From contig CAMPDV010000523.1 in assembly GCA_946699065.1 (NCBI GenBank), forward strand, positions 62,001 through 126,000: a DNA stretch of 64,000 bases, written 5' to 3'. A program made the position numbers and the translations under genes. The notes under the pieces were generated by a model. It did not search any database, was not told where the DNA came from, and saw only the letters and a list, made by a program, of their open reading frames with translations. Origin of the DNA: Loxodes magnus (lineage: Eukaryota > Ciliophora > Karyorelictea > Loxodida > Loxodidae). How positions within the stretch are numbered: position 1 is the first letter of the stretch; each line of letters starts with the position of its first letter. Positions 1 through 64,000 of the stretch are shown here, piece by piece.

Positions 1-17
1 GAAGTGCAGATGAGACG

Positions 18-506
18 GTGAGACTATGGAACGTCAAGACAGGTACCTGTAAGACCATGAGTGGTCACACTAGTTATGTATCATCTGTGGCTATATCCAG
101 TGATTCAGAGTTCATCGTATCGGGAAGTAGTGATAATACGGTGAGACTATGGAACGTCAAGACAGGTACCTGTAAGACCATGAGTGGTCACACAGATTAT
201 GTATTATCTGTGGCTATATCCAGTGATTCAGAGTTCATCGTATCGGGAAGTGCAGATTATACGGTGAGACTATGGGACGTCAAGACAGGTACCTGTAAGA
301 CCATGAGTGGTCACACTAGTTATATATCATCTGTGGCTATATCCAGTGATTCAGAGTTCATCGTATCGGGAAGTGCAGATTATACGGTGAGACTATGGAA
401 CGTCAAGACAGGTACCTGTAAGACCATGAGTGGTCACACTAGTTATGTATCATCTGTGGCTATATCCAGTGATTCAGAGTTCATCGTATCGGGAAGTTAT
501 GATTAG
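18..506 (+). pseudogene. Open WD40 stretch, 4 blades, cut by TAG 504-506
   Basis: The stretch is open from the window edge, so its true start is not visible. It holds four blades with loops TSY, TDY, TSY, TSY. It ends at the first YD->TAG stop, where the last codon of the variable b-c turn (usually TAT or AAG) is TAG. The reading frame continues unchanged after the stop. The blade order recurs in the next stretch near 950-1,320, showing local duplication. Confidence 0.6.
141..263 (+). repeat. Exemplar 123-bp monomer (one WD40 blade, 41 aa)
   Basis: One complete unit counted from the conserved VRLW codons to the next. It carries a GGTACC hexamer (Gly-Thr-Cys codons), present in nearly every unit. 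ACTAGT appears only in units whose loop is TSY or TSS, AGATCT only in VRS units, and GACGTC only in units with Trp-Asp rather than Trp-Asn. These hexamers therefore report blade alleles. The only Met codon of the unit (KTMSG) sits in an ACCATGA context with A at -3. GC is about 45%. Confidence 0.95.
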
Positions 507-509
507 ACG

Positions 510-2222
510 GTGAGACTATGGGACGTCAAGACAGGTACCTGTAAGACCATGAGTGGTCACACTAGTTATGTATCATCTGTGGCTATATCCAGTGATTCAG
601 AGTTCATCGTATCGGGAAGTGCAGATGAGACGGTGAGACTATGGAACGTCAAGACAGGTACCTGTAAGACCATGAGTGGTCACACTAGTTATGTATCATC
701 TGTGGCTATATCCAGTGATTCAGAGTTCATCGTATCGGGAAGTAGTGATAATACGGTGAGACTATGGGACGTCAAGACAGGTACCTGTAAGACCATGAGT
801 GGTCACACTAGTTATGTATCATCTGTGGCTATATCCAGTGATTCAGAGTTCATCGTATCGGGAAGTGCAGATGAGACGGTGAGACTATGGAACGTCAAGA
901 CAGGTACCTGTAAGACCATGAGTGGTCACACTAGTTATGTATTATCTGTGGCTATATCCAGTGATTCAGAGTTCATCGTATCGGGAAGTAGTGATAATAC
1001 GGTGAGACTATGGAACGTCAAGACAGGTACCTGTAAGACCATGAGTGGTCACACAGATTATGTATTATCTGTGGCTATATCCAGTGATTCAGAGTTCATC
1101 GTATCGGGAAGTGCAGATTATACGGTGAGACTATGGGACGTCAAGACAGGTACCTGTAAGACCATGAGTGGTCACACTAGTTATATATCATCTGTGGCTA
1201 TATCCAGTGATTCAGAGTTCATCGTATCGGGAAGTGCAGATTATACGGTGAGACTATGGAACGTCAAGACAGGTACCTGTAAGACCATGAGTGGTCACAC
1301 TAGTTATGTATCATCTGTGGCTATATCCAGTGATTCAGAGTTCATCGTATCGGGAAGTGCAGATGAGACGGTGAGACTATGGAACGTCAAGACAGGTACC
1401 TGTAAGACCATGAGTGGTCACACTAGTTATGTATCATCTGTGGCTATATCCAGTGATTCAGAGTTCATCGTATCGGGAAGTAGTGATAATACGGTGAGAC
1501 TATGGAACGTCAAGACAGGTACCTGTAAGACCATGAGTGGTCACACAAATTATGTAAGATCTGTGGCTATATCCAGTGATTCAGAGTTCATCGTATCGGG
1601 AAGTCATGATTATACGGTGAGACTATGGAACGTCAAGACAGGTACCTGTAAGACCATGAGTGGTCACACAAATTCTGTAAGATCTGAGGCTATATCCAGT
1701 GATTCAGAGTTCATCGTATCGGGAAGTGATGATAAGACGGTGAGACTATGGAACGTCAAGACAGGTACCTGTAAGACCATGAGTGGTCACACAAATTCTG
1801 TAAGATCTGAGGCTATATCCAGTGATTCAGAGTTCATCGTATCGGGAAGTAGAGATGAGACGGTGAGACTATGGAACGTCAAGACAGGTACCTGTAAGAC
1901 CATGAGTGGTCACACTAGTTATGTATTATCTGTGGCTATATCCAGTGATTCAGAGTTCATCGTATCGGGAAGTGCAGATTATACGGTGAGACTATGGGAC
2001 GTCAAGACAGGTACCTGTAAGACCATGAGTGGTCACACTAGTTATGTATTATCTGTGGCTATATCCATTGATTCAGAGTTCATCGTATCGGGAAGTGATG
2101 ATATTACGGTGAGACTATGGGACGTCAAGACAGGTACCTGTAAGACCATGAGTGGTCACAGACATTATGTATTATCTGTGGCTATATCCAGTGATTCAGA
2201 GTTCATCGTATCGGTAAGTTGA
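510..2222 (+). CDS. Open WD40 stretch, about 14 blades (570 aa), ends TGA 2220-2222
   Basis: Fourteen blades run in the same frame as the preceding stretch. The GTG at 510 is the Val of VRLW, not a plausible start; the first Met is at the KTMSG of the first blade. Two consecutive NSVRSEA blades (Val to Glu in strand a) lie near 1,670-1,810. The last blades (TSYVLS with Ser to Ile, DDI turn, RHYVLS, then VS-stop) recur 1,845 bp downstream, so the stop itself was duplicated. No signal peptide, nucleotide-binding or other domain is present. Whether it is expressed is unknown. Confidence 0.45.
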   Translation: MRLWDVKTGTCKTMSGHTSYVSSVAISSDSEFIVSGSADETVRLWNVKTGTCKTMSGHTSYVSSVAISSDSEFIVSGSSDNTVRLWDVKTGTCKTMSGHTSYVSSVAISSDSEFIVSGSADETVRLWNVKTGTCKTMSGHTSYVLSVAISSDSEFIVSGSSDNTVRLWNVKTGTCKTMSGHTDYVLSVAISSDSEFIVSGSADYTVRLWDVKTGTCKTMSGHTSYISSVAISSDSEFIVSGSADYTVRLWNVKTGTCKTMSGHTSYVSSVAISSDSEFIVSGSADETVRLWNVKTGTCKTMSGHTSYVSSVAISSDSEFIVSGSSDNTVRLWNVKTGTCKTMSGHTNYVRSVAISSDSEFIVSGSHDYTVRLWNVKTGTCKTMSGHTNSVRSEAISSDSEFIVSGSDDKTVRLWNVKTGTCKTMSGHTNSVRSEAISSDSEFIVSGSRDETVRLWNVKTGTCKTMSGHTSYVLSVAISSDSEFIVSGSADYTVRLWDVKTGTCKTMSGHTSYVLSVAISIDSEFIVSGSDDITVRLWDVKTGTCKTMSGHRHYVLSVAISSDSEFIVSVS

Positions 2223-2588
2223 GATGAGACGGTGAGACTATGGGACGTCAAGACAGGTACCTGTAAGACCATGAGTGGTCACACTAGTTATATATCATCT
2301 GTGGCTATATCCAGTGATTCAGAGTTCATCGTATCGGGAAGTGCAGATGAGACGGTGAGACTATGGAACGTCAAGACAGGTACCTGTAAGACCATGAGTG
2401 GTCACACTAGTTATGTATTATCTGTGGCTATATCCATTGATTCAGAGTTCATCGTATCGGAAAGTGATGATAAGACGGTGAGACTATGGGACGTCAAGAC
2501 AGGTACCTGTAAGACCATGAGTGGTCACACTAGTTATGTATCATCTGTGGCTATATCCAGTGATTCAGAGTTCATCGTATCGGGAAGT
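1940..2588 (+). repeat. Higher-order repeat B, copy 1 (includes a stop)
   Basis: About five blades repeated at 3,785-4,433 (15 units), carrying the VS-TGA stop at 2,220 and 4,065. Confidence 0.75.
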
Positions 2589-2591
2589 TGA
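2232..2591 (+). pseudogene. Open WD40 stretch, 3 blades, ends TGA 2589-2591
   Basis: Three blades: TSYISS with ADE; TSYVLS with the Ile, Glu, DDK allele group; TSYVSS ending GS-stop. The equivalent blades 15 units later (4,077-4,440) are identical except that the third reads SDN instead of the stop. One of the two copies therefore gained or lost the TGA after duplication. Confidence 0.6.
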
Positions 2592-2600
2592 GATTATACG

Positions 2601-4067
2601 GTGAGACTATGGGACGTCAAGACAGGTACCTGTAAGACCATGAGTGGTCACACTGGTCATGTATCATCTGTGGCTATATCCAGTGATTCAGAGTTCATCG
2701 TATCGGGAAGTAGTGATAATACGGTGAGACTATGGGACGTCAAGACAGGTACCTGTAAGACCATGAGTGGTCACACTAGTTATGTATCATCTGTGGCTAT
2801 ATCCATTGATTCAGAGTTCATCGTATCGGAAAGTGATAATAAGACGGTGAGACTATGGGACGTCAAGACAGGTACCTGTAAGACCATGAGTGGTCACACA
2901 GATTATGTATTATCTGTGGCTATATCCAGTGATTCAGAGTTCATCGTATCGGGAAGTGCAGATTATACGGTGAGACTATGGGACGTCAAGACAGGTACCT
3001 GTAAGACCATGAGTGGTCACACTAGTTATATATCATCTGTGGCTATATCCAGTGATTCAGAGTTCATCGTATCGGGAAGTGCAGATTATACGGTGAGACT
3101 ATGGAACGTCAAGACAGGTACCTGTAAGACCATGAGTGGTCACACTAGTTATGTATCATCTGTGGCTATATCCAGTGATTCAGAGTTCATCGTATCGGGA
3201 AGTGCAGATGAGACGGTGAGACTATGGAACGTCAAGACAGGTACCTGTAAGACCATGAGTGGTCACACTAGTTATGTATCATCTGTGGCTATATCCAGTG
3301 ATTCAGAGTTCATCGTATCGGGAAGTAGTGATAATACGGTGAGACTATGGAACGTCAAGACAGGTACCTGTAAGACCATGAGTGGTCACACAGATTATGT
3401 ATTATCTGTGGCTATATCCATTGATTCAGAGTTCATCGTATCGGGAAGTGATGATATTACGGTGAGACTATGGGACGTCAAGACAGGTACCTGTAAGACC
3501 ATGAGTGGTCACAGACATTATGTATCATCTGTGGCTATATCCAGTGATTCAGAGTTCATCGTATCGGGAAGTGCAGATTATACGGTGAGACTATGGAACG
3601 TCAAGACAGGTACCTGTAAGACCATGAGTGGTCACACTGGTCATGTATCATCTGTGGCTATATCCAGTGATTCAGAGTTCATCGTATCGGTAAGTAGAGA
3701 TGAGACGGTGAGACTATGGAACGTCAAGACAGGTACCTGTAAGACCATGAGTGGTCACACAAATTCTGTAAGATCTGAGGCTATATCCAGTGATTCAGAG
3801 TTCATCGTATCGGGAAGTGCAGATTATACGGTGAGACTATGGGACGTCAAGACAGGTACCTGTAAGACCATGAGTGGTCACACTAGTTATGTATTATCTG
3901 TGGCTATATCCATTGATTCAGAGTTCATCGTATCGGGAAGTGATGATATTACGGTGAGACTATGGGACGTCAAGACAGGTACCTGTAAGACCATGAGTGG
4001 TCACAGACATTATGTATTATCTGTGGCTATATCCAGTGATTCAGAGTTCATCGTATCGGTAAGTTGA
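2601..4067 (+). CDS. Open WD40 stretch, 12 blades (488 aa), ends TGA 4065-4067
   Basis: Twelve blades, starting with a TGHVSS loop. A rare DNK turn (GAT AAT AAG) near 2,832 recurs only near 11,080. One blade near 3,691 has GGTAAGT (VSVSRDE) without a stop. The final VS-stop shows the same GTAAGT immediately followed by TGA. The last three blades duplicate 1,970-2,222. Confidence 0.45.
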   Translation: MRLWDVKTGTCKTMSGHTGHVSSVAISSDSEFIVSGSSDNTVRLWDVKTGTCKTMSGHTSYVSSVAISIDSEFIVSESDNKTVRLWDVKTGTCKTMSGHTDYVLSVAISSDSEFIVSGSADYTVRLWDVKTGTCKTMSGHTSYISSVAISSDSEFIVSGSADYTVRLWNVKTGTCKTMSGHTSYVSSVAISSDSEFIVSGSADETVRLWNVKTGTCKTMSGHTSYVSSVAISSDSEFIVSGSSDNTVRLWNVKTGTCKTMSGHTDYVLSVAISIDSEFIVSGSDDITVRLWDVKTGTCKTMSGHRHYVSSVAISSDSEFIVSGSADYTVRLWNVKTGTCKTMSGHTGHVSSVAISSDSEFIVSVSRDETVRLWNVKTGTCKTMSGHTNSVRSEAISSDSEFIVSGSADYTVRLWDVKTGTCKTMSGHTSYVLSVAISIDSEFIVSGSDDITVRLWDVKTGTCKTMSGHRHYVLSVAISSDSEFIVSVS

Positions 4068-4433
4068 GATGAGACGGTGAGACTATGGGACGTCAAGACA
4101 GGTACCTGTAAGACCATGAGTGGTCACACTAGTTATATATCATCTGTGGCTATATCCAGTGATTCAGAGTTCATCGTATCGGGAAGTGCAGATGAGACGG
4201 TGAGACTATGGAACGTCAAGACAGGTACCTGTAAGACCATGAGTGGTCACACTAGTTATGTATTATCTGTGGCTATATCCATTGATTCAGAGTTCATCGT
4301 ATCGGAAAGTGATGATAAGACGGTGAGACTATGGGACGTCAAGACAGGTACCTGTAAGACCATGAGTGGTCACACTAGTTATGTATCATCTGTGGCTATA
4401 TCCAGTGATTCAGAGTTCATCGTATCGGGAAGT
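3785..4433 (+). repeat. Higher-order repeat B, copy 2
   Basis: Partner of 1,940-2,588. The final turn reads SDN here and TGA there. Confidence 0.75.
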
Positions 4434-7400
4434 AGTGATAATACGGTGAGACTATGGAACGTCAAGACAGGTACCTGTAAGACCATGAGTGGTCACACAA
4501 ATTCTGTAAGATCTGAGGCTATATCCAGTGATTCAGAGTTCATCGTATCGGGAAGTAGTGATAATACGGTGAGACTATGGGACGTCAAGACAGGTACCTG
4601 TAAGACCATGAGTGGTCACACTAGTTATGTATCATCTGTGGCTATATCCAGTGATTCAGAGTTCATCGTATCGGGAAGTGCAGATTATACGGTGAGACTA
4701 TGGGACGTCAAGACAGGTACCTGTAAGACCATGAGTGGTCACACTGGTCATGTATCATCTGTGGCTATATCCAGTGATTCAGAGTTCATCGTATCGGGAA
4801 GTAGAGATGAGACGGTGAGACTATGGAACGTCAAGACAGGTACCTGTAAGACCATGAGTGGTCACACAGATTATGTATCATCTGTGGCTATATCCAGTGA
4901 TTCAGAGTTCATCGTATCGGGAAGTGATGATATTACGGTGAGACTATGGGACGTCAAGACAGGTACCTGTAAGACCATGAGTGGTCACACTAGTTATGTA
5001 TCATCTGTGGCTATATCCAGTGATTCAGAGTTCATCGTATCGGGAAGTGCAGATTATACGGTGAGACTATGGAACGTCAAGACAGGTACCTGTAAGACCA
5101 TGAGTGGTCACAGACATTATGTATCATCTGTGGCTATATCCAGTGATTCAGAGTTCATCGTATCGGGAAGTAGAGATGAGACGGTGAGACTATGGAACGT
5201 CAAGACAGGTACCTGTAAGACCATGAGTGGTCACACTAGTTATATATCATCTGTGGCTATATCCAGTGATTCAGAGTTCATCGTATCGGGAAGTGCAGAT
5301 TATACGGTGAGACTATGGGACGTCAAGACAGGTACCTGTAAGACCATGAGTGGTCACACTAGTTATGTATTATCTGTGGCTATATCCATTGATTCAGAGT
5401 TCATCGTATCGGAAAGTGATGATAAGACGGTGAGACTATGGGACGTCAAGACAGGTACCTGTAAGACCATGAGTGGTCACACTAGTTATGTATCATCTGT
5501 GGCTATATCCAGTGATTCAGAGTTCATCGTATCGGGAAGTAGTGATAATACGGTGAGACTATGGAACGTCAAGACAGGTACCTGTAAGACCATGAGTGGT
5601 CACACAAATTCTGTAAGATCTGAGGCTATATCCATTGATTCAGAGTTCATCGTATCGGGAAGTGCAGATGAGACGGTGAGACTATGGAACGTCAAGACAG
5701 GTACCTGTAAGACCATGAGTGGTCACACTAGTTATATATCATCTGTGGCTATATCCAGTGATTCAGAGTTCATCGTATCGGGAAGTAGTGATAATACGGT
5801 GAGACTATGGAACGTCAAGACAGGTACCTGTAAGACCATGAGTGGTCACACAGATTATGTATTATCTGTGGCTATATCCATTGATTCAGAGTTCATCGTA
5901 TCGGGAAGTGCAGATTATACGGTGAGACTATGGAACGTCAAGACAGGTACCTGTAAGACCATGAGTGGTCACACTAGTTATGTATTATCTGTGGCTATAT
6001 CCAGTGATTCAGAGTTCATCGTTTCGGGAAGTAGTGATAATACGGTGAGACTATGGAACGTCAAGACAGGTACCTGTAAGACCATGAGTGGTCACACAAA
6101 TTCTGTAAGATCTGAGGCTATATCCATTGATTCAGAGTTCATCGTATCGGGAAGTAGAGATGAGACGGTGAGACTATGGAACGTCAAGACAGGTACCTGT
6201 AAGACCATGAGTGGTCACAGACATTATGTATTATCTGTGGCTATATCCAGTGATTCAGAGTTCATCGTATCGGGAAGTAGAGATGAGACGGTGAGACTAT
6301 GGAACGTCAAGACAGGTACCTGTAAGACCATGAGTGGTCACACTAGTTATGTATCATCTGTGGCTATATCCATTGATTCAGAGTTCATCGTATCGGGAAG
6401 TAGAGATGAGACGGTGAGACTATGGAACGTCAAGACAGGTACCTGTAAGACCATGAGTGGTCACACAGATTATGTATCATCTGTGGCTATATCCAGTGAT
6501 TCAGAGTTCATCGTATCGGGAAGTGATGATATTACGGTGAGACTATGGGACGTCAAGACAGGTACCTGTAAGACCATGAGTGGTCACACTAGTTATGTAT
6601 CATCTGTGGCTATATCCATTGATTCAGAGTTCATCGTATCGGGAAGTAGAGATGAGACGGTGAGACTATGGAACGTCAAGACAGGTACCTGTAAGACCAT
6701 GAGTGGTCACACTAGTTATGTATCATCTGTGGCTATATCCAGTGATTCAGAGTTCATCGTATCGGGAAGTAGTGATAATACGGTGAGACTATGGAACGTC
6801 AAGACAGGTACCTGTAAGACCATGAGTGGTCACACTAGTTATGTATCATCTGTGGCTATATCCAGTGATTCAGAGTTCATCGTATCGGGAAGTAGTGATA
6901 ATACGGTGAGACTATGGAACGTCAAGACAGGTACCTGTAAGACCATGAGTGGTCACACTAGTTATGTATCATCTGTGGCTATATCCAGTGATTCAGAGTT
7001 CATCGTATCGGGAAGTGATGATTATACGGTGAGACTATGGAACGTCAAGGCAGGTACCTGTAAGACCATGAGTGGTCACACTAGTTATATATCATCTGTG
7101 GCTATATCCAGTGATTCAGAGTTCATCGTATCGGGAAGTGCAGATGAGACGGTGAGACTATGGAACGTCAAGACAGGTACCTGTAAGACCATGAGTGGTC
7201 ACACTAGTTATGTATTATCTGTGGCTATATCCATTGATTCAGAGTTCATCGTATCGGAAAGTGATGATAAGACGGTGAGACTATGGGACGTCAAGACAGG
7301 TACCTGTAAGACCATGAGTGGTCACACTAGTTATGTATCATCTGTGGCTATATCCAGTGATTCAGAGTTCATCGTATCGGGAAGTAGTGATAATACGGTG

Positions 7401-10400
7401 AGACTATGGAACGTCAAGACAGGTACCTGTAAGACCATGAGTGGTCACACAAATTCTGTAAGATCTGAGGCTATATCCATTGATTCAGAGTTCATCGTAT
7501 CGGGAAGTAGAGATGAGACGGTGAGACTATGGAACGTCAAGACAGGTACCTGTAAGACCATGAGTGGTCACACTAGTTATATATCATCTGTGGCTATATC
7601 CAGTGATTCAGAGTTCATCGTATCGGGAAGTAGTGATAATACGGTGAGACTATGGAACGTCAAGACAGGTACCTGTAAGACCATGAGTGGTCACACAGAT
7701 TATGTATTATCTGTGGCTATATCCAGTGATTCAGAGTTCATCGTATCGGGAAGTGCAGATTATACGGTGAGACTATGGAACGTCAAGACAGGTACCTGTA
7801 AGACCATGAGTGGTCACACTAGTTATGTATCATCTGTGGCTATATCCAGTGATTCAGAGTTCATCGTATCGGGAAGTAGTGATAATACGGTGAGACTATG
7901 GAACGTCAAGACAGGTACCTGTAAGACCATGAGTGGTCACACAAATTCTGTAAGATCTGAGGCTATATCCAGTGATTCAGAGTTCATCGTATCGGGAAGT
8001 AGTGATAATACGGTGAGACTATGGGACGTCAAGACAGGTACCTGTAAGACCATGAGTGGTCACACTAGTTATGTATCATCTGTGGCTATATCCAGTGATT
8101 CAGAGTTCATCGTATCGGGAAGTGCAGATTATACGGTGAGACTATGGGACGTCAAGACAGGTACCTGTAAGACCATGAGTGGTCACACTGGTCATGTATC
8201 ATCTGTGGCTATATCCAGTGATTCAGAGTTCATCGTATCGGGAAGTAGAGATGAGACGGTGAGACTATGGAACGTCAAGACAGGTACCTGTAAGACCATG
8301 AGTGGTCACACAGATTATGTATCATCTGTGGCTATATCCAGTGATTCAGAGTTCATCGTATCGGGAAGTGATGATATTACGGTGAGACTATGGGACGTCA
8401 AGACAGGTACCTGTAAGACCATGAGTGGTCACACTAGTTATGTATCATCTGTGGCTATATCCAGTGATTCAGAGTTCATCGTATCGGGAAGTGCAGATTA
8501 TACGGTGAGACTATGGAACGTCAAGACAGGTACCTGTAAGACCATGAGTGGTCACAGACATTATGTATCATCTGTGGCTATATCCAGTGATTCAGAGTTC
8601 ATCGTATCGGGAAGTGCAGATTATACGGTGAGACTATGGGACGTCAAGACAGGTACCTGTAAGACCATGAGTGGTCACACTAGTTATATATCATCTGTGG
8701 CTATATCCAGTGATTCAGAGTTCATCGTATCGGGAAGTGCAGATTATACGGTGAGACTATGGGACGTCAAGACAGGTACCTGTAAGACCATGAGTGGTCA
8801 CACTAGTTATGTATTATCTGTGGCTATATCCATTGATTCAGAGTTCATCGTATCGGAAAGTGATGATAAGACGGTGAGACTATGGGACGTCAAGACAGGT
8901 ACCTGTAAGACCATGAGTGGTCACACTAGTTATGTATCATCTGTGGCTATATCCAGTGATTCAGAGTTCATCGTATCGGGAAGTAGTGATAATACGGTGA
9001 GACTATGGAACGTCAAGACAGGTACCTGTAAGACCATGAGTGGTCACACAAATTCTGTAAGATCTGAGGCTATATCCATTGATTCAGAGTTCATCGTATC
9101 GGGAAGTAGAGATGAGACGGTGAGACTATGGAACGTCAAGACAGGTACCTGTAAGACCATGAGTGGTCACACTAGTTATATATCATCTGTGGCTATATCC
9201 AGTGATTCAGAGTTCATCGTATCGGGAAGTAGTGATAATACGGTGAGACTATGGAACGTCAAGACAGGTACCTGTAAGACCATGAGTGGTCACACAGATT
9301 ATGTATTATCTGTGGCTATATCCATTGATTCAGAGTTCATCGTATCGGGAAGTGCAGATTATACGGTGAGACTATGGAACGTCAAGACAGGTACCTGTAA
9401 GACCATGAGTGGTCACACTAGTTATGTATTATCTGTGGCTATATCCAGTGATTCAGAGTTCATCGTTTCGGGAAGTAGTGATAATACGGTGAGACTATGG
9501 AACGTCAAGACAGGTACCTGTAAGACCATGAGTGGTCACACAAATTCTGTAAGATCTGAGGCTATATCCATTGATTCAGAGTTCATCGTATCGGGAAGTA
9601 GAGATGAGACGGTGAGACTATGGAACGTCAAGACAGGTACCTGTAAGACCATGAGTGGTCACAGACATTATGTATTATCTGTGGCTATATCCAGTGATTC
9701 AGAGTTCATCGTATCGGGAAGTAGAGATGAGACGGTGAGACTATGGAACGTCAAGACAGGTACCTGTAAGACCATGAGTGGTCACACTAGTTATGTATCA
9801 TCTGTGGCTATATCCATTGATTCAGAGTTCATCGTATCGGGAAGTAGAGATGAGACGGTGAGACTATGGAACGTCAAGACAGGTACCTGTAAGACCATGA
9901 GTGGTCACACAGATTATGTATCATCTGTGGCTATATCCAGTGATTCAGAGTTCATCGTATCGGGAAGTGATGATATTACGGTGAGACTATGGGACGTCAA
10001 GACAGGTACCTGTAAGACCATGAGTGGTCACACTAGTTATGTATCATCTGTGGCTATATCCATTGATTCAGAGTTCATCGTATCGGGAAGTAGAGATGAG
10101 ACGGTGAGACTATGGAACGTCAAGACAGGTACCTGTAAGACCATGAGTGGTCACACTAGTTATGTATCATCTGTGGCTATATCCAGTGATTCAGAGTTCA
10201 TCGTATCGGGAAGTAGTGATAATACGGTGAGACTATGGAACGTCAAGACAGGTACCTGTAAGACCATGAGTGGTCACACTAGTTATGTATCATCTGTGGC
10301 TATATCCAGTGATTCAGAGTTCATCGTATCGGGAAGTAGTGATAATACGGTGAGACTATGGAACGTCAAGACAGGTACCTGTAAGACCATGAGTGGTCAC

Positions 10401-10832
10401 ACTAGTTATGTATCATCTGTGGCTATATCCAGTGATTCAGAGTTCATCGTATCGGGAAGTGATGATTATACGGTGAGACTATGGAACGTCAAGGCAGGTA
10501 CCTGTAAGACCATGAGTGGTCACACAAATTCTGTAAGATCTGTGGCTATATCCAGTGATTCAGAGTTCATCGTATCGGGAAGTGCAGATTATACGGTGAG
10601 ACTATGGAACGTCAAGACAGGTACCTGTAAGACCATGAGTGGTCACACTAGTTATGTATTATCTGTGGCTATATCCATTGATTCAGAGTTCATCGTATCG
10701 GAAAGTGATGATAAGACGGTGAGACTATGGGACGTCAAGACAGGTACCTGTAAGACCATGAGTGGTCACACTAGTTATATATCATCTGTGGCTATATCCA
10801 GTGATTCAGAGTTCATCGTATCGGTAAGTTGA
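4077..10832 (+). CDS. Longest open WD40 stretch: 55 blades, 2,251 aa, ends TGA 10830-10832
   Basis: Fifty-five consecutive 41-residue blades without a stop, enough for nearly eight seven-bladed propellers. About half of it is an internal duplication: blades 3-25 (about 4,360-7,060) reappear as blades 31-53 (about 7,804-10,504), 28 units away. The copies share a private GTT for GTA (6,021 and 9,465) and a private Thr-to-Ala (KAG) at 7,048 and 10,492. They differ at three places (turn RDE/ADY, Asn/Asp after Trp, turn ADE/RDE). No other domain is fused, and both ends sit inside repeats. This is the best candidate in the window for a translated product, but an initiating exon and promoter would have to lie elsewhere. 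Confidence 0.5.
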   Translation: MRLWDVKTGTCKTMSGHTSYISSVAISSDSEFIVSGSADETVRLWNVKTGTCKTMSGHTSYVLSVAISIDSEFIVSESDDKTVRLWDVKTGTCKTMSGHTSYVSSVAISSDSEFIVSGSSDNTVRLWNVKTGTCKTMSGHTNSVRSEAISSDSEFIVSGSSDNTVRLWDVKTGTCKTMSGHTSYVSSVAISSDSEFIVSGSADYTVRLWDVKTGTCKTMSGHTGHVSSVAISSDSEFIVSGSRDETVRLWNVKTGTCKTMSGHTDYVSSVAISSDSEFIVSGSDDITVRLWDVKTGTCKTMSGHTSYVSSVAISSDSEFIVSGSADYTVRLWNVKTGTCKTMSGHRHYVSSVAISSDSEFIVSGSRDETVRLWNVKTGTCKTMSGHTSYISSVAISSDSEFIVSGSADYTVRLWDVKTGTCKTMSGHTSYVLSVAISIDSEFIVSESDDKTVRLWDVKTGTCKTMSGHTSYVSSVAISSDSEFIVSGSSDNTVRLWNVKTGTCKTMSGHTNSVRSEAISIDSEFIVSGSADETVRLWNVKTGTCKTMSGHTSYISSVAISSDSEFIVSGSSDNTVRLWNVKTGTCKTMSGHTDYVLSVAISIDSEFIVSGSADYTVRLWNVKTGTCKTMSGHTSYVLSVAISSDSEFIVSGSSDNTVRLWNVKTGTCKTMSGHTNSVRSEAISIDSEFIVSGSRDETVRLWNVKTGTCKTMSGHRHYVLSVAISSDSEFIVSGSRDETVRLWNVKTGTCKTMSGHTSYVSSVAISIDSEFIVSGSRDETVRLWNVKTGTCKTMSGHTDYVSSVAISSDSEFIVSGSDDITVRLWDVKTGTCKTMSGHTSYVSSVAISIDSEFIVSGSRDETVRLWNVKTGTCKTMSGHTSYVSSVAISSDSEFIVSGSSDNTVRLWNVKTGTCKTMSGHTSYVSSVAISSDSEFIVSGSSDNTVRLWNVKTGTCKTMSGHTSYVSSVAISSDSEFIVSGSDDYTVRLWNVKAGTCKTMSGHTSYISSVAISSDSEFIVSGSADETVRLWNVKTGTCKTMSGHTSYVLSVAISIDSEFIVSESDDKTVRLWDVKTGTCKTMSGHTSYVSSVAISSDSEFIVSGSSDNTVRLWNVKTGTCKTMSGHTNSVRSEAISIDSEFIVSGSRDETVRLWNVKTGTCKTMSGHTSYISSVAISSDSEFIVSGSSDNTVRLWNVKTGTCKTMSGHTDYVLSVAISSDSEFIVSGSADYTVRLWNVKTGTCKTMSGHTSYVSSVAISSDSEFIVSGSSDNTVRLWNVKTGTCKTMSGHTNSVRSEAISSDSEFIVSGSSDNTVRLWDVKTGTCKTMSGHTSYVSSVAISSDSEFIVSGSADYTVRLWDVKTGTCKTMSGHTGHVSSVAISSDSEFIVSGSRDETVRLWNVKTGTCKTMSGHTDYVSSVAISSDSEFIVSGSDDITVRLWDVKTGTCKTMSGHTSYVSSVAISSDSEFIVSGSADYTVRLWNVKTGTCKTMSGHRHYVSSVAISSDSEFIVSGSADYTVRLWDVKTGTCKTMSGHTSYISSVAISSDSEFIVSGSADYTVRLWDVKTGTCKTMSGHTSYVLSVAISIDSEFIVSESDDKTVRLWDVKTGTCKTMSGHTSYVSSVAISSDSEFIVSGSSDNTVRLWNVKTGTCKTMSGHTNSVRSEAISIDSEFIVSGSRDETVRLWNVKTGTCKTMSGHTSYISSVAISSDSEFIVSGSSDNTVRLWNVKTGTCKTMSGHTDYVLSVAISIDSEFIVSGSADYTVRLWNVKTGTCKTMSGHTSYVLSVAISSDSEFIVSGSSDNTVRLWNVKTGTCKTMSGHTNSVRSEAISIDSEFIVSGSRDETVRLWNVKTGTCKTMSGHRHYVLSVAISSDSEFIVSGSRDETVRLWNVKTGTCKTMSGHTSYVSSVAISIDSEFIVSGSRDETVRLWNVKTGTCKTMSGHTDYVSSVAISSDSEFIVSGSDDITVRLWDVKTGTCKTMSGHTSYVSSVAISIDSEFIVSGSRDETVRLWNVKTGTCKTMSGHTSYVSSVAISSDSEFIVSGSSDNTVRLWNVKTGTCKTMSGHTSYVSSVAISSDSEFIVSGSSDNTVRLWNVKTGTCKTMSGHTSYVSSVAISSDSEFIVSGSDDYTVRLWNVKAGTCKTMSGHTNSVRSVAISSDSEFIVSGSADYTVRLWNVKTGTCKTMSGHTSYVLSVAISIDSEFIVSESDDKTVRLWDVKTGTCKTMSGHTSYISSVAISSDSEFIVSVS
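4360..7060 (+). repeat. Higher-order repeat A, copy 1 (about 2.7 kb)
   Basis: About 22 blades repeated 3,444 bp (28 units) downstream. Linked by private GTT at 6,021 and KAG at 7,048. Boundaries are approximate because any unit can serve as a breakpoint. Confidence 0.85.
7804..10504 (+). repeat. Higher-order repeat A, copy 2
   Basis: Partner of 4,360-7,060, with GTT at 9,465 and KAG at 10,492. It differs from copy 1 at about three amino-acid slots, each at a variable position. Confidence 0.85.
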
Positions 10833-10841
10833 GATGAGACG

Positions 10842-12923
10842 GTGAGACTATGGGACGTCAAGACAGGTACCTGTAAGACCATGAGTGGTCACACAGATTA
10901 TGTATTATCTGTGGCTATATCCAGTGATTCAGAGTTCATCGTATCGGGAAGTGCAGATTATACGGTGAGACTATGGGACGTCAAGACAGGTACCTGTAAG
11001 ACCATGAGTGGTCACACTAGTTATGTATTATCTGTGGCTATATCCATTGATTCAGAGTTCATCGTATCGGAAAGTGATAATAAGACGGTGAGACTATGGG
11101 ACGTCAAGACAGGTACCTGTAAGACCATGAGTGGTCACACTAGTTATGTATCATCTGTGGCTATATCCAGTGATTCAGAGTTCATCGTATCGGGAAGTGC
11201 AGATTATACGGTGAGACTATGGAACGTCAAGACAGGTACCTGTAAGACCATGAGTGGTCACACAAATTATGTAAGATCTGTGGCTATATCCAGTGATTCA
11301 GAGTTCATCGTATCGGGAAGTCATGATAATACGGTGAGACTATGGAACGTCAAGACAGGTACCTGTAAGACCATGAGTGGTCACACTAGTTATATATCAT
11401 CTGTGGCTATATCCAGTGATTCAGAGTTCATCGTATCGGGAAGTAGTGATAATACGGTGAGACTATGGAACGTCAAGACAGGTACCTGTAAGACCATGAG
11501 TGGTCACACAGATTATGTATTATCTGTGGCTATATCCAGTGATTCAGAGTTCATCGTATCGGGAAGTAGTGATAATACGGTGAGACTATGGAACGTCAAG
11601 ACAGGTACCTGTAAGACCATGAGTGGTCACACAGATTATGTATTATCTGTGGCTATATCCAGTGATTCAGAGTTCATCGTATCGGGAAGTGCAGATTATA
11701 CGGTGAGACTATGGAACGTCAAGACAGGTACCTGTAAGACCATGAGTGGTCACACTAGTTATATATCATCTGTGGCTATATCCAGTGATTCAGAGTTCAT
11801 CGTATCGGGAAGTAGTGATAATACGGTGAGACTATGGGACGTCAAGACAGGTACCTGTAAGACCATGAGTGGTCACACAAATTATGTAAGATCTGTGGCT
11901 ATATCCAGTGATTCAGAGTTCATCGTATCGGGAAGTAGTGATAATACGGTGAGACTATGGAACGTCAAGACAGGTACCTGTAAGACCATGAGTGGTCACA
12001 CTAGTTATGTATCATCTGTGGCTATATCCAGTGATTCAGAGTTCATCGTATCGGGAAGTAGTGATAATACGGTGAGACTATGGAACGTCAAGACAGGTAC
12101 CTGTAAGACCATGAGTGGTCACACAGATTATGTATTATCTGTGGCTATATCCAGTGATTCAGAGTTCATCGTATCGGGAAGTGCAGATTATACGGTGAGA
12201 CTATGGGACGTCAAGACAGGTACCTGTAAGACCATGAGTGGTCACACTAGTTATATATCATCTGTGGCTATATCCAGTGATTCAGAGTTCATCGTATCGG
12301 GAAGTAGTGATAATACGGTGAGACTATGGAACGTCAAGACAGGTACCTGTAAGACCATGAGTGGTCACACAAATTATGTAAGATCTGTGGCTATATCCAG
12401 TGATTCAGAGTTCATCGTATCGGGAAGTAGTGATAATACGGTGAGACTATGGAACGTCAAGACAGGTACCTGTAAGACCATGAGTGGTCACACTAGTTAT
12501 GTATTATCTGTGGCTATATCCAGTGATTCAGAGTTCATCGTATCGGGAAGTGCAGATTATACGGTGAGACTATGGGACGTCAAGACAGGTACCTGTAAGA
12601 CCATGAGTGGTCACACTAGTTATGTATCATCTGTGGCTATATCCAGTGATTCAGAGTTCATCGTATCGGGAAGTGCAGATTATACGGTGAGACTATGGGA
12701 CGTCAAGACAGGTACCTGTAAGACCATGAGTGGTCACACTAGTTATATATCATCTGTGGCTATATCCAGTGATTCAGAGTTCATCGTATCGGGAAGTAGT
12801 GATAATACGGTGAGACTATGGAACGTCAAGACAGGTACCTGTAAGACCATGAGTGGTCACACTAGTTATGTATCATCTGTGGCTATATCCAGTGATTCAG
12901 AGTTCATCGTATCGGGAAGTTGA
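10842..12923 (+). CDS. Open WD40 stretch, 17 blades (693 aa), ends TGA 12921-12923
   Basis: Seventeen blades, rich in SDN and ADY turns. Four NYVRS loops are spread through it, against one in the preceding 10.8 kb. It contains the second DNK turn (near 11,080) and an HDN turn (near 11,325) not seen elsewhere. The stop is the GS->TGA form, without the adjacent GTAAGT. Confidence 0.45.
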   Translation: MRLWDVKTGTCKTMSGHTDYVLSVAISSDSEFIVSGSADYTVRLWDVKTGTCKTMSGHTSYVLSVAISIDSEFIVSESDNKTVRLWDVKTGTCKTMSGHTSYVSSVAISSDSEFIVSGSADYTVRLWNVKTGTCKTMSGHTNYVRSVAISSDSEFIVSGSHDNTVRLWNVKTGTCKTMSGHTSYISSVAISSDSEFIVSGSSDNTVRLWNVKTGTCKTMSGHTDYVLSVAISSDSEFIVSGSSDNTVRLWNVKTGTCKTMSGHTDYVLSVAISSDSEFIVSGSADYTVRLWNVKTGTCKTMSGHTSYISSVAISSDSEFIVSGSSDNTVRLWDVKTGTCKTMSGHTNYVRSVAISSDSEFIVSGSSDNTVRLWNVKTGTCKTMSGHTSYVSSVAISSDSEFIVSGSSDNTVRLWNVKTGTCKTMSGHTDYVLSVAISSDSEFIVSGSADYTVRLWDVKTGTCKTMSGHTSYISSVAISSDSEFIVSGSSDNTVRLWNVKTGTCKTMSGHTNYVRSVAISSDSEFIVSGSSDNTVRLWNVKTGTCKTMSGHTSYVLSVAISSDSEFIVSGSADYTVRLWDVKTGTCKTMSGHTSYVSSVAISSDSEFIVSGSADYTVRLWDVKTGTCKTMSGHTSYISSVAISSDSEFIVSGSSDNTVRLWNVKTGTCKTMSGHTSYVSSVAISSDSEFIVSGS

Positions 12924-12932
12924 GATTATACG

Positions 12933-13661
12933 GTGAGACTATGGGACGTCAAGACAGGTACCTGTAAGACCATGAGTGGTCACACTGGTCATGTATCATC
13001 TGTGGCTATATCCAGTGATTCAGAGTTCATCGTATCGGGAAGTAGAGATGAGACGGTGAGACTATGGGACGTCAAGACAGGTACCTGTAAGACCATGAGT
13101 GGTCACACAAATTCTGTAAGATCTGAGGCTATATCCAGTGATTCAGAGTTCATCGTATCGGGAAGTGCAGATTATACGGTGAGACTATGGGACGTCAAGA
13201 CAGGTACCTGTAAGACCATGAGTGGTCACACTAGTTATGTAAGATCTGTGGCTATATCCAGTGATTCAGAGTTCATCGTATCGGGAAGTGCAGATTATAC
13301 GGTGAGACTATGGGACGTCAAGACAGGTACCTGTAAGACCATGAGTGGTCACACTAGTTATGTATTATCTGTGGCTATATCCATTGATTCAGAGTTCATC
13401 GTATCGGGAAGTGCAGATTATACGGTGAGACTATGGGACGTCAAGACAGGTACCTGTAAGACCATGAGTGGTCACACTAGTTATGTATTATCTGTGGCTA
13501 TATCCATTGATTCAGAGTTCATCGTATCGGGAAGTGCAGATTATACGGTGAGACTATGGGACGTCAAGACAGGTACCTGTAAGACCATGAGTGGTCACAC
13601 TAGTTATGTATTATCTGTGGCTATATCCAGTGATTCAGAGTTCATCGTATCGGGAAGTTGA
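12933..13661 (+). pseudogene. Open WD40 stretch, 6 blades (242 aa)
   Basis: Six blades, opening with TGHVSS/RDE and TNSVRSEA. It then turns into a monotonous run of TSYVLS/ADY blades, all with Trp-Asp, from about 13,200 to 13,660. The run indicates very recent single-unit amplification. Confidence 0.6.
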
Positions 13662-13670
13662 GATTATACG

Positions 13671-13907
13671 GTGAGACTATGGGACGTCAAGACAGGTACC
13701 TGTAAGACCATGAGTGGTCACACTAGTTATGTATTATCTGTGGCTATATCCATTGATTCAGAGTTCATCGTATCGGAAAGTGATGATATTACGGTGAGAC
13801 TATGGGACGTCAAGACAGGTACCTGTAAGACCATGAGTGGTCACAGACATTATGTATCATCTGTGGCTATATCCATTGATTGTGAGTTCATCGTATCGGT
13901 AAGTTGA
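13671..13907 (+). pseudogene. Two-blade open WD40 fragment with Cys substitution
   Basis: Blades TSYVLS (Ile, Glu, DDI) and RHYVSS, followed by VS-stop. The second blade has TGT for TCA at 13,881-13,883 (DCEF instead of DSEF). The only other occurrence is at 15,480-15,482, exactly 13 units away, so the two fragments are copies. Confidence 0.65.
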
Positions 13908-13916
13908 GATAAGACG

Positions 13917-15260
13917 GTGAGACTATGGGACGTCAAGACAGGTACCTGTAAGACCATGAGTGGTCACACAAATTATGTAAGATCTGTGGCTATATCCAGT
14001 GATTCAGAGTTCATCGTATCGGGAAGTCATGATTATACGGTGAGACTATGGAACGTCAAGACAGGTACCTGTAAGACCATGAGTGGTCACACTAGTTATA
14101 TATCATCTGTGGCTATATCCAGTGATTCAGAGTTCATCGTATCGGGAAGTAGTGATAATACGGTGAGACTATGGAACGTCAAGACAGGTACCTGTAAGAC
14201 CATGAGTGGTCACACAGATTATGTATTATCTGTGGCTATATCCAGTGATTCAGAGTTCATCGTATCGGGAAGTGCAGATTATACGGTGAGACTATGGGAC
14301 GTCAAGACAGGTACCTGTAAGACCATGAGTGGTCACACTAGTTATATATCATCTGTGGCTATATCCAGTGATTCAGAGTTCATCGTATCGGGAAGTGCAG
14401 ATTATACGGTGAGACTATGGGACGTCAAGACAGGTACCTGTAAGACCATGAGTGGTCACACTAGTTATGTATCATCTGTGGCTATATCCAGTGATTCAGA
14501 GTTCATCGTATCGGGAAGTAGTGATAATACGGTGAGACTATGGAACGTCAAGACAGGTACCTGTAAGACCATGAGTGGTCACACAAATTCTGTAAGATCT
14601 GAGGCTATATCCAGTGATTCAGAGTTCATCGTATCGGGAAGTAGTGATAATACGGTGAGACTATGGGACGTCAAGACAGGTACCTGTAAGACCATGAGTG
14701 GTCACACTAGTTATGTATCATCTGTGGCTATATCCAGTGATTCAGAGTTCATCGTATCGGGAAGTGCAGATTATACGGTGAGACTATGGGACGTCAAGAC
14801 AGGTACCTGTAAGACCATGAGTGGTCACACTAGTTATGTATTATCTGTGGCTATATCCATTGATTCAGAGTTCATCGTATCGGGAAGTGCAGATTATACG
14901 GTGAGACTATGGGACGTCAAGACAGGTACCTGTAAGACCATGAGTGGTCACACTAGTTATGTATCATCTGTGGCTATATCCAGTGATTCAGAGTTCATCG
15001 TATCGGGAAGTGCAGATTATACGGTGAGACTATGGGACGTCAAGACAGGTACCTGTAAGACCATGAGTGGTCACACTAGTTATGTATTATCTGTGGCTAT
15101 ATCCATTGATTCAGAGTTCATCGTATCGGGAAGTGCAGATTATACGGTGAGACTATGGGACGTCAAGACAGGTACCTGTAAGACCATGAGTGGTCACACT
15201 AGTTATGTATTATCTGTGGCTATATCCAGTGATTCAGAGTTCATCGTATCGGGAAGTTGA
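13917..15260 (+). CDS. Open WD40 stretch, 11 blades (447 aa)
   Basis: Eleven blades from TNYVRS/HDY to TSYVLS/GS-stop. The second half (about 14,330-15,260) matches about 17,160-18,090, 23 units further on, including the order TSYISS, TSYVSS/SDN, TNSVRSEA/SDN, then alternating TSYVSS and TSYVLS with ADY. At the end, the copy here carries GS-stop where the downstream copy reads ADY. Confidence 0.42.
   Translation: MRLWDVKTGTCKTMSGHTNYVRSVAISSDSEFIVSGSHDYTVRLWNVKTGTCKTMSGHTSYISSVAISSDSEFIVSGSSDNTVRLWNVKTGTCKTMSGHTDYVLSVAISSDSEFIVSGSADYTVRLWDVKTGTCKTMSGHTSYISSVAISSDSEFIVSGSADYTVRLWDVKTGTCKTMSGHTSYVSSVAISSDSEFIVSGSSDNTVRLWNVKTGTCKTMSGHTNSVRSEAISSDSEFIVSGSSDNTVRLWDVKTGTCKTMSGHTSYVSSVAISSDSEFIVSGSADYTVRLWDVKTGTCKTMSGHTSYVLSVAISIDSEFIVSGSADYTVRLWDVKTGTCKTMSGHTSYVSSVAISSDSEFIVSGSADYTVRLWDVKTGTCKTMSGHTSYVLSVAISIDSEFIVSGSADYTVRLWDVKTGTCKTMSGHTSYVLSVAISSDSEFIVSGS
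14330..15250 (+). repeat. Higher-order repeat C, copy 1
   Basis: Same blade order as 17,160-18,080, offset 2,829 bp (23 units). The NSVRSEA blades at 14,601 and 17,430 give the exact offset. Confidence 0.75.
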
Positions 15261-15269
15261 GATTATACG

Positions 15270-15506
15270 GTGAGACTATGGGACGTCAAGACAGGTACCT
15301 GTAAGACCATGAGTGGTCACACTAGTTATGTATTATCTGTGGCTATATCCATTGATTCAGAGTTCATCGTATCGGGAAGTGCAGATTATACGGTGAGACT
15401 ATGGGACGTCAAGACAGGTACCTGTAAGACCATGAGTGGTCACAGACATTATGTATCATCTGTGGCTATATCCATTGATTGTGAGTTCATCGTATCGGTA
15501 AGTTGA
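15270..15506 (+). pseudogene. Two-blade open WD40 fragment, copy of 13,671-13,907
   Basis: Same architecture and same DCEF substitution as the fragment 1,599 bp upstream. Its first blade has Gly-Ser with an ADY turn instead of Glu-Ser with DDI. A patch shorter than one unit was therefore exchanged after duplication. Confidence 0.65.
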
Positions 15507-15515
15507 GATAAGACG

Positions 15516-18335
15516 GTGAGACTATGGGACGTCAAGACAGGTACCTGTAAGACCATGAGTGGTCACACAGATTATATATTATCTGTGGCTATATCCAGTG
15601 ATTCAGAGTTCATCGTATCGGGAAGTGATGATTATACGGTGAGACTATGGGACGTCAAGACAGGTACCTGTAAGACCATGAGTGGTCACACTAGTTATGT
15701 ATTATCTGTGGCTATATCCATTGATTCAGAGTTCATCGTATCGGAAAGTGATGATAAGACGGTGAGACTATGGGACGTCAAGACAGGTACCTGTAAGACC
15801 ATAAGTGGTCACACTAGTTATGTATCATCTGTGGCTATATCCAGTGATTCAGAGTTCATCGTATCGGGAAGTGCAGATTATACGGTGAGACTATGGAACG
15901 TCAAGACAGGTACCTGTAAGACCATGAGTGGTCACACAAATTATGTAAGATCTGTGGCTATATCCAGTGATTCAGAGTTCATCGTATCGGGAAGTCATGA
16001 TTATACGGTGAGACTATGGAACGTCAAGACAGGTACCTGTAAGACCATGAGTGGTCACACTAGTTATATATCATCTGTGGCTATATCCAGTGATTCAGAG
16101 TTCATCGTATCGGGAAGTAGTGATAATACGGTGAGACTATGGAACGTCAAGACAGGTACCTGTAAGACCATGAGTGGTCACACAGATTATGTATTATCTG
16201 TGGCTATATCCAGTGATTCAGAGTTCATCGTATCGGGAAGTGCAGATTATACGGTGAGACTATGGGACGTCAAGACAGGTACCTGTAAGACCATGAGTGG
16301 TCACACTAGTTATATATCATCTGTGGCTATATCCAGTGATTCAGAGTTCATCGTATCGGGAAGTGCAGATTATACGGTGAGACTATGGGACGTCAAGACA
16401 GGTACCTGTAAGACCATGAGTGGTCACACTAGTTATTTATCATCTGTGGCTATATCCAGTGATTCAGAGTTCATCGTATCGGGAAGTAGTGATAATACGG
16501 TGAGACTATGGGACGTCAAGACAGGTACCTGTAAGACCATGAGTGGTCACACTAGTTATGTATCATCTGTGGCTATATCCAGTGATTCAGAGTTCATCGT
16601 ATCGGGAAGTGCAGATTATACGGTGAGACTATGGGACGTCAAGACAGGTACCTGTAAGACCATGAGTGGTCACACTAGTTATATATCATCTGTGGCTATA
16701 TCCAGTGATTCAGAGTTCATCGTATCGGGAAGTAGTGATAATACGGTGAGACTATGGAACGTCAAGACAGGTACCTGTAAGACCATGAGTGGTCACAGAC
16801 ATTATGTATCATCTGTGGCTATATCCAGTGATTCAGAGTTCATCGTATCGGGAAGTAGAGATGAGACGGTGAGACTATGGAACGTCAAGACAGGTACCTG
16901 TAAGACCATGAGTGGTCACACAGATTATGTATTATCTGTGGCTATATCCATTGATTCAGAGTTCATCGTATCGGGAAGTGATGATATTACGGTGAGACTA
17001 TTGGGCGTCAAGACAGGTACCTGTAAGACCATGAGTGGTCACACTAGTTATGTATCATCTGTGGCTATATCCATTGATTCAGAGTTCATCGTATCGGGAA
17101 GTGCAGATTATACGGTGAGACTATGGGACGTCAAGACAGGTACCTGTAAGACCATGAGTGGTCACACTAGTTATATATCATCTGTGGCTATATCCAGTGA
17201 TTCAGAGTTCATCGTATCGGGAAGTGCAGATTATACGGTGAGACTATGGGACGTCAAGACAGGTACCTGTAAGACCATGAGTGGTCACACTAGTTATGTA
17301 TCATCTGTGGCTATATCCAGTGATTCAGAGTTCATCGTATCGGGAAGTAGTGATAATACGGTGAGACTATGGAACGTCAAGACAGGTACCTGTAAGACCA
17401 TGAGTGGTCACACAAATTCTGTAAGATCTGAGGCTATATCCAGTGATTCAGAGTTCATCGTATCGGGAAGTAGTGATAATACGGTGAGACTATGGGACGT
17501 CAAGACAGGTACCTGTAAGACCATGAGTGGTCACACTAGTTATGTATCATCTGTGGCTATATCCAGTGATTCAGAGTTCATCGTATCGGGAAGTGCAGAT
17601 TATACGGTGAGACTATGGGACGTCAAGACAGGTACCTGTAAGACCATGAGTGGTCACACTAGTTATGTATTATCTGTGGCTATATCCATTGATTCAGAGT
17701 TCATCGTATCGGGAAGTGCAGATTATACGGTGAGACTATGGGACGTCAAGACAGGTACCTGTAAGACCATGAGTGGTCACACTAGTTATGTATCATCTGT
17801 GGCTATATCCAGTGATTCAGAGTTCATCGTATCGGGAAGTGCAGATTATACGGTGAGACTATGGGACGTCAAGACAGGTACCTGTAAGACCATGAGTGGT
17901 CACACTAGTTATGTATTATCTGTGGCTATATCCATTGATTCAGAGTTCATCGTATCGGGAAGTGCAGATTATACGGTGAGACTATGGGACGTCAAGACAG
18001 GTACCTGTAAGACCATGAGTGGTCACACTAGTTATGTATTATCTGTGGCTATATCCAGTGATTCAGAGTTCATCGTATCGGGAAGTGCAGATTATACGGT
18101 GAGACTATGGGACGTCAAGACAGGTACCTGTAAGACCATGAGTGGTCACACTAGTTATGTATTATCTGTGGCTATATCCATTGATTCAGAGTTCATCGTA
18201 TCGGGAAGTGATGATATTACGGTGAGACTATGGGACGTCAAGACAGGTACCTGTAAGACCATGAGTGGTCACAGACATTATGTATCATCTGTGGCTATAT
18301 CCATTGATTCAGAGTTCATCGTATCGGTAAGTTGA
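15516..18335 (+). CDS. Open WD40 stretch, 23 blades (939 aa), ends TGA 18333-18335
   Basis: Twenty-three blades. Private changes: Met to Ile in KTMSG at 15,801-15,803; TSYLSS (TTA for GTA) at 16,437-16,439; and a blade at 17,001-17,006 where Trp-Asp became Leu-Gly, the only complete loss of that dipeptide here. Blades at about 17,160-18,090 duplicate 14,330-15,260. The terminal RHYVSS/VS-stop block is a third, Ser-retaining relative of the DCEF fragments at 13.9 and 15.5 kb. Confidence 0.45.
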   Translation: MRLWDVKTGTCKTMSGHTDYILSVAISSDSEFIVSGSDDYTVRLWDVKTGTCKTMSGHTSYVLSVAISIDSEFIVSESDDKTVRLWDVKTGTCKTISGHTSYVSSVAISSDSEFIVSGSADYTVRLWNVKTGTCKTMSGHTNYVRSVAISSDSEFIVSGSHDYTVRLWNVKTGTCKTMSGHTSYISSVAISSDSEFIVSGSSDNTVRLWNVKTGTCKTMSGHTDYVLSVAISSDSEFIVSGSADYTVRLWDVKTGTCKTMSGHTSYISSVAISSDSEFIVSGSADYTVRLWDVKTGTCKTMSGHTSYLSSVAISSDSEFIVSGSSDNTVRLWDVKTGTCKTMSGHTSYVSSVAISSDSEFIVSGSADYTVRLWDVKTGTCKTMSGHTSYISSVAISSDSEFIVSGSSDNTVRLWNVKTGTCKTMSGHRHYVSSVAISSDSEFIVSGSRDETVRLWNVKTGTCKTMSGHTDYVLSVAISIDSEFIVSGSDDITVRLLGVKTGTCKTMSGHTSYVSSVAISIDSEFIVSGSADYTVRLWDVKTGTCKTMSGHTSYISSVAISSDSEFIVSGSADYTVRLWDVKTGTCKTMSGHTSYVSSVAISSDSEFIVSGSSDNTVRLWNVKTGTCKTMSGHTNSVRSEAISSDSEFIVSGSSDNTVRLWDVKTGTCKTMSGHTSYVSSVAISSDSEFIVSGSADYTVRLWDVKTGTCKTMSGHTSYVLSVAISIDSEFIVSGSADYTVRLWDVKTGTCKTMSGHTSYVSSVAISSDSEFIVSGSADYTVRLWDVKTGTCKTMSGHTSYVLSVAISIDSEFIVSGSADYTVRLWDVKTGTCKTMSGHTSYVLSVAISSDSEFIVSGSADYTVRLWDVKTGTCKTMSGHTSYVLSVAISIDSEFIVSGSDDITVRLWDVKTGTCKTMSGHRHYVSSVAISIDSEFIVSVS
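17160..18080 (+). repeat. Higher-order repeat C, copy 2
   Basis: Partner of 14,330-15,250. It reads ADY where copy 1 has GS-TGA. Confidence 0.75.
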
Positions 18336-18344
18336 GATAAGACG

Positions 18345-18710
18345 GTGAGACTATGGGACGTCAAGACAGGTACCTGTAAGACCATGAGTGGTCACACAGA
18401 TTATATATTATCTGTGGCTATATCCAGTGATTCAGAGTTCATCGTATCGGGAAGTGATGATTATACGGTGAGACTATGGAACGTCAAGACAGGTACCTGT
18501 AAGACCATGAGTGGTCACACTAGTTATGTATCATCTGTGGCTATATCCAGTGATTCAGAGTTCATCGTATCGGGAAGTAGTGATAATACGGTGAGACTAT
18601 GGAACGTCAAGACAGGTACCTGTAAGACCATGAGTGGTCACACAAATTCTGTATATGCTGTGGCTATATCCATTGATTCAGAGTTCATCGTATCGGGAAG
18701 TTATGATTAG
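18345..18710 (+). pseudogene. Three-blade open WD40 unit ending YD-TAG (copy 1)
   Basis: Blades TDYILS/DDY, TSYVSS/SDN and TNSVYAV, then YD-stop. It forms a three-unit (369-bp) higher-order repeat with the next fragment. TNSVYAV (TAT GCT in strand a) first appears here. Confidence 0.65.
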
Positions 18711-18713
18711 ACG

Positions 18714-19079
18714 GTGAGACTATGGGACGTCAAGACAGGTACCTGTAAGACCATGAGTGGTCACACAGATTATGTATTATCTGTGGCTATATCCAGTGAT
18801 TCAGAGTTCATCGTATCGGGAAGTGCAGATTATACGGTGAGACTATGGAACGTCAAGACAGGTACCTGTAAGACCATGAGTGGTCACACTAGTTATGTAT
18901 CATCTGTGGCTATATCCAGTGATTCAGAGTTCATCGTATCGGGAAGTAGTGATAATACGGTGAGACTATGGAACGTCAAGACAGGTACCTGTAAGACCAT
19001 GAGTGGTCACACAAATTCTGTATATGCTGTGGCTATATCCATTGATTCAGAGTTCATCGTATCGGGAAGTTATGATTAG
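18714..19079 (+). pseudogene. Three-blade open WD40 unit ending YD-TAG (copy 2)
   Basis: Near-copy of the previous 369 bp, stop included. The first blade reads TDYVLS/ADY instead of TDYILS/DDY. The duplicate stop shows amplification did not avoid it. Confidence 0.65.
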
Positions 19080-19082
19080 ACG

Positions 19083-21164
19083 GTGAGACTATGGGACGTC
19101 AAGACAGGTACCTGTAAGACCATGAGTGGTCACACAGATTATGTATTATCTGTGGCTATATCCAGTGATTCAGAGTTCATCGTATCGGGAAGTGCAGATT
19201 ATACGGTGAGACTATGGAACGTCAAGACAGGTACCTGTAAGACCATGAGTGGTCACACTAGTTATGTATTATCTGTGGCTATATCCATTGATTCAGAGTT
19301 CATCGTATCGGAAAGTGATGATAAGACGGTGAGACTATGGAACGTCAAGACAGGTACCTGTAAGACCATGAGTGGTCACACTAGTTATGTATTATCTGTG
19401 GCTATATCCAGTGATTCAGAGTTCATCGTATCGGGAAGTGATGATATTACGGTGAGACTATGGGACGTCAAGACAGGTACCTGTAAGACCATGAGTGGTC
19501 ACACTAGTTATGTATTATCTGTGGCTATATCCAGTGATTCAGAGTTCATCGTATCGGGAAGTGATGATATTACGGTGAGACTATGGGACGTCAAGACAGG
19601 TACCTGTAAGACCATGAGTGGTCACAGACATTATGTATCATCTGTGGCTATATCCAGTGATTCAGAGTTCATCGTATCGGGAAGTAGTGATAATACGGTG
19701 AGACTATGGAACGTCAAGACAGGTACCTGTAAGACCATGAGTGGTCACACTAGTTATGTATCATCTGTGGCTATATCCAGTGATTCAGAGTTCATCGTAT
19801 CGGGAAGTGCAGATAAGACGGTGAGACTATGGAACGTCAAGACAGGTACCTGTAAGACCATGAGTGGTCACACTAGTTATGTATCATCTGTGGCTATATC
19901 CAGTGATTCAGAGTTCATCGTATCGGGAAGTGCAGATTATACGGTGAGACTATGGGACGTCAAGACAGGTACCTGTAAGACCATGAGTGGTCACACAAAT
20001 TATGTATTATCTGTGGCTATATCCAGTGATTCAGAGTTCATTGTATCGGGAAGTAGTGATAATACGGTGAGACTATGGAACGTCAAGACAGGTACCTGTA
20101 AGACCATGAGTGGTCACACTAGTTATGTATTATCTGTGGCTATATCCAGTGATTCAGAGTTCATCGTATCGGGAAGTGATGATAAGACGGTGAGACTATG
20201 GGACGTCAAGGCAGGTACCTGTAAGACCATGAGTGGTCACACAAATTCTGTAAGATCTGTGGCTATATCCATTGATTCAGAGTTCATCGTATCGGGAAGT
20301 GATGATATTACGGTGAGACTATGGGACGTCAAGACAGGTACCTGTAAGACCATGAGTGGTCACAGACATTATGTATCATCTGTGGCTATATCCAGTGATT
20401 CAGAGTTCATCGTATCGGGAAGTGCAGATTATACGGTGAGACTATGGAACGTCAAGACAGGTACCTGTAAGACCATGAGTGGTCACACAGATTATGTATT
20501 ATCTGTGGCTATATCCATTGATTCAGAGTTCATCGTATCGGAAAGTGATGATAAGACGGTGAGACTATGGAACGTCAAGACAGGTACCTGTAAGACCATG
20601 AGTGGTCACACTAGTTATGTATCATCTGTGGCTATATCCAGTGATTCAGAGTTCATCGTATCGGGAAGTGCAGATGAGACGGTGAGACTATGGGACGTCA
20701 AGACAGGTACCTGTAAGACCATGAGTGGTCACACTAGTTATGTATCATCTGTGGCTATATCCAGTGATTCAGAGTTCATCGTATCGGGAAGTGCAGATTA
20801 TACGGTGAGACTATGGAACGTCAAGACAGGTACCTGTAAGACCATGAGTGGTCACACTAGTTATGTATCATCTGTGGCTATATCCAGTGATTCAGAGTTC
20901 ATCGTATCGGGAAGTAGTGATAATACGGTGAGACTATGGAACGTCAAGACAGGTACCTGTAAGACCATGAGTGGTCACACTAGTTATGTATCATCTGTGG
21001 CTATATCCAGTGATTCAGAGTTCATCGTATCGGGAAGTAGTGATAATACGGTGAGACTATGGGACGTCAAGACAGGTACCTGTAAGACCATGAGTGGTCA
21101 CACAAATTATGTATCATCTGTGGCTATATCCAGTGATTCAGAGTTCATCGTATCGGGAAGTTGA
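19083..21164 (+). CDS. Open WD40 stretch, 17 blades (693 aa), ends TGA 21162-21164
   Basis: Seventeen blades. It has a rare ADK turn (near 19,810), the first ATT-for-ATC synonymous change in FIV (near 20,041), and a Thr-to-Ala (KAG) blade near 20,208 with Trp-Asp rather than the usual Trp-Asn for that allele. It ends TNYVSS/GS-stop, an ending repeated at 23,009 and 25,838. Confidence 0.45.
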   Translation: MRLWDVKTGTCKTMSGHTDYVLSVAISSDSEFIVSGSADYTVRLWNVKTGTCKTMSGHTSYVLSVAISIDSEFIVSESDDKTVRLWNVKTGTCKTMSGHTSYVLSVAISSDSEFIVSGSDDITVRLWDVKTGTCKTMSGHTSYVLSVAISSDSEFIVSGSDDITVRLWDVKTGTCKTMSGHRHYVSSVAISSDSEFIVSGSSDNTVRLWNVKTGTCKTMSGHTSYVSSVAISSDSEFIVSGSADKTVRLWNVKTGTCKTMSGHTSYVSSVAISSDSEFIVSGSADYTVRLWDVKTGTCKTMSGHTNYVLSVAISSDSEFIVSGSSDNTVRLWNVKTGTCKTMSGHTSYVLSVAISSDSEFIVSGSDDKTVRLWDVKAGTCKTMSGHTNSVRSVAISIDSEFIVSGSDDITVRLWDVKTGTCKTMSGHRHYVSSVAISSDSEFIVSGSADYTVRLWNVKTGTCKTMSGHTDYVLSVAISIDSEFIVSESDDKTVRLWNVKTGTCKTMSGHTSYVSSVAISSDSEFIVSGSADETVRLWDVKTGTCKTMSGHTSYVSSVAISSDSEFIVSGSADYTVRLWNVKTGTCKTMSGHTSYVSSVAISSDSEFIVSGSSDNTVRLWNVKTGTCKTMSGHTSYVSSVAISSDSEFIVSGSSDNTVRLWDVKTGTCKTMSGHTNYVSSVAISSDSEFIVSGS

Positions 21165-21173
21165 GATTATACG

Positions 21174-21785
21174 GTGAGACTATGGAACGTCAAGACAGGT
21201 ACCTGTAAGACCATGAGTGGTCACACTGGTCATGTATCATCTGTAGCTATATCCAGTGATTCAGAGTTCATCGTATCGGGAAGTGCAGATGAGACGGTGA
21301 GACTATGGAACGTCAAGACAGGTACCTGTAAGACCATGAGTGGTCACACAAATTCTGTATTATCTGTGGCTATATCCAGTGATTCAGAGTTCATCGTATC
21401 GGCAAGTAGAGATGAGACGGTGAGACTATGGAACGTCAAGACAGGTACCTGTAAGACCATGAGTGGTCACACAGATTATGTATTATCTGTGGCTATATCC
21501 AGTGATTCAGAGTTCATCGTATCGGGAAGTGATGATAAGACGGTGAGACTATGGGACGTCAAGACAGGTACCTGTAAGACCATGAGTGGTCACAGACATT
21601 ATGTATATGCTGTGGCTATATCCATTGATTCAGAGTTCATCGTATCGGGAAGTTATGATTATACGGTGAGACTATGGGACGTCAAGACAGGTACCTGTAA
21701 GACCATGAGTGGTCACACTAGTTATGTATTATCTGTGGCTATATCCATTGATTCAGAGTTCATCGTATCGGGAAGTTATGATTAG
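21174..21785 (+). pseudogene. Five-blade open WD40 stretch ending YD-TAG
   Basis: Blades TGHVSS/ADE, TNSVLS with Ala then RDE, TDYVLS/DDK, RHYVYAV with YDY, TSYVLS then YD-stop. A private GTA for GTG occurs near 21,244. Blades 1-3 are matched by blades 1-3 of the next stretch. Confidence 0.6.
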
Positions 21786-21788
21786 ACG

Positions 21789-22277
21789 GTGAGACTATGG
21801 AACGTCAAGACAGGTACCTGTAAGACCATGAGTGGTCACACAGATTATGTATCATCTGTGGCTATATCCAGTGATTCAGAGTTCATCGTATCGGGAAGTG
21901 CAGATGAGACGGTGAGACTATGGAACGTCAAGACAGGTACCTGTAAGACCATGAGTGGTCACACAAATTCTGTATTATCTGTGGCTATATCCAGTGATTC
22001 AGAGTTCATCGTATCGGCAAGTAGAGATGAGACGGTGAGACTATGGAACGTCAAGACAGGTACCTGTAAGACCATGAGTGGTCACACAGATTATGTATTA
22101 TCTGTGGCTATATCCAGTGATTCAGAGTTCATCGTATCGGAAAGTGATGATAAGACGGTGAGACTATGGGACGTCAAGACAGGTACCTGTAAGACCATGA
22201 GTGGTCACACAAATTCTGTATATGCTGTGGCTATATCCATTGATTCAGAGTTCATCGTATCGGGAAGTTATGATTAG
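21789..22277 (+). pseudogene. Four-blade open WD40 stretch ending YD-TAG
   Basis: Partial copy of the preceding stretch, five units (615 bp) away: ADE, Ala-RDE and DDK blades in the same order. It then ends TNSVYAV and YD-stop one blade earlier than its source. Confidence 0.6.
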
Positions 22278-22280
22278 ACG

Positions 22281-23009
22281 GTGAGACTATGGGACGTCAA
22301 GACAGGTACCTGTAAGACCATGAGTGGTCACACAAATTCTGTATATGCTGTGGCTATATCCAGTGATTCAGAGTTCATCGTATCGGGAAGTAGTGATAAT
22401 ACGGTGAGACTATGGGACGTCAAGACAGGTACCTGTAAGACCATGAGTGGTCACACAGATTATGTATTATCTGTGGCTATATCCAGTGATTCAGAGTTCA
22501 TCGTATCGGGAAGTGATGATAAGACGGTGAGACTATGGAACGTCAAGACAGGTACCTGTAAGACCATGAGTGGTCACACAGATTATGTATTATCTGTGGC
22601 TATATCCAGTGATTCAGAGTTCATCGTATCGGGAAGTGCAGATGAGACGGTGAGACTATGGAACGTCAAGACAGGTACCTGTAAGACCATGAGTGGTCAC
22701 ACTAGTTATGTATCATCTGTGGCTATATCCAGTGATTCAGAGTTCATCGTATCGGGAAGTAGTGATAATACGGTGAGACTATGGAACGTCAAGACAGGTA
22801 CCTGTAAGACCATGAGTGGTCACACTAGTTATGTATCATCTGTGGCTATATCCAGTGATTCAGAGTTCATCGTATCGGGAAGTGCAGATGAGACGGTGAG
22901 ACTATGGAACGTCAAGACAGGTACCTGTAAGACCATGAGTGGTCACACAAATTATGTATCATCTGTGGCTATATCCAGTGATTCAGAGTTCATCGTATCG
23001 GGAAGTTGA
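22281..23009 (+). pseudogene. Six-blade open WD40 stretch (242 aa), ends TGA 23007-23009
   Basis: It begins with TNSVYAV followed by SDN. The preceding stretch has the same loop followed by YD-stop, so loop and turn alleles recombine independently. It ends TNYVSS/GS-stop. Confidence 0.6.
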
Positions 23010-23018
23010 GATTATACG

Positions 23019-23630
23019 GTGAGACTATGGGACGTCAAGACAGGTACCTGTAAGACCATGAGTGGTCACACTGGTCATGTATCATCTGTGGCTATATCCA
23101 GTGATTCAGAGTTCATCGTATCGGAAAGTGATGATAAGACGGTGAGACTATGGGACGTCAAGACAGGTACCTGTAAGACCATGAGTGGTCACACAAATTC
23201 TGTAAGATCTGAGGCTATATCCAGTGATTCAGAGTTCATCGTATCGGGAAGTAGTGATAATACGGTGAGACTATGGAACGTCAAGACAGGTACCTGTAAG
23301 ACCATGAGTGGTCACACTAGTTATGTATCATCTGTGGCTATATCCAGTGATTCAGAGTTCATCGTATCGGAAAGTGATGATAAGACGGTGAGACTATGGA
23401 ACGTCAAGACAGGTACCTGTAAGACCATGAGTGGTCACACTAGTTATGTATCATCTGTGGCTATATCCAGTGATTCAGAGTTCATCGTATCGGGAAGTAG
23501 TGATAATACGGTGAGACTATGGGACGTCAAGACAGGTACCTGTAAGACCATGAGTGGTCACACAAATTCTGTATATGCTGTGGCTATATCCATTGATTCA
23601 GAGTTCATCGTATCGGGAAGTTATGATTAG
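23019..23630 (+). pseudogene. Five-blade open WD40 stretch ending YD-TAG
   Basis: Blades TGHVSS (Glu-DDK), TNSVRSEA/SDN, TSYVSS (Glu-DDK), TSYVSS/SDN, TNSVYAV/YD-stop. The first four are repeated at 25,848-26,370, exactly 23 units away, where the fifth blade differs and no stop follows. This YD-TAG is the last of its class. Confidence 0.6.
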
Positions 23631-23633
23631 ACG

Positions 23634-25838
23634 GTGAGACTATGGGACGTCAAGACAGGTACCTGTAAGACCATGAGTGGTCACACAAATTCTGTAAGAT
23701 CTGAGGCTATATCCAGTGATTCAGAGTTCATCGTATCGGGAAGTAGTGATAATACGGTGAGACTATGGAACGTCAAGACAGGTACCTGTAAGACCATGAG
23801 TGGTCACACTAGTTATGTATCATCTGTGGCTATATCCAGTGATTCAGAGTTCATCGTATCGGGAAGTGCAGATGAGACGGTGAGACTATGGAACGTCAAG
23901 ACAGGTACCTGTAAGACCATGAGTGGTCACACTAGTTATGTATCATCTGTGGCTATATCCAGTGATTCAGAGTTCATCGTATCGGGAAGTCATGATTATA
24001 CGGTGAGACTATGGGACGTCAAGACAGGTACCTGTAAGACCATGAGTGGTCACACTAGTTATGTATTATCTGTGGCTATATCCAGTGATTCAGAGTTCAT
24101 TGTATCGGGAAGTGATGATAAGACGGTGAGACTATGGAACGTCAAGACAGGTACCTGTAAGACCATGAGTGGTCACACTAGTTATGTATCATCTGTGGCT
24201 ATATCCAGTGATTCAGAGTTCATCGTATCGGGAAGTGCAGATTATACGGTGAGACTATGGAACGTCAAGACAGGTACCTGTAAGACCATGAGTGGTCACA
24301 CTAGTTATGTATTATCTGTGGCTATATCCAGTGATTCAGAGTTCATCGTATCGGGAAGTAGTGATAATACGGTGAGACTATGGGACGTCAAGACAGGTAC
24401 CTGTAAGACCATGAGTGGTCACACAAATTATGTATTATCTGTGGCTATATCCATTGATTCAGAGTTCATCGTATCGGGAAGTGATGATAAGACGGTGAGA
24501 CTATGGAACGTCAAGACAGGTACCTGTAAGACCATGAGTGGTCACACTAGTTATGTATCATCTGTGGCTATATCCAGTGATTCAGAGTTCATCGTATCGG
24601 GAAGTGCAGATTATACGGTGAGACTATGGAACGTCAAGGCAGGTACCTGTAAGACCATGAGTGGTCACAGACATTATGTATCATCTGTGGCTATATCCAG
24701 TGATTCAGAGTTCATCGTATCGGCAAGTAGAGATGAGACGGTGAGACTATGGGACGTCAAGACAGGTACCTGTAAGACCATGAGTGGTCACACAGATTAT
24801 GTATTATCTGTGGCTATATCCAGTGATTCAGAGTTCATCGTATCGGGAAGTGCAGATTATACGGTGAGACTATGGGACGTCAAGACAGGTACCTGTAAGA
24901 CCATGAGTGGTCACACTAGTTATGTATTATCTGTGGCTATATCCATTGATTCAGAGTTCATCGTATCGGAAAGTGATGATAAGACGGTGAGACTATGGGA
25001 CGTCAAGACAGGTACCTGTAAGACCATGAGTGGTCACACTAGTTATGTATTATCTGTGGCTATATCCAGTGATTCAGAGTTCATCGTATCGGGAAGTGAT
25101 GATATTACGGTGAGACTATGGAACGTCAAGACAGGTACCTGTAAGACCATGAGTGGTCACACAGATTATGTATTATCTGTGGCTATATCCATTGATTCAG
25201 AGTTCATCGTATCGGGAATTGATGATAATACGGTGAGACTATGGAACGTCAAGACAGGTACCTGTAAGACCATGAGTGGTCACACAAATTATGTATTATC
25301 TGTGGCTATATCCAGTGATTCAGAGTTCATCGTATCGGCAAGTAGAGATGAGACGGTGAGACTATGGAACGTCAAGACAGGTACCTGTAAGACCATGAGT
25401 GGTCACACAGATTATGTATTATCTGTGGCTATATCCAGTGATTCAGAGTTCATCGTATCGGGAAGTGCAGATGAGACGGTGAGACTATGGAACGTCAAGA
25501 CAGGTACCTGTAAGACCATGAGTGGTCACACTAGTTATGTATCATCTGTGGCTATATCCAGTGATTCAGAGTTCATCGTATCGGGAAGTAGTGATAATAC
25601 GGTGAGACTATGGAACGTCAAGACAGGTACCTGTAAGACCATGAGTGGTCACACTAGTTATGTATCATCTGTGGCTATATCCAGTGATTCAGAGTTCATC
25701 GTATCGGGAAGTAATGATTATACGGTGAGACTATGGGACGTCAAGACAGGTACCTGTAAGACCATGAGTGGTCACACAAATTATGTATCATCTGTGGCTA
25801 TATCCAGTGATTCAGAGTTCATCGTATCGGGAAGTTGA
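23634..25838 (+). CDS. Open WD40 stretch, 18 blades (734 aa), ends TGA 25836-25838
   Basis: Eighteen blades with unusually many turn types (SDN, ADE, HDY, DDK, ADY, RDE, DDI, NDY). Private change: Ser to Ile at 25,218-25,220 before a DDN turn. A KAG blade lies near 24,637. The NDY turn near 25,713 recurs only near 63,605. Confidence 0.45.
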   Translation: MRLWDVKTGTCKTMSGHTNSVRSEAISSDSEFIVSGSSDNTVRLWNVKTGTCKTMSGHTSYVSSVAISSDSEFIVSGSADETVRLWNVKTGTCKTMSGHTSYVSSVAISSDSEFIVSGSHDYTVRLWDVKTGTCKTMSGHTSYVLSVAISSDSEFIVSGSDDKTVRLWNVKTGTCKTMSGHTSYVSSVAISSDSEFIVSGSADYTVRLWNVKTGTCKTMSGHTSYVLSVAISSDSEFIVSGSSDNTVRLWDVKTGTCKTMSGHTNYVLSVAISIDSEFIVSGSDDKTVRLWNVKTGTCKTMSGHTSYVSSVAISSDSEFIVSGSADYTVRLWNVKAGTCKTMSGHRHYVSSVAISSDSEFIVSASRDETVRLWDVKTGTCKTMSGHTDYVLSVAISSDSEFIVSGSADYTVRLWDVKTGTCKTMSGHTSYVLSVAISIDSEFIVSESDDKTVRLWDVKTGTCKTMSGHTSYVLSVAISSDSEFIVSGSDDITVRLWNVKTGTCKTMSGHTDYVLSVAISIDSEFIVSGIDDNTVRLWNVKTGTCKTMSGHTNYVLSVAISSDSEFIVSASRDETVRLWNVKTGTCKTMSGHTDYVLSVAISSDSEFIVSGSADETVRLWNVKTGTCKTMSGHTSYVSSVAISSDSEFIVSGSSDNTVRLWNVKTGTCKTMSGHTSYVSSVAISSDSEFIVSGSNDYTVRLWDVKTGTCKTMSGHTNYVSSVAISSDSEFIVSGS

Positions 25839-25847
25839 GATTATACG

Positions 25848-28373
25848 GTGAGACTATGGGACGTCAAGACAGGTACCTGTAAGACCATGAGTGGTCACAC
25901 TGGTCATGTATCATCTGTGGCTATATCCAGTGATTCAGAGTTCATCGTATCGGAAAGTGATGATAAGACGGTGAGACTATGGGACGTCAAGACAGGTACC
26001 TGTAAGACCATGAGTGGTCACACAAATTCTGTAAGATCTGAGGCTATATCCAGTGATTCAGAGTTCATCGTATCGGGAAGTAGTGATAATACGGTGAGAC
26101 TATGGAACGTCAAGACAGGTACCTGTAAGACCATGAGTGGTCACACTAGTTATGTATCATCTGTGGCTATATCCAGTGATTCAGAGTTCATCGTATCGGA
26201 AAGTGATGATAAGACGGTGAGACTATGGAACGTCAAGACAGGTACCTGTAAGACCATGAGTGGTCACACTAGTTATGTATCATCTGTGGCTATATCCAGT
26301 GATTCAGAGTTCATCGTATCGGGAAGTAGTGATAATACGGTGAGACTATGGGACGTCAAGACAGGTACCTGTAAGACCATGAGTGGTCACACTAGTTATA
26401 TATCATCTGTGGCTATATCCAGTGATTCAGAGTTCATCGTATCGGGAAGTGCAGATGAGACGGTGAGACTATGGAACGTCAAGACAGGTACCTGTAAGAC
26501 CATGAGTGGTCACACAAATTCTGTATTATCTGTGGCTATATCCAGTGATTCAGAGTTCATCGTATCGGGAAGTAGTGATAAGACGGTGAGACTATGGGAC
26601 GTCAAGACAGGTACCTGTAAGACCATGAGTGGTCACACAAATTATGTATTATCTGTGGCTATATCCAGTGATTCAGAGTTCATTGTATCGGGAAGTAGTG
26701 ATAATACGGTGAGACTATGGAACGTCAAGACAGGTACCTGTAAGACCATGAGTGGTCACACTAGTTATGTATCATCTGTGGCTATATCCAGTGATTCAGA
26801 GTTCATCGTATCGGGAAGTGCAGATTATACGGTGAGACTATGGGACGTCAAGACAGGTACCTGTAAGACCATGAGTGTTCACACAGATTATGTATTATCT
26901 GTGGCTATATCCAGTGATTCAGAGTTCATTGTATCGGGAAGTAGTGATAATACGGTGAGACTATGGAACGTCAAGACAGGTACCTGTAAGACCATGAGTG
27001 GTCACACAGATTATGTATTATCTGTGGCTATATCCAGTGATTCAGAGTTCATCGTATCGGGAAGTGCAGATTATACGGTGAGACTATGGAACGTCAAGAC
27101 AGGTACCTGTAAGACCATGAGTGGTCACACTAGTTATGTATTATCTGTGGCTATATCCATTGATTCAGAGTTCATCGTATCGGAAAGTGATGATGAGACG
27201 GTGAGACTATGGAACGTCAAGGCAGGTACCTGTAAGACCATGAGTGGTCACACTAGTTATGTATTATCTGTGGCTATATCCAGTGATTCAGAGTTCATCG
27301 TATCGGGAAGTAGTGATAATACGGTGAGACTATGGAACGTCAAGACAGGTACCTGTAAGACCATGAGTGGTCACACAAATTCTGTAAGATCTGTGGCTAT
27401 ATCCAGTGATTCAGAGTTCATCGTATCGGGAAGTGCAGATGAGACGGTGAGACTATGGAACGTCAAGACAGGTACCTGTAAGACCATGAGTGGTCACACT
27501 AGTTATGTATTATCTGTGGCTATATCCAGTGATTCAGAGTTCATCGTATCGGGAAGTAGTGATAATACGGTGAGACTATGGAACGTCAAGACAGGTACCT
27601 GTAAGACCATGAGTGGTCACACAGATTATGTATTATCTGTGGCTATATCCATTGATTCAGAGTTCATCGTATCGGGAAGTGCAGATTATACGGTGAGACT
27701 ATGGAACGTCAAGACAGGTACCTGTAAGACCATGAGTGGTCACACTAGTTATGTATTATCTGTGGCTATATCCAGTGATTCAGAGTTCATCGTATCGGGA
27801 AGTAGTGATAAGACGGTGAGACTATGGAACGTCAAGACAGGTACCTGTAAGACCATGAGTGGTCACACAAATTATGTATTATCTGTGGCTATATCCAGTG
27901 ATTCAGAGTTCATCGTATCGGGAAGTAGTGATAATACGGTGAGACTATGGAACGTCAAGACAGGTACCTGTAAGACCATGAGTGGTCACACAAATTCTGT
28001 ATTATCTGTGGCTATATCCAGTGATTCAGAGTTCATCGTATCGGGAAGTGATGATAAGACGGTGAGACTATGGGACGTCAAGACAGGTACCTGTAAGACC
28101 ATGAGTGGTCACACTAGTTATGTATTATCTGTGGCTATATCCATTGATTCAGAGTTCATCGTATCGGAAAGTGATGATAAGACGGTGAGACTATGGGACG
28201 TCAAGACAGGTACCTGTAAGACCATGAGTGGTCACACAAATTATGTATTATCTGTGGCTATATCCAGTGATTCAGAGTTCATCGTATCGGGAAGTAGAGA
28301 TGAGACGGTGAGACTATGGAACGTCAAGACAGGTACCTGTAAGACCATGAGTGGTCACACTAGTCATGTATGA
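25848..28373 (+). CDS. Open WD40 stretch, 20.5 blades (841 aa), ends TGA 28371-28373
   Basis: It starts with the four-blade block shared with 23,019. At 26,877-26,879 GGT became GTT, so the GH dipeptide reads VH in one blade. It ends within a TSH loop: GTA TGA TCT, the first stop of the SYV->TGA class and the only one with a His in the loop. From here on this stop class dominates. Confidence 0.45.
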   Translation: MRLWDVKTGTCKTMSGHTGHVSSVAISSDSEFIVSESDDKTVRLWDVKTGTCKTMSGHTNSVRSEAISSDSEFIVSGSSDNTVRLWNVKTGTCKTMSGHTSYVSSVAISSDSEFIVSESDDKTVRLWNVKTGTCKTMSGHTSYVSSVAISSDSEFIVSGSSDNTVRLWDVKTGTCKTMSGHTSYISSVAISSDSEFIVSGSADETVRLWNVKTGTCKTMSGHTNSVLSVAISSDSEFIVSGSSDKTVRLWDVKTGTCKTMSGHTNYVLSVAISSDSEFIVSGSSDNTVRLWNVKTGTCKTMSGHTSYVSSVAISSDSEFIVSGSADYTVRLWDVKTGTCKTMSVHTDYVLSVAISSDSEFIVSGSSDNTVRLWNVKTGTCKTMSGHTDYVLSVAISSDSEFIVSGSADYTVRLWNVKTGTCKTMSGHTSYVLSVAISIDSEFIVSESDDETVRLWNVKAGTCKTMSGHTSYVLSVAISSDSEFIVSGSSDNTVRLWNVKTGTCKTMSGHTNSVRSVAISSDSEFIVSGSADETVRLWNVKTGTCKTMSGHTSYVLSVAISSDSEFIVSGSSDNTVRLWNVKTGTCKTMSGHTDYVLSVAISIDSEFIVSGSADYTVRLWNVKTGTCKTMSGHTSYVLSVAISSDSEFIVSGSSDKTVRLWNVKTGTCKTMSGHTNYVLSVAISSDSEFIVSGSSDNTVRLWNVKTGTCKTMSGHTNSVLSVAISSDSEFIVSGSDDKTVRLWDVKTGTCKTMSGHTSYVLSVAISIDSEFIVSESDDKTVRLWDVKTGTCKTMSGHTNYVLSVAISSDSEFIVSGSRDETVRLWNVKTGTCKTMSGHTSHV

Positions 28374-28376
28374 TCT

Positions 28377-30917
28377 GTGGCTATATCCAGTGATTCAGAG
28401 TTCATCGTATCGGGAAGTAGAGATGAGACGGTGAGACTATGGAACGTCAAGACAGGTACCTGTAAGACCATGAGTGGTCACACTAGTTATGTATTATCTG
28501 TGGCTATATCCAGTGATTCAGAGTTCATCGTATCGGGAAGTAGTGATAAGACGGTGAGACTATGGAACGTCAAGACAGGTACCTGTAAGACCATGAGTGG
28601 TCACACAAATTCTGTAAGATCTGTGGCTATATCCAGTGATTCAGAGTTCATCGTATCGGGAAGTGATGATAAGACGGTGAGACTATGGGACGTCAAGACA
28701 GGTACCTGTAAGACCATGAGTGGTCACACAAATTATGTATTATCTGTGGCTATATCCAGTGATTCAGAGTTCATCGTATCGGGAAGTAGAGATGAGACGG
28801 TGAGACTATGGAACGTCAAGACAGGTACCTGTAAGACCATGAGTGGTCACACTAGTTATATATCATCTGTGGCTATATCCAGTGATTCAGAGTTCATCGT
28901 ATCGGGAAGTAGTGATAATACGGTGAGACTATGGAACGTCAAGACAGGTACCTGTAAGACCATGAGTGGTCACACAGATTATGTATTATCTGTGGCTATA
29001 TCCAGTGATTCAGAGTTCATCGTATCGGGAAGTGCAGATTATACGGTGAGACTATGGAACGTCAAGACAGGTACCTGTAAGACCATGAGTGGTCACACTA
29101 GTTATGTATCATCTGTGGCTATATCCAGTGATTCAGAGTTCATCGTATCGGGAAGTAGTGATAATACGGTGAGACTATGGGACGTCAAGACAGGTACCTG
29201 TAAGACCATGAGTGGTCACACTAGTTATGTATTATCTGTGGCTATATCCATTGATTCAGAGTTCATCGTATCGGAAAGTGATGATAAGACGGTGAGACTA
29301 TGGGACGTCAAGACAGGTACCTGTAAGACCATGAGTGGTCACACAAATTATGTATTATCTGTGGCTATATCCAGTGATTCAGAGTTCATCGTATCGGGAA
29401 GTGCAGATTATACGGTGAGACTATGGAACGTCAAGACAGGTACCTGTAAGACCATGAGTGGTCACACAAATTATGTATTATCTGTGGCTATATCCAGTGA
29501 TTCAGAGTTCATTGTATCGGGAAGTGCAGATGAGACGGTGAGACTATGGAACGTCAAGACAGGTACCTGTAAGACCATGAGTGGTCACACTAGTTATGTA
29601 TTATCTGTGGCTATATCCAGTGATTCAGAGTTCATCGTATCGGGAAGTGCAGATTATACGGTGAGACTATGGAACGTCAAGACAGGTACCTGTAAGACCA
29701 TGAGTGGTCACACTAGTTATGTATCATCTGTGGCTATATCCAGTGATTCAGAGTTCATCGTATCGGGAAGTGCAGATGAGACGGTGAGACTATGGAACGT
29801 CAAGACAGGTACCTGTAAGACCATGAGTGGTCACACAAATTCTGTAAGATCTGAGGCTATATCCATTGATTCAGAGTTCATCGTATCGGGAAGTGATGAT
29901 ATTACGGTGAGACTATGGGACGTCAAGACAGGTACCTGTAAGACCATGAGTGGTCACAGACATTATGTATCATCTGTGGCTATATCCAGTGATTCAGAGT
30001 TCATCGTATCGGGAAGTAGAGATGAGACGGTGAGACTATGGAACGTCAAGACAGGTACCTGTAAGACCATGAGTGGTCACACAAATTCTGTAAGATCTGA
30101 TTCAGAGTTCATCGTATCGGGAAGTAGTGATAATACGGTGAGACTATGGAACGTCAAGACAGGTACCTGTAAGACCATGAGTGGTCACACAGATTATGTA
30201 TTATCTGTGGCTATATCCAGTGATTCAGAGTTCATCGTATCGGGAAGTGCAGATGAGACGGTGAGACTATGGAACGTCAAGACAGGTACCTGTAAGACCA
30301 TGAGTGGTCACACAAATTATGTATTATCTGTGGCTATATCCAGTGATTCAGAGTTCATCGTATCGGCAAGTAGAGATGAGACGGTGAGACTATGGAACGT
30401 CAAGACAGGTACCTGTAAGACCATGAGTGGTCACACAGATTATGTAAGATCTGTGGCTATATCCAGTGATTCAGAGTTCATTGTATCGGGAAGTAGTGAT
30501 AATACGGTGAGACTATGGAACGTCAAGACAGGTACCTGTAAGACCATGAGTGGTCACAGAGATTATGTATTATCTGTGGCTATATCCATTGATTCAGAGT
30601 TCATCGTATCGGAAAGTGATGATAAGACGGTGAGACTATGGGACGTCAAGACAGGTACCTGTAAGACCATGAGTGGTCACACAGATTATGTATTATCTGT
30701 GGCTATATCCAGTGATTCAGAGTTCATCGTATCGGGAAGTGCAGATTATACGGTGAGACTATGGAACGTCAAGACAGGTACCTGTAAGACCATGAGTGGT
30801 CACACAGACATTATGTATGATCTGTGGCTATATCCAGTGATTCAGAGTTCATCGTATCTGAGGCTATATCCAGTGATTCAGAGTTCATCGTATCGGGAAG
30901 TAGTGATAATACGGTGA
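28377..30917 (+). CDS. Open WD40 stretch, about 20 blades, runs out of frame after about 30,808
   Basis: In-frame blades run to about 30,808. Near 30,098 a 15-bp deletion removes five residues of strand a (VRS joins directly to DSEF), leaving a 36-residue blade in frame. A 2-bp insertion in the loop (cacacagacattatg) near 30,808 then shifts the frame. The last 38 or so codons to 30,917 are a shadow reading of blade DNA, not real protein. It ends the frame used by the left half of the array. Confidence 0.4.
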   Translation: MAISSDSEFIVSGSRDETVRLWNVKTGTCKTMSGHTSYVLSVAISSDSEFIVSGSSDKTVRLWNVKTGTCKTMSGHTNSVRSVAISSDSEFIVSGSDDKTVRLWDVKTGTCKTMSGHTNYVLSVAISSDSEFIVSGSRDETVRLWNVKTGTCKTMSGHTSYISSVAISSDSEFIVSGSSDNTVRLWNVKTGTCKTMSGHTDYVLSVAISSDSEFIVSGSADYTVRLWNVKTGTCKTMSGHTSYVSSVAISSDSEFIVSGSSDNTVRLWDVKTGTCKTMSGHTSYVLSVAISIDSEFIVSESDDKTVRLWDVKTGTCKTMSGHTNYVLSVAISSDSEFIVSGSADYTVRLWNVKTGTCKTMSGHTNYVLSVAISSDSEFIVSGSADETVRLWNVKTGTCKTMSGHTSYVLSVAISSDSEFIVSGSADYTVRLWNVKTGTCKTMSGHTSYVSSVAISSDSEFIVSGSADETVRLWNVKTGTCKTMSGHTNSVRSEAISIDSEFIVSGSDDITVRLWDVKTGTCKTMSGHRHYVSSVAISSDSEFIVSGSRDETVRLWNVKTGTCKTMSGHTNSVRSDSEFIVSGSSDNTVRLWNVKTGTCKTMSGHTDYVLSVAISSDSEFIVSGSADETVRLWNVKTGTCKTMSGHTNYVLSVAISSDSEFIVSASRDETVRLWNVKTGTCKTMSGHTDYVRSVAISSDSEFIVSGSSDNTVRLWNVKTGTCKTMSGHRDYVLSVAISIDSEFIVSESDDKTVRLWDVKTGTCKTMSGHTDYVLSVAISSDSEFIVSGSADYTVRLWNVKTGTCKTMSGHTDIMYDLWLYPVIQSSSYLRLYPVIQSSSYREVVIIR

Positions 30918-31270
30918 GACTATGGAACGTCAAGACAGGTACCTGTAAGACCATGAGTGGTCACACAGATTATGTATTATCTGTGGCTATATCCAGTGAT
31001 TCAGAGTTCATCGTATCGGGAAGTGCAGATTATACGGTGAGACTATGGAACGTCAAGACAGGTACCACCATGAGTGGTCACACAAATTATGTATTATCTG
31101 TGGCTATATCCAGTGATTCAGAGTTCATCGTATCAGGCAGAGTTCAGTAGAGTATGAGACGGTGAGACTATGGAACGTCAAGACAGGTACTGTCATGAGT
31201 CACACAAATTATGTATTATCTGTGGTATCCAGTGTCAGAGTTCATCGTATCGGGAAGTAGTGATAATACG
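30790..31270 (+). other. Scarred junction: indel cluster that shifts the array frame by +2
   Basis: Anchor spacing here is 161, 123, 125 and 109 bp instead of 123. Visible lesions: a 2-bp insertion near 30,808; an exact-length 36-bp tandem duplication (strand a to FIVS, the second copy with GAG for GTG) at about 30,822-30,893; loss of TGTAAG near 31,067; net +8 bp with a scrambled turn near 31,134-31,155; and a net 14-bp loss in several small gaps near 31,185-31,235. It is the only place with frame-changing indels. It could be a real recombination scar, a decayed relic, or an error-prone stretch of the assembly. Confidence 0.85.
30824..31150 (+). pseudogene. Damaged WD40 stretch inside the junction (108 aa)
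   Basis: First stretch in the right-hand frame. It begins with the 36-bp duplication ([11 protein letters not shown] twice), then two blades, the second lacking Cys-Lys after the Gly-Thr. It fails at a TAG (31,148-31,150) created by the scrambled insertion. Confidence 0.55.
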
Positions 31271-31339
31271 GTGAGACTATGGAACGTCAAGACAGGTACC
31301 TGTAAGACCATGAGTGGTCACACTAGTTATGTATGATCT

Positions 31340-33058
31340 GTGGCTATATCCAGTGATTCAGAGTTCATCGTATCGGGAAGTAGAGATGAGACGGTGAGAC
31401 TATGGAACGTCAAGACAGGTACCTGTAAGACCATGAGTGGTCACACAAATTATGTATTATCTGTGGCTATATCCATTGATTCAGAGTTCATCGTATCGGG
31501 AAGTGATGATATTACGGTGAGACTATGGGACGTCAAGACAGGTACCTGTAAGACCATGAGTGGTCACAGACATTATGTATCATCTGTGGCTATATCCATT
31601 GATTCAGAGTTCATCGTATCGGGAAGTGATGATAAGACGGTGAGACTATGGGACGTCAAGACAGGTACCTGTAAGACCATGAGTGGTCACACTAGTTATG
31701 TATTATCTGTGGCTATATCCATTGATTCAGAGTTCATCGTATCGGAAAGTGATGATAAGACGGTGAGACTATGGGACGTCAAGACAGGTACCTGTAAGAC
31801 CATGAGTGGTCACACTAGTTATGTATTATCTGTGGCTATATCCAGTGATTCAGAGTTCATCGTATCGGTAAGTAGAGATGAGACGGTGAGACTATGGAAC
31901 GTCAAGACAGGTACCTGTAAGACCATGAGTGGTCACACAAATTCTGTAAGATCTGAGGCTATATCCAGTGATTCAGAGTTCATCGTATCGGGAAGTAGTG
32001 ATAATACGGTGAGACTATGGAACGTCAAGACAGGTACCTGTAAGACCATGAGTGGTCACACAGATTATGTATTATCTGTGGCTATATCCAGTGATTCAGA
32101 GTTCATCGTATCGGGAAGTGCAGATTATACGGTGAGACTATGGAACGTCAAGACAGGTACCTGTAAGACCATGAGTGGTCACACTAGTTATGTATCATCT
32201 GTGGCTATATCCAGTGATTCAGAGTTCATCGTATCGGGAAGTGCAGATGAGACGGTGAGACTATGGAACGTCAAGACAGGTACCTGTAAGACCATGAGTG
32301 GTCACACAAATTCTGTAAGATCTGAGGCTATATCCATTGATTCAGAGTTCATCGTATCGGGAAGTGATGATATTACGGTGAGACTATGGGACGTCAAGAC
32401 AGGTACCTGTAAGACCATGAGTGGTCACAGACATTATGTATATGCTGTGGCTATATCCAGTGATTCAGAGTTCATCGTATCGGGAAGTGCAGATTATACG
32501 GTGAGACTATGGAACGTCAAGACAGGTACCTGTAAGACCATGAGTGGTCACACTAGTTATGTATTATCTGTGGCTATATCCATTGATTCAGAGTTCATCG
32601 TATCGGAAAGTGATGATGAGACGGTGAGACTATGGAACGTCAAGACAGGTACCTGTAAGACCATGAGTGGTCACACAAATTATGTATTATCTGTGGCTAT
32701 ATCCAGTGATTCAGAGTTCATCGTATCGGTAAGTAGAGATGAGACGGTGAGACTATGGAACGTCAAGACAGGTACCTGTAAGACCATGAGTGGTCACACA
32801 AATTCTGTAAGATCTGTGGCTATATCCAGTGATTCAGAGTTCATCGTATCGGGAAGTAGTGATAATACGGTGAGACTATGGAACGTCAAGACAGGTACCT
32901 GTAAGACCATGAGTGGTCACACAAATTCTGTAAGATCTGTGGCTATATCCAGTGATTCAGAGTTCATCGTATCGGGAAGTGATGATAAGACGGTGAGACT
33001 ATGGAACGTCAAGACAGGTACCTGTAAGACCATGAGTGGTCACACTAGTTATGTATGA
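31340..33058 (+). CDS. Open WD40 stretch, 14 blades (572 aa), ends TGA 33056-33058
   Basis: Follows a SYV->TGA stop at 31,334-31,336. The blade order is mixed, with VSVSRDE (GGTAAGT) twice and an RHYVYAV loop near 32,440. The GTG used as its apparent start is the Val of SVAIS. Confidence 0.45.
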   Translation: MAISSDSEFIVSGSRDETVRLWNVKTGTCKTMSGHTNYVLSVAISIDSEFIVSGSDDITVRLWDVKTGTCKTMSGHRHYVSSVAISIDSEFIVSGSDDKTVRLWDVKTGTCKTMSGHTSYVLSVAISIDSEFIVSESDDKTVRLWDVKTGTCKTMSGHTSYVLSVAISSDSEFIVSVSRDETVRLWNVKTGTCKTMSGHTNSVRSEAISSDSEFIVSGSSDNTVRLWNVKTGTCKTMSGHTDYVLSVAISSDSEFIVSGSADYTVRLWNVKTGTCKTMSGHTSYVSSVAISSDSEFIVSGSADETVRLWNVKTGTCKTMSGHTNSVRSEAISIDSEFIVSGSDDITVRLWDVKTGTCKTMSGHRHYVYAVAISSDSEFIVSGSADYTVRLWNVKTGTCKTMSGHTSYVLSVAISIDSEFIVSESDDETVRLWNVKTGTCKTMSGHTNYVLSVAISSDSEFIVSVSRDETVRLWNVKTGTCKTMSGHTNSVRSVAISSDSEFIVSGSSDNTVRLWNVKTGTCKTMSGHTNSVRSVAISSDSEFIVSGSDDKTVRLWNVKTGTCKTMSGHTSYV

Positions 33059-33061
33059 TCT

Positions 33062-34534
33062 GTGGCTATATCCAGTGATTCAGAGTTCATCGTATCGGGA
33101 AGTAGAGATGAGACGGTGAGACTATGGAACGTCAAGACAGGTACCTGTAAGACCATGAGTGGTCACACTAGTTATGTATTATCTGTGGCTATATCCAGTG
33201 ATTCAGAGTTCATCGTATCGGGAAGTAGTGATAAGACGGTGAGACTATGGAACGTCAAGACAGGTACCTGTAAGACCATGAGTGGTCACACAAATTATGT
33301 ATTATCTGTGGCTATATCCAGTGATTCAGAGTTCATCGTATCGGGAAGTAGTGATAATACGGTGAGACTATGGAACGTCAAGACAGGTACCTGTAAGACC
33401 ATGAGTGGTCACACAAATTCTGTATTATCTGTGGCTATATCCAGTGATTCAGAGTTCATCGTATCGGGAAGTGATGATATTACGGTGAGACTATGGGACG
33501 TCAAGACAGGTACCTGTAAGACCATGAGTGGTCACACTAGTTATGTATTATCTGTGGCTATATCCATTGATTCAGAGTTCATCGTATCGGAAAGTGATGA
33601 TAAGACGGTGAGACTATGGAACGTCAAGACAGGTACCTGTAAGACCATGAGTGGTCACACTAGTTATGTATCATCTGTGGCTATATCCAGTGATTCAGAG
33701 TTCATCGTATCGGGAAGTGCAGATTATACGGTGAGACTATGGGACGTCAAGACAGGTACCTGTAAGACCATGAGTGGTCACACTAGTTATGTATCATCTG
33801 TGGCTATATCCAGTGATTCAGAGTTCATCGTATCGGGAAGTCATGATTATACGGTGAGACTATGGGACGTCAAGACAGGTACCTGTAAGACCATGAGTGG
33901 TCACACTAGTTATGTATTATCTGTGGCTATATCCAGTGATTCAGAGTTCATTGTATCGGGAAGTAGTGATAATACGGTGAGACTATGGAACGTCAAGACA
34001 GGTACCTGTAAGACCATGAGTGGTCACACTAGTTATGTATTATCTGTGGCTATATCCAGTGATTCAGAGTTCATTGTATCGGGAAGTGCAGATTATACGG
34101 TGAGACTATGGAACGTCAAGACAGGTACCTGTAAGACCATGAGTGGTCACACTAGTTATGTATTATCTGTGGCTATATCCAGTGATTCAGAGTTCATTGT
34201 ATCGGGAAGTAGTGATAATACGGTGAGACTATGGAACGTCAAGACAGGTACCTGTAAGACCATGAGTGGTCACACTAGTTATGTATTATCTGTGGCTATA
34301 TCCAGTGATTCAGAGTTCATCGTATCGGAAAGTGATGATAAGACGGTGAGACTATGGGACGTCAAGACAGGTACCTGTAAGACCATGAGTGGTCACACAG
34401 ATTATGTATTATCTGTGGCTATATCCATTGATTCAGAGTTCATCGTATCGGGAAGTGATGATATTACGGTGAGACTATGGAACGTCAAGACAGGTACCTG
34501 TAAGACCATGAGTGGTCACACTAGTTATGTATGA
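33062..34534 (+). CDS. Open WD40 stretch, 12 blades (490 aa), ends TGA 34532-34534
   Basis: Twelve blades. The opening RDE, TSYVLS/SDK, TNYVLS/SDN, TNSVLS order resembles 27,740-28,060. Three successive blades near 33,950-34,210 carry the ATT synonymous change in FIV, which suggests a recently amplified sub-lineage. Confidence 0.45.
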   Translation: MAISSDSEFIVSGSRDETVRLWNVKTGTCKTMSGHTSYVLSVAISSDSEFIVSGSSDKTVRLWNVKTGTCKTMSGHTNYVLSVAISSDSEFIVSGSSDNTVRLWNVKTGTCKTMSGHTNSVLSVAISSDSEFIVSGSDDITVRLWDVKTGTCKTMSGHTSYVLSVAISIDSEFIVSESDDKTVRLWNVKTGTCKTMSGHTSYVSSVAISSDSEFIVSGSADYTVRLWDVKTGTCKTMSGHTSYVSSVAISSDSEFIVSGSHDYTVRLWDVKTGTCKTMSGHTSYVLSVAISSDSEFIVSGSSDNTVRLWNVKTGTCKTMSGHTSYVLSVAISSDSEFIVSGSADYTVRLWNVKTGTCKTMSGHTSYVLSVAISSDSEFIVSGSSDNTVRLWNVKTGTCKTMSGHTSYVLSVAISSDSEFIVSESDDKTVRLWDVKTGTCKTMSGHTDYVLSVAISIDSEFIVSGSDDITVRLWNVKTGTCKTMSGHTSYV

Positions 34535-34537
34535 TCT

Positions 34538-34903
34538 GTGGCTATATCCAGTGATTCAGAGTTCATCGTATCGGGAAGTAGAGATGAGACGGTGAGACTA
34601 TGGAACGTCAAGACAGGTACCTGTAAGACCATGAGTGGTCACACAAATTATGTATTATCTGTGGCTATATCCATTGATTCAGAGTTCATCGTATCGGGAA
34701 GTGATGATATTACGGTGAGACTATGGAACGTCAAGACAGGTACCTGTAAGACCATGAGTGGTCACACAAATTATGTATTATCTGTGGCTATATCCAGTGA
34801 TTCAGAGTTCATCGTATCGGGAAGTGCAGATTATACGGTGAGACTATGGAACGTCAAGACAGGTACCTGTAAGACCATGAGTGGTCACACTAGTTATGTA
34901 TGA
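34538..34903 (+). pseudogene. Three-blade open WD40 fragment, ends TGA 34901-34903
   Basis: RDE/TNYVLS with Ile, DDI/TNYVLS, ADY/TSYV-stop. The last part belongs to the stop-dense three-unit repeat that follows. Confidence 0.6.
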
Positions 34904-35026
34904 TCTGTGGCTATATCCAGTGATTCAGAGTTCATCGTATCGGGAAGTAGAGATGAGACGGTGAGACTATGGAACGTCAAGACAGGTACCTGTAAGACCA
35001 TGAGTGGTCACACTAGTTATGTATGA
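34904..35026 (+). pseudogene. Single-blade open fragment between two SYV-TGA stops
   Basis: One unit only: SVAIS through RDE, Trp-Asn, TSYV, then TGA at 35,024-35,026. Adjacent units both ending in stops mean a single 123-bp unit was copied with its stop. Confidence 0.65.
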
Positions 35027-35029
35027 TCT

Positions 35030-35272
35030 GTGGCTATATCCAGTGATTCAGAGTTCATCGTATCGGGAAGTAGAGATGAGACGGTGAGACTATGGAACGT
35101 CAAGACAGGTACCTGTAAGACCATGAGTGGTCACACAAATTATGTATTATCTGTGGCTATATCCAGTGATTCAGAGTTCATCGTATCGGGAAGTGCAGAT
35201 TATACGGTGAGACTATGGAACGTCAAGACAGGTACCTGTAAGACCATGAGTGGTCACACTAGTTATGTATGA
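35030..35272 (+). pseudogene. Two-blade open WD40 fragment, ends TGA 35270-35272
   Basis: RDE/TNYVLS and ADY/TSYV-stop. With the single-blade fragment before it, this makes a 369-bp period that repeats once more immediately downstream. Confidence 0.6.
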
Positions 35273-35395
35273 TCTGTGGCTATATCCAGTGATTCAGAGT
35301 TCATCGTATCGGGAAGTAGAGATGAGACGGTGAGACTATGGAACGTCAAGACAGGTACCTGTAAGACCATGAGTGGTCACACTAGTTATGTATGA
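35273..35395 (+). pseudogene. Single-blade open fragment, copy of 34,904-35,026
   Basis: Same blade and same stop exactly 369 bp (three units) downstream of its twin. TGA is at 35,393-35,395. Confidence 0.65.
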
Positions 35396-35398
35396 TCT

Positions 35399-36133
35399 GT
35401 GGCTATATCCAGTGATTCAGAGTTCATCGTATCGGGAAGTAGAGATGAGACGGTGAGACTATGGAACGTCAAGACAGGTACCTGTAAGACCATGAGTGGT
35501 CACACAAATTATGTATTATCTGTGGCTATATCCAGTGATTCAGAGTTCATCGTATCGGGAAGTGCAGATGAGACGGTGAGACTATGGAACGTCAAGACAG
35601 GTACCTGTAAGACCATGAGTGGTCACACAAATTATGTATTATCTGTGGCTATATCCAGTGATTCAGAGTTCATCGTATCGGGAAGTGCAGATGAGACGGT
35701 GAGACTATGGAACGTCAAGACAGGTACCTGTAAGACCATGAGTGGTCACACTAGTTATGTATTATCTGTGGCTATATCCAGTGATTCAGAGTTCATTGTA
35801 TCGGGAAGTAGTGATAATACGGTGAGACTATGGAACGTCAAGACAGGTACCTGTAAGACCATGAGTGGTCACACAGATTATGTATTATCTGTGGCTATAT
35901 CCAGTGATTCAGAGTTCATCGTATCGGGAAGTGATGATAAGACGGTGAGACTATGGGACGTCAAGACAGGTACCTGTAAGACCATGAGTGGTCACACTAG
36001 TTCTGTATATGCTGTGGCTATATCCAGTGATTCAGAGTTCATTGTATCGGGAAGTAGTGATAATACGGTGAGACTATGGAACGTCAAGACAGGTACCTGT
36101 AAGACCATGAGTGGTCACACTAGTTATGTATGA
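35399..36133 (+). pseudogene. Six-blade open WD40 stretch (244 aa), ends TGA 36131-36133
   Basis: Two consecutive identical ADE/TNYVLS-type blades, then TSYVLS, TDYVLS/DDK and a TSSVYAV loop near 35,997 (first TSS loop). The SDN blades carry ATT in FIV. Confidence 0.58.
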
Positions 36134-36136
36134 TCT

Positions 36137-36403
36137 GTGGCTATATCCAGTGATTCAGAGTTCATCGTATCGGGAAGTGATGATTATACGGTGAGACTAT
36201 GGAACGTCAAGGCAGGTACCTGTAAGACCATGAGTGGTCACACAAATTCTGTAAGATCTGTGGCTATATCCAGTGATTCAGAGTTCATCGTATCGGGAAG
36301 TGATGATAAGACGGTGAGACTATGGAACGTCAAGACAGGTACCTGTAAGACCATGAGTGGTCACACAAATTCTGTATTATCTGTGGCTATATCCAGTGAT
36401 TAA
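36137..36403 (+). pseudogene. Two-blade open WD40 stretch ending in the only TAA
   Basis: DDY turn with a KAG blade, TNSVRS/DDK, TNSVLS, then GAT TAA (36,401-36,403) in place of the conserved GAT TCA of SDSEF. This is one of only two stops at an otherwise invariant codon. Its parallel copy 861 bp (seven units) downstream has TCA, so the TAA is a private single-base change. Confidence 0.6.
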
Positions 36404-36436
36404 GAGTTCATCGTATCGGCAAGTAGAGATGAGACG

Positions 36437-39400
36437 GTGAGACTATGGAACGTCAAGACAGGTACCTGTAAGACCATGAGTGGTCACACAGATTATGTAT
36501 TATCTGTGGCTATATCCAGTGATTCAGAGTTCATCGTATCGGGAAGTGATGATAAGACGGTGAGACTATGGGACGTCAAGACAGGTACCTGTAAGACCAT
36601 GAGTGGTCACACTAGTTATGTATTATCTGTGGCTATATCCATTGATTCAGAGTTCATCGTATCGGAAAGTGATGATAAGACGGTGAGACTATGGGACGTC
36701 AAGACAGGTACCTGTAAGACCATGAGTGGTCACACAAATTATGTATTATCTGTGGCTATATCCAGTGATTCAGAGTTCATCGTATCGGGAAGAGCAGATT
36801 ATACGGTGAGACTATGGAACGTCAAGACAGGTACCTGTAAGACCATGAGTGGTCACACAAATTATGTATTATCTGTGGCTATATCCAGTGATTCAGAGTT
36901 CATTGTATCGGGAAGTGCAGATGAGACGGTGAGACTATGGAACGTCAAGACAGGTACCTGTAAGACCATGAGTGGTCACACAAATTATGTATTATCTGTG
37001 GCTATATCCAGTGATTCAGAGTTCATCGTATCGGGAAGTGATGATTATACGGTGAGACTATGGAACGTCAAGGCAGGTACCTGTAAGACCATGAGTGGTC
37101 ACACAAATTCTGTAAGATCTGTGGCTATATCCAGTGATTCAGAGTTCATCGTATCGGGAAGTGATGATAAGACGGTGAGACTATGGAACGTCAAGACAGG
37201 TACCTGTAAGACCATGAGTGGTCACACAAATTCTGTATTATCTGTGGCTATATCCAGTGATTCAGAGTTCATCGTATCGGGAAGTGCAGATTATACGGTG
37301 AGACTATGGGACGTCAAGACAGGTACCTGTAAGACCATGAGTGGTCACACAAATTATGTATTATCTGTGGCTATATCCAGTGATTCAGAGTTCATCGTAT
37401 CGGGAAGTGCAGATGAGACGGTGAGACTATGGAACGTCAAGACAGGTACCTGTAAGACCATGAGTGGTCACACTAGTTATGTATCATCTGTGGCTATATC
37501 CAGTGATTCAGAGTTCATCGTATCGGGAAGTGCAGATTATACGGTGAGACTATGGAACGTCAAGACAGGTACCTGTAAGACCATGAGTGGTCACACAAAT
37601 TATGTATTATCTGTGGCTATATCCAGTGATTCAGAGTTCATTGTATCGGGAAGTAGTGATAATACGGTGAGACTATGGAACGTCAAGACAGGTACCTGTA
37701 AGACCATGAGTGGTCACACTAGTTATGTATCATCTGTGGCTATATCCAGTGATTCAGAGTTCATCGTATCGGGAAGTAGAGATGAGACGGTGAGACTATG
37801 GAACGTCAAGACAGGTACCTGTAAGACCATGAGTGGTCACACAAATTCTGTAAGATCTGAGGCTATATCCAGTGATTCAGAGTTCATCGTATCGGGAAGT
37901 AGTGATAATACGGTGAGACTATGGAACGTCAAGACAGGTACCTGTAAGACCATGAGTGGTCACACAGATTATGTATTATCTGTGGCTATATCCAGTGATT
38001 CAGAGTTCATCGTATCGGGAAGTGCAGATGAGACGGTGAGACTATGGAACGTCAAGACAGGTACCTGTAAGACCATGAGTGGTCACACTCATTATGTATC
38101 TGCTGTGGCTATATCCAGTGATTCAGAGTTCATCGTATCGGGAAGTAGTGATAATACGGTGAGACTATGGAACGTCAAGACAGGTACCTGTAAGACCATG
38201 AGTGGTCACACTAGTTATGTATCATCTGTGGCTATATCCAGTGATTCAGAGTTCATCGTATCGGGAAGTGATGATATTACGGTGAGACTATGGAACGTCA
38301 AGGCAGGTACCTGTAAGACCATGAGTGGTCACACAAATTCTGTAAGATCTGTGGCTATATCCAGTGATTCAGAGTTCATCGTATCGGGAAGTGATGATAA
38401 GACAGTGAGACTATGGAACGTCAAGACAGGTACCTGTAAGACCATGAGTGGTCACACAAATTCTGTATTATCTGTGGCTATATCCAGTGATTCAGAGTTC
38501 ATCGTATCGGGAAGTAGAGATGAGACGGTGAGACTATGGAACGTCAAGACAGGTACCTGTAAGACCATGAGTGGTCACACAAATTCTGTAAGATCTGAGG
38601 CTATATCCAGTGATTCAGAGTTCATCGTATCGGGAAGTAGTGATAATACGGTGAGACTATGGAACGTCAAGACAGGTACCTGTAAGACCATGAGTGGTCA
38701 CACAAATTCTGTAAGATCTGTGGCTATATCCAGTGATTCAGAGTTCATCGTATCGGGAAGTGCAGATTATACGGTGAGACTATGGAACGTCAAGACAGGT
38801 ACCTGTAAGACCATGAGTGGTCACACAAATTCTGTATTATCTGTGGCTATATCCAGTGATTCAGAGTTCATTGTATCGGGAAGTAGTGATAATACGGTGA
38901 GACTATGGAACGTCAAGACAGGTACCTGTAAGACCATGAGTGGTCACACAAATTCTGTATTATCTGTGGCTATATCCAGTGATTCAGAGTTCATTGTATC
39001 GGGAAGTAGTGATAATACGGTGAGACTATGGAACGTCAAGACAGGTACCTGTAAGACCATGAGTGGTCACACTCATTATGTATCTGCTGTGGCTATATCC
39101 AGTGATTCAGAGTTCATCGTATCGGGAAGTAGTGATAATACGGTGAGACTATGGAACGTCAAGACAGGTACCTGTAAGACCATGAGTGGTCACACAAATT
39201 CTGTAAGATCTGTGGCTATATCCAGTGATTCAGAGTTCATCGTATCGGGAAGTGATGATAAGACAGTGAGACTATGGAACGTCAAGACAGGTACCTGTAA
39301 GACCATGAGTGGTCACACAAATTCTGTATTATCTGTGGCTATATCCAGTGATTCAGAGTTCATCGTATCGGGAAGTAGAGATGAGACGGTGAGACTATGG

Positions 39401-39577
39401 AACGTCAAGACAGGTACCTGTAAGACCATGAGTGGTCACACAAATTATGTATTATCTGTGGCTATATCCAGTGATTCAGAGTTCATCGTATCGGTAAGTA
39501 GAGATGAGACGGTGAGACTATGGAACGTCAAGACAGGTACCTGTAAGACCATGAGTGGTCACACTAGTTATGTATGA
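36437..39577 (+). CDS. Open WD40 stretch, 25.5 blades (1,046 aa), ends TGA 39575-39577
   Basis: Rich in TNS and TNY loops. Private: Ser to Arg at 36,791-36,793 before ADY. A TNSVRS/DDK/TNSVLS run with a KAG blade repeats the 36.2-kb block at seven units. THYVSAV loops occur only here, near 38,087 and 39,071 (eight units apart). The downstream ACA-for-ACG markers at 38,401 and 39,262 are seven units apart, so one blade was lost between the two copies. Confidence 0.48.
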   Translation: MRLWNVKTGTCKTMSGHTDYVLSVAISSDSEFIVSGSDDKTVRLWDVKTGTCKTMSGHTSYVLSVAISIDSEFIVSESDDKTVRLWDVKTGTCKTMSGHTNYVLSVAISSDSEFIVSGRADYTVRLWNVKTGTCKTMSGHTNYVLSVAISSDSEFIVSGSADETVRLWNVKTGTCKTMSGHTNYVLSVAISSDSEFIVSGSDDYTVRLWNVKAGTCKTMSGHTNSVRSVAISSDSEFIVSGSDDKTVRLWNVKTGTCKTMSGHTNSVLSVAISSDSEFIVSGSADYTVRLWDVKTGTCKTMSGHTNYVLSVAISSDSEFIVSGSADETVRLWNVKTGTCKTMSGHTSYVSSVAISSDSEFIVSGSADYTVRLWNVKTGTCKTMSGHTNYVLSVAISSDSEFIVSGSSDNTVRLWNVKTGTCKTMSGHTSYVSSVAISSDSEFIVSGSRDETVRLWNVKTGTCKTMSGHTNSVRSEAISSDSEFIVSGSSDNTVRLWNVKTGTCKTMSGHTDYVLSVAISSDSEFIVSGSADETVRLWNVKTGTCKTMSGHTHYVSAVAISSDSEFIVSGSSDNTVRLWNVKTGTCKTMSGHTSYVSSVAISSDSEFIVSGSDDITVRLWNVKAGTCKTMSGHTNSVRSVAISSDSEFIVSGSDDKTVRLWNVKTGTCKTMSGHTNSVLSVAISSDSEFIVSGSRDETVRLWNVKTGTCKTMSGHTNSVRSEAISSDSEFIVSGSSDNTVRLWNVKTGTCKTMSGHTNSVRSVAISSDSEFIVSGSADYTVRLWNVKTGTCKTMSGHTNSVLSVAISSDSEFIVSGSSDNTVRLWNVKTGTCKTMSGHTNSVLSVAISSDSEFIVSGSSDNTVRLWNVKTGTCKTMSGHTHYVSAVAISSDSEFIVSGSSDNTVRLWNVKTGTCKTMSGHTNSVRSVAISSDSEFIVSGSDDKTVRLWNVKTGTCKTMSGHTNSVLSVAISSDSEFIVSGSRDETVRLWNVKTGTCKTMSGHTNYVLSVAISSDSEFIVSVSRDETVRLWNVKTGTCKTMSGHTSYV

Positions 39578-39580
39578 TCT

Positions 39581-39823
39581 GTGGCTATATCCAGTGATTC
39601 AGAGTTCATCGTATCGGGAAGTGCAGATTATACGGTGAGACTATGGAACGTCAAGACAGGTACCTGTAAGACCATGAGTGGTCACACAAATTCTGTATTA
39701 TCTGTGGCTATATCCAGTGATTCAGAGTTCATTGTATCGGGAAGTAGTGATAATACGGTGAGACTATGGAACGTCAAGACAGGTACCTGTAAGACCATGA
39801 GTGGTCACACTAGTTATGTATGA
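39581..39823 (+). pseudogene. Two-blade open WD40 fragment, ends TGA 39821-39823
   Basis: ADY/TNSVLS and SDN (ATT in FIV)/TSYV-stop, between two SYV-TGA stops 246 bp apart. Confidence 0.6.
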
Positions 39824-40024
39824 TCTGTGGCTATATCCAGTGATTCAGAGTTCATCGTATCGGGAAGTTGAGATTATACGGTGAGACTATGGGACGTCAA
39901 GACAGGTACCTGTAAGACCATGAGTGGTCACACAAATTATGTATTATCTGTGGCTATATCCAGTGATTCAGAGTTCATCGTATCGGGAAGTAGAGATTCG
40001 ACAGTGAGACTATGGAACATATAG
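39824..40024 (+). pseudogene. Blade remnants with three stops in 204 bp
   Basis: Immediately after the SYV-TGA at 39,821 come a GS->TGA at 39,869-39,871 and, one blade later, the first NI->TAG at 40,022-40,024 (ATA TAG in place of GTC AAG, three base changes). The intervening turn is RDS with ACA for ACG. The same RDS plus NI-stop combination recurs at 55.8, 62.4, 63.4 and 63.9 kb. Confidence 0.65.
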
Positions 40025-40042
40025 ACAGGTACCTGTAAGACC

Positions 40043-42652
40043 ATGAGTGGTCACACTAGTTATGTATATGCTGTGGCTATATCCATTGATTCAGAGTTCA
40101 TCGTATCGGGAAGTGATGATATTACGGTGAGACTATGGGACGTCAAGACAGGTAACTGTAAGACCATGAGTGGTCACACTAGTTATGTATTATCTGTGGC
40201 TATATCCAGTGATTCAGAGTTCATCGTATCGGGAAGTGCAGATTATACGGTGAGACTATGGGACGTCAAGACAGGTACCTGTAAGACCATGAGTGGTCAC
40301 ACTGGTCATGTATCATCTGTGGCTATATCCAGTGATTCAGAGTTCATCGTATCGGTAAGTAGAGATGAGACGGTGAGACTATGGAACGTCAAGACAGGTA
40401 CCTGTAAGACCATGAGTGGTCACACAAATTATGTATTATCTGTGGCTATATCCAGTGATTCAGAGTTCATTGTATCGGGAAGTGCAGATGAGACGGTGAG
40501 ACTATGGAACGTCAAGACAGGTACCTGTAAGACCATGAGTGGTCACACAAATTATGTATTATCTGTGGCTATATCCAGTGATTCAGAGTTCATCGTATCG
40601 GGAAGTGCAGATGAGACGGTGAGACTATGGGACGTCAAGACAGGTACCTGTAAGACCATGAGTGGTCAGACTAGTTATGTATCATCTGTGGCTATATCCA
40701 GTGATTCAGAGTTCATTGTATCGGGAAGTGGAGATGAGACGGTGAGACTATGGAACGTCAAGACAGGTACCTGTAAGACCATGAGTGGTCACACTAGTTC
40801 TGTATATGCTGTGGCTATATCCAGTGATTCAGAGTTCATCGTATCGGGAAGTGATGATAAGACGGTGAGACTATGGAACGTCAAGACAGGTACCTGTAAG
40901 ACCATGAGTGGTCACACTAGTTATGTATATGCTGTGGCTATATCCAGTGATTCAGAGTTCATCGTATCGGGAAGTGATGATAAGACGGTGAGACTATGGG
41001 ACGTCAAGACAGGTACCTGTAAGACCATGAGTGGTCACACTAGTTATGTATTATCTGTGGCTATATCCATTGATTCAGAGTTCATCGTATCGGAAAGTGA
41101 TGATAAGACGGTGAGACTATGGAACGTCAAGACAGGTACCTGTAAGACCATGAGTGGTCACACAAATTCTGTAAGATCTGTGGCTATATCCAGTGATTCA
41201 GAGTTCATCGTATCGGGAAGTAGAGATGAGACGGTGAGACTATGGAACGTCAAGACAGGTACCTGTAAGACCATGAGTGGTCACACAAATTCTGTAAGAT
41301 CTGAGGCTATATCCAGTGATTCAGAGTTCATCGTATCGGGAAGTGCAGATTATACGGTGAGACTATGGAACGTCAAGACAGGTACCTGTAAGACCATGAG
41401 TGGTCACACAAATTATGTATTATCTGTGGCTATATCCATTGATTCAGAGTTCATCGTATCGGGAAGTGATGATATTACGGTGAGACTATGGAACGTCAAG
41501 ACAGGTACCTGTAAGACCATGAGTGGTCACACAGATTATGTATTATCTGTGGCTATATCCAGTGATTCAGAGTTCATCGTATCGGGAAGTGCAGATTATA
41601 CGGTGAGACTATGGAACGTCAAGACAGGTACCTGTAAGACCATGAGTGGTCACACAAATTCTGTAAGATCTGTGGCTATATCCATTGATTCAGAGTTCAT
41701 CGTATCGGCAAGTAGAGATGAGACGGTGAGACTATGGAACGTCAAGACAGGTACCTGTAAGACCATGAGTGGTCACACAGATTATGTATCATCTGTGGCT
41801 ATATCCAGTGATTCAGAGTTCATCGTATCGGGAAGTGCAGATTATACGGTGAGACTATGGGACGTCAAGACAGGTACCTGTAAGACCATGAGTGGTCACA
41901 CTAGTTGTATATTATCTGTGGCTATATCCAGTGATTCAGAGTTCATCGTATCGGGAAGTGGAGATGAGACGGTGAGACTATGGGACGTCAAGACAGGTAC
42001 CTGTAAGACCATGAGTGGTCACACAAATTATGTATTATCTGTGGCTATATCCAGTGATTCAGAGTTCATCGTATCGGGAAGTGATGATAAGACGGTGAGA
42101 CTATGGAACGTCAAGACAGGTACCTGTAAGACCATGAGTGGTCACACAAATTATGTATTATCTGTGGCTATATCCAGTGATTCAGAGTTCATCGTATCGG
42201 TAAGTAGAGATGAGACGGTGAGACTATGGAACGTCAAGACAGGTACCTGTAAGACCATGAGTGGTCACACAGATTATGTATTATCTGTGGCTATATCCAG
42301 TGATTCAGAGTTCATCGTATCGGTAAGTAGAGATGAGACGGTGAGACTATGGAACGTCAAGACAGGTACCTGTAAGACCATGAGTGGTCACACAAATTAT
42401 GTATTATCTGTGGCTATATCCAGTGATTCAGAGTTCATCGTATCGGGAAGTAGTGATAATACGGTGAGACTATGGAACGTCAAGACAGGTACCTGTAAGA
42501 CCATGAGTGGTCACACAAATTCTGTAAGATCTGTGGCTATATCCAGTGATTCAGAGTTCATCGTATCGGGAAGTGCAGATTATACGGTGAGACTATGGAA
42601 CGTCAAGACAGGTACCTGTAAGACCATGAGTGGTCACACTAGTTATGTATGA
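40043..42652 (+). CDS. Open WD40 stretch, 21 blades (869 aa), ends TGA 42650-42652
   Basis: Opens at a Met in the KTMSG of a blade with a TSYVYAV loop. Private changes: Thr to Asn at 40,154-40,156 (also destroys GGTACC); His of GH to Gln at 40,667-40,669; a TSC loop with ILS at 41,903-41,911. GDE turns appear near 40,730 and 41,960. Three VSVSRDE (GGTAAGT) blades are present. Confidence 0.47.
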   Translation: MSGHTSYVYAVAISIDSEFIVSGSDDITVRLWDVKTGNCKTMSGHTSYVLSVAISSDSEFIVSGSADYTVRLWDVKTGTCKTMSGHTGHVSSVAISSDSEFIVSVSRDETVRLWNVKTGTCKTMSGHTNYVLSVAISSDSEFIVSGSADETVRLWNVKTGTCKTMSGHTNYVLSVAISSDSEFIVSGSADETVRLWDVKTGTCKTMSGQTSYVSSVAISSDSEFIVSGSGDETVRLWNVKTGTCKTMSGHTSSVYAVAISSDSEFIVSGSDDKTVRLWNVKTGTCKTMSGHTSYVYAVAISSDSEFIVSGSDDKTVRLWDVKTGTCKTMSGHTSYVLSVAISIDSEFIVSESDDKTVRLWNVKTGTCKTMSGHTNSVRSVAISSDSEFIVSGSRDETVRLWNVKTGTCKTMSGHTNSVRSEAISSDSEFIVSGSADYTVRLWNVKTGTCKTMSGHTNYVLSVAISIDSEFIVSGSDDITVRLWNVKTGTCKTMSGHTDYVLSVAISSDSEFIVSGSADYTVRLWNVKTGTCKTMSGHTNSVRSVAISIDSEFIVSASRDETVRLWNVKTGTCKTMSGHTDYVSSVAISSDSEFIVSGSADYTVRLWDVKTGTCKTMSGHTSCILSVAISSDSEFIVSGSGDETVRLWDVKTGTCKTMSGHTNYVLSVAISSDSEFIVSGSDDKTVRLWNVKTGTCKTMSGHTNYVLSVAISSDSEFIVSVSRDETVRLWNVKTGTCKTMSGHTDYVLSVAISSDSEFIVSVSRDETVRLWNVKTGTCKTMSGHTNYVLSVAISSDSEFIVSGSSDNTVRLWNVKTGTCKTMSGHTNSVRSVAISSDSEFIVSGSADYTVRLWNVKTGTCKTMSGHTSYV

Positions 42653-42655
42653 TCT

Positions 42656-43267
42656 GTGGCTATATCCAGTGATTCAGAGTTCATCGTATCGGGAAGTAGA
42701 GATGAGACGGTGAGACTATGGAACGTCAAGACAGGTACCTGTAAGACCATGAGTGGTCACACTAGTTATGTATTATCTGTGGCTATATCCAGTGATTCAG
42801 AGTTCATCGTATCGGGAAGTGCAGATTATACGGTGAGACTATGGAACGTCAAGACAGGTACCTGTAAGACCATGAGTGGTCACACAGATTATGTATTATC
42901 TGTGGCTATATCCAGTGATTCAGAGTTCATCGTATCGGTAAGTAGAGATGAGACGGTGAGACTATGGAACGTCAAGACAGGTACCTGTAAGACCATGAGT
43001 GGTCACACAAATTCTGTAAGATCTGTGGCTATATCCATTGATTCAGAGTTCATCGTATCGGAAAGTGATGATAAGACGGTGAGACTATGGGACGTCAAGA
43101 CAGGTACCTGTAAGACCATGAGTGGTCACACAGATTATGTATTATCTGTGGCTATATCCAGTGATTCAGAGTTCATTGTATCGGGAAGTAGTGATAATAC
43201 GGTGAGACTATGGAACGTCAAGACAGGTACCTGTAAGACCATGAGTGGTCACACTAGTTATGTATGA
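42656..43267 (+). pseudogene. Five-blade open WD40 stretch, ends TGA 43265-43267
   Basis: It ends with a partial copy of the seven-blade unit that follows: Val-RDE, TNSVRS with Glu-DDK, TDYVLS, SDN, SYV-stop. From about 42,775 the DNA is the left part of the block duplicated 4,674 bp downstream. Confidence 0.6.
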
Positions 43268-43270
43268 TCT

Positions 43271-44990
43271 GTGGCTATATCCAGTGATTCAGAGTTCATC
43301 GTATCGGGAAGTAGAGATGAGACGGTGAGACTATGGAACGTCAAGACAGGTACCTGTAAGACCATGAGTGGTCACACTAGTTATGTATTATCTGTGGCTA
43401 TATCCAGTGATTCAGAGTTCATCGTATCGGGAAGTAGAGATGAGACGGTGAGACTATGGGACGTCAAGACAGGTACCTGTAAGACCATGAGTGGTCACAG
43501 ACATTATGTATCATCTGTGGCTATATCCAGTGATTCAGAGTTCATCGTATCGGGAAGTGCAGATTATACGGTGAGACTATGGAACGTCAAGACAGGTACC
43601 TGTAAGACCATGAGTGGTCACACAAATTCTGTAAGATCTGTGGCTATATCCATTGATTCAGAGTTCATCGTATCGGCAAGTAGAGATGAGACGGTGAGAC
43701 TATGGAACGTCAAGACAGGTACCTGTAAGACCATGAGTGGTCACACAGATTATGTATTATCTGTGGCTATATCCAGTGATTCAGAGTTCATCGTATCGGT
43801 AAGTAGAGATGAGACGGTGAGACTATGGAACGTCAAGACAGGTACCTGTAAGACCATGAGTGGTCACACAAATTCTGTAAGATCTGTGGCTATATCCATT
43901 GATTCAGAGTTCATCGTATCGGAAAGTGATGATAAGACGGTGAGACTATGGGACGTCAAGACAGGTACCTGTAAGACCATGAGTGGTCACACAGATTATG
44001 TATTATCTGTGGCTATATCCAGTGATTCAGAGTTCATTGTATCGGGAAGTAGTGATAATACGGTGAGACTATGGAACGTCAAGACAGGTACCTGTAAGAC
44101 CATGAGTGGTCACACTAGTTATGTATCATCTGTGGCTATATCCAGTGATTCAGAGTTCATCGTATCGGGAAGTAGAGATGAGACGGTGAGACTATGGAAC
44201 GTCAAGACAGGTACCTGTAAGACCATGAGTGGTCACACTAGTTATGTATTATCTGTGGCTATATCCAGTGATTCAGAGTTCATCGTATCGGGAAGTAGAG
44301 ATGAGACGGTGAGACTATGGGACGTCAAGACAGGTACCTGTAAGACCATGAGTGGTCACAGACATTATGTATCATCTGTGGCTATATCCAGTGATTCAGA
44401 GTTCATCGTATCGGGAAGTGCAGATTATACGGTGAGACTATGGAACGTCAAGACAGGTACCTGTAAGACCATGAGTGGTCACACAAATTCTGTAAGATCT
44501 GTGGCTATATCCATTGATTCAGAGTTCATCGTATCGGCAAGTAGAGATGAGACGGTGAGACTATGGAACGTCAAGACAGGTACCTGTAAGACCATGAGTG
44601 GTCACACAGATTATGTATTATCTGTGGCTATATCCAGTGATTCAGAGTTCATCGTATCGGTAAGTAGAGATGAGACGGTGAGACTATGGAACGTCAAGAC
44701 AGGTACCTGTAAGACCATGAGTGGTCACACAAATTCTGTAAGATCTGTGGCTATATCCATTGATTCAGAGTTCATCGTATCGGAAAGTGATGATAAGACG
44801 GTGAGACTATGGGACGTCAAGACAGGTACCTGTAAGACCATGAGTGGTCACACAAATTATGTATTATCTGTGGCTATATCCAGTGATTCAGAGTTCATTG
44901 TATCGGGAAGTAGTGATAATACGGTGAGACTATGGAACGTCAAGACAGGTACCTGTAAGACCATGAGTGGTCACACAGATTATGTATTAT
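43271..44990 (+). repeat. Seven-blade (861-bp) higher-order unit, two tandem copies
   Basis: Turn order RDE, RDE, ADY, RDE, RDE, DDK, SDN, twice in tandem, matching one seven-bladed propeller per copy. Also present at 47,945-49,665 through repeat D. Confidence 0.85.
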
Positions 44991-45283
44991 CTGTGGCTAT
45001 ATCCAGTGATTCAGAGTTCATCGTATCGGGAAGTGCAGATTATACGGTGAGACTATGGGACGTCAAGACAGGTACCTGTAAGACCATGAGTGGTCACACA
45101 AATTATGTATTATCTGTGGCTATATCCATTGATTCAGAGTTCATCGTATCGGAAAGTGATGATAAGACGGTGAGACTATGGGACGTCAAGACAGGTACCT
45201 GTAAGACCATGAGTGGTCACACTAGTTATGTATTATCTGTGGCTATATCCAGTGATTCAGAGTTCATCGTATCGGGAAGTTGA
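43271..45283 (+). CDS. Open WD40 stretch, 16 blades (670 aa), ends TGA 45281-45283
   Basis: Contains two tandem copies of a seven-blade (861-bp) unit, read through because the SYV codon after the first copy is followed by TCA (near 44,126). In the downstream copy of this region the same codon is TGA (48,800-48,802). The second seven-blade copy switches its TDYVLS blade to TNYVLS. It ends GS-stop. Confidence 0.47.
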   Translation: MAISSDSEFIVSGSRDETVRLWNVKTGTCKTMSGHTSYVLSVAISSDSEFIVSGSRDETVRLWDVKTGTCKTMSGHRHYVSSVAISSDSEFIVSGSADYTVRLWNVKTGTCKTMSGHTNSVRSVAISIDSEFIVSASRDETVRLWNVKTGTCKTMSGHTDYVLSVAISSDSEFIVSVSRDETVRLWNVKTGTCKTMSGHTNSVRSVAISIDSEFIVSESDDKTVRLWDVKTGTCKTMSGHTDYVLSVAISSDSEFIVSGSSDNTVRLWNVKTGTCKTMSGHTSYVSSVAISSDSEFIVSGSRDETVRLWNVKTGTCKTMSGHTSYVLSVAISSDSEFIVSGSRDETVRLWDVKTGTCKTMSGHRHYVSSVAISSDSEFIVSGSADYTVRLWNVKTGTCKTMSGHTNSVRSVAISIDSEFIVSASRDETVRLWNVKTGTCKTMSGHTDYVLSVAISSDSEFIVSVSRDETVRLWNVKTGTCKTMSGHTNSVRSVAISIDSEFIVSESDDKTVRLWDVKTGTCKTMSGHTNYVLSVAISSDSEFIVSGSSDNTVRLWNVKTGTCKTMSGHTDYVLSVAISSDSEFIVSGSADYTVRLWDVKTGTCKTMSGHTNYVLSVAISIDSEFIVSESDDKTVRLWDVKTGTCKTMSGHTSYVLSVAISSDSEFIVSGS

Positions 45284-45292
45284 GATTATACG

Positions 45293-45928
45293 GTGAGACT
45301 ATGGGACGTCAAGACAGGTACCTGTAAGACCATGAGTGGTCACACAAATTATGTATTATCTGTGGCTATATCCAGTGATTCAGAGTTCATTGTATCGGGA
45401 AGTAGTGATAATACGGTGAGACTATGGAACGTCAAGACAGGTACCTGTAAGACCATGAGTGGTCACACAGATTATGTATTATCTGTGGCTATATCCATTG
45501 ATTCAGAGTTCATCGTATCGGGAAGTGATGATATTACGGTGAGACTATGGAACGTCAAGACAGGTACCTGTAAGACCATGAGTGGTCACACTAGTTATGT
45601 ATTATCTGTGGCTATATCCAGTGATTCAGAGTTCATCGTATCGGGAAGTAGAGATGAGACGGTGAGACTATGGGACGTCAAGACAGGTACCTGTAAGACC
45701 ATGAGTGGTCACAGACATTATGTATCATCTGTGGCTATATCCAGTGATTCAGAGTTCATCGTATCGGGAAGTGATGATATTACGGTGAGACTATGGGACG
45801 TCAAGACAGGTACCTGTAAGACCATGAGTGGTCACTCTAGTTCTGTATTATCTGTGGCTATATCCAGTGATTCAGAGTTCATCGTATCGGGAAGTAGAGA
45901 TGAGACGGTGAGACTATGGAACATATAG
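45293..45928 (+). pseudogene. Five-blade open WD40 stretch ending NI-TAG (copy 1)
   Basis: All 211 codons are identical at protein level to 49,967-50,602. It has an SSSVLS loop (GH followed by TCT AGT TCT) and the RDE turn, then ATA TAG in place of Val-Lys. It lies inside the 4,674-bp-spaced duplication. Confidence 0.62.
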
Positions 45929-45946
45929 ACAGGTACCTGTAAGACC

Positions 45947-46465
45947 ATGAGTGGTCACACAAATTCTGTAAGATCTGTGGCTATATCCAGTGATTCAGAG
46001 TTCATCGTATCGGGAAGTGGAGATTATACGGTGAGACTATGGAACGTCAAGACAGGTACCTGTAAGACCATGAGTTGTTACACTAGTTATATATCATCTG
46101 TGGCTATATCCAGTGATTCAGAGTTCATCGTATCGGGAAGTGATGATAAGACGGTGAGACTATGGGACGTCAAGACAGGTACCTGTAAGACCATGAGTGG
46201 TCACACTAGTTATGTATCATCTGTGGCTATATCCAGTGATTCAGAGTTCATCGTATCGGGAAGTGCAGATTATACGGTGAGACTATGGAACGTCAAGACA
46301 GGTACCTGTAAGACCATGAGTGGTCACACTAGTTATGTATTATCTGTGGCTATATCCAGTGATTCAGAGTTCATCGTATCGGGAAGTGATGATATTACGG
46401 TGAGACTATGGAACGTCAAGACAGGTACCTGTAAGACCATGAGTGGTCACACTAGTTATGTATGA
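45947..46465 (+). pseudogene. Four-blade open WD40 stretch with a GH-to-CY blade (copy 1)
   Basis: TNSVRS with a GDY turn, then a blade where GH is replaced by Cys-Tyr (46,076-46,081), then DDK, ADY, DDI and SYV-TGA. The protein is identical to 50,621-51,139. A further GS-TGA follows at 46,511-46,513. Confidence 0.62.
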
Positions 46466-46522
46466 TCTGTGGCTATATCCAGTGATTCAGAGTTCATCGT
46501 ATCGGGAAGTTGAGATTATACG

Positions 46523-47941
46523 GTGAGACTATGGGACGTCAAGACAGGTACCTGTAAGACCATGAGTGGTCACACAAATTATGTATTATCTGTGGCTATA
46601 TCCAGTGATTCAGAGTTCATTGTATCGGGAAGTAGTGATAATACGGTGAGACTATGGAACGTCAAGACAGGTACCTGTAAGACCATGAGTGGTCACACAG
46701 ATTATGTATCATCTGTGGCTATATCCATTGATTCAGAGTTCATCGTATCGGAAAGTGATGATATTACGGTGAGACTATGGAACGTCAAGACAGGTACCTG
46801 TAAGACCATGAGTGGTCACACTAGTTATGTATTATCTGTGGCTATATCCAGTGATTCAGAGTTCATCGTATCGGGAAGTGCAGATTATACGGTGAGACTA
46901 TGGAACGTCAAGACAGGTACCTGTAAGACCATGAGTGGTCACACAAATTATGTATTATCTGAGGCTATATCCAGTGATTCAGAGTTCATCGTATCGGGAA
47001 GTAGTGATAATACGGTGAGACTATGGAACGTCAAGACAGGTACCTGTAAGACCATGAGTGGTCACACAGATTATGTATTATCTGTGGCTATATCCATTGA
47101 TTCAGAGTTCATCGTATCGGGAAGTGCAGATGAGACGGTGAGACTATGGAACGTCAAGACAGGTACCTGTAAGACCATGAGTGGTCACACAAATTATGTA
47201 TTATCTGTGGCTATATCCATTGATTCAGAGTTCATCGTATCGGAAAGTGATGATAAGACGGTGAGACTATGGAACGTCAAGACAGGTACCTGTAAGACCA
47301 TGAGTGGTCACACAAATTATGTATTATCTGTGGCTATATCCAGTGATTCAGAGTTCATCGTATCGGGAAGTAGAGATTATACGGTGAGACTATGGGACGT
47401 CAAGACAGGTACCTGTAAGACCATGAGTGGTCACACTAGTTATATATCATCTGTGGCTATATCCAGTGATTCAGAGTTCATCGTATCGGGAAGTGCAGAT
47501 TATACGGTGAGACTATGGAACGTCAAGACAGGTACCTGTAAGACCATGAGTGGTCACACAGATTATGTATTATCTGTGGCTATATCCAGTGATTCAGAGT
47601 TCATCGTATCGGTAAGTAGAGATGAGACGGTGAGACTATGGAACGTCAAGACAGGTACCTGTAAGACCATGAGTGGTCACACAAATTCTGTAAGATCTGT
47701 GGCTATATCCATTGATTCAGAGTTCATCGTATCGGAAAGTGATGATAAGACGGTGAGACTATGGGACGTCAAGACAGGTACCTGTAAGACCATGAGTGGT
47801 CACACAGATTATGTATTATCTGTGGCTATATCCAGTGATTCAGAGTTCATTGTATCGGGAAGTAGTGATAATACGGTGAGACTATGGAACGTCAAGACAG
47901 GTACCTGTAAGACCATGAGTGGTCACACTAGTTATGTATGA
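46523..47941 (+). CDS. Open WD40 stretch, 11.5 blades (472 aa), ends TGA 47939-47941
   Basis: Starts in the last part of duplicated copy 1, which loses identity near 46,725 where this copy has the Ile and Glu-DDI alleles. From about 47,450 it enters copy 2. Roughly six unique blades in between include an RDY turn near 47,371 and VLSEA near 46,959. Confidence 0.45.
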   Translation: MRLWDVKTGTCKTMSGHTNYVLSVAISSDSEFIVSGSSDNTVRLWNVKTGTCKTMSGHTDYVSSVAISIDSEFIVSESDDITVRLWNVKTGTCKTMSGHTSYVLSVAISSDSEFIVSGSADYTVRLWNVKTGTCKTMSGHTNYVLSEAISSDSEFIVSGSSDNTVRLWNVKTGTCKTMSGHTDYVLSVAISIDSEFIVSGSADETVRLWNVKTGTCKTMSGHTNYVLSVAISIDSEFIVSESDDKTVRLWNVKTGTCKTMSGHTNYVLSVAISSDSEFIVSGSRDYTVRLWDVKTGTCKTMSGHTSYISSVAISSDSEFIVSGSADYTVRLWNVKTGTCKTMSGHTDYVLSVAISSDSEFIVSVSRDETVRLWNVKTGTCKTMSGHTNSVRSVAISIDSEFIVSESDDKTVRLWDVKTGTCKTMSGHTDYVLSVAISSDSEFIVSGSSDNTVRLWNVKTGTCKTMSGHTSYV

Positions 47942-47944
47942 TCT

Positions 47945-48802
47945 GTGGCTATATCCAGTGATTCAGAGTTCATCGTATCGGGAAGTAGAGATGAGACGGT
48001 GAGACTATGGAACGTCAAGACAGGTACCTGTAAGACCATGAGTGGTCACACTAGTTATGTATTATCTGTGGCTATATCCAGTGATTCAGAGTTCATCGTA
48101 TCGGGAAGTAGAGATGAGACGGTGAGACTATGGGACGTCAAGACAGGTACCTGTAAGACCATGAGTGGTCACAGACATTATGTATCATCTGTGGCTATAT
48201 CCAGTGATTCAGAGTTCATCGTATCGGGAAGTGCAGATTATACGGTGAGACTATGGAACGTCAAGACAGGTACCTGTAAGACCATGAGTGGTCACACAAA
48301 TTCTGTAAGATCTGTGGCTATATCCATTGATTCAGAGTTCATCGTATCGGCAAGTAGAGATGAGACGGTGAGACTATGGAACGTCAAGACAGGTACCTGT
48401 AAGACCATGAGTGGTCACACAGATTATGTATTATCTGTGGCTATATCCAGTGATTCAGAGTTCATCGTATCGGTAAGTAGAGATGAGACGGTGAGACTAT
48501 GGAACGTCAAGACAGGTACCTGTAAGACCATGAGTGGTCACACAAATTCTGTAAGATCTGTGGCTATATCCATTGATTCAGAGTTCATCGTATCGGAAAG
48601 TGATGATAAGACGGTGAGACTATGGGACGTCAAGACAGGTACCTGTAAGACCATGAGTGGTCACACAGATTATGTATTATCTGTGGCTATATCCAGTGAT
48701 TCAGAGTTCATTGTATCGGGAAGTAGTGATAATACGGTGAGACTATGGAACGTCAAGACAGGTACCTGTAAGACCATGAGTGGTCACACTAGTTATGTAT
48801 GA
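47945..48802 (+). pseudogene. Exactly seven-blade open WD40 unit (285 aa) between SYV-TGA stops
   Basis: 861 bp including its stop, i.e. one theoretical seven-bladed propeller bounded by identical stops. Blade turns in order: RDE, RDE, ADY, RDE, RDE, DDK, SDN. Loops in order: TSY, RHY, TNS, TDY, TNS, TDY, TSY. It is the downstream counterpart of 43,271-44,131. Confidence 0.62.
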
Positions 48803-48805
48803 TCT

Positions 48806-49957
48806 GTGGCTATATCCAGTGATTCAGAGTTCATCGTATCGGGAAGTAGAGATGAGACGGTGAGACTATGGAACGTCAAGACAGGTACCTGTAAGACCAT
48901 GAGTGGTCACACTAGTTATGTATTATCTGTGGCTATATCCAGTGATTCAGAGTTCATCGTATCGGGAAGTAGAGATGAGACGGTGAGACTATGGGACGTC
49001 AAGACAGGTACCTGTAAGACCATGAGTGGTCACAGACATTATGTATCATCTGTGGCTATATCCAGTGATTCAGAGTTCATCGTATCGGGAAGTGCAGATT
49101 ATACGGTGAGACTATGGAACGTCAAGACAGGTACCTGTAAGACCATGAGTGGTCACACAAATTCTGTAAGATCTGTGGCTATATCCATTGATTCAGAGTT
49201 CATCGTATCGGCAAGTAGAGATGAGACGGTGAGACTATGGAACGTCAAGACAGGTACCTGTAAGACCATGAGTGGTCACACAGATTATGTATTATCTGTG
49301 GCTATATCCAGTGATTCAGAGTTCATCGTATCGGTAAGTAGAGATGAGACGGTGAGACTATGGAACGTCAAGACAGGTACCTGTAAGACCATGAGTGGTC
49401 ACACAAATTCTGTAAGATCTGTGGCTATATCCATTGATTCAGAGTTCATCGTATCGGAAAGTGATGATAAGACGGTGAGACTATGGGACGTCAAGACAGG
49501 TACCTGTAAGACCATGAGTGGTCACACAAATTATGTATTATCTGTGGCTATATCCAGTGATTCAGAGTTCATTGTATCGGGAAGTAGTGATAATACGGTG
49601 AGACTATGGAACGTCAAGACAGGTACCTGTAAGACCATGAGTGGTCACACAGATTATGTATTATCTGTGGCTATATCCAGTGATTCAGAGTTCATCGTAT
49701 CGGGAAGTGCAGATTATACGGTGAGACTATGGGACGTCAAGACAGGTACCTGTAAGACCATGAGTGGTCACACAAATTATGTATTATCTGTGGCTATATC
49801 CATTGATTCAGAGTTCATCGTATCGGAAAGTGATGATAAGACGGTGAGACTATGGGACGTCAAGACAGGTACCTGTAAGACCATGAGTGGTCACACTAGT
49901 TATGTATTATCTGTGGCTATATCCAGTGATTCAGAGTTCATCGTATCGGGAAGTTGA
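48806..49957 (+). pseudogene. Open WD40 stretch, 9 blades (383 aa), ends TGA 49955-49957
   Basis: Fourth copy of the seven-blade unit with the same TDY-to-TNY switch as the copy at 44.1-45.0 kb, then TDYVLS/ADY and TNYVLS (Ile, Glu-DDK) blades and GS-stop. It corresponds base for base in layout to 44,132-45,283. Confidence 0.58.
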
Positions 49958-49966
49958 GATTATACG

Positions 49967-50602
49967 GTGAGACTATGGGACGTCAAGACAGGTACCTGTA
50001 AGACCATGAGTGGTCACACAAATTATGTATTATCTGTGGCTATATCCAGTGATTCAGAGTTCATTGTATCGGGAAGTAGTGATAATACGGTGAGACTATG
50101 GAACGTCAAGACAGGTACCTGTAAGACCATGAGTGGTCACACAGATTATGTATTATCTGTGGCTATATCCATTGATTCAGAGTTCATCGTATCGGGAAGT
50201 GATGATATTACGGTGAGACTATGGAACGTCAAGACAGGTACCTGTAAGACCATGAGTGGTCACACTAGTTATGTATTATCTGTGGCTATATCCAGTGATT
50301 CAGAGTTCATCGTATCGGGAAGTAGAGATGAGACGGTGAGACTATGGGACGTCAAGACAGGTACCTGTAAGACCATGAGTGGTCACAGACATTATGTATC
50401 ATCTGTGGCTATATCCAGTGATTCAGAGTTCATCGTATCGGGAAGTGATGATATTACGGTGAGACTATGGGACGTCAAGACAGGTACCTGTAAGACCATG
50501 AGTGGTCACTCTAGTTCTGTATTATCTGTGGCTATATCCAGTGATTCAGAGTTCATCGTATCGGGAAGTAGAGATGAGACGGTGAGACTATGGAACATAT
50601 AG
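49967..50602 (+). pseudogene. Five-blade open WD40 stretch ending NI-TAG (copy 2)
   Basis: Copy of 45,293-45,928, 38 units downstream, with the same protein. TAG is at 50,600-50,602. Confidence 0.62.
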
Positions 50603-50620
50603 ACAGGTACCTGTAAGACC

Positions 50621-51139
50621 ATGAGTGGTCACACAAATTCTGTAAGATCTGTGGCTATATCCAGTGATTCAGAGTTCATCGTATCGGGAAGTGGAGATTA
50701 TACGGTGAGACTATGGAACGTCAAGACAGGTACCTGTAAGACCATGAGTTGTTACACTAGTTATATATCATCTGTGGCTATATCCAGTGATTCAGAGTTC
50801 ATCGTATCGGGAAGTGATGATAAGACGGTGAGACTATGGGACGTCAAGACAGGTACCTGTAAGACCATGAGTGGTCACACTAGTTATGTATCATCTGTGG
50901 CTATATCCAGTGATTCAGAGTTCATCGTATCGGGAAGTGCAGATTATACGGTGAGACTATGGAACGTCAAGACAGGTACCTGTAAGACCATGAGTGGTCA
51001 CACTAGTTATGTATTATCTGTGGCTATATCCAGTGATTCAGAGTTCATCGTATCGGGAAGTGATGATATTACGGTGAGACTATGGAACGTCAAGACAGGT
51101 ACCTGTAAGACCATGAGTGGTCACACTAGTTATGTATGA
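50621..51139 (+). pseudogene. Four-blade open WD40 stretch with a GH-to-CY blade (copy 2)
   Basis: Copy of 45,947-46,465. The Cys-Tyr replacement is at 50,750-50,755. It is followed by SYV-TGA and, after a 57-bp remnant, GS-TGA at 51,185-51,187. Confidence 0.62.
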
Positions 51140-51196
51140 TCTGTGGCTATATCCAGTGATTCAGAGTTCATCGTATCGGGAAGTTGAGATTATACG

Positions 51197-54100
51197 GTGA
51201 GACTATGGGACGTCAAGACAGGTACCTGTAAGACCATGAGTGGTCACACAAATTATGTATTATCTGTGGCTATATCCAGTGATTCAGAGTTCATTGTATC
51301 GGGAAGTAGTGATAATACGGTGAGACTATGGAACGTCAAGACAGGTACCTGTAAGACCATGAGTGGTCACACAGATTATGTATCATCTGTGGCTATATCC
51401 AGTGATTCAGAGTTCATCGTATCGGGAAGTGATGATATTACGGTGAGACTATGGAACGTCAAGACAGGTACCTGTAAGACCATGAGTGGTCACACAGATT
51501 ATGTATTATCTGTGGCTATATCCATTGATTCAGAGTTCATCGTATCGGGAAGTGATGATATTACGGTGAGACTATGGGACGTCAAGACAGGTACCTGTAA
51601 GACCATGAGTGGTCACACAAATTCTGTAAGATCTGTGGCTATATCCAGTGATTCAGAGTTCATTGTATCGGGAAGTAGTGATAATACGGTGAGACTATGG
51701 AACGTCAAGACAGGTACCTGTAAGACCATGAGTGGTCACACTAGTTATGTATTATCTGTGGCTATATCCAGTGATTCAGAGTTCATCGTATCGGGAAGTG
51801 CAGATTATACGGTGAGACTATGGGACGTCAAGACAGGTACCTGTAAGACCATGAGTGGTCACAGACATTATGTATCATCTGTGGCTATATCCAGTGATTC
51901 AGAGTTCATTGTATCGGGAAGTAGTGATAATACGGTGAGACTATGGAACGTCAAGACAGGTACCTGTAAGACCATGAGTGGTCACACAGATTATGTATTA
52001 TCTGTGGCTATATCCATTGATTCAGAGTTCATCGTATCGGGAAGTGATGATATTACGGTGAGACTATGGGACGTCAAGACAGGTACCTGTAAGACCATGA
52101 GTGGTCACAGACATTATGTATCATCTGTGGCTATATCCAGTGATTCAGAGTTCATTGTATCGGGAAGTGGAGATGAGACGGTGAGACTATGGAACGTCAA
52201 GACAGGTACCTGTAAGACCATGAGTGGTCACACAGATTATGTATTATCTGTGGCTATATCCAGTGATTCAGAGTTCATCGTATCGGGAAGTGCAGATTAT
52301 ACGGTGAGACTATGGAACGTCAAGACAGGTACCTGTAAGACCATGAGTGGTCACACAAATTATGTATTTTCTGTGGCTATATCCAGTGATTCAGAGTTCA
52401 TTGTATCGGGAAGTGGAGATGAGACGGTGAGACTATGGAACGTCAAGACAGGTACCTGTAAGACCATGAGTGGTCACACTGGTCATGTATTATCTGTGGC
52501 TATATCCATTGATTCAGAGTTCATCGTATCGGGAAGTGATGATATTACGGTGAGACTATGGGACGTCAAGACAGGTACCTGTAAGACCATGAGTGGTCAC
52601 AGACATTATGTATCATCTGTGGCTATATCCAGTGATTCAGAGTTCATCGTATCGGGAAGTGCAGATTATACGGTGAGACTATGGGACGTCAAGACAGGTA
52701 CCTGTAAGACCATGAGTTGTTACACTAGTTATATATCATCTGTGGCTATATCCAGTGATTCAGAGTTCATCGTATCGGGAAGTGATGATAAGACGGTGAG
52801 ACTATGGGACGTCAAGACAGGTACCTGTAAGACCATGAGTGGTCACAGACATTATGTATCATCTGTGGCTATATCCAGTGATTCAGAGTTCATCGTATCG
52901 GGAAGTGCAGATTATACGGTGAGACTATGGAACGTCAAGACAGGTACCTGTAAGACCATGAGTGGTCACACAAATTCTGTAACATCTGTGGCTATATCCA
53001 TTGATTCAGAGTTCATCGTATCGGCAAGTAGAGATGAGACGGTGAGACTATGGAACGTCAAGACAGGTACCTGTAAGACCATGAGTGGTCACACAGATTA
53101 TGTATCATCTGTGGCTATATCCAGTGATTCAGAGTTCATCGTATCGGGAAGTGCAGATTATACGGTGAGACTATGGGACGTCAAGACAGGTACCTGTAAG
53201 ACCATGAGTGGTCACACTAGTTGTATATTATCTGTGGCTATATCCATTGATTCAGAGTTCATCGAATCGGGAAGTGATGATATTACGGTGAGACTATGGG
53301 ACGTCAAGACAGGTACCTGTAAGACCATGAGTGGTCACAGACATTATGTATCATCTGTGGCTATATCCAGTGATTCAGAGTTCATCGTATCGGGAAGTGC
53401 AGATTATACGGTGAGACTATGGAACGTCAAGACAGGTACCTGTAAGACCATGAGTGGTCACACAAATTATGTATTATCTGTGGCTATATCCAGTGATTCA
53501 GAGTTCATCGTATCGGGAAGTGGAGATTATACGGTGAGACTATGGGACGTCAAGACAGGCACCTGTAAGACCATGAGTGGTCAGACTAGTTTTGTATCAT
53601 CTGTGGCTATATCCAGTGATTCAGAGTTCATCGTATCGGGAAGTGATGATATTACGGTGAGACTATGGAACGTCAAGACAGGTACCTGTAAGACCATGAG
53701 TGGTCACACAAATTATGTATTATCTGTGGCTATATCCAGTGATTCAGAGTTCATCGTATCGGGAAGTGCAGATTATACGGTGAGACTATGGAACGTCAAG
53801 ACAGGTACCTGTAAGACCATGAGTGGTCACACAAATTATGTATTATCTGTGGCTATATCCATTGATTCAGAGTTCATCGTATCGGGAAGTGCAGATGAGA
53901 CGGTGAGACTATGGAACGTCAAGACAGGTACCTGTAAGACCATGAGTGGTCACACAAATTATGTATTATCTGTGGCTATATCCAGTGATTCAGAGTTCAT
54001 TGTATCGGGAAGTAGTGATAATACGGTGAGACTATGGAACGTCAAGACAGGTACCTGTAAGACCATGAGTGGTCACACTAGTTATGTATTATCTGTGGCT

Positions 54101-54706
54101 ATATCCAGTGATTCAGAGTTCATCGTATCGGGAAGTAGAGATTCGACAGTGAGACTATGGAACGTCAAGACAGGTACCTGTAAGACCATGAGTGGTCACA
54201 CTAGTTATGTATTATCTGTGGCTATATCCAGTGATTCAGAGTTCATCGTATCGGGAAGTGCAGATTATACGGTGAGACTATGGGACGTCAAGACAGGTAC
54301 CTGTAAGACCATGAGTGGTCACACAAATTATGTATTATCTGTGGCTATATCCAGTGATTCAGAGTTCATTGTATCGGGAAGTAGTGATAATACGGTGAGA
54401 CTATGGAACGTCAAGACAGGTACCTGTAAGACCATGAGTGGTCACACAAATTATGTATTATCTGTGGCTATATCCATTGATTCAGAGTTCATCGTATCGG
54501 AAAGTGATGATAAGACGGTGAGACTATGGAACGTCAAGACAGGTACCTGTAAGACCATGAGTGGTCACACTAGTTATGTATTATCTGTGGCTATATCCAG
54601 TGATTCAGAGTTCATCGTATCGGGAAGTGATGATATTACGGTGAGACTATGGAACGTCAAGACAGGTACCTGTAAGACCATGAGTGGTCACACTAGTTAT
54701 GTATGA
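51197..54706 (+). CDS. Open WD40 stretch, 28.5 blades (1,169 aa), ends TGA 54704-54706
   Basis: Second-longest open stretch, and the one with most private substitutions: VFS at 52,367, GH to CY at 52,718-52,723, VTS at 52,982, TSC-ILS at 53,222, Val to Glu in FIES at 53,274, GH to GQ with TSF at 53,582, and GGC for GGT near 53,559. Many GDE turns and ATT-marked SDN blades are present. It leaves the 4-kb duplication near 51,400. Confidence 0.5.
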   Translation: MRLWDVKTGTCKTMSGHTNYVLSVAISSDSEFIVSGSSDNTVRLWNVKTGTCKTMSGHTDYVSSVAISSDSEFIVSGSDDITVRLWNVKTGTCKTMSGHTDYVLSVAISIDSEFIVSGSDDITVRLWDVKTGTCKTMSGHTNSVRSVAISSDSEFIVSGSSDNTVRLWNVKTGTCKTMSGHTSYVLSVAISSDSEFIVSGSADYTVRLWDVKTGTCKTMSGHRHYVSSVAISSDSEFIVSGSSDNTVRLWNVKTGTCKTMSGHTDYVLSVAISIDSEFIVSGSDDITVRLWDVKTGTCKTMSGHRHYVSSVAISSDSEFIVSGSGDETVRLWNVKTGTCKTMSGHTDYVLSVAISSDSEFIVSGSADYTVRLWNVKTGTCKTMSGHTNYVFSVAISSDSEFIVSGSGDETVRLWNVKTGTCKTMSGHTGHVLSVAISIDSEFIVSGSDDITVRLWDVKTGTCKTMSGHRHYVSSVAISSDSEFIVSGSADYTVRLWDVKTGTCKTMSCYTSYISSVAISSDSEFIVSGSDDKTVRLWDVKTGTCKTMSGHRHYVSSVAISSDSEFIVSGSADYTVRLWNVKTGTCKTMSGHTNSVTSVAISIDSEFIVSASRDETVRLWNVKTGTCKTMSGHTDYVSSVAISSDSEFIVSGSADYTVRLWDVKTGTCKTMSGHTSCILSVAISIDSEFIESGSDDITVRLWDVKTGTCKTMSGHRHYVSSVAISSDSEFIVSGSADYTVRLWNVKTGTCKTMSGHTNYVLSVAISSDSEFIVSGSGDYTVRLWDVKTGTCKTMSGQTSFVSSVAISSDSEFIVSGSDDITVRLWNVKTGTCKTMSGHTNYVLSVAISSDSEFIVSGSADYTVRLWNVKTGTCKTMSGHTNYVLSVAISIDSEFIVSGSADETVRLWNVKTGTCKTMSGHTNYVLSVAISSDSEFIVSGSSDNTVRLWNVKTGTCKTMSGHTSYVLSVAISSDSEFIVSGSRDSTVRLWNVKTGTCKTMSGHTSYVLSVAISSDSEFIVSGSADYTVRLWDVKTGTCKTMSGHTNYVLSVAISSDSEFIVSGSSDNTVRLWNVKTGTCKTMSGHTNYVLSVAISIDSEFIVSESDDKTVRLWNVKTGTCKTMSGHTSYVLSVAISSDSEFIVSGSDDITVRLWNVKTGTCKTMSGHTSYV

Positions 54707-54709
54707 TCT

Positions 54710-55198
54710 GTGGCTATATCCAGTGATTCAGAGTTCATCGTATCGGGAAGTGATGATGAGACGGTGAGACTATGGGACGTCAAGACAGGTACCTGTAAGA
54801 CCATGAGTGGTCACACAAATTATGTATTATCTGTGGCTATATCCAGTGATTCAGAGTTCATTGTATCGGGAAGTAGTGATAATACGGTGAGACTATGGAA
54901 CGTCAAGACAGGTACCTGTAAGACCATGAGTGGTCACACAGATTATGTATTATCTGTGGCTATATCCAGTGATTCAGAGTTCATCGTATCGGGAAGTCAT
55001 GATTATACGGTGAGACTATGGAACGTCAAGACAGGTACCTGTAAGACCATGAGTGGTCACACTAGTTATGTATTATCTGTGGCTATATCCAGTGATTCAG
55101 AGTTCATCGTATCGGGAAGTGATGATATTACGGTGAGACTATGGAACGTCAAGACAGGTACCTGTAAGACCATGAGTGGTCACACTAGTTATGTATGA
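54710..55198 (+). pseudogene. Four-blade open WD40 unit between SYV-TGA stops
   Basis: DDE/TNYVLS, SDN/TDYVLS, HDY/TSYVLS, DDI/TSYV-stop, exactly 492 bp. It reappears with the start of the following unit at 58,523-59,240, 31 units downstream, stop included. Confidence 0.6.
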
Positions 55199-55430
55199 TC
55201 TGTGGCTATATCCAGTGATTCAGAGTTCATCGTATCGGGAAGTGATGATGAGACGGTGAGACTATGGGACGTCAAGACAGGTACCTGTAAGACCATGAGT
55301 GGTCACACAAATTATGTATTATCTGTGGCTATATCCAGTGATTCAGAGTTCATTGTATCGGGAAGTAGTGATAATACGGTGAGACTATGGAACGTCAAGA
55401 CAGGTACCTGTAAGACCATGAGTGGTCACA
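54720..55430 (+). repeat. Higher-order repeat E, copy 1
   Basis: DDE, SDN, HDY, DDI-stop, DDE, SDN/RHY blade order, repeated at 58,533-59,243 (31 units). Confidence 0.8.
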
Positions 55431-55768
55431 GACATTATGTATCATCTGTGGCTATATCCAGTGATTCAGAGTTCATCGTATCGGGAAGTGCAGATTATAC
55501 GGTGAGACTATGGGACGTCAAGACAGGTACCTGTAAGACCATGAGTGGTCACACAAATTCTGTAAGATCTGTGGCTATATCCAGTGATTCAGAGTTCATC
55601 GTATCGGGAAGTGCAGATTATACGGTGAGACTATGGAACGTCAAGACAGGTACCTGTAAGACCATGAGTGGTCACTCTAGTTCTGTATTATCTGTGGCTA
55701 TATCCAGTGATTCAGAGTTCATCGTATCGGGAAGTAGAGATTCGACAGTGAGACTATGGAACATATAG
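55202..55768 (+). pseudogene. Open WD40 stretch, 4.5 blades, ends NI-TAG 55766-55768
   Basis: DDE/TNYVLS and SDN/RHYVSS, then an SSSVLS loop with an RDS turn (TCG ACA) and ATA TAG. The RDS-ACA-ATA-TAG linkage differs from the RDE-linked copies at 45.9 and 50.6 kb, so the NI-stop exists on two turn backgrounds. Confidence 0.6.
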
Positions 55769-55786
55769 ACAGGTACCTGTAAGACC

Positions 55787-56551
55787 ATGAGTGGTCACAC
55801 AAATTCTGTAAGATCTGTGGCTATATCCAGTGATTCAGAGTTCATCGTATCGGGAAGTGGAGATTATACGGTGAGACTATGGAACGTCAAGACAGGTACC
55901 TGTAAGACCATGAGTTGCTACACTAGTTATATATCATCTGTGGCTATATCCAGTGATTCAGAGTTCATCGTATCGGGAAGTGATGATAAGACGGTGAGAC
56001 TATGGGACGTCAAGACAGGTACCTGTAAGACCATGAGTGGTCACACTAGTTATGTACCATCTGTGGCTATATCCAGTGATTCAGAGTTCATCGTATCGGG
56101 AAGTGCAGATTATACGGTGAGACTATGGGACGTCAAGACAGGTACCTGTAAGACCATGAGTGGTCACACTAGTTATGTATCATCTGTGGCTATATCCAGT
56201 GATTCAGAGTTCATCGTATCGGAAAGTGATGATAATACGGTGAGACTATGGGACGTCAAGACAGGTACCTGTAAGACCATGAGTGGTCACAGACATTATG
56301 TATCATCTGTGGCTATATCCAGTGATTCAGAGTTCATCGTATCGGGAAGTGCAGATTATACGGTGAGACTATGGAACGTCAAGACAGGTACCTGTAAGAC
56401 CATGAGTGGTCACACAAATTATGTATTATCTGTGGCTATATCCAGTGATTCAGAGTTCATCGTATCGGGAAGTGATGATATTACGGTGAGACTATGGAAC
56501 GTCAAGACAGGTACCTGTAAGACCATGAGTGGTCACACTAGTTATGTATGA
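55787..56551 (+). pseudogene. Six-blade open WD40 stretch with a CY blade, ends TGA 56549-56551
   Basis: TNSVRS/GDY, then GH to CY with TGC rather than TGT (55,916), DDK, and a TSYVPS loop (CCA at 56,057), shared only with 57,533 and 59,870. A Glu-DDN turn lies near 56,221. Confidence 0.6.
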
Positions 56552-56554
56552 TCT

Positions 56555-59011
56555 GTGGCTATATCCATTGATTCAGAGTTCATCGAATCGGGAAGTGATG
56601 ATATTACGGTGAGACTATGGGACGTCAAGACAGGTACCTGTAAGACCATGAGTGGTCACAGACATTATGTATCATCTGTGGCTATATCCAGTGATTCAGA
56701 GTTCATCGTATCGGGAAGTGCAGATTATACGGTGAGACTATGGAACGTCAAGACAGGTACCTGTAAGACCATGAGTGGTCACACTAGTTATGTATTATCT
56801 GTGGCTATATCCAGTGATTCAGAGTTCATCGTATCGGGAAGTGATGATAAGACGGTGAGACTATGGAACGTCAAGACAGGTACCTGTAAGACCATGAGTG
56901 GTCACTCTAGTTCTGTATTATCTGTGGCTATATCCAGTGATTCAGAGTTCATCGTATCGGGAAGTAGTGATAAGACGGTGAGACTATGGAACGTCAAGAC
57001 AGGTACCTGTAAGACCATGAGTGGTCACACAAATTATGTATTATCTGTGGCTATATCCAGTGATTCAGAGTTCATTGTATCGGGAAGTGATGATATTACG
57101 GTGAGACTATGGGACGTCAAGACAGGTACCTGTAAGACCATGAGTGGTCACACAAATTCTGTATATGCTGTGGCTATATCCAGTGATTCAGAGTTCATCG
57201 TATCGGGAAGTGATGATATTACGGTGAGACTATGGGACGTCAAGACAGGTACCTGTAAGACCATGAGTGGTCACAGACATTATGTATCATCTGTGGCTAT
57301 ATCCAGTGATTCAGAGTTCATCGTATCGGGAAGTGCAGATTATACGGTGAGACTATGGGACGTCAAGACAGGTACCTGTAAGACCATGAGTGGTCACAGA
57401 CATTATGTATTATCTGTGGCTATATCCAGTGATTCAGAGTTCATCGTATCGGGAAGTGATGATAAGACGGTGAGACTATGGGACGTCAAGACAGGTACCT
57501 GTAAGACCATGAGTGGTCACACTAGTTATGTACCATCTGTGGCTATATCCAGTGATTCAGAGTTCATCGTATCGGGAAGTGCAGATTATACGGTGAGACT
57601 ATGGAACGTCAAGACAGGTACCTGTAAGACCATGAGTGGTCACACAAATTATGTATTATCTGAGGCTATATCCATTGATTCAGAGTTCATCGTATCGGAA
57701 AGTGATGATAATACGGTGAGACTATGGGACGTCAAGACAGGTACCTGTAAGACCATGAGTGGTCACAGACATTATGTATCATCTGTGGCTATATCCAGTG
57801 ATTCAGAGTTCATCGTATCGGGAAGTGCAGATTATACGGTGAGACTATGGAACGTCAAGACAGGTACCTGTAAGACCATGAGTGGTCACACAAATTATGT
57901 ATTATCTGTGGCTATATCCAGTGATTCAGAGTTCATCGTATCGGGAAGTGATGATATTACGGTGAGACTATGGAACGTCAAGACAGGTACCTGTAAGACC
58001 ATGAGTGGTCACACTAGTTATGTATCATCTGTGGCTATATCCAGTGATTCAGAGTTCATCGTATCGGGAAGTGCAGATGAGACGGTGAGACTATGTAACG
58101 TCAAGACAGGTACCTGTAAGACCATGAGTGGTCACACAAATTCTGTAAGATCTGAGGCTATATCCATTGATTCAGAGTTCATCGTATCGGGAAGTGATGA
58201 TATTACGGTGAGACTATGGGACGTCAAGACAGGTACCTGTAAGACCATGAGTGGTCACAGACATTATGTATTATCTGTGGCTATATCCAGTGATTCAGAG
58301 TTCATTGTATCGGGAAGTGATGATATTACGGTGAGACTATGGGACGTCAAGACAGGTACCTGTAAGACCATGAGTGGTCACACTAGTTATGTATCATCTG
58401 TGGCTATATCCAGTGATTCAGAGTTCATCGTATCGGGAAGTGCAGATTATACGGTGAGACTATGGAACGTCAAGACAGGTACCTGTAAGACCATGAGTGG
58501 TCACACTAGTTATATATCATCTGTGGCTATATCCAGTGATTCAGAGTTCATCGTATCGGGAAGTGATGATGAGACGGTGAGACTATGGGACGTCAAGACA
58601 GGTACCTGTAAGACCATGAGTGGTCACACAAATTATGTATTATCTGTGGCTATATCCAGTGATTCAGAGTTCATTGTATCGGGAAGTAGTGATAATACGG
58701 TGAGACTATGGAACGTCAAGACAGGTACCTGTAAGACCATGAGTGGTCACACAGATTATGTATTATCTGTGGCTATATCCAGTGATTCAGAGTTCATCGT
58801 ATCGGGAAGTCATGATTATACGGTGAGACTATGGAACGTCAAGACAGGTACCTGTAAGACCATGAGTGGTCACACTAGTTATGTATTATCTGTGGCTATA
58901 TCCAGTGATTCAGAGTTCATCGTATCGGGAAGTGATGATATTACGGTGAGACTATGGAACGTCAAGACAGGTACCTGTAAGACCATGAGTGGTCACACTA
59001 GTTATGTATGA
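56555..59011 (+). CDS. Open WD40 stretch, 20 blades (818 aa), ends TGA 59009-59011
   Basis: Starts with FIES (GAA at 56,585). Conserved Trp is replaced by Cys at 58,094-58,096. It contains a copy of the Glu-DDN/RHYVSS/ADY/TNYVLS block 12 units after its source at 56.2 kb. It ends with the four-blade unit shared with 54,710-55,198. Confidence 0.47.
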   Translation: MAISIDSEFIESGSDDITVRLWDVKTGTCKTMSGHRHYVSSVAISSDSEFIVSGSADYTVRLWNVKTGTCKTMSGHTSYVLSVAISSDSEFIVSGSDDKTVRLWNVKTGTCKTMSGHSSSVLSVAISSDSEFIVSGSSDKTVRLWNVKTGTCKTMSGHTNYVLSVAISSDSEFIVSGSDDITVRLWDVKTGTCKTMSGHTNSVYAVAISSDSEFIVSGSDDITVRLWDVKTGTCKTMSGHRHYVSSVAISSDSEFIVSGSADYTVRLWDVKTGTCKTMSGHRHYVLSVAISSDSEFIVSGSDDKTVRLWDVKTGTCKTMSGHTSYVPSVAISSDSEFIVSGSADYTVRLWNVKTGTCKTMSGHTNYVLSEAISIDSEFIVSESDDNTVRLWDVKTGTCKTMSGHRHYVSSVAISSDSEFIVSGSADYTVRLWNVKTGTCKTMSGHTNYVLSVAISSDSEFIVSGSDDITVRLWNVKTGTCKTMSGHTSYVSSVAISSDSEFIVSGSADETVRLCNVKTGTCKTMSGHTNSVRSEAISIDSEFIVSGSDDITVRLWDVKTGTCKTMSGHRHYVLSVAISSDSEFIVSGSDDITVRLWDVKTGTCKTMSGHTSYVSSVAISSDSEFIVSGSADYTVRLWNVKTGTCKTMSGHTSYISSVAISSDSEFIVSGSDDETVRLWDVKTGTCKTMSGHTNYVLSVAISSDSEFIVSGSSDNTVRLWNVKTGTCKTMSGHTDYVLSVAISSDSEFIVSGSHDYTVRLWNVKTGTCKTMSGHTSYVLSVAISSDSEFIVSGSDDITVRLWNVKTGTCKTMSGHTSYV

Positions 59012-59243
59012 TCTGTGGCTATATCCAGTGATTCAGAGTTCATCGTATCGGGAAGTGATGATGAGACGGTGAGACTATGGGACGTCAAGACAGGTACCTG
59101 TAAGACCATGAGTGGTCACACAAATTATGTATTATCTGTGGCTATATCCAGTGATTCAGAGTTCATTGTATCGGGAAGTAGTGATAATACGGTGAGACTA
59201 TGGAACGTCAAGACAGGTACCTGTAAGACCATGAGTGGTCACA
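58533..59243 (+). repeat. Higher-order repeat E, copy 2
   Basis: Partner of 54,720-55,430, including the SYV-TGA at 59,009. Confidence 0.8.
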
Positions 59244-60553
59244 GACATTATGTATCATCTGTGGCTATATCCAGTGATTCAGAGTTCATCGTATCGGAAA
59301 GTGATGATAATACGGTGAGACTATGGGACGTCAAGACAGGTACCTGTAAGACCATGAGTGGTCACAGACATTATGTATCATCTGTGGCTATATCCAGTGA
59401 TTCAGAGTTCATCGTATCGGGAAGTGCAGATTATACGGTGAGACTATGGGACGTCAAGACAGGTACCTGTAAGACCATGAGTGGTCACAGACATTATGTA
59501 TCATCTGTGGCTATATCCAGTGATTCAGAGTTCATCGTATCGGGAAGTGCAGATTATACGGTGAGACTATGGAACGTCAAGACAGGTACCTGTAAGACCA
59601 TGAGTGGTCACACTAGTTATATATCATCTGTGGCTATATCCAGTGATTCAGAGTTCATCGTATCGGGAAGTGCAGATTATACGGTGAGACTATGGAACGT
59701 CAAGACAGGTACCTGTAAGACCATGAGTTGTTACACTAGTTATATATCATCTGTGGCTATATCCAGTGATTCAGAGTTCATCGTATCGGGAAGTGATGAT
59801 AAGACGGTGAGACTATGGGACGTCAAGACAGGTACCTGTAAGACCATGAGTGGTCACACTAGTTATGTACCATCTGTGGCTATATCCAGTGATTCAGAGT
59901 TCATCGTATCGGGAAGTGCAGATTATACGGTGAGACTATGGAACGTCAAGACAGGTACCTGTAAGACCATGAGTGGTCACACAAATTATGTATTATCTGT
60001 GGCTATATCCATTGATTCAGAGTTCATCGTATCGGGAAGTTATGATAAGACGGTGAGACTATGGGACGTCAAGACAGGTACCTGTAAGACCATGAGTGGT
60101 CACACTAGTTCTGTATATGCTGTGGCTATATCCAGTGATTCAGAGTTCATCGTATCGGGAAGTTATGATAAGACGGTGAGACTATGGGACGTCAAGACAG
60201 GCACCTGTAAGACCATGAGTGGTTACACTAGTTCTGTATATGCTGTGGCTATATCCAGTGATTCAGAGTTCATCGTATCGGGAAGTTATGATAAGACGGT
60301 GAGACTATGGGACGTCAAGACAGGTACCTGTAAGACCATAAGTGGTCACACTAGTTCTGTATATGCTGTGGCTATATCCAGTGATTCAGAGTTCATCGTA
60401 TCGGGAAGTGATTATACGGTGAGACTATGGGACGTCAAGACAGGTACCTGTAAGACCATGAGTGGTCACACAAATTCTGTATTATCTGTGGCTATATCCA
60501 GTGATTCAGAGTTCATCGCATCGGCAAGTAGAGATGAGACGGTGAGACTATGA
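59015..60553 (+). CDS. Open WD40 stretch, 12.5 blades (512 aa), ends at Trp-to-TGA 60551-60553
   Basis: Contains a CY blade (59,729), a TSYVPS loop (59,870), then a run of three YDK turns with TSSVYAV loops (60,040-60,400). The run includes GGC at about 60,201, GH to GY at 60,224, Met to Ile at 60,338, and a blade lacking one turn codon after 60,409. FIAS (GCA) is at 60,518. It stops where the conserved TGG is TGA, the only nonsense change at that Trp. Confidence 0.45.
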   Translation: MAISSDSEFIVSGSDDETVRLWDVKTGTCKTMSGHTNYVLSVAISSDSEFIVSGSSDNTVRLWNVKTGTCKTMSGHRHYVSSVAISSDSEFIVSESDDNTVRLWDVKTGTCKTMSGHRHYVSSVAISSDSEFIVSGSADYTVRLWDVKTGTCKTMSGHRHYVSSVAISSDSEFIVSGSADYTVRLWNVKTGTCKTMSGHTSYISSVAISSDSEFIVSGSADYTVRLWNVKTGTCKTMSCYTSYISSVAISSDSEFIVSGSDDKTVRLWDVKTGTCKTMSGHTSYVPSVAISSDSEFIVSGSADYTVRLWNVKTGTCKTMSGHTNYVLSVAISIDSEFIVSGSYDKTVRLWDVKTGTCKTMSGHTSSVYAVAISSDSEFIVSGSYDKTVRLWDVKTGTCKTMSGYTSSVYAVAISSDSEFIVSGSYDKTVRLWDVKTGTCKTISGHTSSVYAVAISSDSEFIVSGSDYTVRLWDVKTGTCKTMSGHTNSVLSVAISSDSEFIASASRDETVRL

Positions 60554-60580
60554 GACGTCAAGACAGGTACCTGTAAGACC

Positions 60581-61270
60581 ATGAGTGGTCACAGACATTA
60601 TGTATCATCTGTGGCTATATCCAGTGATTCAGAGTTCATCGTATCGGGAAGTGCAGATTATACGGTGAGACTATGGAACGTCAAGACAGGTACCTGTAAG
60701 ACCATGAGTGGTCACTCTAGTTCTGTATTATCTGTGGCTATATCCAGTGATTCAGAGTTCATTGTATCGGGAAGTGATGATATTACGGTGAGACTATGGG
60801 ACGTCAAGACAGGTACCTGTAAGACCATGAGTGGTCACACTAGTTATATATCATATGTGGCTATATCCAGTGATTCAGAGTTCATCGTATCGGGAAGTGC
60901 AGATTATACGGTGAGACTATGGAACGTCAAGACAGGTACCTGTAAGACCATGAGTGGTCACACAAATTATGTATTATCTGAGGCTATATCCAGTGATTCA
61001 GAGTTCATCGTATCGGGAAGTAGTGATAATACGGTGAGACTATGGAACGTCAAGACAGGTACCTGTAAGACCATGAGTGGTCACACTAGTTATGTATCAT
61101 CTGTGGCTATATCCAGTGATTCAGAGTTCATCGTATCGGGAAGTAGAGATGAGACGGTGAGACTATGGAACGTCAAGACAGGTACCTGTAAGACCATGAG
61201 TGGTCACACTAGTTATGTATTATCTGTGGCTATATCCAGTGATTCAGAGTTCATCGTATCGGGAAGTTGA
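60581..61270 (+). pseudogene. Open WD40 stretch, 5.5 blades (229 aa), ends TGA 61268-61270
   Basis: RHYVSS, SSSVLS and TSYIS blades with a private Ser to Tyr at 60,854, and VLSEA near 60,975. The stop is the GS->TGA form. Confidence 0.57.
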
Positions 61271-61279
61271 GATTATACG

Positions 61280-62407
61280 GTGAGACTATGGGACGTCAAG
61301 ACAGGTACCTGTAAGACCATGAGTGGTCACACTGGTCATGTATCATCTGTGGCTATATCCAGTGATTCAGAGTTCATCGTATCGGTAAGTAGAGATGAGA
61401 CGGTGAGACTATGGAACGTCAAGACAGGTACCTGTAAGACCATGAGTGGTCACACAAATTCTGTAAGATCTGTGGCTATATCCAGTGATTCAGAGTTCAT
61501 CGTATCGGGAAGTAGTGATAAGACGGTGAGACTATGGAACGTCAAGACAGGTACCTGTAAGACCATGAGTGGTCACTCTAGTTCTGTATTATCTGTGGCT
61601 ATATCCAGTGATTCAGAGTTCATCGTATCGGGAAGTAGTGATAATACGGTGAGACTATGGAACGTCAAGACAGGTACCTGTAAGACCATGAGTGGTCACA
61701 CTGGTCATGTATCATCTGTGGCTATATCCAGTGATTCAGAGTTCATCGTATCGGGAAGTCATGATTATACGGTGAGACTATGGAACGTCAAGACAGGTAC
61801 CTGTAAGACCATGAGTGGTCACACAAATTATGTATTATCTGTGGCTATATCCAGTGATTCAGAGTTCATCGTATCGGGAAGTAGTGATAATACGGTGAGA
61901 CTATGGAACGTCAAGACAGGTACCTGTAAGACCATGAGTGGTCACACTGGTCATGTATCATCTGTGGCTATATCCAGTGATTCAGAGTTCATCGTATCGG
62001 GAAGTCATGATTATACGGTGAGACTATGGAACGTCAAGACAGGTACCTGTAAGACCATGAGTGGTCACACAAATTATGTATTATCTGTGGCTATATCCAG
62101 TGATTCAGAGTTCATCGTATCGGGAAGTGATGATTATACGGTGAGACTATGGAACGTCAAGGCAGGTACCTGTAAGACCATGAGTGGTCACACTAGTTAT
62201 GTATCATCTGTGGCTATATCCAGTGATTCAGAGTTCATCGAATCGGGAAGTGATGATATTACGGTGAGACTATGGGACGTCAAGACAGGTACCTGTAAGA
62301 CCATGAGTGGTCACACTGGTCATGTATCATCTGTGGCTATATCCAGTGATTCAGAGTTCATCGTATCGGGAAGTAGAGATTCGACAGTGAGACTATGGAA
62401 CATATAG
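61280..62407 (+). pseudogene. Open WD40 stretch, 9 blades (375 aa), ends NI-TAG 62405-62407
   Basis: Two copies of a two-blade unit, TGHVSS/HDY plus TNYVLS, lie side by side (about 61,700-62,070). A KAG blade lies near 62,158, FIES (GAA) is at 62,240, then the RDS turn and ATA TAG. Confidence 0.57.
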
Positions 62408-62425
62408 ACAGGTACCTGTAAGACC

Positions 62426-63391
62426 ATGAGTGGTCACACAAATTCTGTAAGATCTGTGGCTATATCCAGTGATTCAGAGTTCATCGTATCGGGAAGTGGA
62501 GATTATACGGTGAGACTATGGAACGTCAAGACAGGTACCTGTAAGACCATGAGTTGTTACACTAGTTATATATCATCTGTGGCTATATCCAGTGATTCAG
62601 AGTTCATCGTATCGGGAAGTGATGATAAGACGGTGAGACTATGGGACGTCAAGACAGGTACCTGTAAGACCATGAGTGGTCACACTAGTTATGTATCATC
62701 TGTGGCTATATCCAGTGATTCAGAGTTCATCGTATCGGGAAGTGCAGATTATACGGTGAGACTATGGAACGTCAAGACAGGTACCTGTAAGACCATGAGT
62801 GGTCACACTAGTTATGTATTATCTGTGGCTATATCCAGTGATTCAGAGTTCATCGTATCGGGAAGTGATGATATTACGGTGAGACTATGGAACGTCAAGA
62901 CAGGTGCCTGTAAGACCATGAGTGGTAACACTAGTTATGTATCATCTGTGGCTATATCCAGTGATTCAGAGTTCATCGTATCGGGAAGTAGAGATGAGAC
63001 GGTGATACTATGGGACGTCAAGACAGGTACCTGTAAGACCATGAGTGGTCACACAAATTATGTATTATCTGTGGCTATATCCAGTGATTCAGAGTTCATC
63101 GTATCGGGAAGTGCAGATTATACGGTGAGACTATGGAACGTCAAGACAGGTACCTGTAAGACCATGAGTGGTCACACTAGTTATATATCATCTGTGGCTA
63201 TATCCAGTGATTCAGAGTTCATCGTATCGGGAAGTGCAGATTATACGGTGAGACTATGGAACGTCAAGACAGGTACCTGTAAGACCATGAGTGGTCACTC
63301 TAGTTCTGTATTATCTGTGGCTATATCCAGTGATTCAGAGTTCATCGTATCGGGAAGTAGAGATTCGACAGTGAGACTATGGAACATATAG
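62426..63391 (+). pseudogene. Open WD40 stretch, 8 blades (321 aa), ends NI-TAG 63389-63391
   Basis: Fourth copy of the TNSVRS/GDY plus CY-blade module (62,555-62,560). Three private changes lie within 105 bp: Thr to Ala at 62,906, His of GH to Asn at 62,927 and Arg to Ile at 63,005. Two of them hit otherwise near-invariant positions, suggesting a locally relaxed or error-rich patch. Confidence 0.57.
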
Positions 63392-63409
63392 ACAGGTACC
63401 TGTAAGACC

Positions 63410-63730
63410 ATGAGTGGTCACACAAATTCTGTATTATCTGTGGCTATATCCATTGATTCAGAGTTCATCGTATCGGGAAGTGATGATATTACGGTGAGAC
63501 TATGGGACGTCAAGACAGGTACCTGTAAGACCATGAGTGGTCACAGACATTATGTATCATCTGTGGCTATATCCAGTGATTCAGAGTTCATCGTATCGGG
63601 AAGTAATGATTATACGGTGAGACTATGGGACGTCAAGACAGGTACCTGTAAGACCATGAGTGGTCACACTAGTTATGTATATGCTGTGGCTATATCCAGT
63701 GATTCAGAGTTCATCGTATCGGGAAGTTGA
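63410..63730 (+). pseudogene. Open WD40 fragment, 2.5 blades, ends TGA 63728-63730
   Basis: TNSVLS with Ile and DDI, RHYVSS with an NDY turn, TSYVYAV then GS-stop. Confidence 0.57.
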
Positions 63731-64000
63731 GATTATACGGTGAGACTATGGGACGTCAAGACAGGTACCTGTAAGACCATGAGTGGTCACACAAATTATG
63801 TATTATCTGTGGCTATATCCAGTGATTCAGAGTTCATCGTATCGGGAAGTAGAGATTCGACAGTGAGACTATGGAACATATAGACAGGTACCTGTAAGAC
63901 CATGAGTGGTCACACTAGTTATGTATATGCTGTGGCTATATCCATTGATTCAGAGTTCATCGTATCGGGAAGTGATGATATTACGGTGAGACTATGGAAC
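63731..64000 (+). pseudogene. Last two blades, one NI-TAG stop, array continues past the window
   Basis: TNYVLS/RDS followed by ATA TAG at 63,881-63,883, then TSYVYAV/DDI up to the window edge. The NI-stop spacings at the right end (984 and 492 bp) are whole numbers of units. Confidence 0.6.

Follow-up and report, generated by a model that had tools for sequence, protein, structure and literature searches.

The HNWD genes of Podospora anserina (het-d, het-e, and NWD) encode NACHT-WD40 proteins (PMC1805685, PMC12222747, PMC2873952), and codons 7, 9, 25, and 27 of their WD40 repeats were reported to be positively selected (PMC1805685). The Loxodes gene family described here resembles HNWD in its near-identical WD40 repeats under concerted evolution across the family and in the placement of variable residues on the interaction face, presumed in our case from a structure model. 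It differs in its head, which is RING-like and accompanied by pentapeptide repeats, with no NACHT or HET domain seen; in its size, estimated at several hundred genes versus ten; in the fit of 20 of 23 copies to a single seven-bladed propeller; in its ciliate host; and in that its blade also forms satellites. WD40 propellers that were amplified recently or designed as repeats (PDB 2ymu, 7bie, and 7big; PMC9218822, PMC6805158) likewise consist of near-identical blades. These are single proteins, whereas the Loxodes blades make up a shared hypervariable pool, spread over many genes of one family and about 404,000 copies in satellites. TRIM E3 ligases such as TRIM5 combine an N-terminal RING, a long linker, and a variable C-terminal ligand-binding domain. 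The Loxodes genes share this layout with a RING-like head but carry a WD40 propeller and pentapeptide repeats; B-box and SPRY were not among the nine Pfam rows for the head or the best 25 of 45 for the whole gene, and ligase activity is a prediction. VSG and var genes form subtelomeric antigen archives, and the Loxodes family is similarly large, often near contig ends, and has tandem or silent copies in the vicinity; it differs in that its contig ends are not proven chromosome ends and in that it shows no sign of either switching or surface antigens.

The window, i.e., the whole 64,000-nt stretch of DNA analyzed, consists of a single tandem array of period 123 with 520 copies according to Tandem Repeats Finder. 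Its 521 anchors define 520 intervals, 515 of which are exactly 123 bp long and comprise 223 distinct sequences. The array spans contig C523 (G000:C523) from the first base to about base 213,235; the 5′ end lies off the contig, and statements on array ends cover the visible end. The following features, all on the forward strand, were delimited in the window:

Positions 1 to 64,000, forward strand: interior of a 213-kb array in which 123-bp (41-aa) WD40 blades follow one another in tandem, extending beyond both window edges.
Positions 1 to 30,913, forward strand: piece of an unbroken table 27 reading frame (contig 48,488 to 92,913; 361 units, 44 kb).
Positions 30 to 890, forward strand: seven successive units (287 aa) taken for the structure model.
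Positions 30,030 to 30,137, forward strand: 108-bp unit with 15 bases missing and the frame kept.
Positions 30,753 to 31,270, forward strand: zone of units with irregular lengths (161, 125, and 109 bp), which breaks the frame.
Positions 31,271 to 64,000, forward strand: second unbroken frame (contig 93,271 to 136,313; 350 units).
Positions 60,299 to 60,418, forward strand: 120-bp unit with one codon fewer in the b-c turn and the frame kept.

The irregular zone includes a 28-base stretch that occurs once in the whole genome. A 30-mer of the unit had 404,304 exact matches in the assembly, equivalent to ∼50 Mb or ∼7% of its length; the host genome is very large. With its long head-to-tail array, high copy number, and higher-order repeats, this sequence is satellite DNA, and preferred lags of 7, 22, 24, 31, and 38 units point to ordinary satellite amplification. 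Because misassembly of low-complexity repeats is the likely cause that the authors of PMC11441545 give for the MIC/MAC size difference, the order of repeats in the assembly may be wrong. The terminal satellite includes a 27-mer with 38,319 matches that is also found at 937 to 959 kb of the 1,173-kb contig C43, which weakens the notion that the array tip is a telomere.

The same blade is found in a family of genes. In the copies read, these combine a RING-like head rich in Cys and His with a Q-rich linker, pentapeptide repeats, and a WD40 propeller, and the gene adjoining the array matches PF00400 with an E value of 1.2e-90. The head matches scored number 80 and span residues 1 to 536-539. Of 23 fetched copies, 13 contain the closing-blade pattern; together with its 307 occurrences, this suggests a family of about 540 genes. 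Each of the 23 distinct copies that were followed to the tail closes with blades 6 and 7, and 20 of them have four middle blades; the gene beside the array, located 9 kb downstream of the array end, has six. Eight further copies were read to about the fifth blade (31 copies in all), and 107 gene units were kept from an estimated 126 or so middle blades, leaving out blades that are not 123 bp long, blades that failed the anchor filter, and the duplicate copy L058. Units of 122 or 124 bp are present in 4 of the 23 copies, indicating that genes too have frame breaks or assembly errors. The candidate zinc-ligand spacing C6-C9-C25-C27-C30-C33-C46-H49 is kept in 7/7 heads read, one of them identical to the head of the C523 gene over the ligand stretch, and the best RING model on the head was Pfam zf-RING_UBOX (E = 0.054, below the Pfam cut-off). 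The initial annotation had proposed looking for NACHT or other effector domains at the array ends. The gene beside the visible end has the RING-like head instead: NACHT is absent from the nine Pfam families that a scan of its 539-aa head listed (one gene scanned, E up to 1), and the 31 weak NACHT matches genome-wide, none of them on C523, showed no link, so a NACHT effector was rejected. Among the titles and abstract openings listed in literature searches, nothing concerned this family, and none of the records joined “Loxodes” with “WD40”.

Apparent stop codons in these sequences are amino acids under genetic code table 27. At a tubulin locus, TAA and TAG occupy Gln positions and TGA a Trp position; the conserved Trp of blade 6 is encoded by TGA in 21 of 23 gene copies, the other two having TTA. 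TGA and TAG at the variable slots accordingly read as Trp and Gln, the 57 TAA, TAG, and TGA codons of the window, distributed over 54 of 516 units, become sense in this code, and a nonsense-riddled pseudogene array was rejected on these grounds. TGA, which also reads as Trp, is the sole possible stop in this code. The blades are predicted to form a regular propeller. The best model of seven window units (287 aa) reached a mean pLDDT of 94.4 and a pTM of 0.91 with seven blades, two of the five models being good (94.4 and 92.5) and three weaker (77.1, 73.6, and 65.3). Its fold matched 5yzv with a TM-score of 0.94, and 2ymu and WRAP designs were also among the best matches. Together with the profile match, this closed propeller of four-stranded blades, as modeled, places the units in the WD40/beta-propeller class.

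The claim that differences between units are concentrated in a few codons was borne out. Codons 18, 19, 20, 22, 38, and 40 of the 41 accounted for 76.5% of the nucleotide differences in pairwise comparisons of 516 units from the window, whereas 100,000 random six-codon sets held 14.6% on average and 67.0% at most, a randomization that is post hoc in that the six were picked after the array was seen. In less biased checks, the four codons corresponding to the HNWD positions (20, 22, 38, and 40) held 56% of the differences in the window and 58% in gene blades, and the six slot codons held 73% among the 107 blades from separate genes. The codons listed for each slot in the initial annotation agree with the window counts. 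However, the positions it named fall into two classes. Codons 19, 20, 22, 38, and 40 vary in genes as well as in the array, whereas codons 5 (Asn/Asp), 24 (Val/Glu), 28 (Ser/Ile), and 36 (Gly/Glu/Val/Ala) are variable in the array and nearly fixed in genes (Asp in 102, Val in 105, Ser in 102, and Gly in 103 of the 107 blades, respectively). On the strand order of the seven-bladed model, the main slots would map to the d-a loop, the start of strand a, and the b-c turn, consistently with the loop and face regions anticipated for them.

The middle blades are nearly uniform between genes outside these slots. They differ by 1.8% in the framework and by 1.3% at same-residue codons silently (107 filtered units), or by 3.7% and 1.3% in a looser set of 76 units that are perhaps partly out of register. 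In contrast, blade 6 differs between the 23 genes by 14.4% in the framework and 30.5% silently, and blade 7 is also diverged by eye. Blade 6 therefore looks like a protein under constraint, whereas the middle blades resemble a common pool, i.e., the repeats evolve in concert between genes. Yet the 107 gene blades display 97 distinct slot combinations, and 30 of 31 gene copies have distinct slot sets. The parallel drawn with fungal HNWD proteins is upheld by this combination of homogenization and slot diversity and by motif alignment, in which HNWD codons 7, 9, 25, and 27 (PMC1805685) correspond to blade codons 20, 22, 38, and 40, the four strongest slots here.

Nonsynonymous and synonymous changes, whose comparison the same annotation suggested, were counted in genes and array. 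Common gene-blade variants at the slots (codon 23 included) are 26 nonsynonymous to 1 synonymous, and those in the framework 3 to 0, whereas rare array variants are spread evenly over codons at a neutral ratio (47 to 15). Rare framework variants in gene blades look neutral as well (40 to 17), so this ratio cannot separate array from genes, and it was dropped as decisive proof of neutrality or of an untranslated array. The even spread of rare array variants and the preferred lags would also suit an ordinary satellite in which the slots are hot spots of mutation or the relic of one founder set and recognition plays no part in the gene family. We regard this as quite unlikely, given that identical slots vary in genes nearly always by amino acid changes, that blade 6 retains its protein sequence despite silent divergence, that the positions reported for HNWD match the four main slots, and that in a second, distinct WD40 satellite the variation lies mainly at codons 14, 15, 20, 22, 38, and 40.

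The window is thus probably part of a genome-scale satellite of WD40 blades derived from a large, recognition-like RING-propeller gene family. The satellite unit is one WD40 blade of this ciliate family, whose middle blades are exchanged and homogenized between genes while codons 19, 20, 22, 38, and 40 stay diverse on the presumed ligand face. The propeller of these proteins may recognize variable ligands, and the RING-like head may be the acting part, probably by ubiquitination. Blade DNA has additionally been amplified into long arrays, in which the diversity at the slots is inherited variation; translation of the arrays as giant receptors is improbable. The original contrast of a recognition repertoire with a satellite is accordingly best read as a false choice: the gene family, which likely encodes the receptors, shows the HNWD signature, and the window is a satellite whose units are blades of the repertoire.

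That the C523 array itself is probably not a receptor follows from its frame breaks, its visible end, and its framework changes. Frame-breaking units number 19 of 1,734 (12 distinct) across the 213 kb, corresponding to sixteen one-base length changes and one irregular zone; the visible end falls in mid-unit with no closing blade. At least one change in the 13 framework residues (an analyst's choice) was found in 564 of 1,648 array units (34%) versus 15 of 107 gene units (14%; p = 6e-6), an excess that persists among distinct units (p = 6e-5) and is not significant for the window alone (114/516, 22%; p = 0.067). Codons 17, 24, and 36 supply nearly all of it, H17Y/Q and V24E being common across the whole array. 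These observations, and the absence of a long array after the head in all 23 copies followed to the tail, led us to reject as lead reading a giant multi-propeller protein of hundreds of blades, which we hold to be very improbable. The unbroken frames of 361 and 350 units and the confident fold of seven units in the best model do speak for such a protein, though under table 27 only TGA, itself also Trp, can stop translation.

HNWD-type diversification was described in fungi with NACHT heads; the same slot logic in a ciliate family with a RING-like head suggests blade shuffling as a reusable route to recognition repertoires. Some “low-complexity tandem repeats” like those that are masked in such genomes are, moreover, coding derived. 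That the same blade makes up ∼7% of the assembly also raises the question of a repertoire gene that seeds a satellite and a satellite that feeds diversity back. In VSG, pilin, and immunoglobulin systems, pseudogene archives play a part analogous to that of a blade archive. Arrays could accordingly be a working archive whose spare blades are gene-converted into nearby RING-WD40 genes, renewing the recognition repertoire, a scenario that we consider rather unlikely. Array and gene blades draw on one framework pool (differences of 2.05% gene-array, 1.80% gene-gene, and 1.77% array-array). The adjacent gene shares 3 of its 6 slot combinations with the array, compared with 7 of 101 for the other 30 copies (p = 0.010, a test of one gene and six blades), and the array contains exact copies of two of that gene's six blades. 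However, these two are half of the 4 of 107 gene blades found verbatim in the C523 array, gene copy L052 is equally close to it (mean nearest distance, 1.5), and shared ancestry explains the sharing equally well. In the 84 kb of array nearest the gene, the alleles resemble those of genes (GAC at codon 5, TAT-GCT at codons 22 and 23), whereas the distal array, including the window, is rich in alleles rare or absent in genes (GAG and ATT at codon 40, AGT at codon 38). The array-end junction of C523 recurs, on four contigs in all, and on the three others a head gene lies 9 to 11 kb downstream. An extended form, in which about 500 RING-propeller genes with some four interchangeable hypervariable blades each achieve combinatorial recognition fed from a ∼50-Mb array archive, is similarly doubtful. 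As for the genomic setting in the archive scenario, many genes sit at contig ends, a point for which the plus-strand check covered 20 of 47 listed places, hand-picked with some interior-looking ones omitted, and at least one array lies directly upstream of such a gene.

The window is filled by a single unbroken array of 123-bp units: 515 of its 520 intervals measure exactly 123 bp, with 223 distinct sequences among those 515, and the 41-residue unit consensus is a WD40 blade. On the contig holding the window (C523; 243,724 bp), the array spans the first base to ∼213,235 and comprises 1,735 anchors, with 1,648 of 1,734 intervals being 123 bp. A 30-mer around the WD motif matched the L. magnus assembly (705.73 Mb; 7,843 contigs) 404,304 times (183,090 + 221,214), which, assuming one unit per match, puts the blade satellite at ∼49.7 Mb, a 7.0% share of the assembly. 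The allele make-up of the C523 array changes near 129 kb, outside the window. The gene-side part beyond this point has GAC as codon 5 together with TAT-GCT as codons 22-23 and is gene-like; the window-side part carries AAC or GAC at codon 5, with TTA/TCA and TCT. Nineteen units of the C523 array (12 of them distinct) break the reading frame, and irregular lengths cluster at one place in the window:

window positions 30753-31270, clustered irregular units of 161, 125, and 109 bp

This segment includes a 28-base stretch that is unique in the genome.

The initial annotation held that unit differences concentrate in a few codons, and the counts bear this out. Codons 18, 19, 20, 22, 38, and 40 (the slots; the remaining codons form the framework) carried 76.5% of the pairwise differences in the window versus an average of 14.6% for random six-codon sets, in a post hoc test with codons selected from the array itself, and accounted for 73.4% of the differences in gene blades fetched elsewhere. 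Common array variants (at least 17 of 1,647 units) fell within these codons in 25 of 41 cases and rare ones in 8 of 62. Common slot variants of gene blades were nonsynonymous in 26 cases and synonymous in 1 (codon 23 included among the slots; P = 0.047 versus possible changes). The best model of seven window units is seven-bladed (mean pLDDT, 94.4; pTM, 0.91; 92.5, 77.1, 73.6, and 65.3 for the remaining four models), and 5yzv, 2ymu, and WRAP designs rank among its best PDB matches. DSSP assigned codons 18-20 to the d-a loop, 22 to the start of strand a, and both 38 and 40 to the b-c turn, elements that form the upper face of WD40 propellers. Read from strand order, the six slots are thus predicted to lie on that face, a topology that excerpts of PMC1805685 give for HET-E. 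Codons 5 and 28 map in the model to the opposite side, within the c-d and a-b turns, and codons 24 and 36 map to strands.

The C523 array breaks off mid-unit, with no tail at that end, and is followed by ∼9 kb of AT-rich DNA and a gene at 222,434; by eye, the spacer (∼214-222 kb) contains reading frames resembling a reverse-transcriptase element. Under table 27, the encoded protein begins with a Cys/His-rich segment, followed by a Q-rich linker, then by pentapeptide repeats (PF00805; E = 4e-8), and finally by WD40 blades (PF00400; E = 1.2e-90). Its 539-aa head retrieved at least 80 genome matches, all spanning residue 1 to 536-539. Eight presumed zinc ligands are conserved in the seven heads read, and Pfam RING models scored below cut-off (best E = 0.054). 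A 28-base pattern across the array-end junction recurs on contigs C54, C2546, and C2777, where a head gene of the same orientation lies 9-11 kb downstream of it. Sequence following the head was read in 32 stretches, 31 of them distinct (23 reaching the tail, eight stopping at about the fifth blade); the blades of L066 are identical to those of L069. By spacing, 20 of 23 copies have four middle blades between blades 1 and 6, the exceptions being L051 (three), L047 (five), and the C523 gene (six); blade 1 was read directly only in C523 and is implied elsewhere by the head match. Units of 122 or 124 bp occur in 4 of the 23 copies read to the tail (L046, L047, L051, and L050, whose two length changes cancel out), which may be pseudogenes or assembly errors. 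The closing-blade pattern has 307 genome places and is present in 13 of 23 copies, suggesting a family of ∼540 genes. Literature searches returned no description of this putative RING-WD40 family.

Excerpts of PMC11441545 describe a 706-Mbp macronuclear assembly of L. magnus and code table 27, with UGA as the sole stop and also Trp. Consistently, a tubulin locus has TAA/TAG at Gln positions and TGA at Trp, and the conserved Trp of blade 6 is TGA in 21 of 23 gene copies (TTA in the other two). On this ground, the 57 "stop" codons found across 54 of 516 window units encode residues. Such codons occur in 56 of 107 gene blades, most commonly as Gln in slot 40 or Trp in slot 22. Tubulin genes themselves form dense clusters of several subfamilies on C64, C441, C629, and other contigs (at least 150 matches).

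Outside the slots, canonical gene blades (107 units passing a similarity filter) differ by 1.8% when taken from different genes and by 1.5% when taken from the same gene, and between genes silent differences affect 1.3% of same-residue codons; a looser set of 76 units, some perhaps out of register, gave 3.7% and 1.3%. In contrast, blade 6 differs by 14.4% across 23 genes, and 30.5% of its same-residue codons carry silent differences. These figures indicate that blade 6 is probably an older segment under protein constraint and that the middle blades form a shared pool. Fungal HNWD (NACHT-WD40) recognition genes are similar, as far as excerpts of PMC1805685 go: blades are homogenized between genes while slots are diverse, and the positively selected codons 7, 9, 25, and 27 correspond, in our own motif alignment, to codons 20, 22, 38, and 40 of the Loxodes blade. 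The HNWD logic previously proposed thus fits the putative RING-WD40 genes, given their low between-gene difference, the matching codons, and 97 distinct slot combinations in 107 blades. No NACHT domain was found on C523; a genome search gave 31 weak NACHT-like matches elsewhere.

The slot pattern is thus genuine, and the HNWD interpretation suits the genes; the window itself is most plausibly satellite DNA assembled from blades of this family. Rare array variants (47 nonsynonymous, 15 synonymous) show a neutral ratio, which we dropped as proof of a neutral array because gene framework variants are similar (40 to 17). Better evidence against a receptor comes from the frame breaks, the mid-unit end without a tail, and framework changes. 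At least one change at 13 framework residues of our own choice occurs in 564 of 1,648 array units but in 15 of the 107 from genes (P = 6e-6, or 6e-5 when distinct units are compared), nearly all the excess coming from codons 17, 24, and 36; in the window alone, 114 of 516 units are affected (P = 0.067). That the array is an archive of blades for the genes is a serious rival, if an improbable one. Three of the six slot combinations of the C523 gene recur in the adjoining array, versus 7 of 101 in other copies (P = 0.010), and two of this gene's blades are present there verbatim. However, only 4 of 107 gene blades occur verbatim in this array, another gene (L052) is equally close to it by mean nearest distance, and the array part farther from the C523 gene has alleles unlike those of genes.

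The family is possibly subtelomeric. Excerpts of PMC11441545 state that Loxodes telomeres eluded detection, and contig ends cannot be taken as chromosome ends, since the 100-bp AT-rich satellite occupying the C523 end (∼228,140-243,724) has a 27-mer with 38,319 genome matches, also in the interior of C43. Among the first 100 of the 307 closing-blade places listed, 30 are no more than 30 kb from the start of a contig, 29 of them pointing outward (P = 6e-8). The bias is weaker among the 80 heads scored (32 outward and 9 inward within 30 kb of the start, many inward ones on short contigs; 18 versus 2 on C1-C1499). For plus-strand places, 13 of 20 were no more than 30 kb from the contig end toward which they are oriented, a share that is too high because the 20 were hand-picked from 47 with some interior-looking ones left out; both C50 places are at least 133 kb from the contig end. 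C25 and C32 each have one gene of the family near each end.

A second, distinct WD40 satellite of 126-bp (42-aa) units was found on C1503 and C6957, varying mainly at codons 14, 15, 20, 22, 38, and 40 (45 distinct among 249 units read), nearly the same slots as in the window array. WD40 matches in rows occur also on C9, C119, C272, C620, and C1832.
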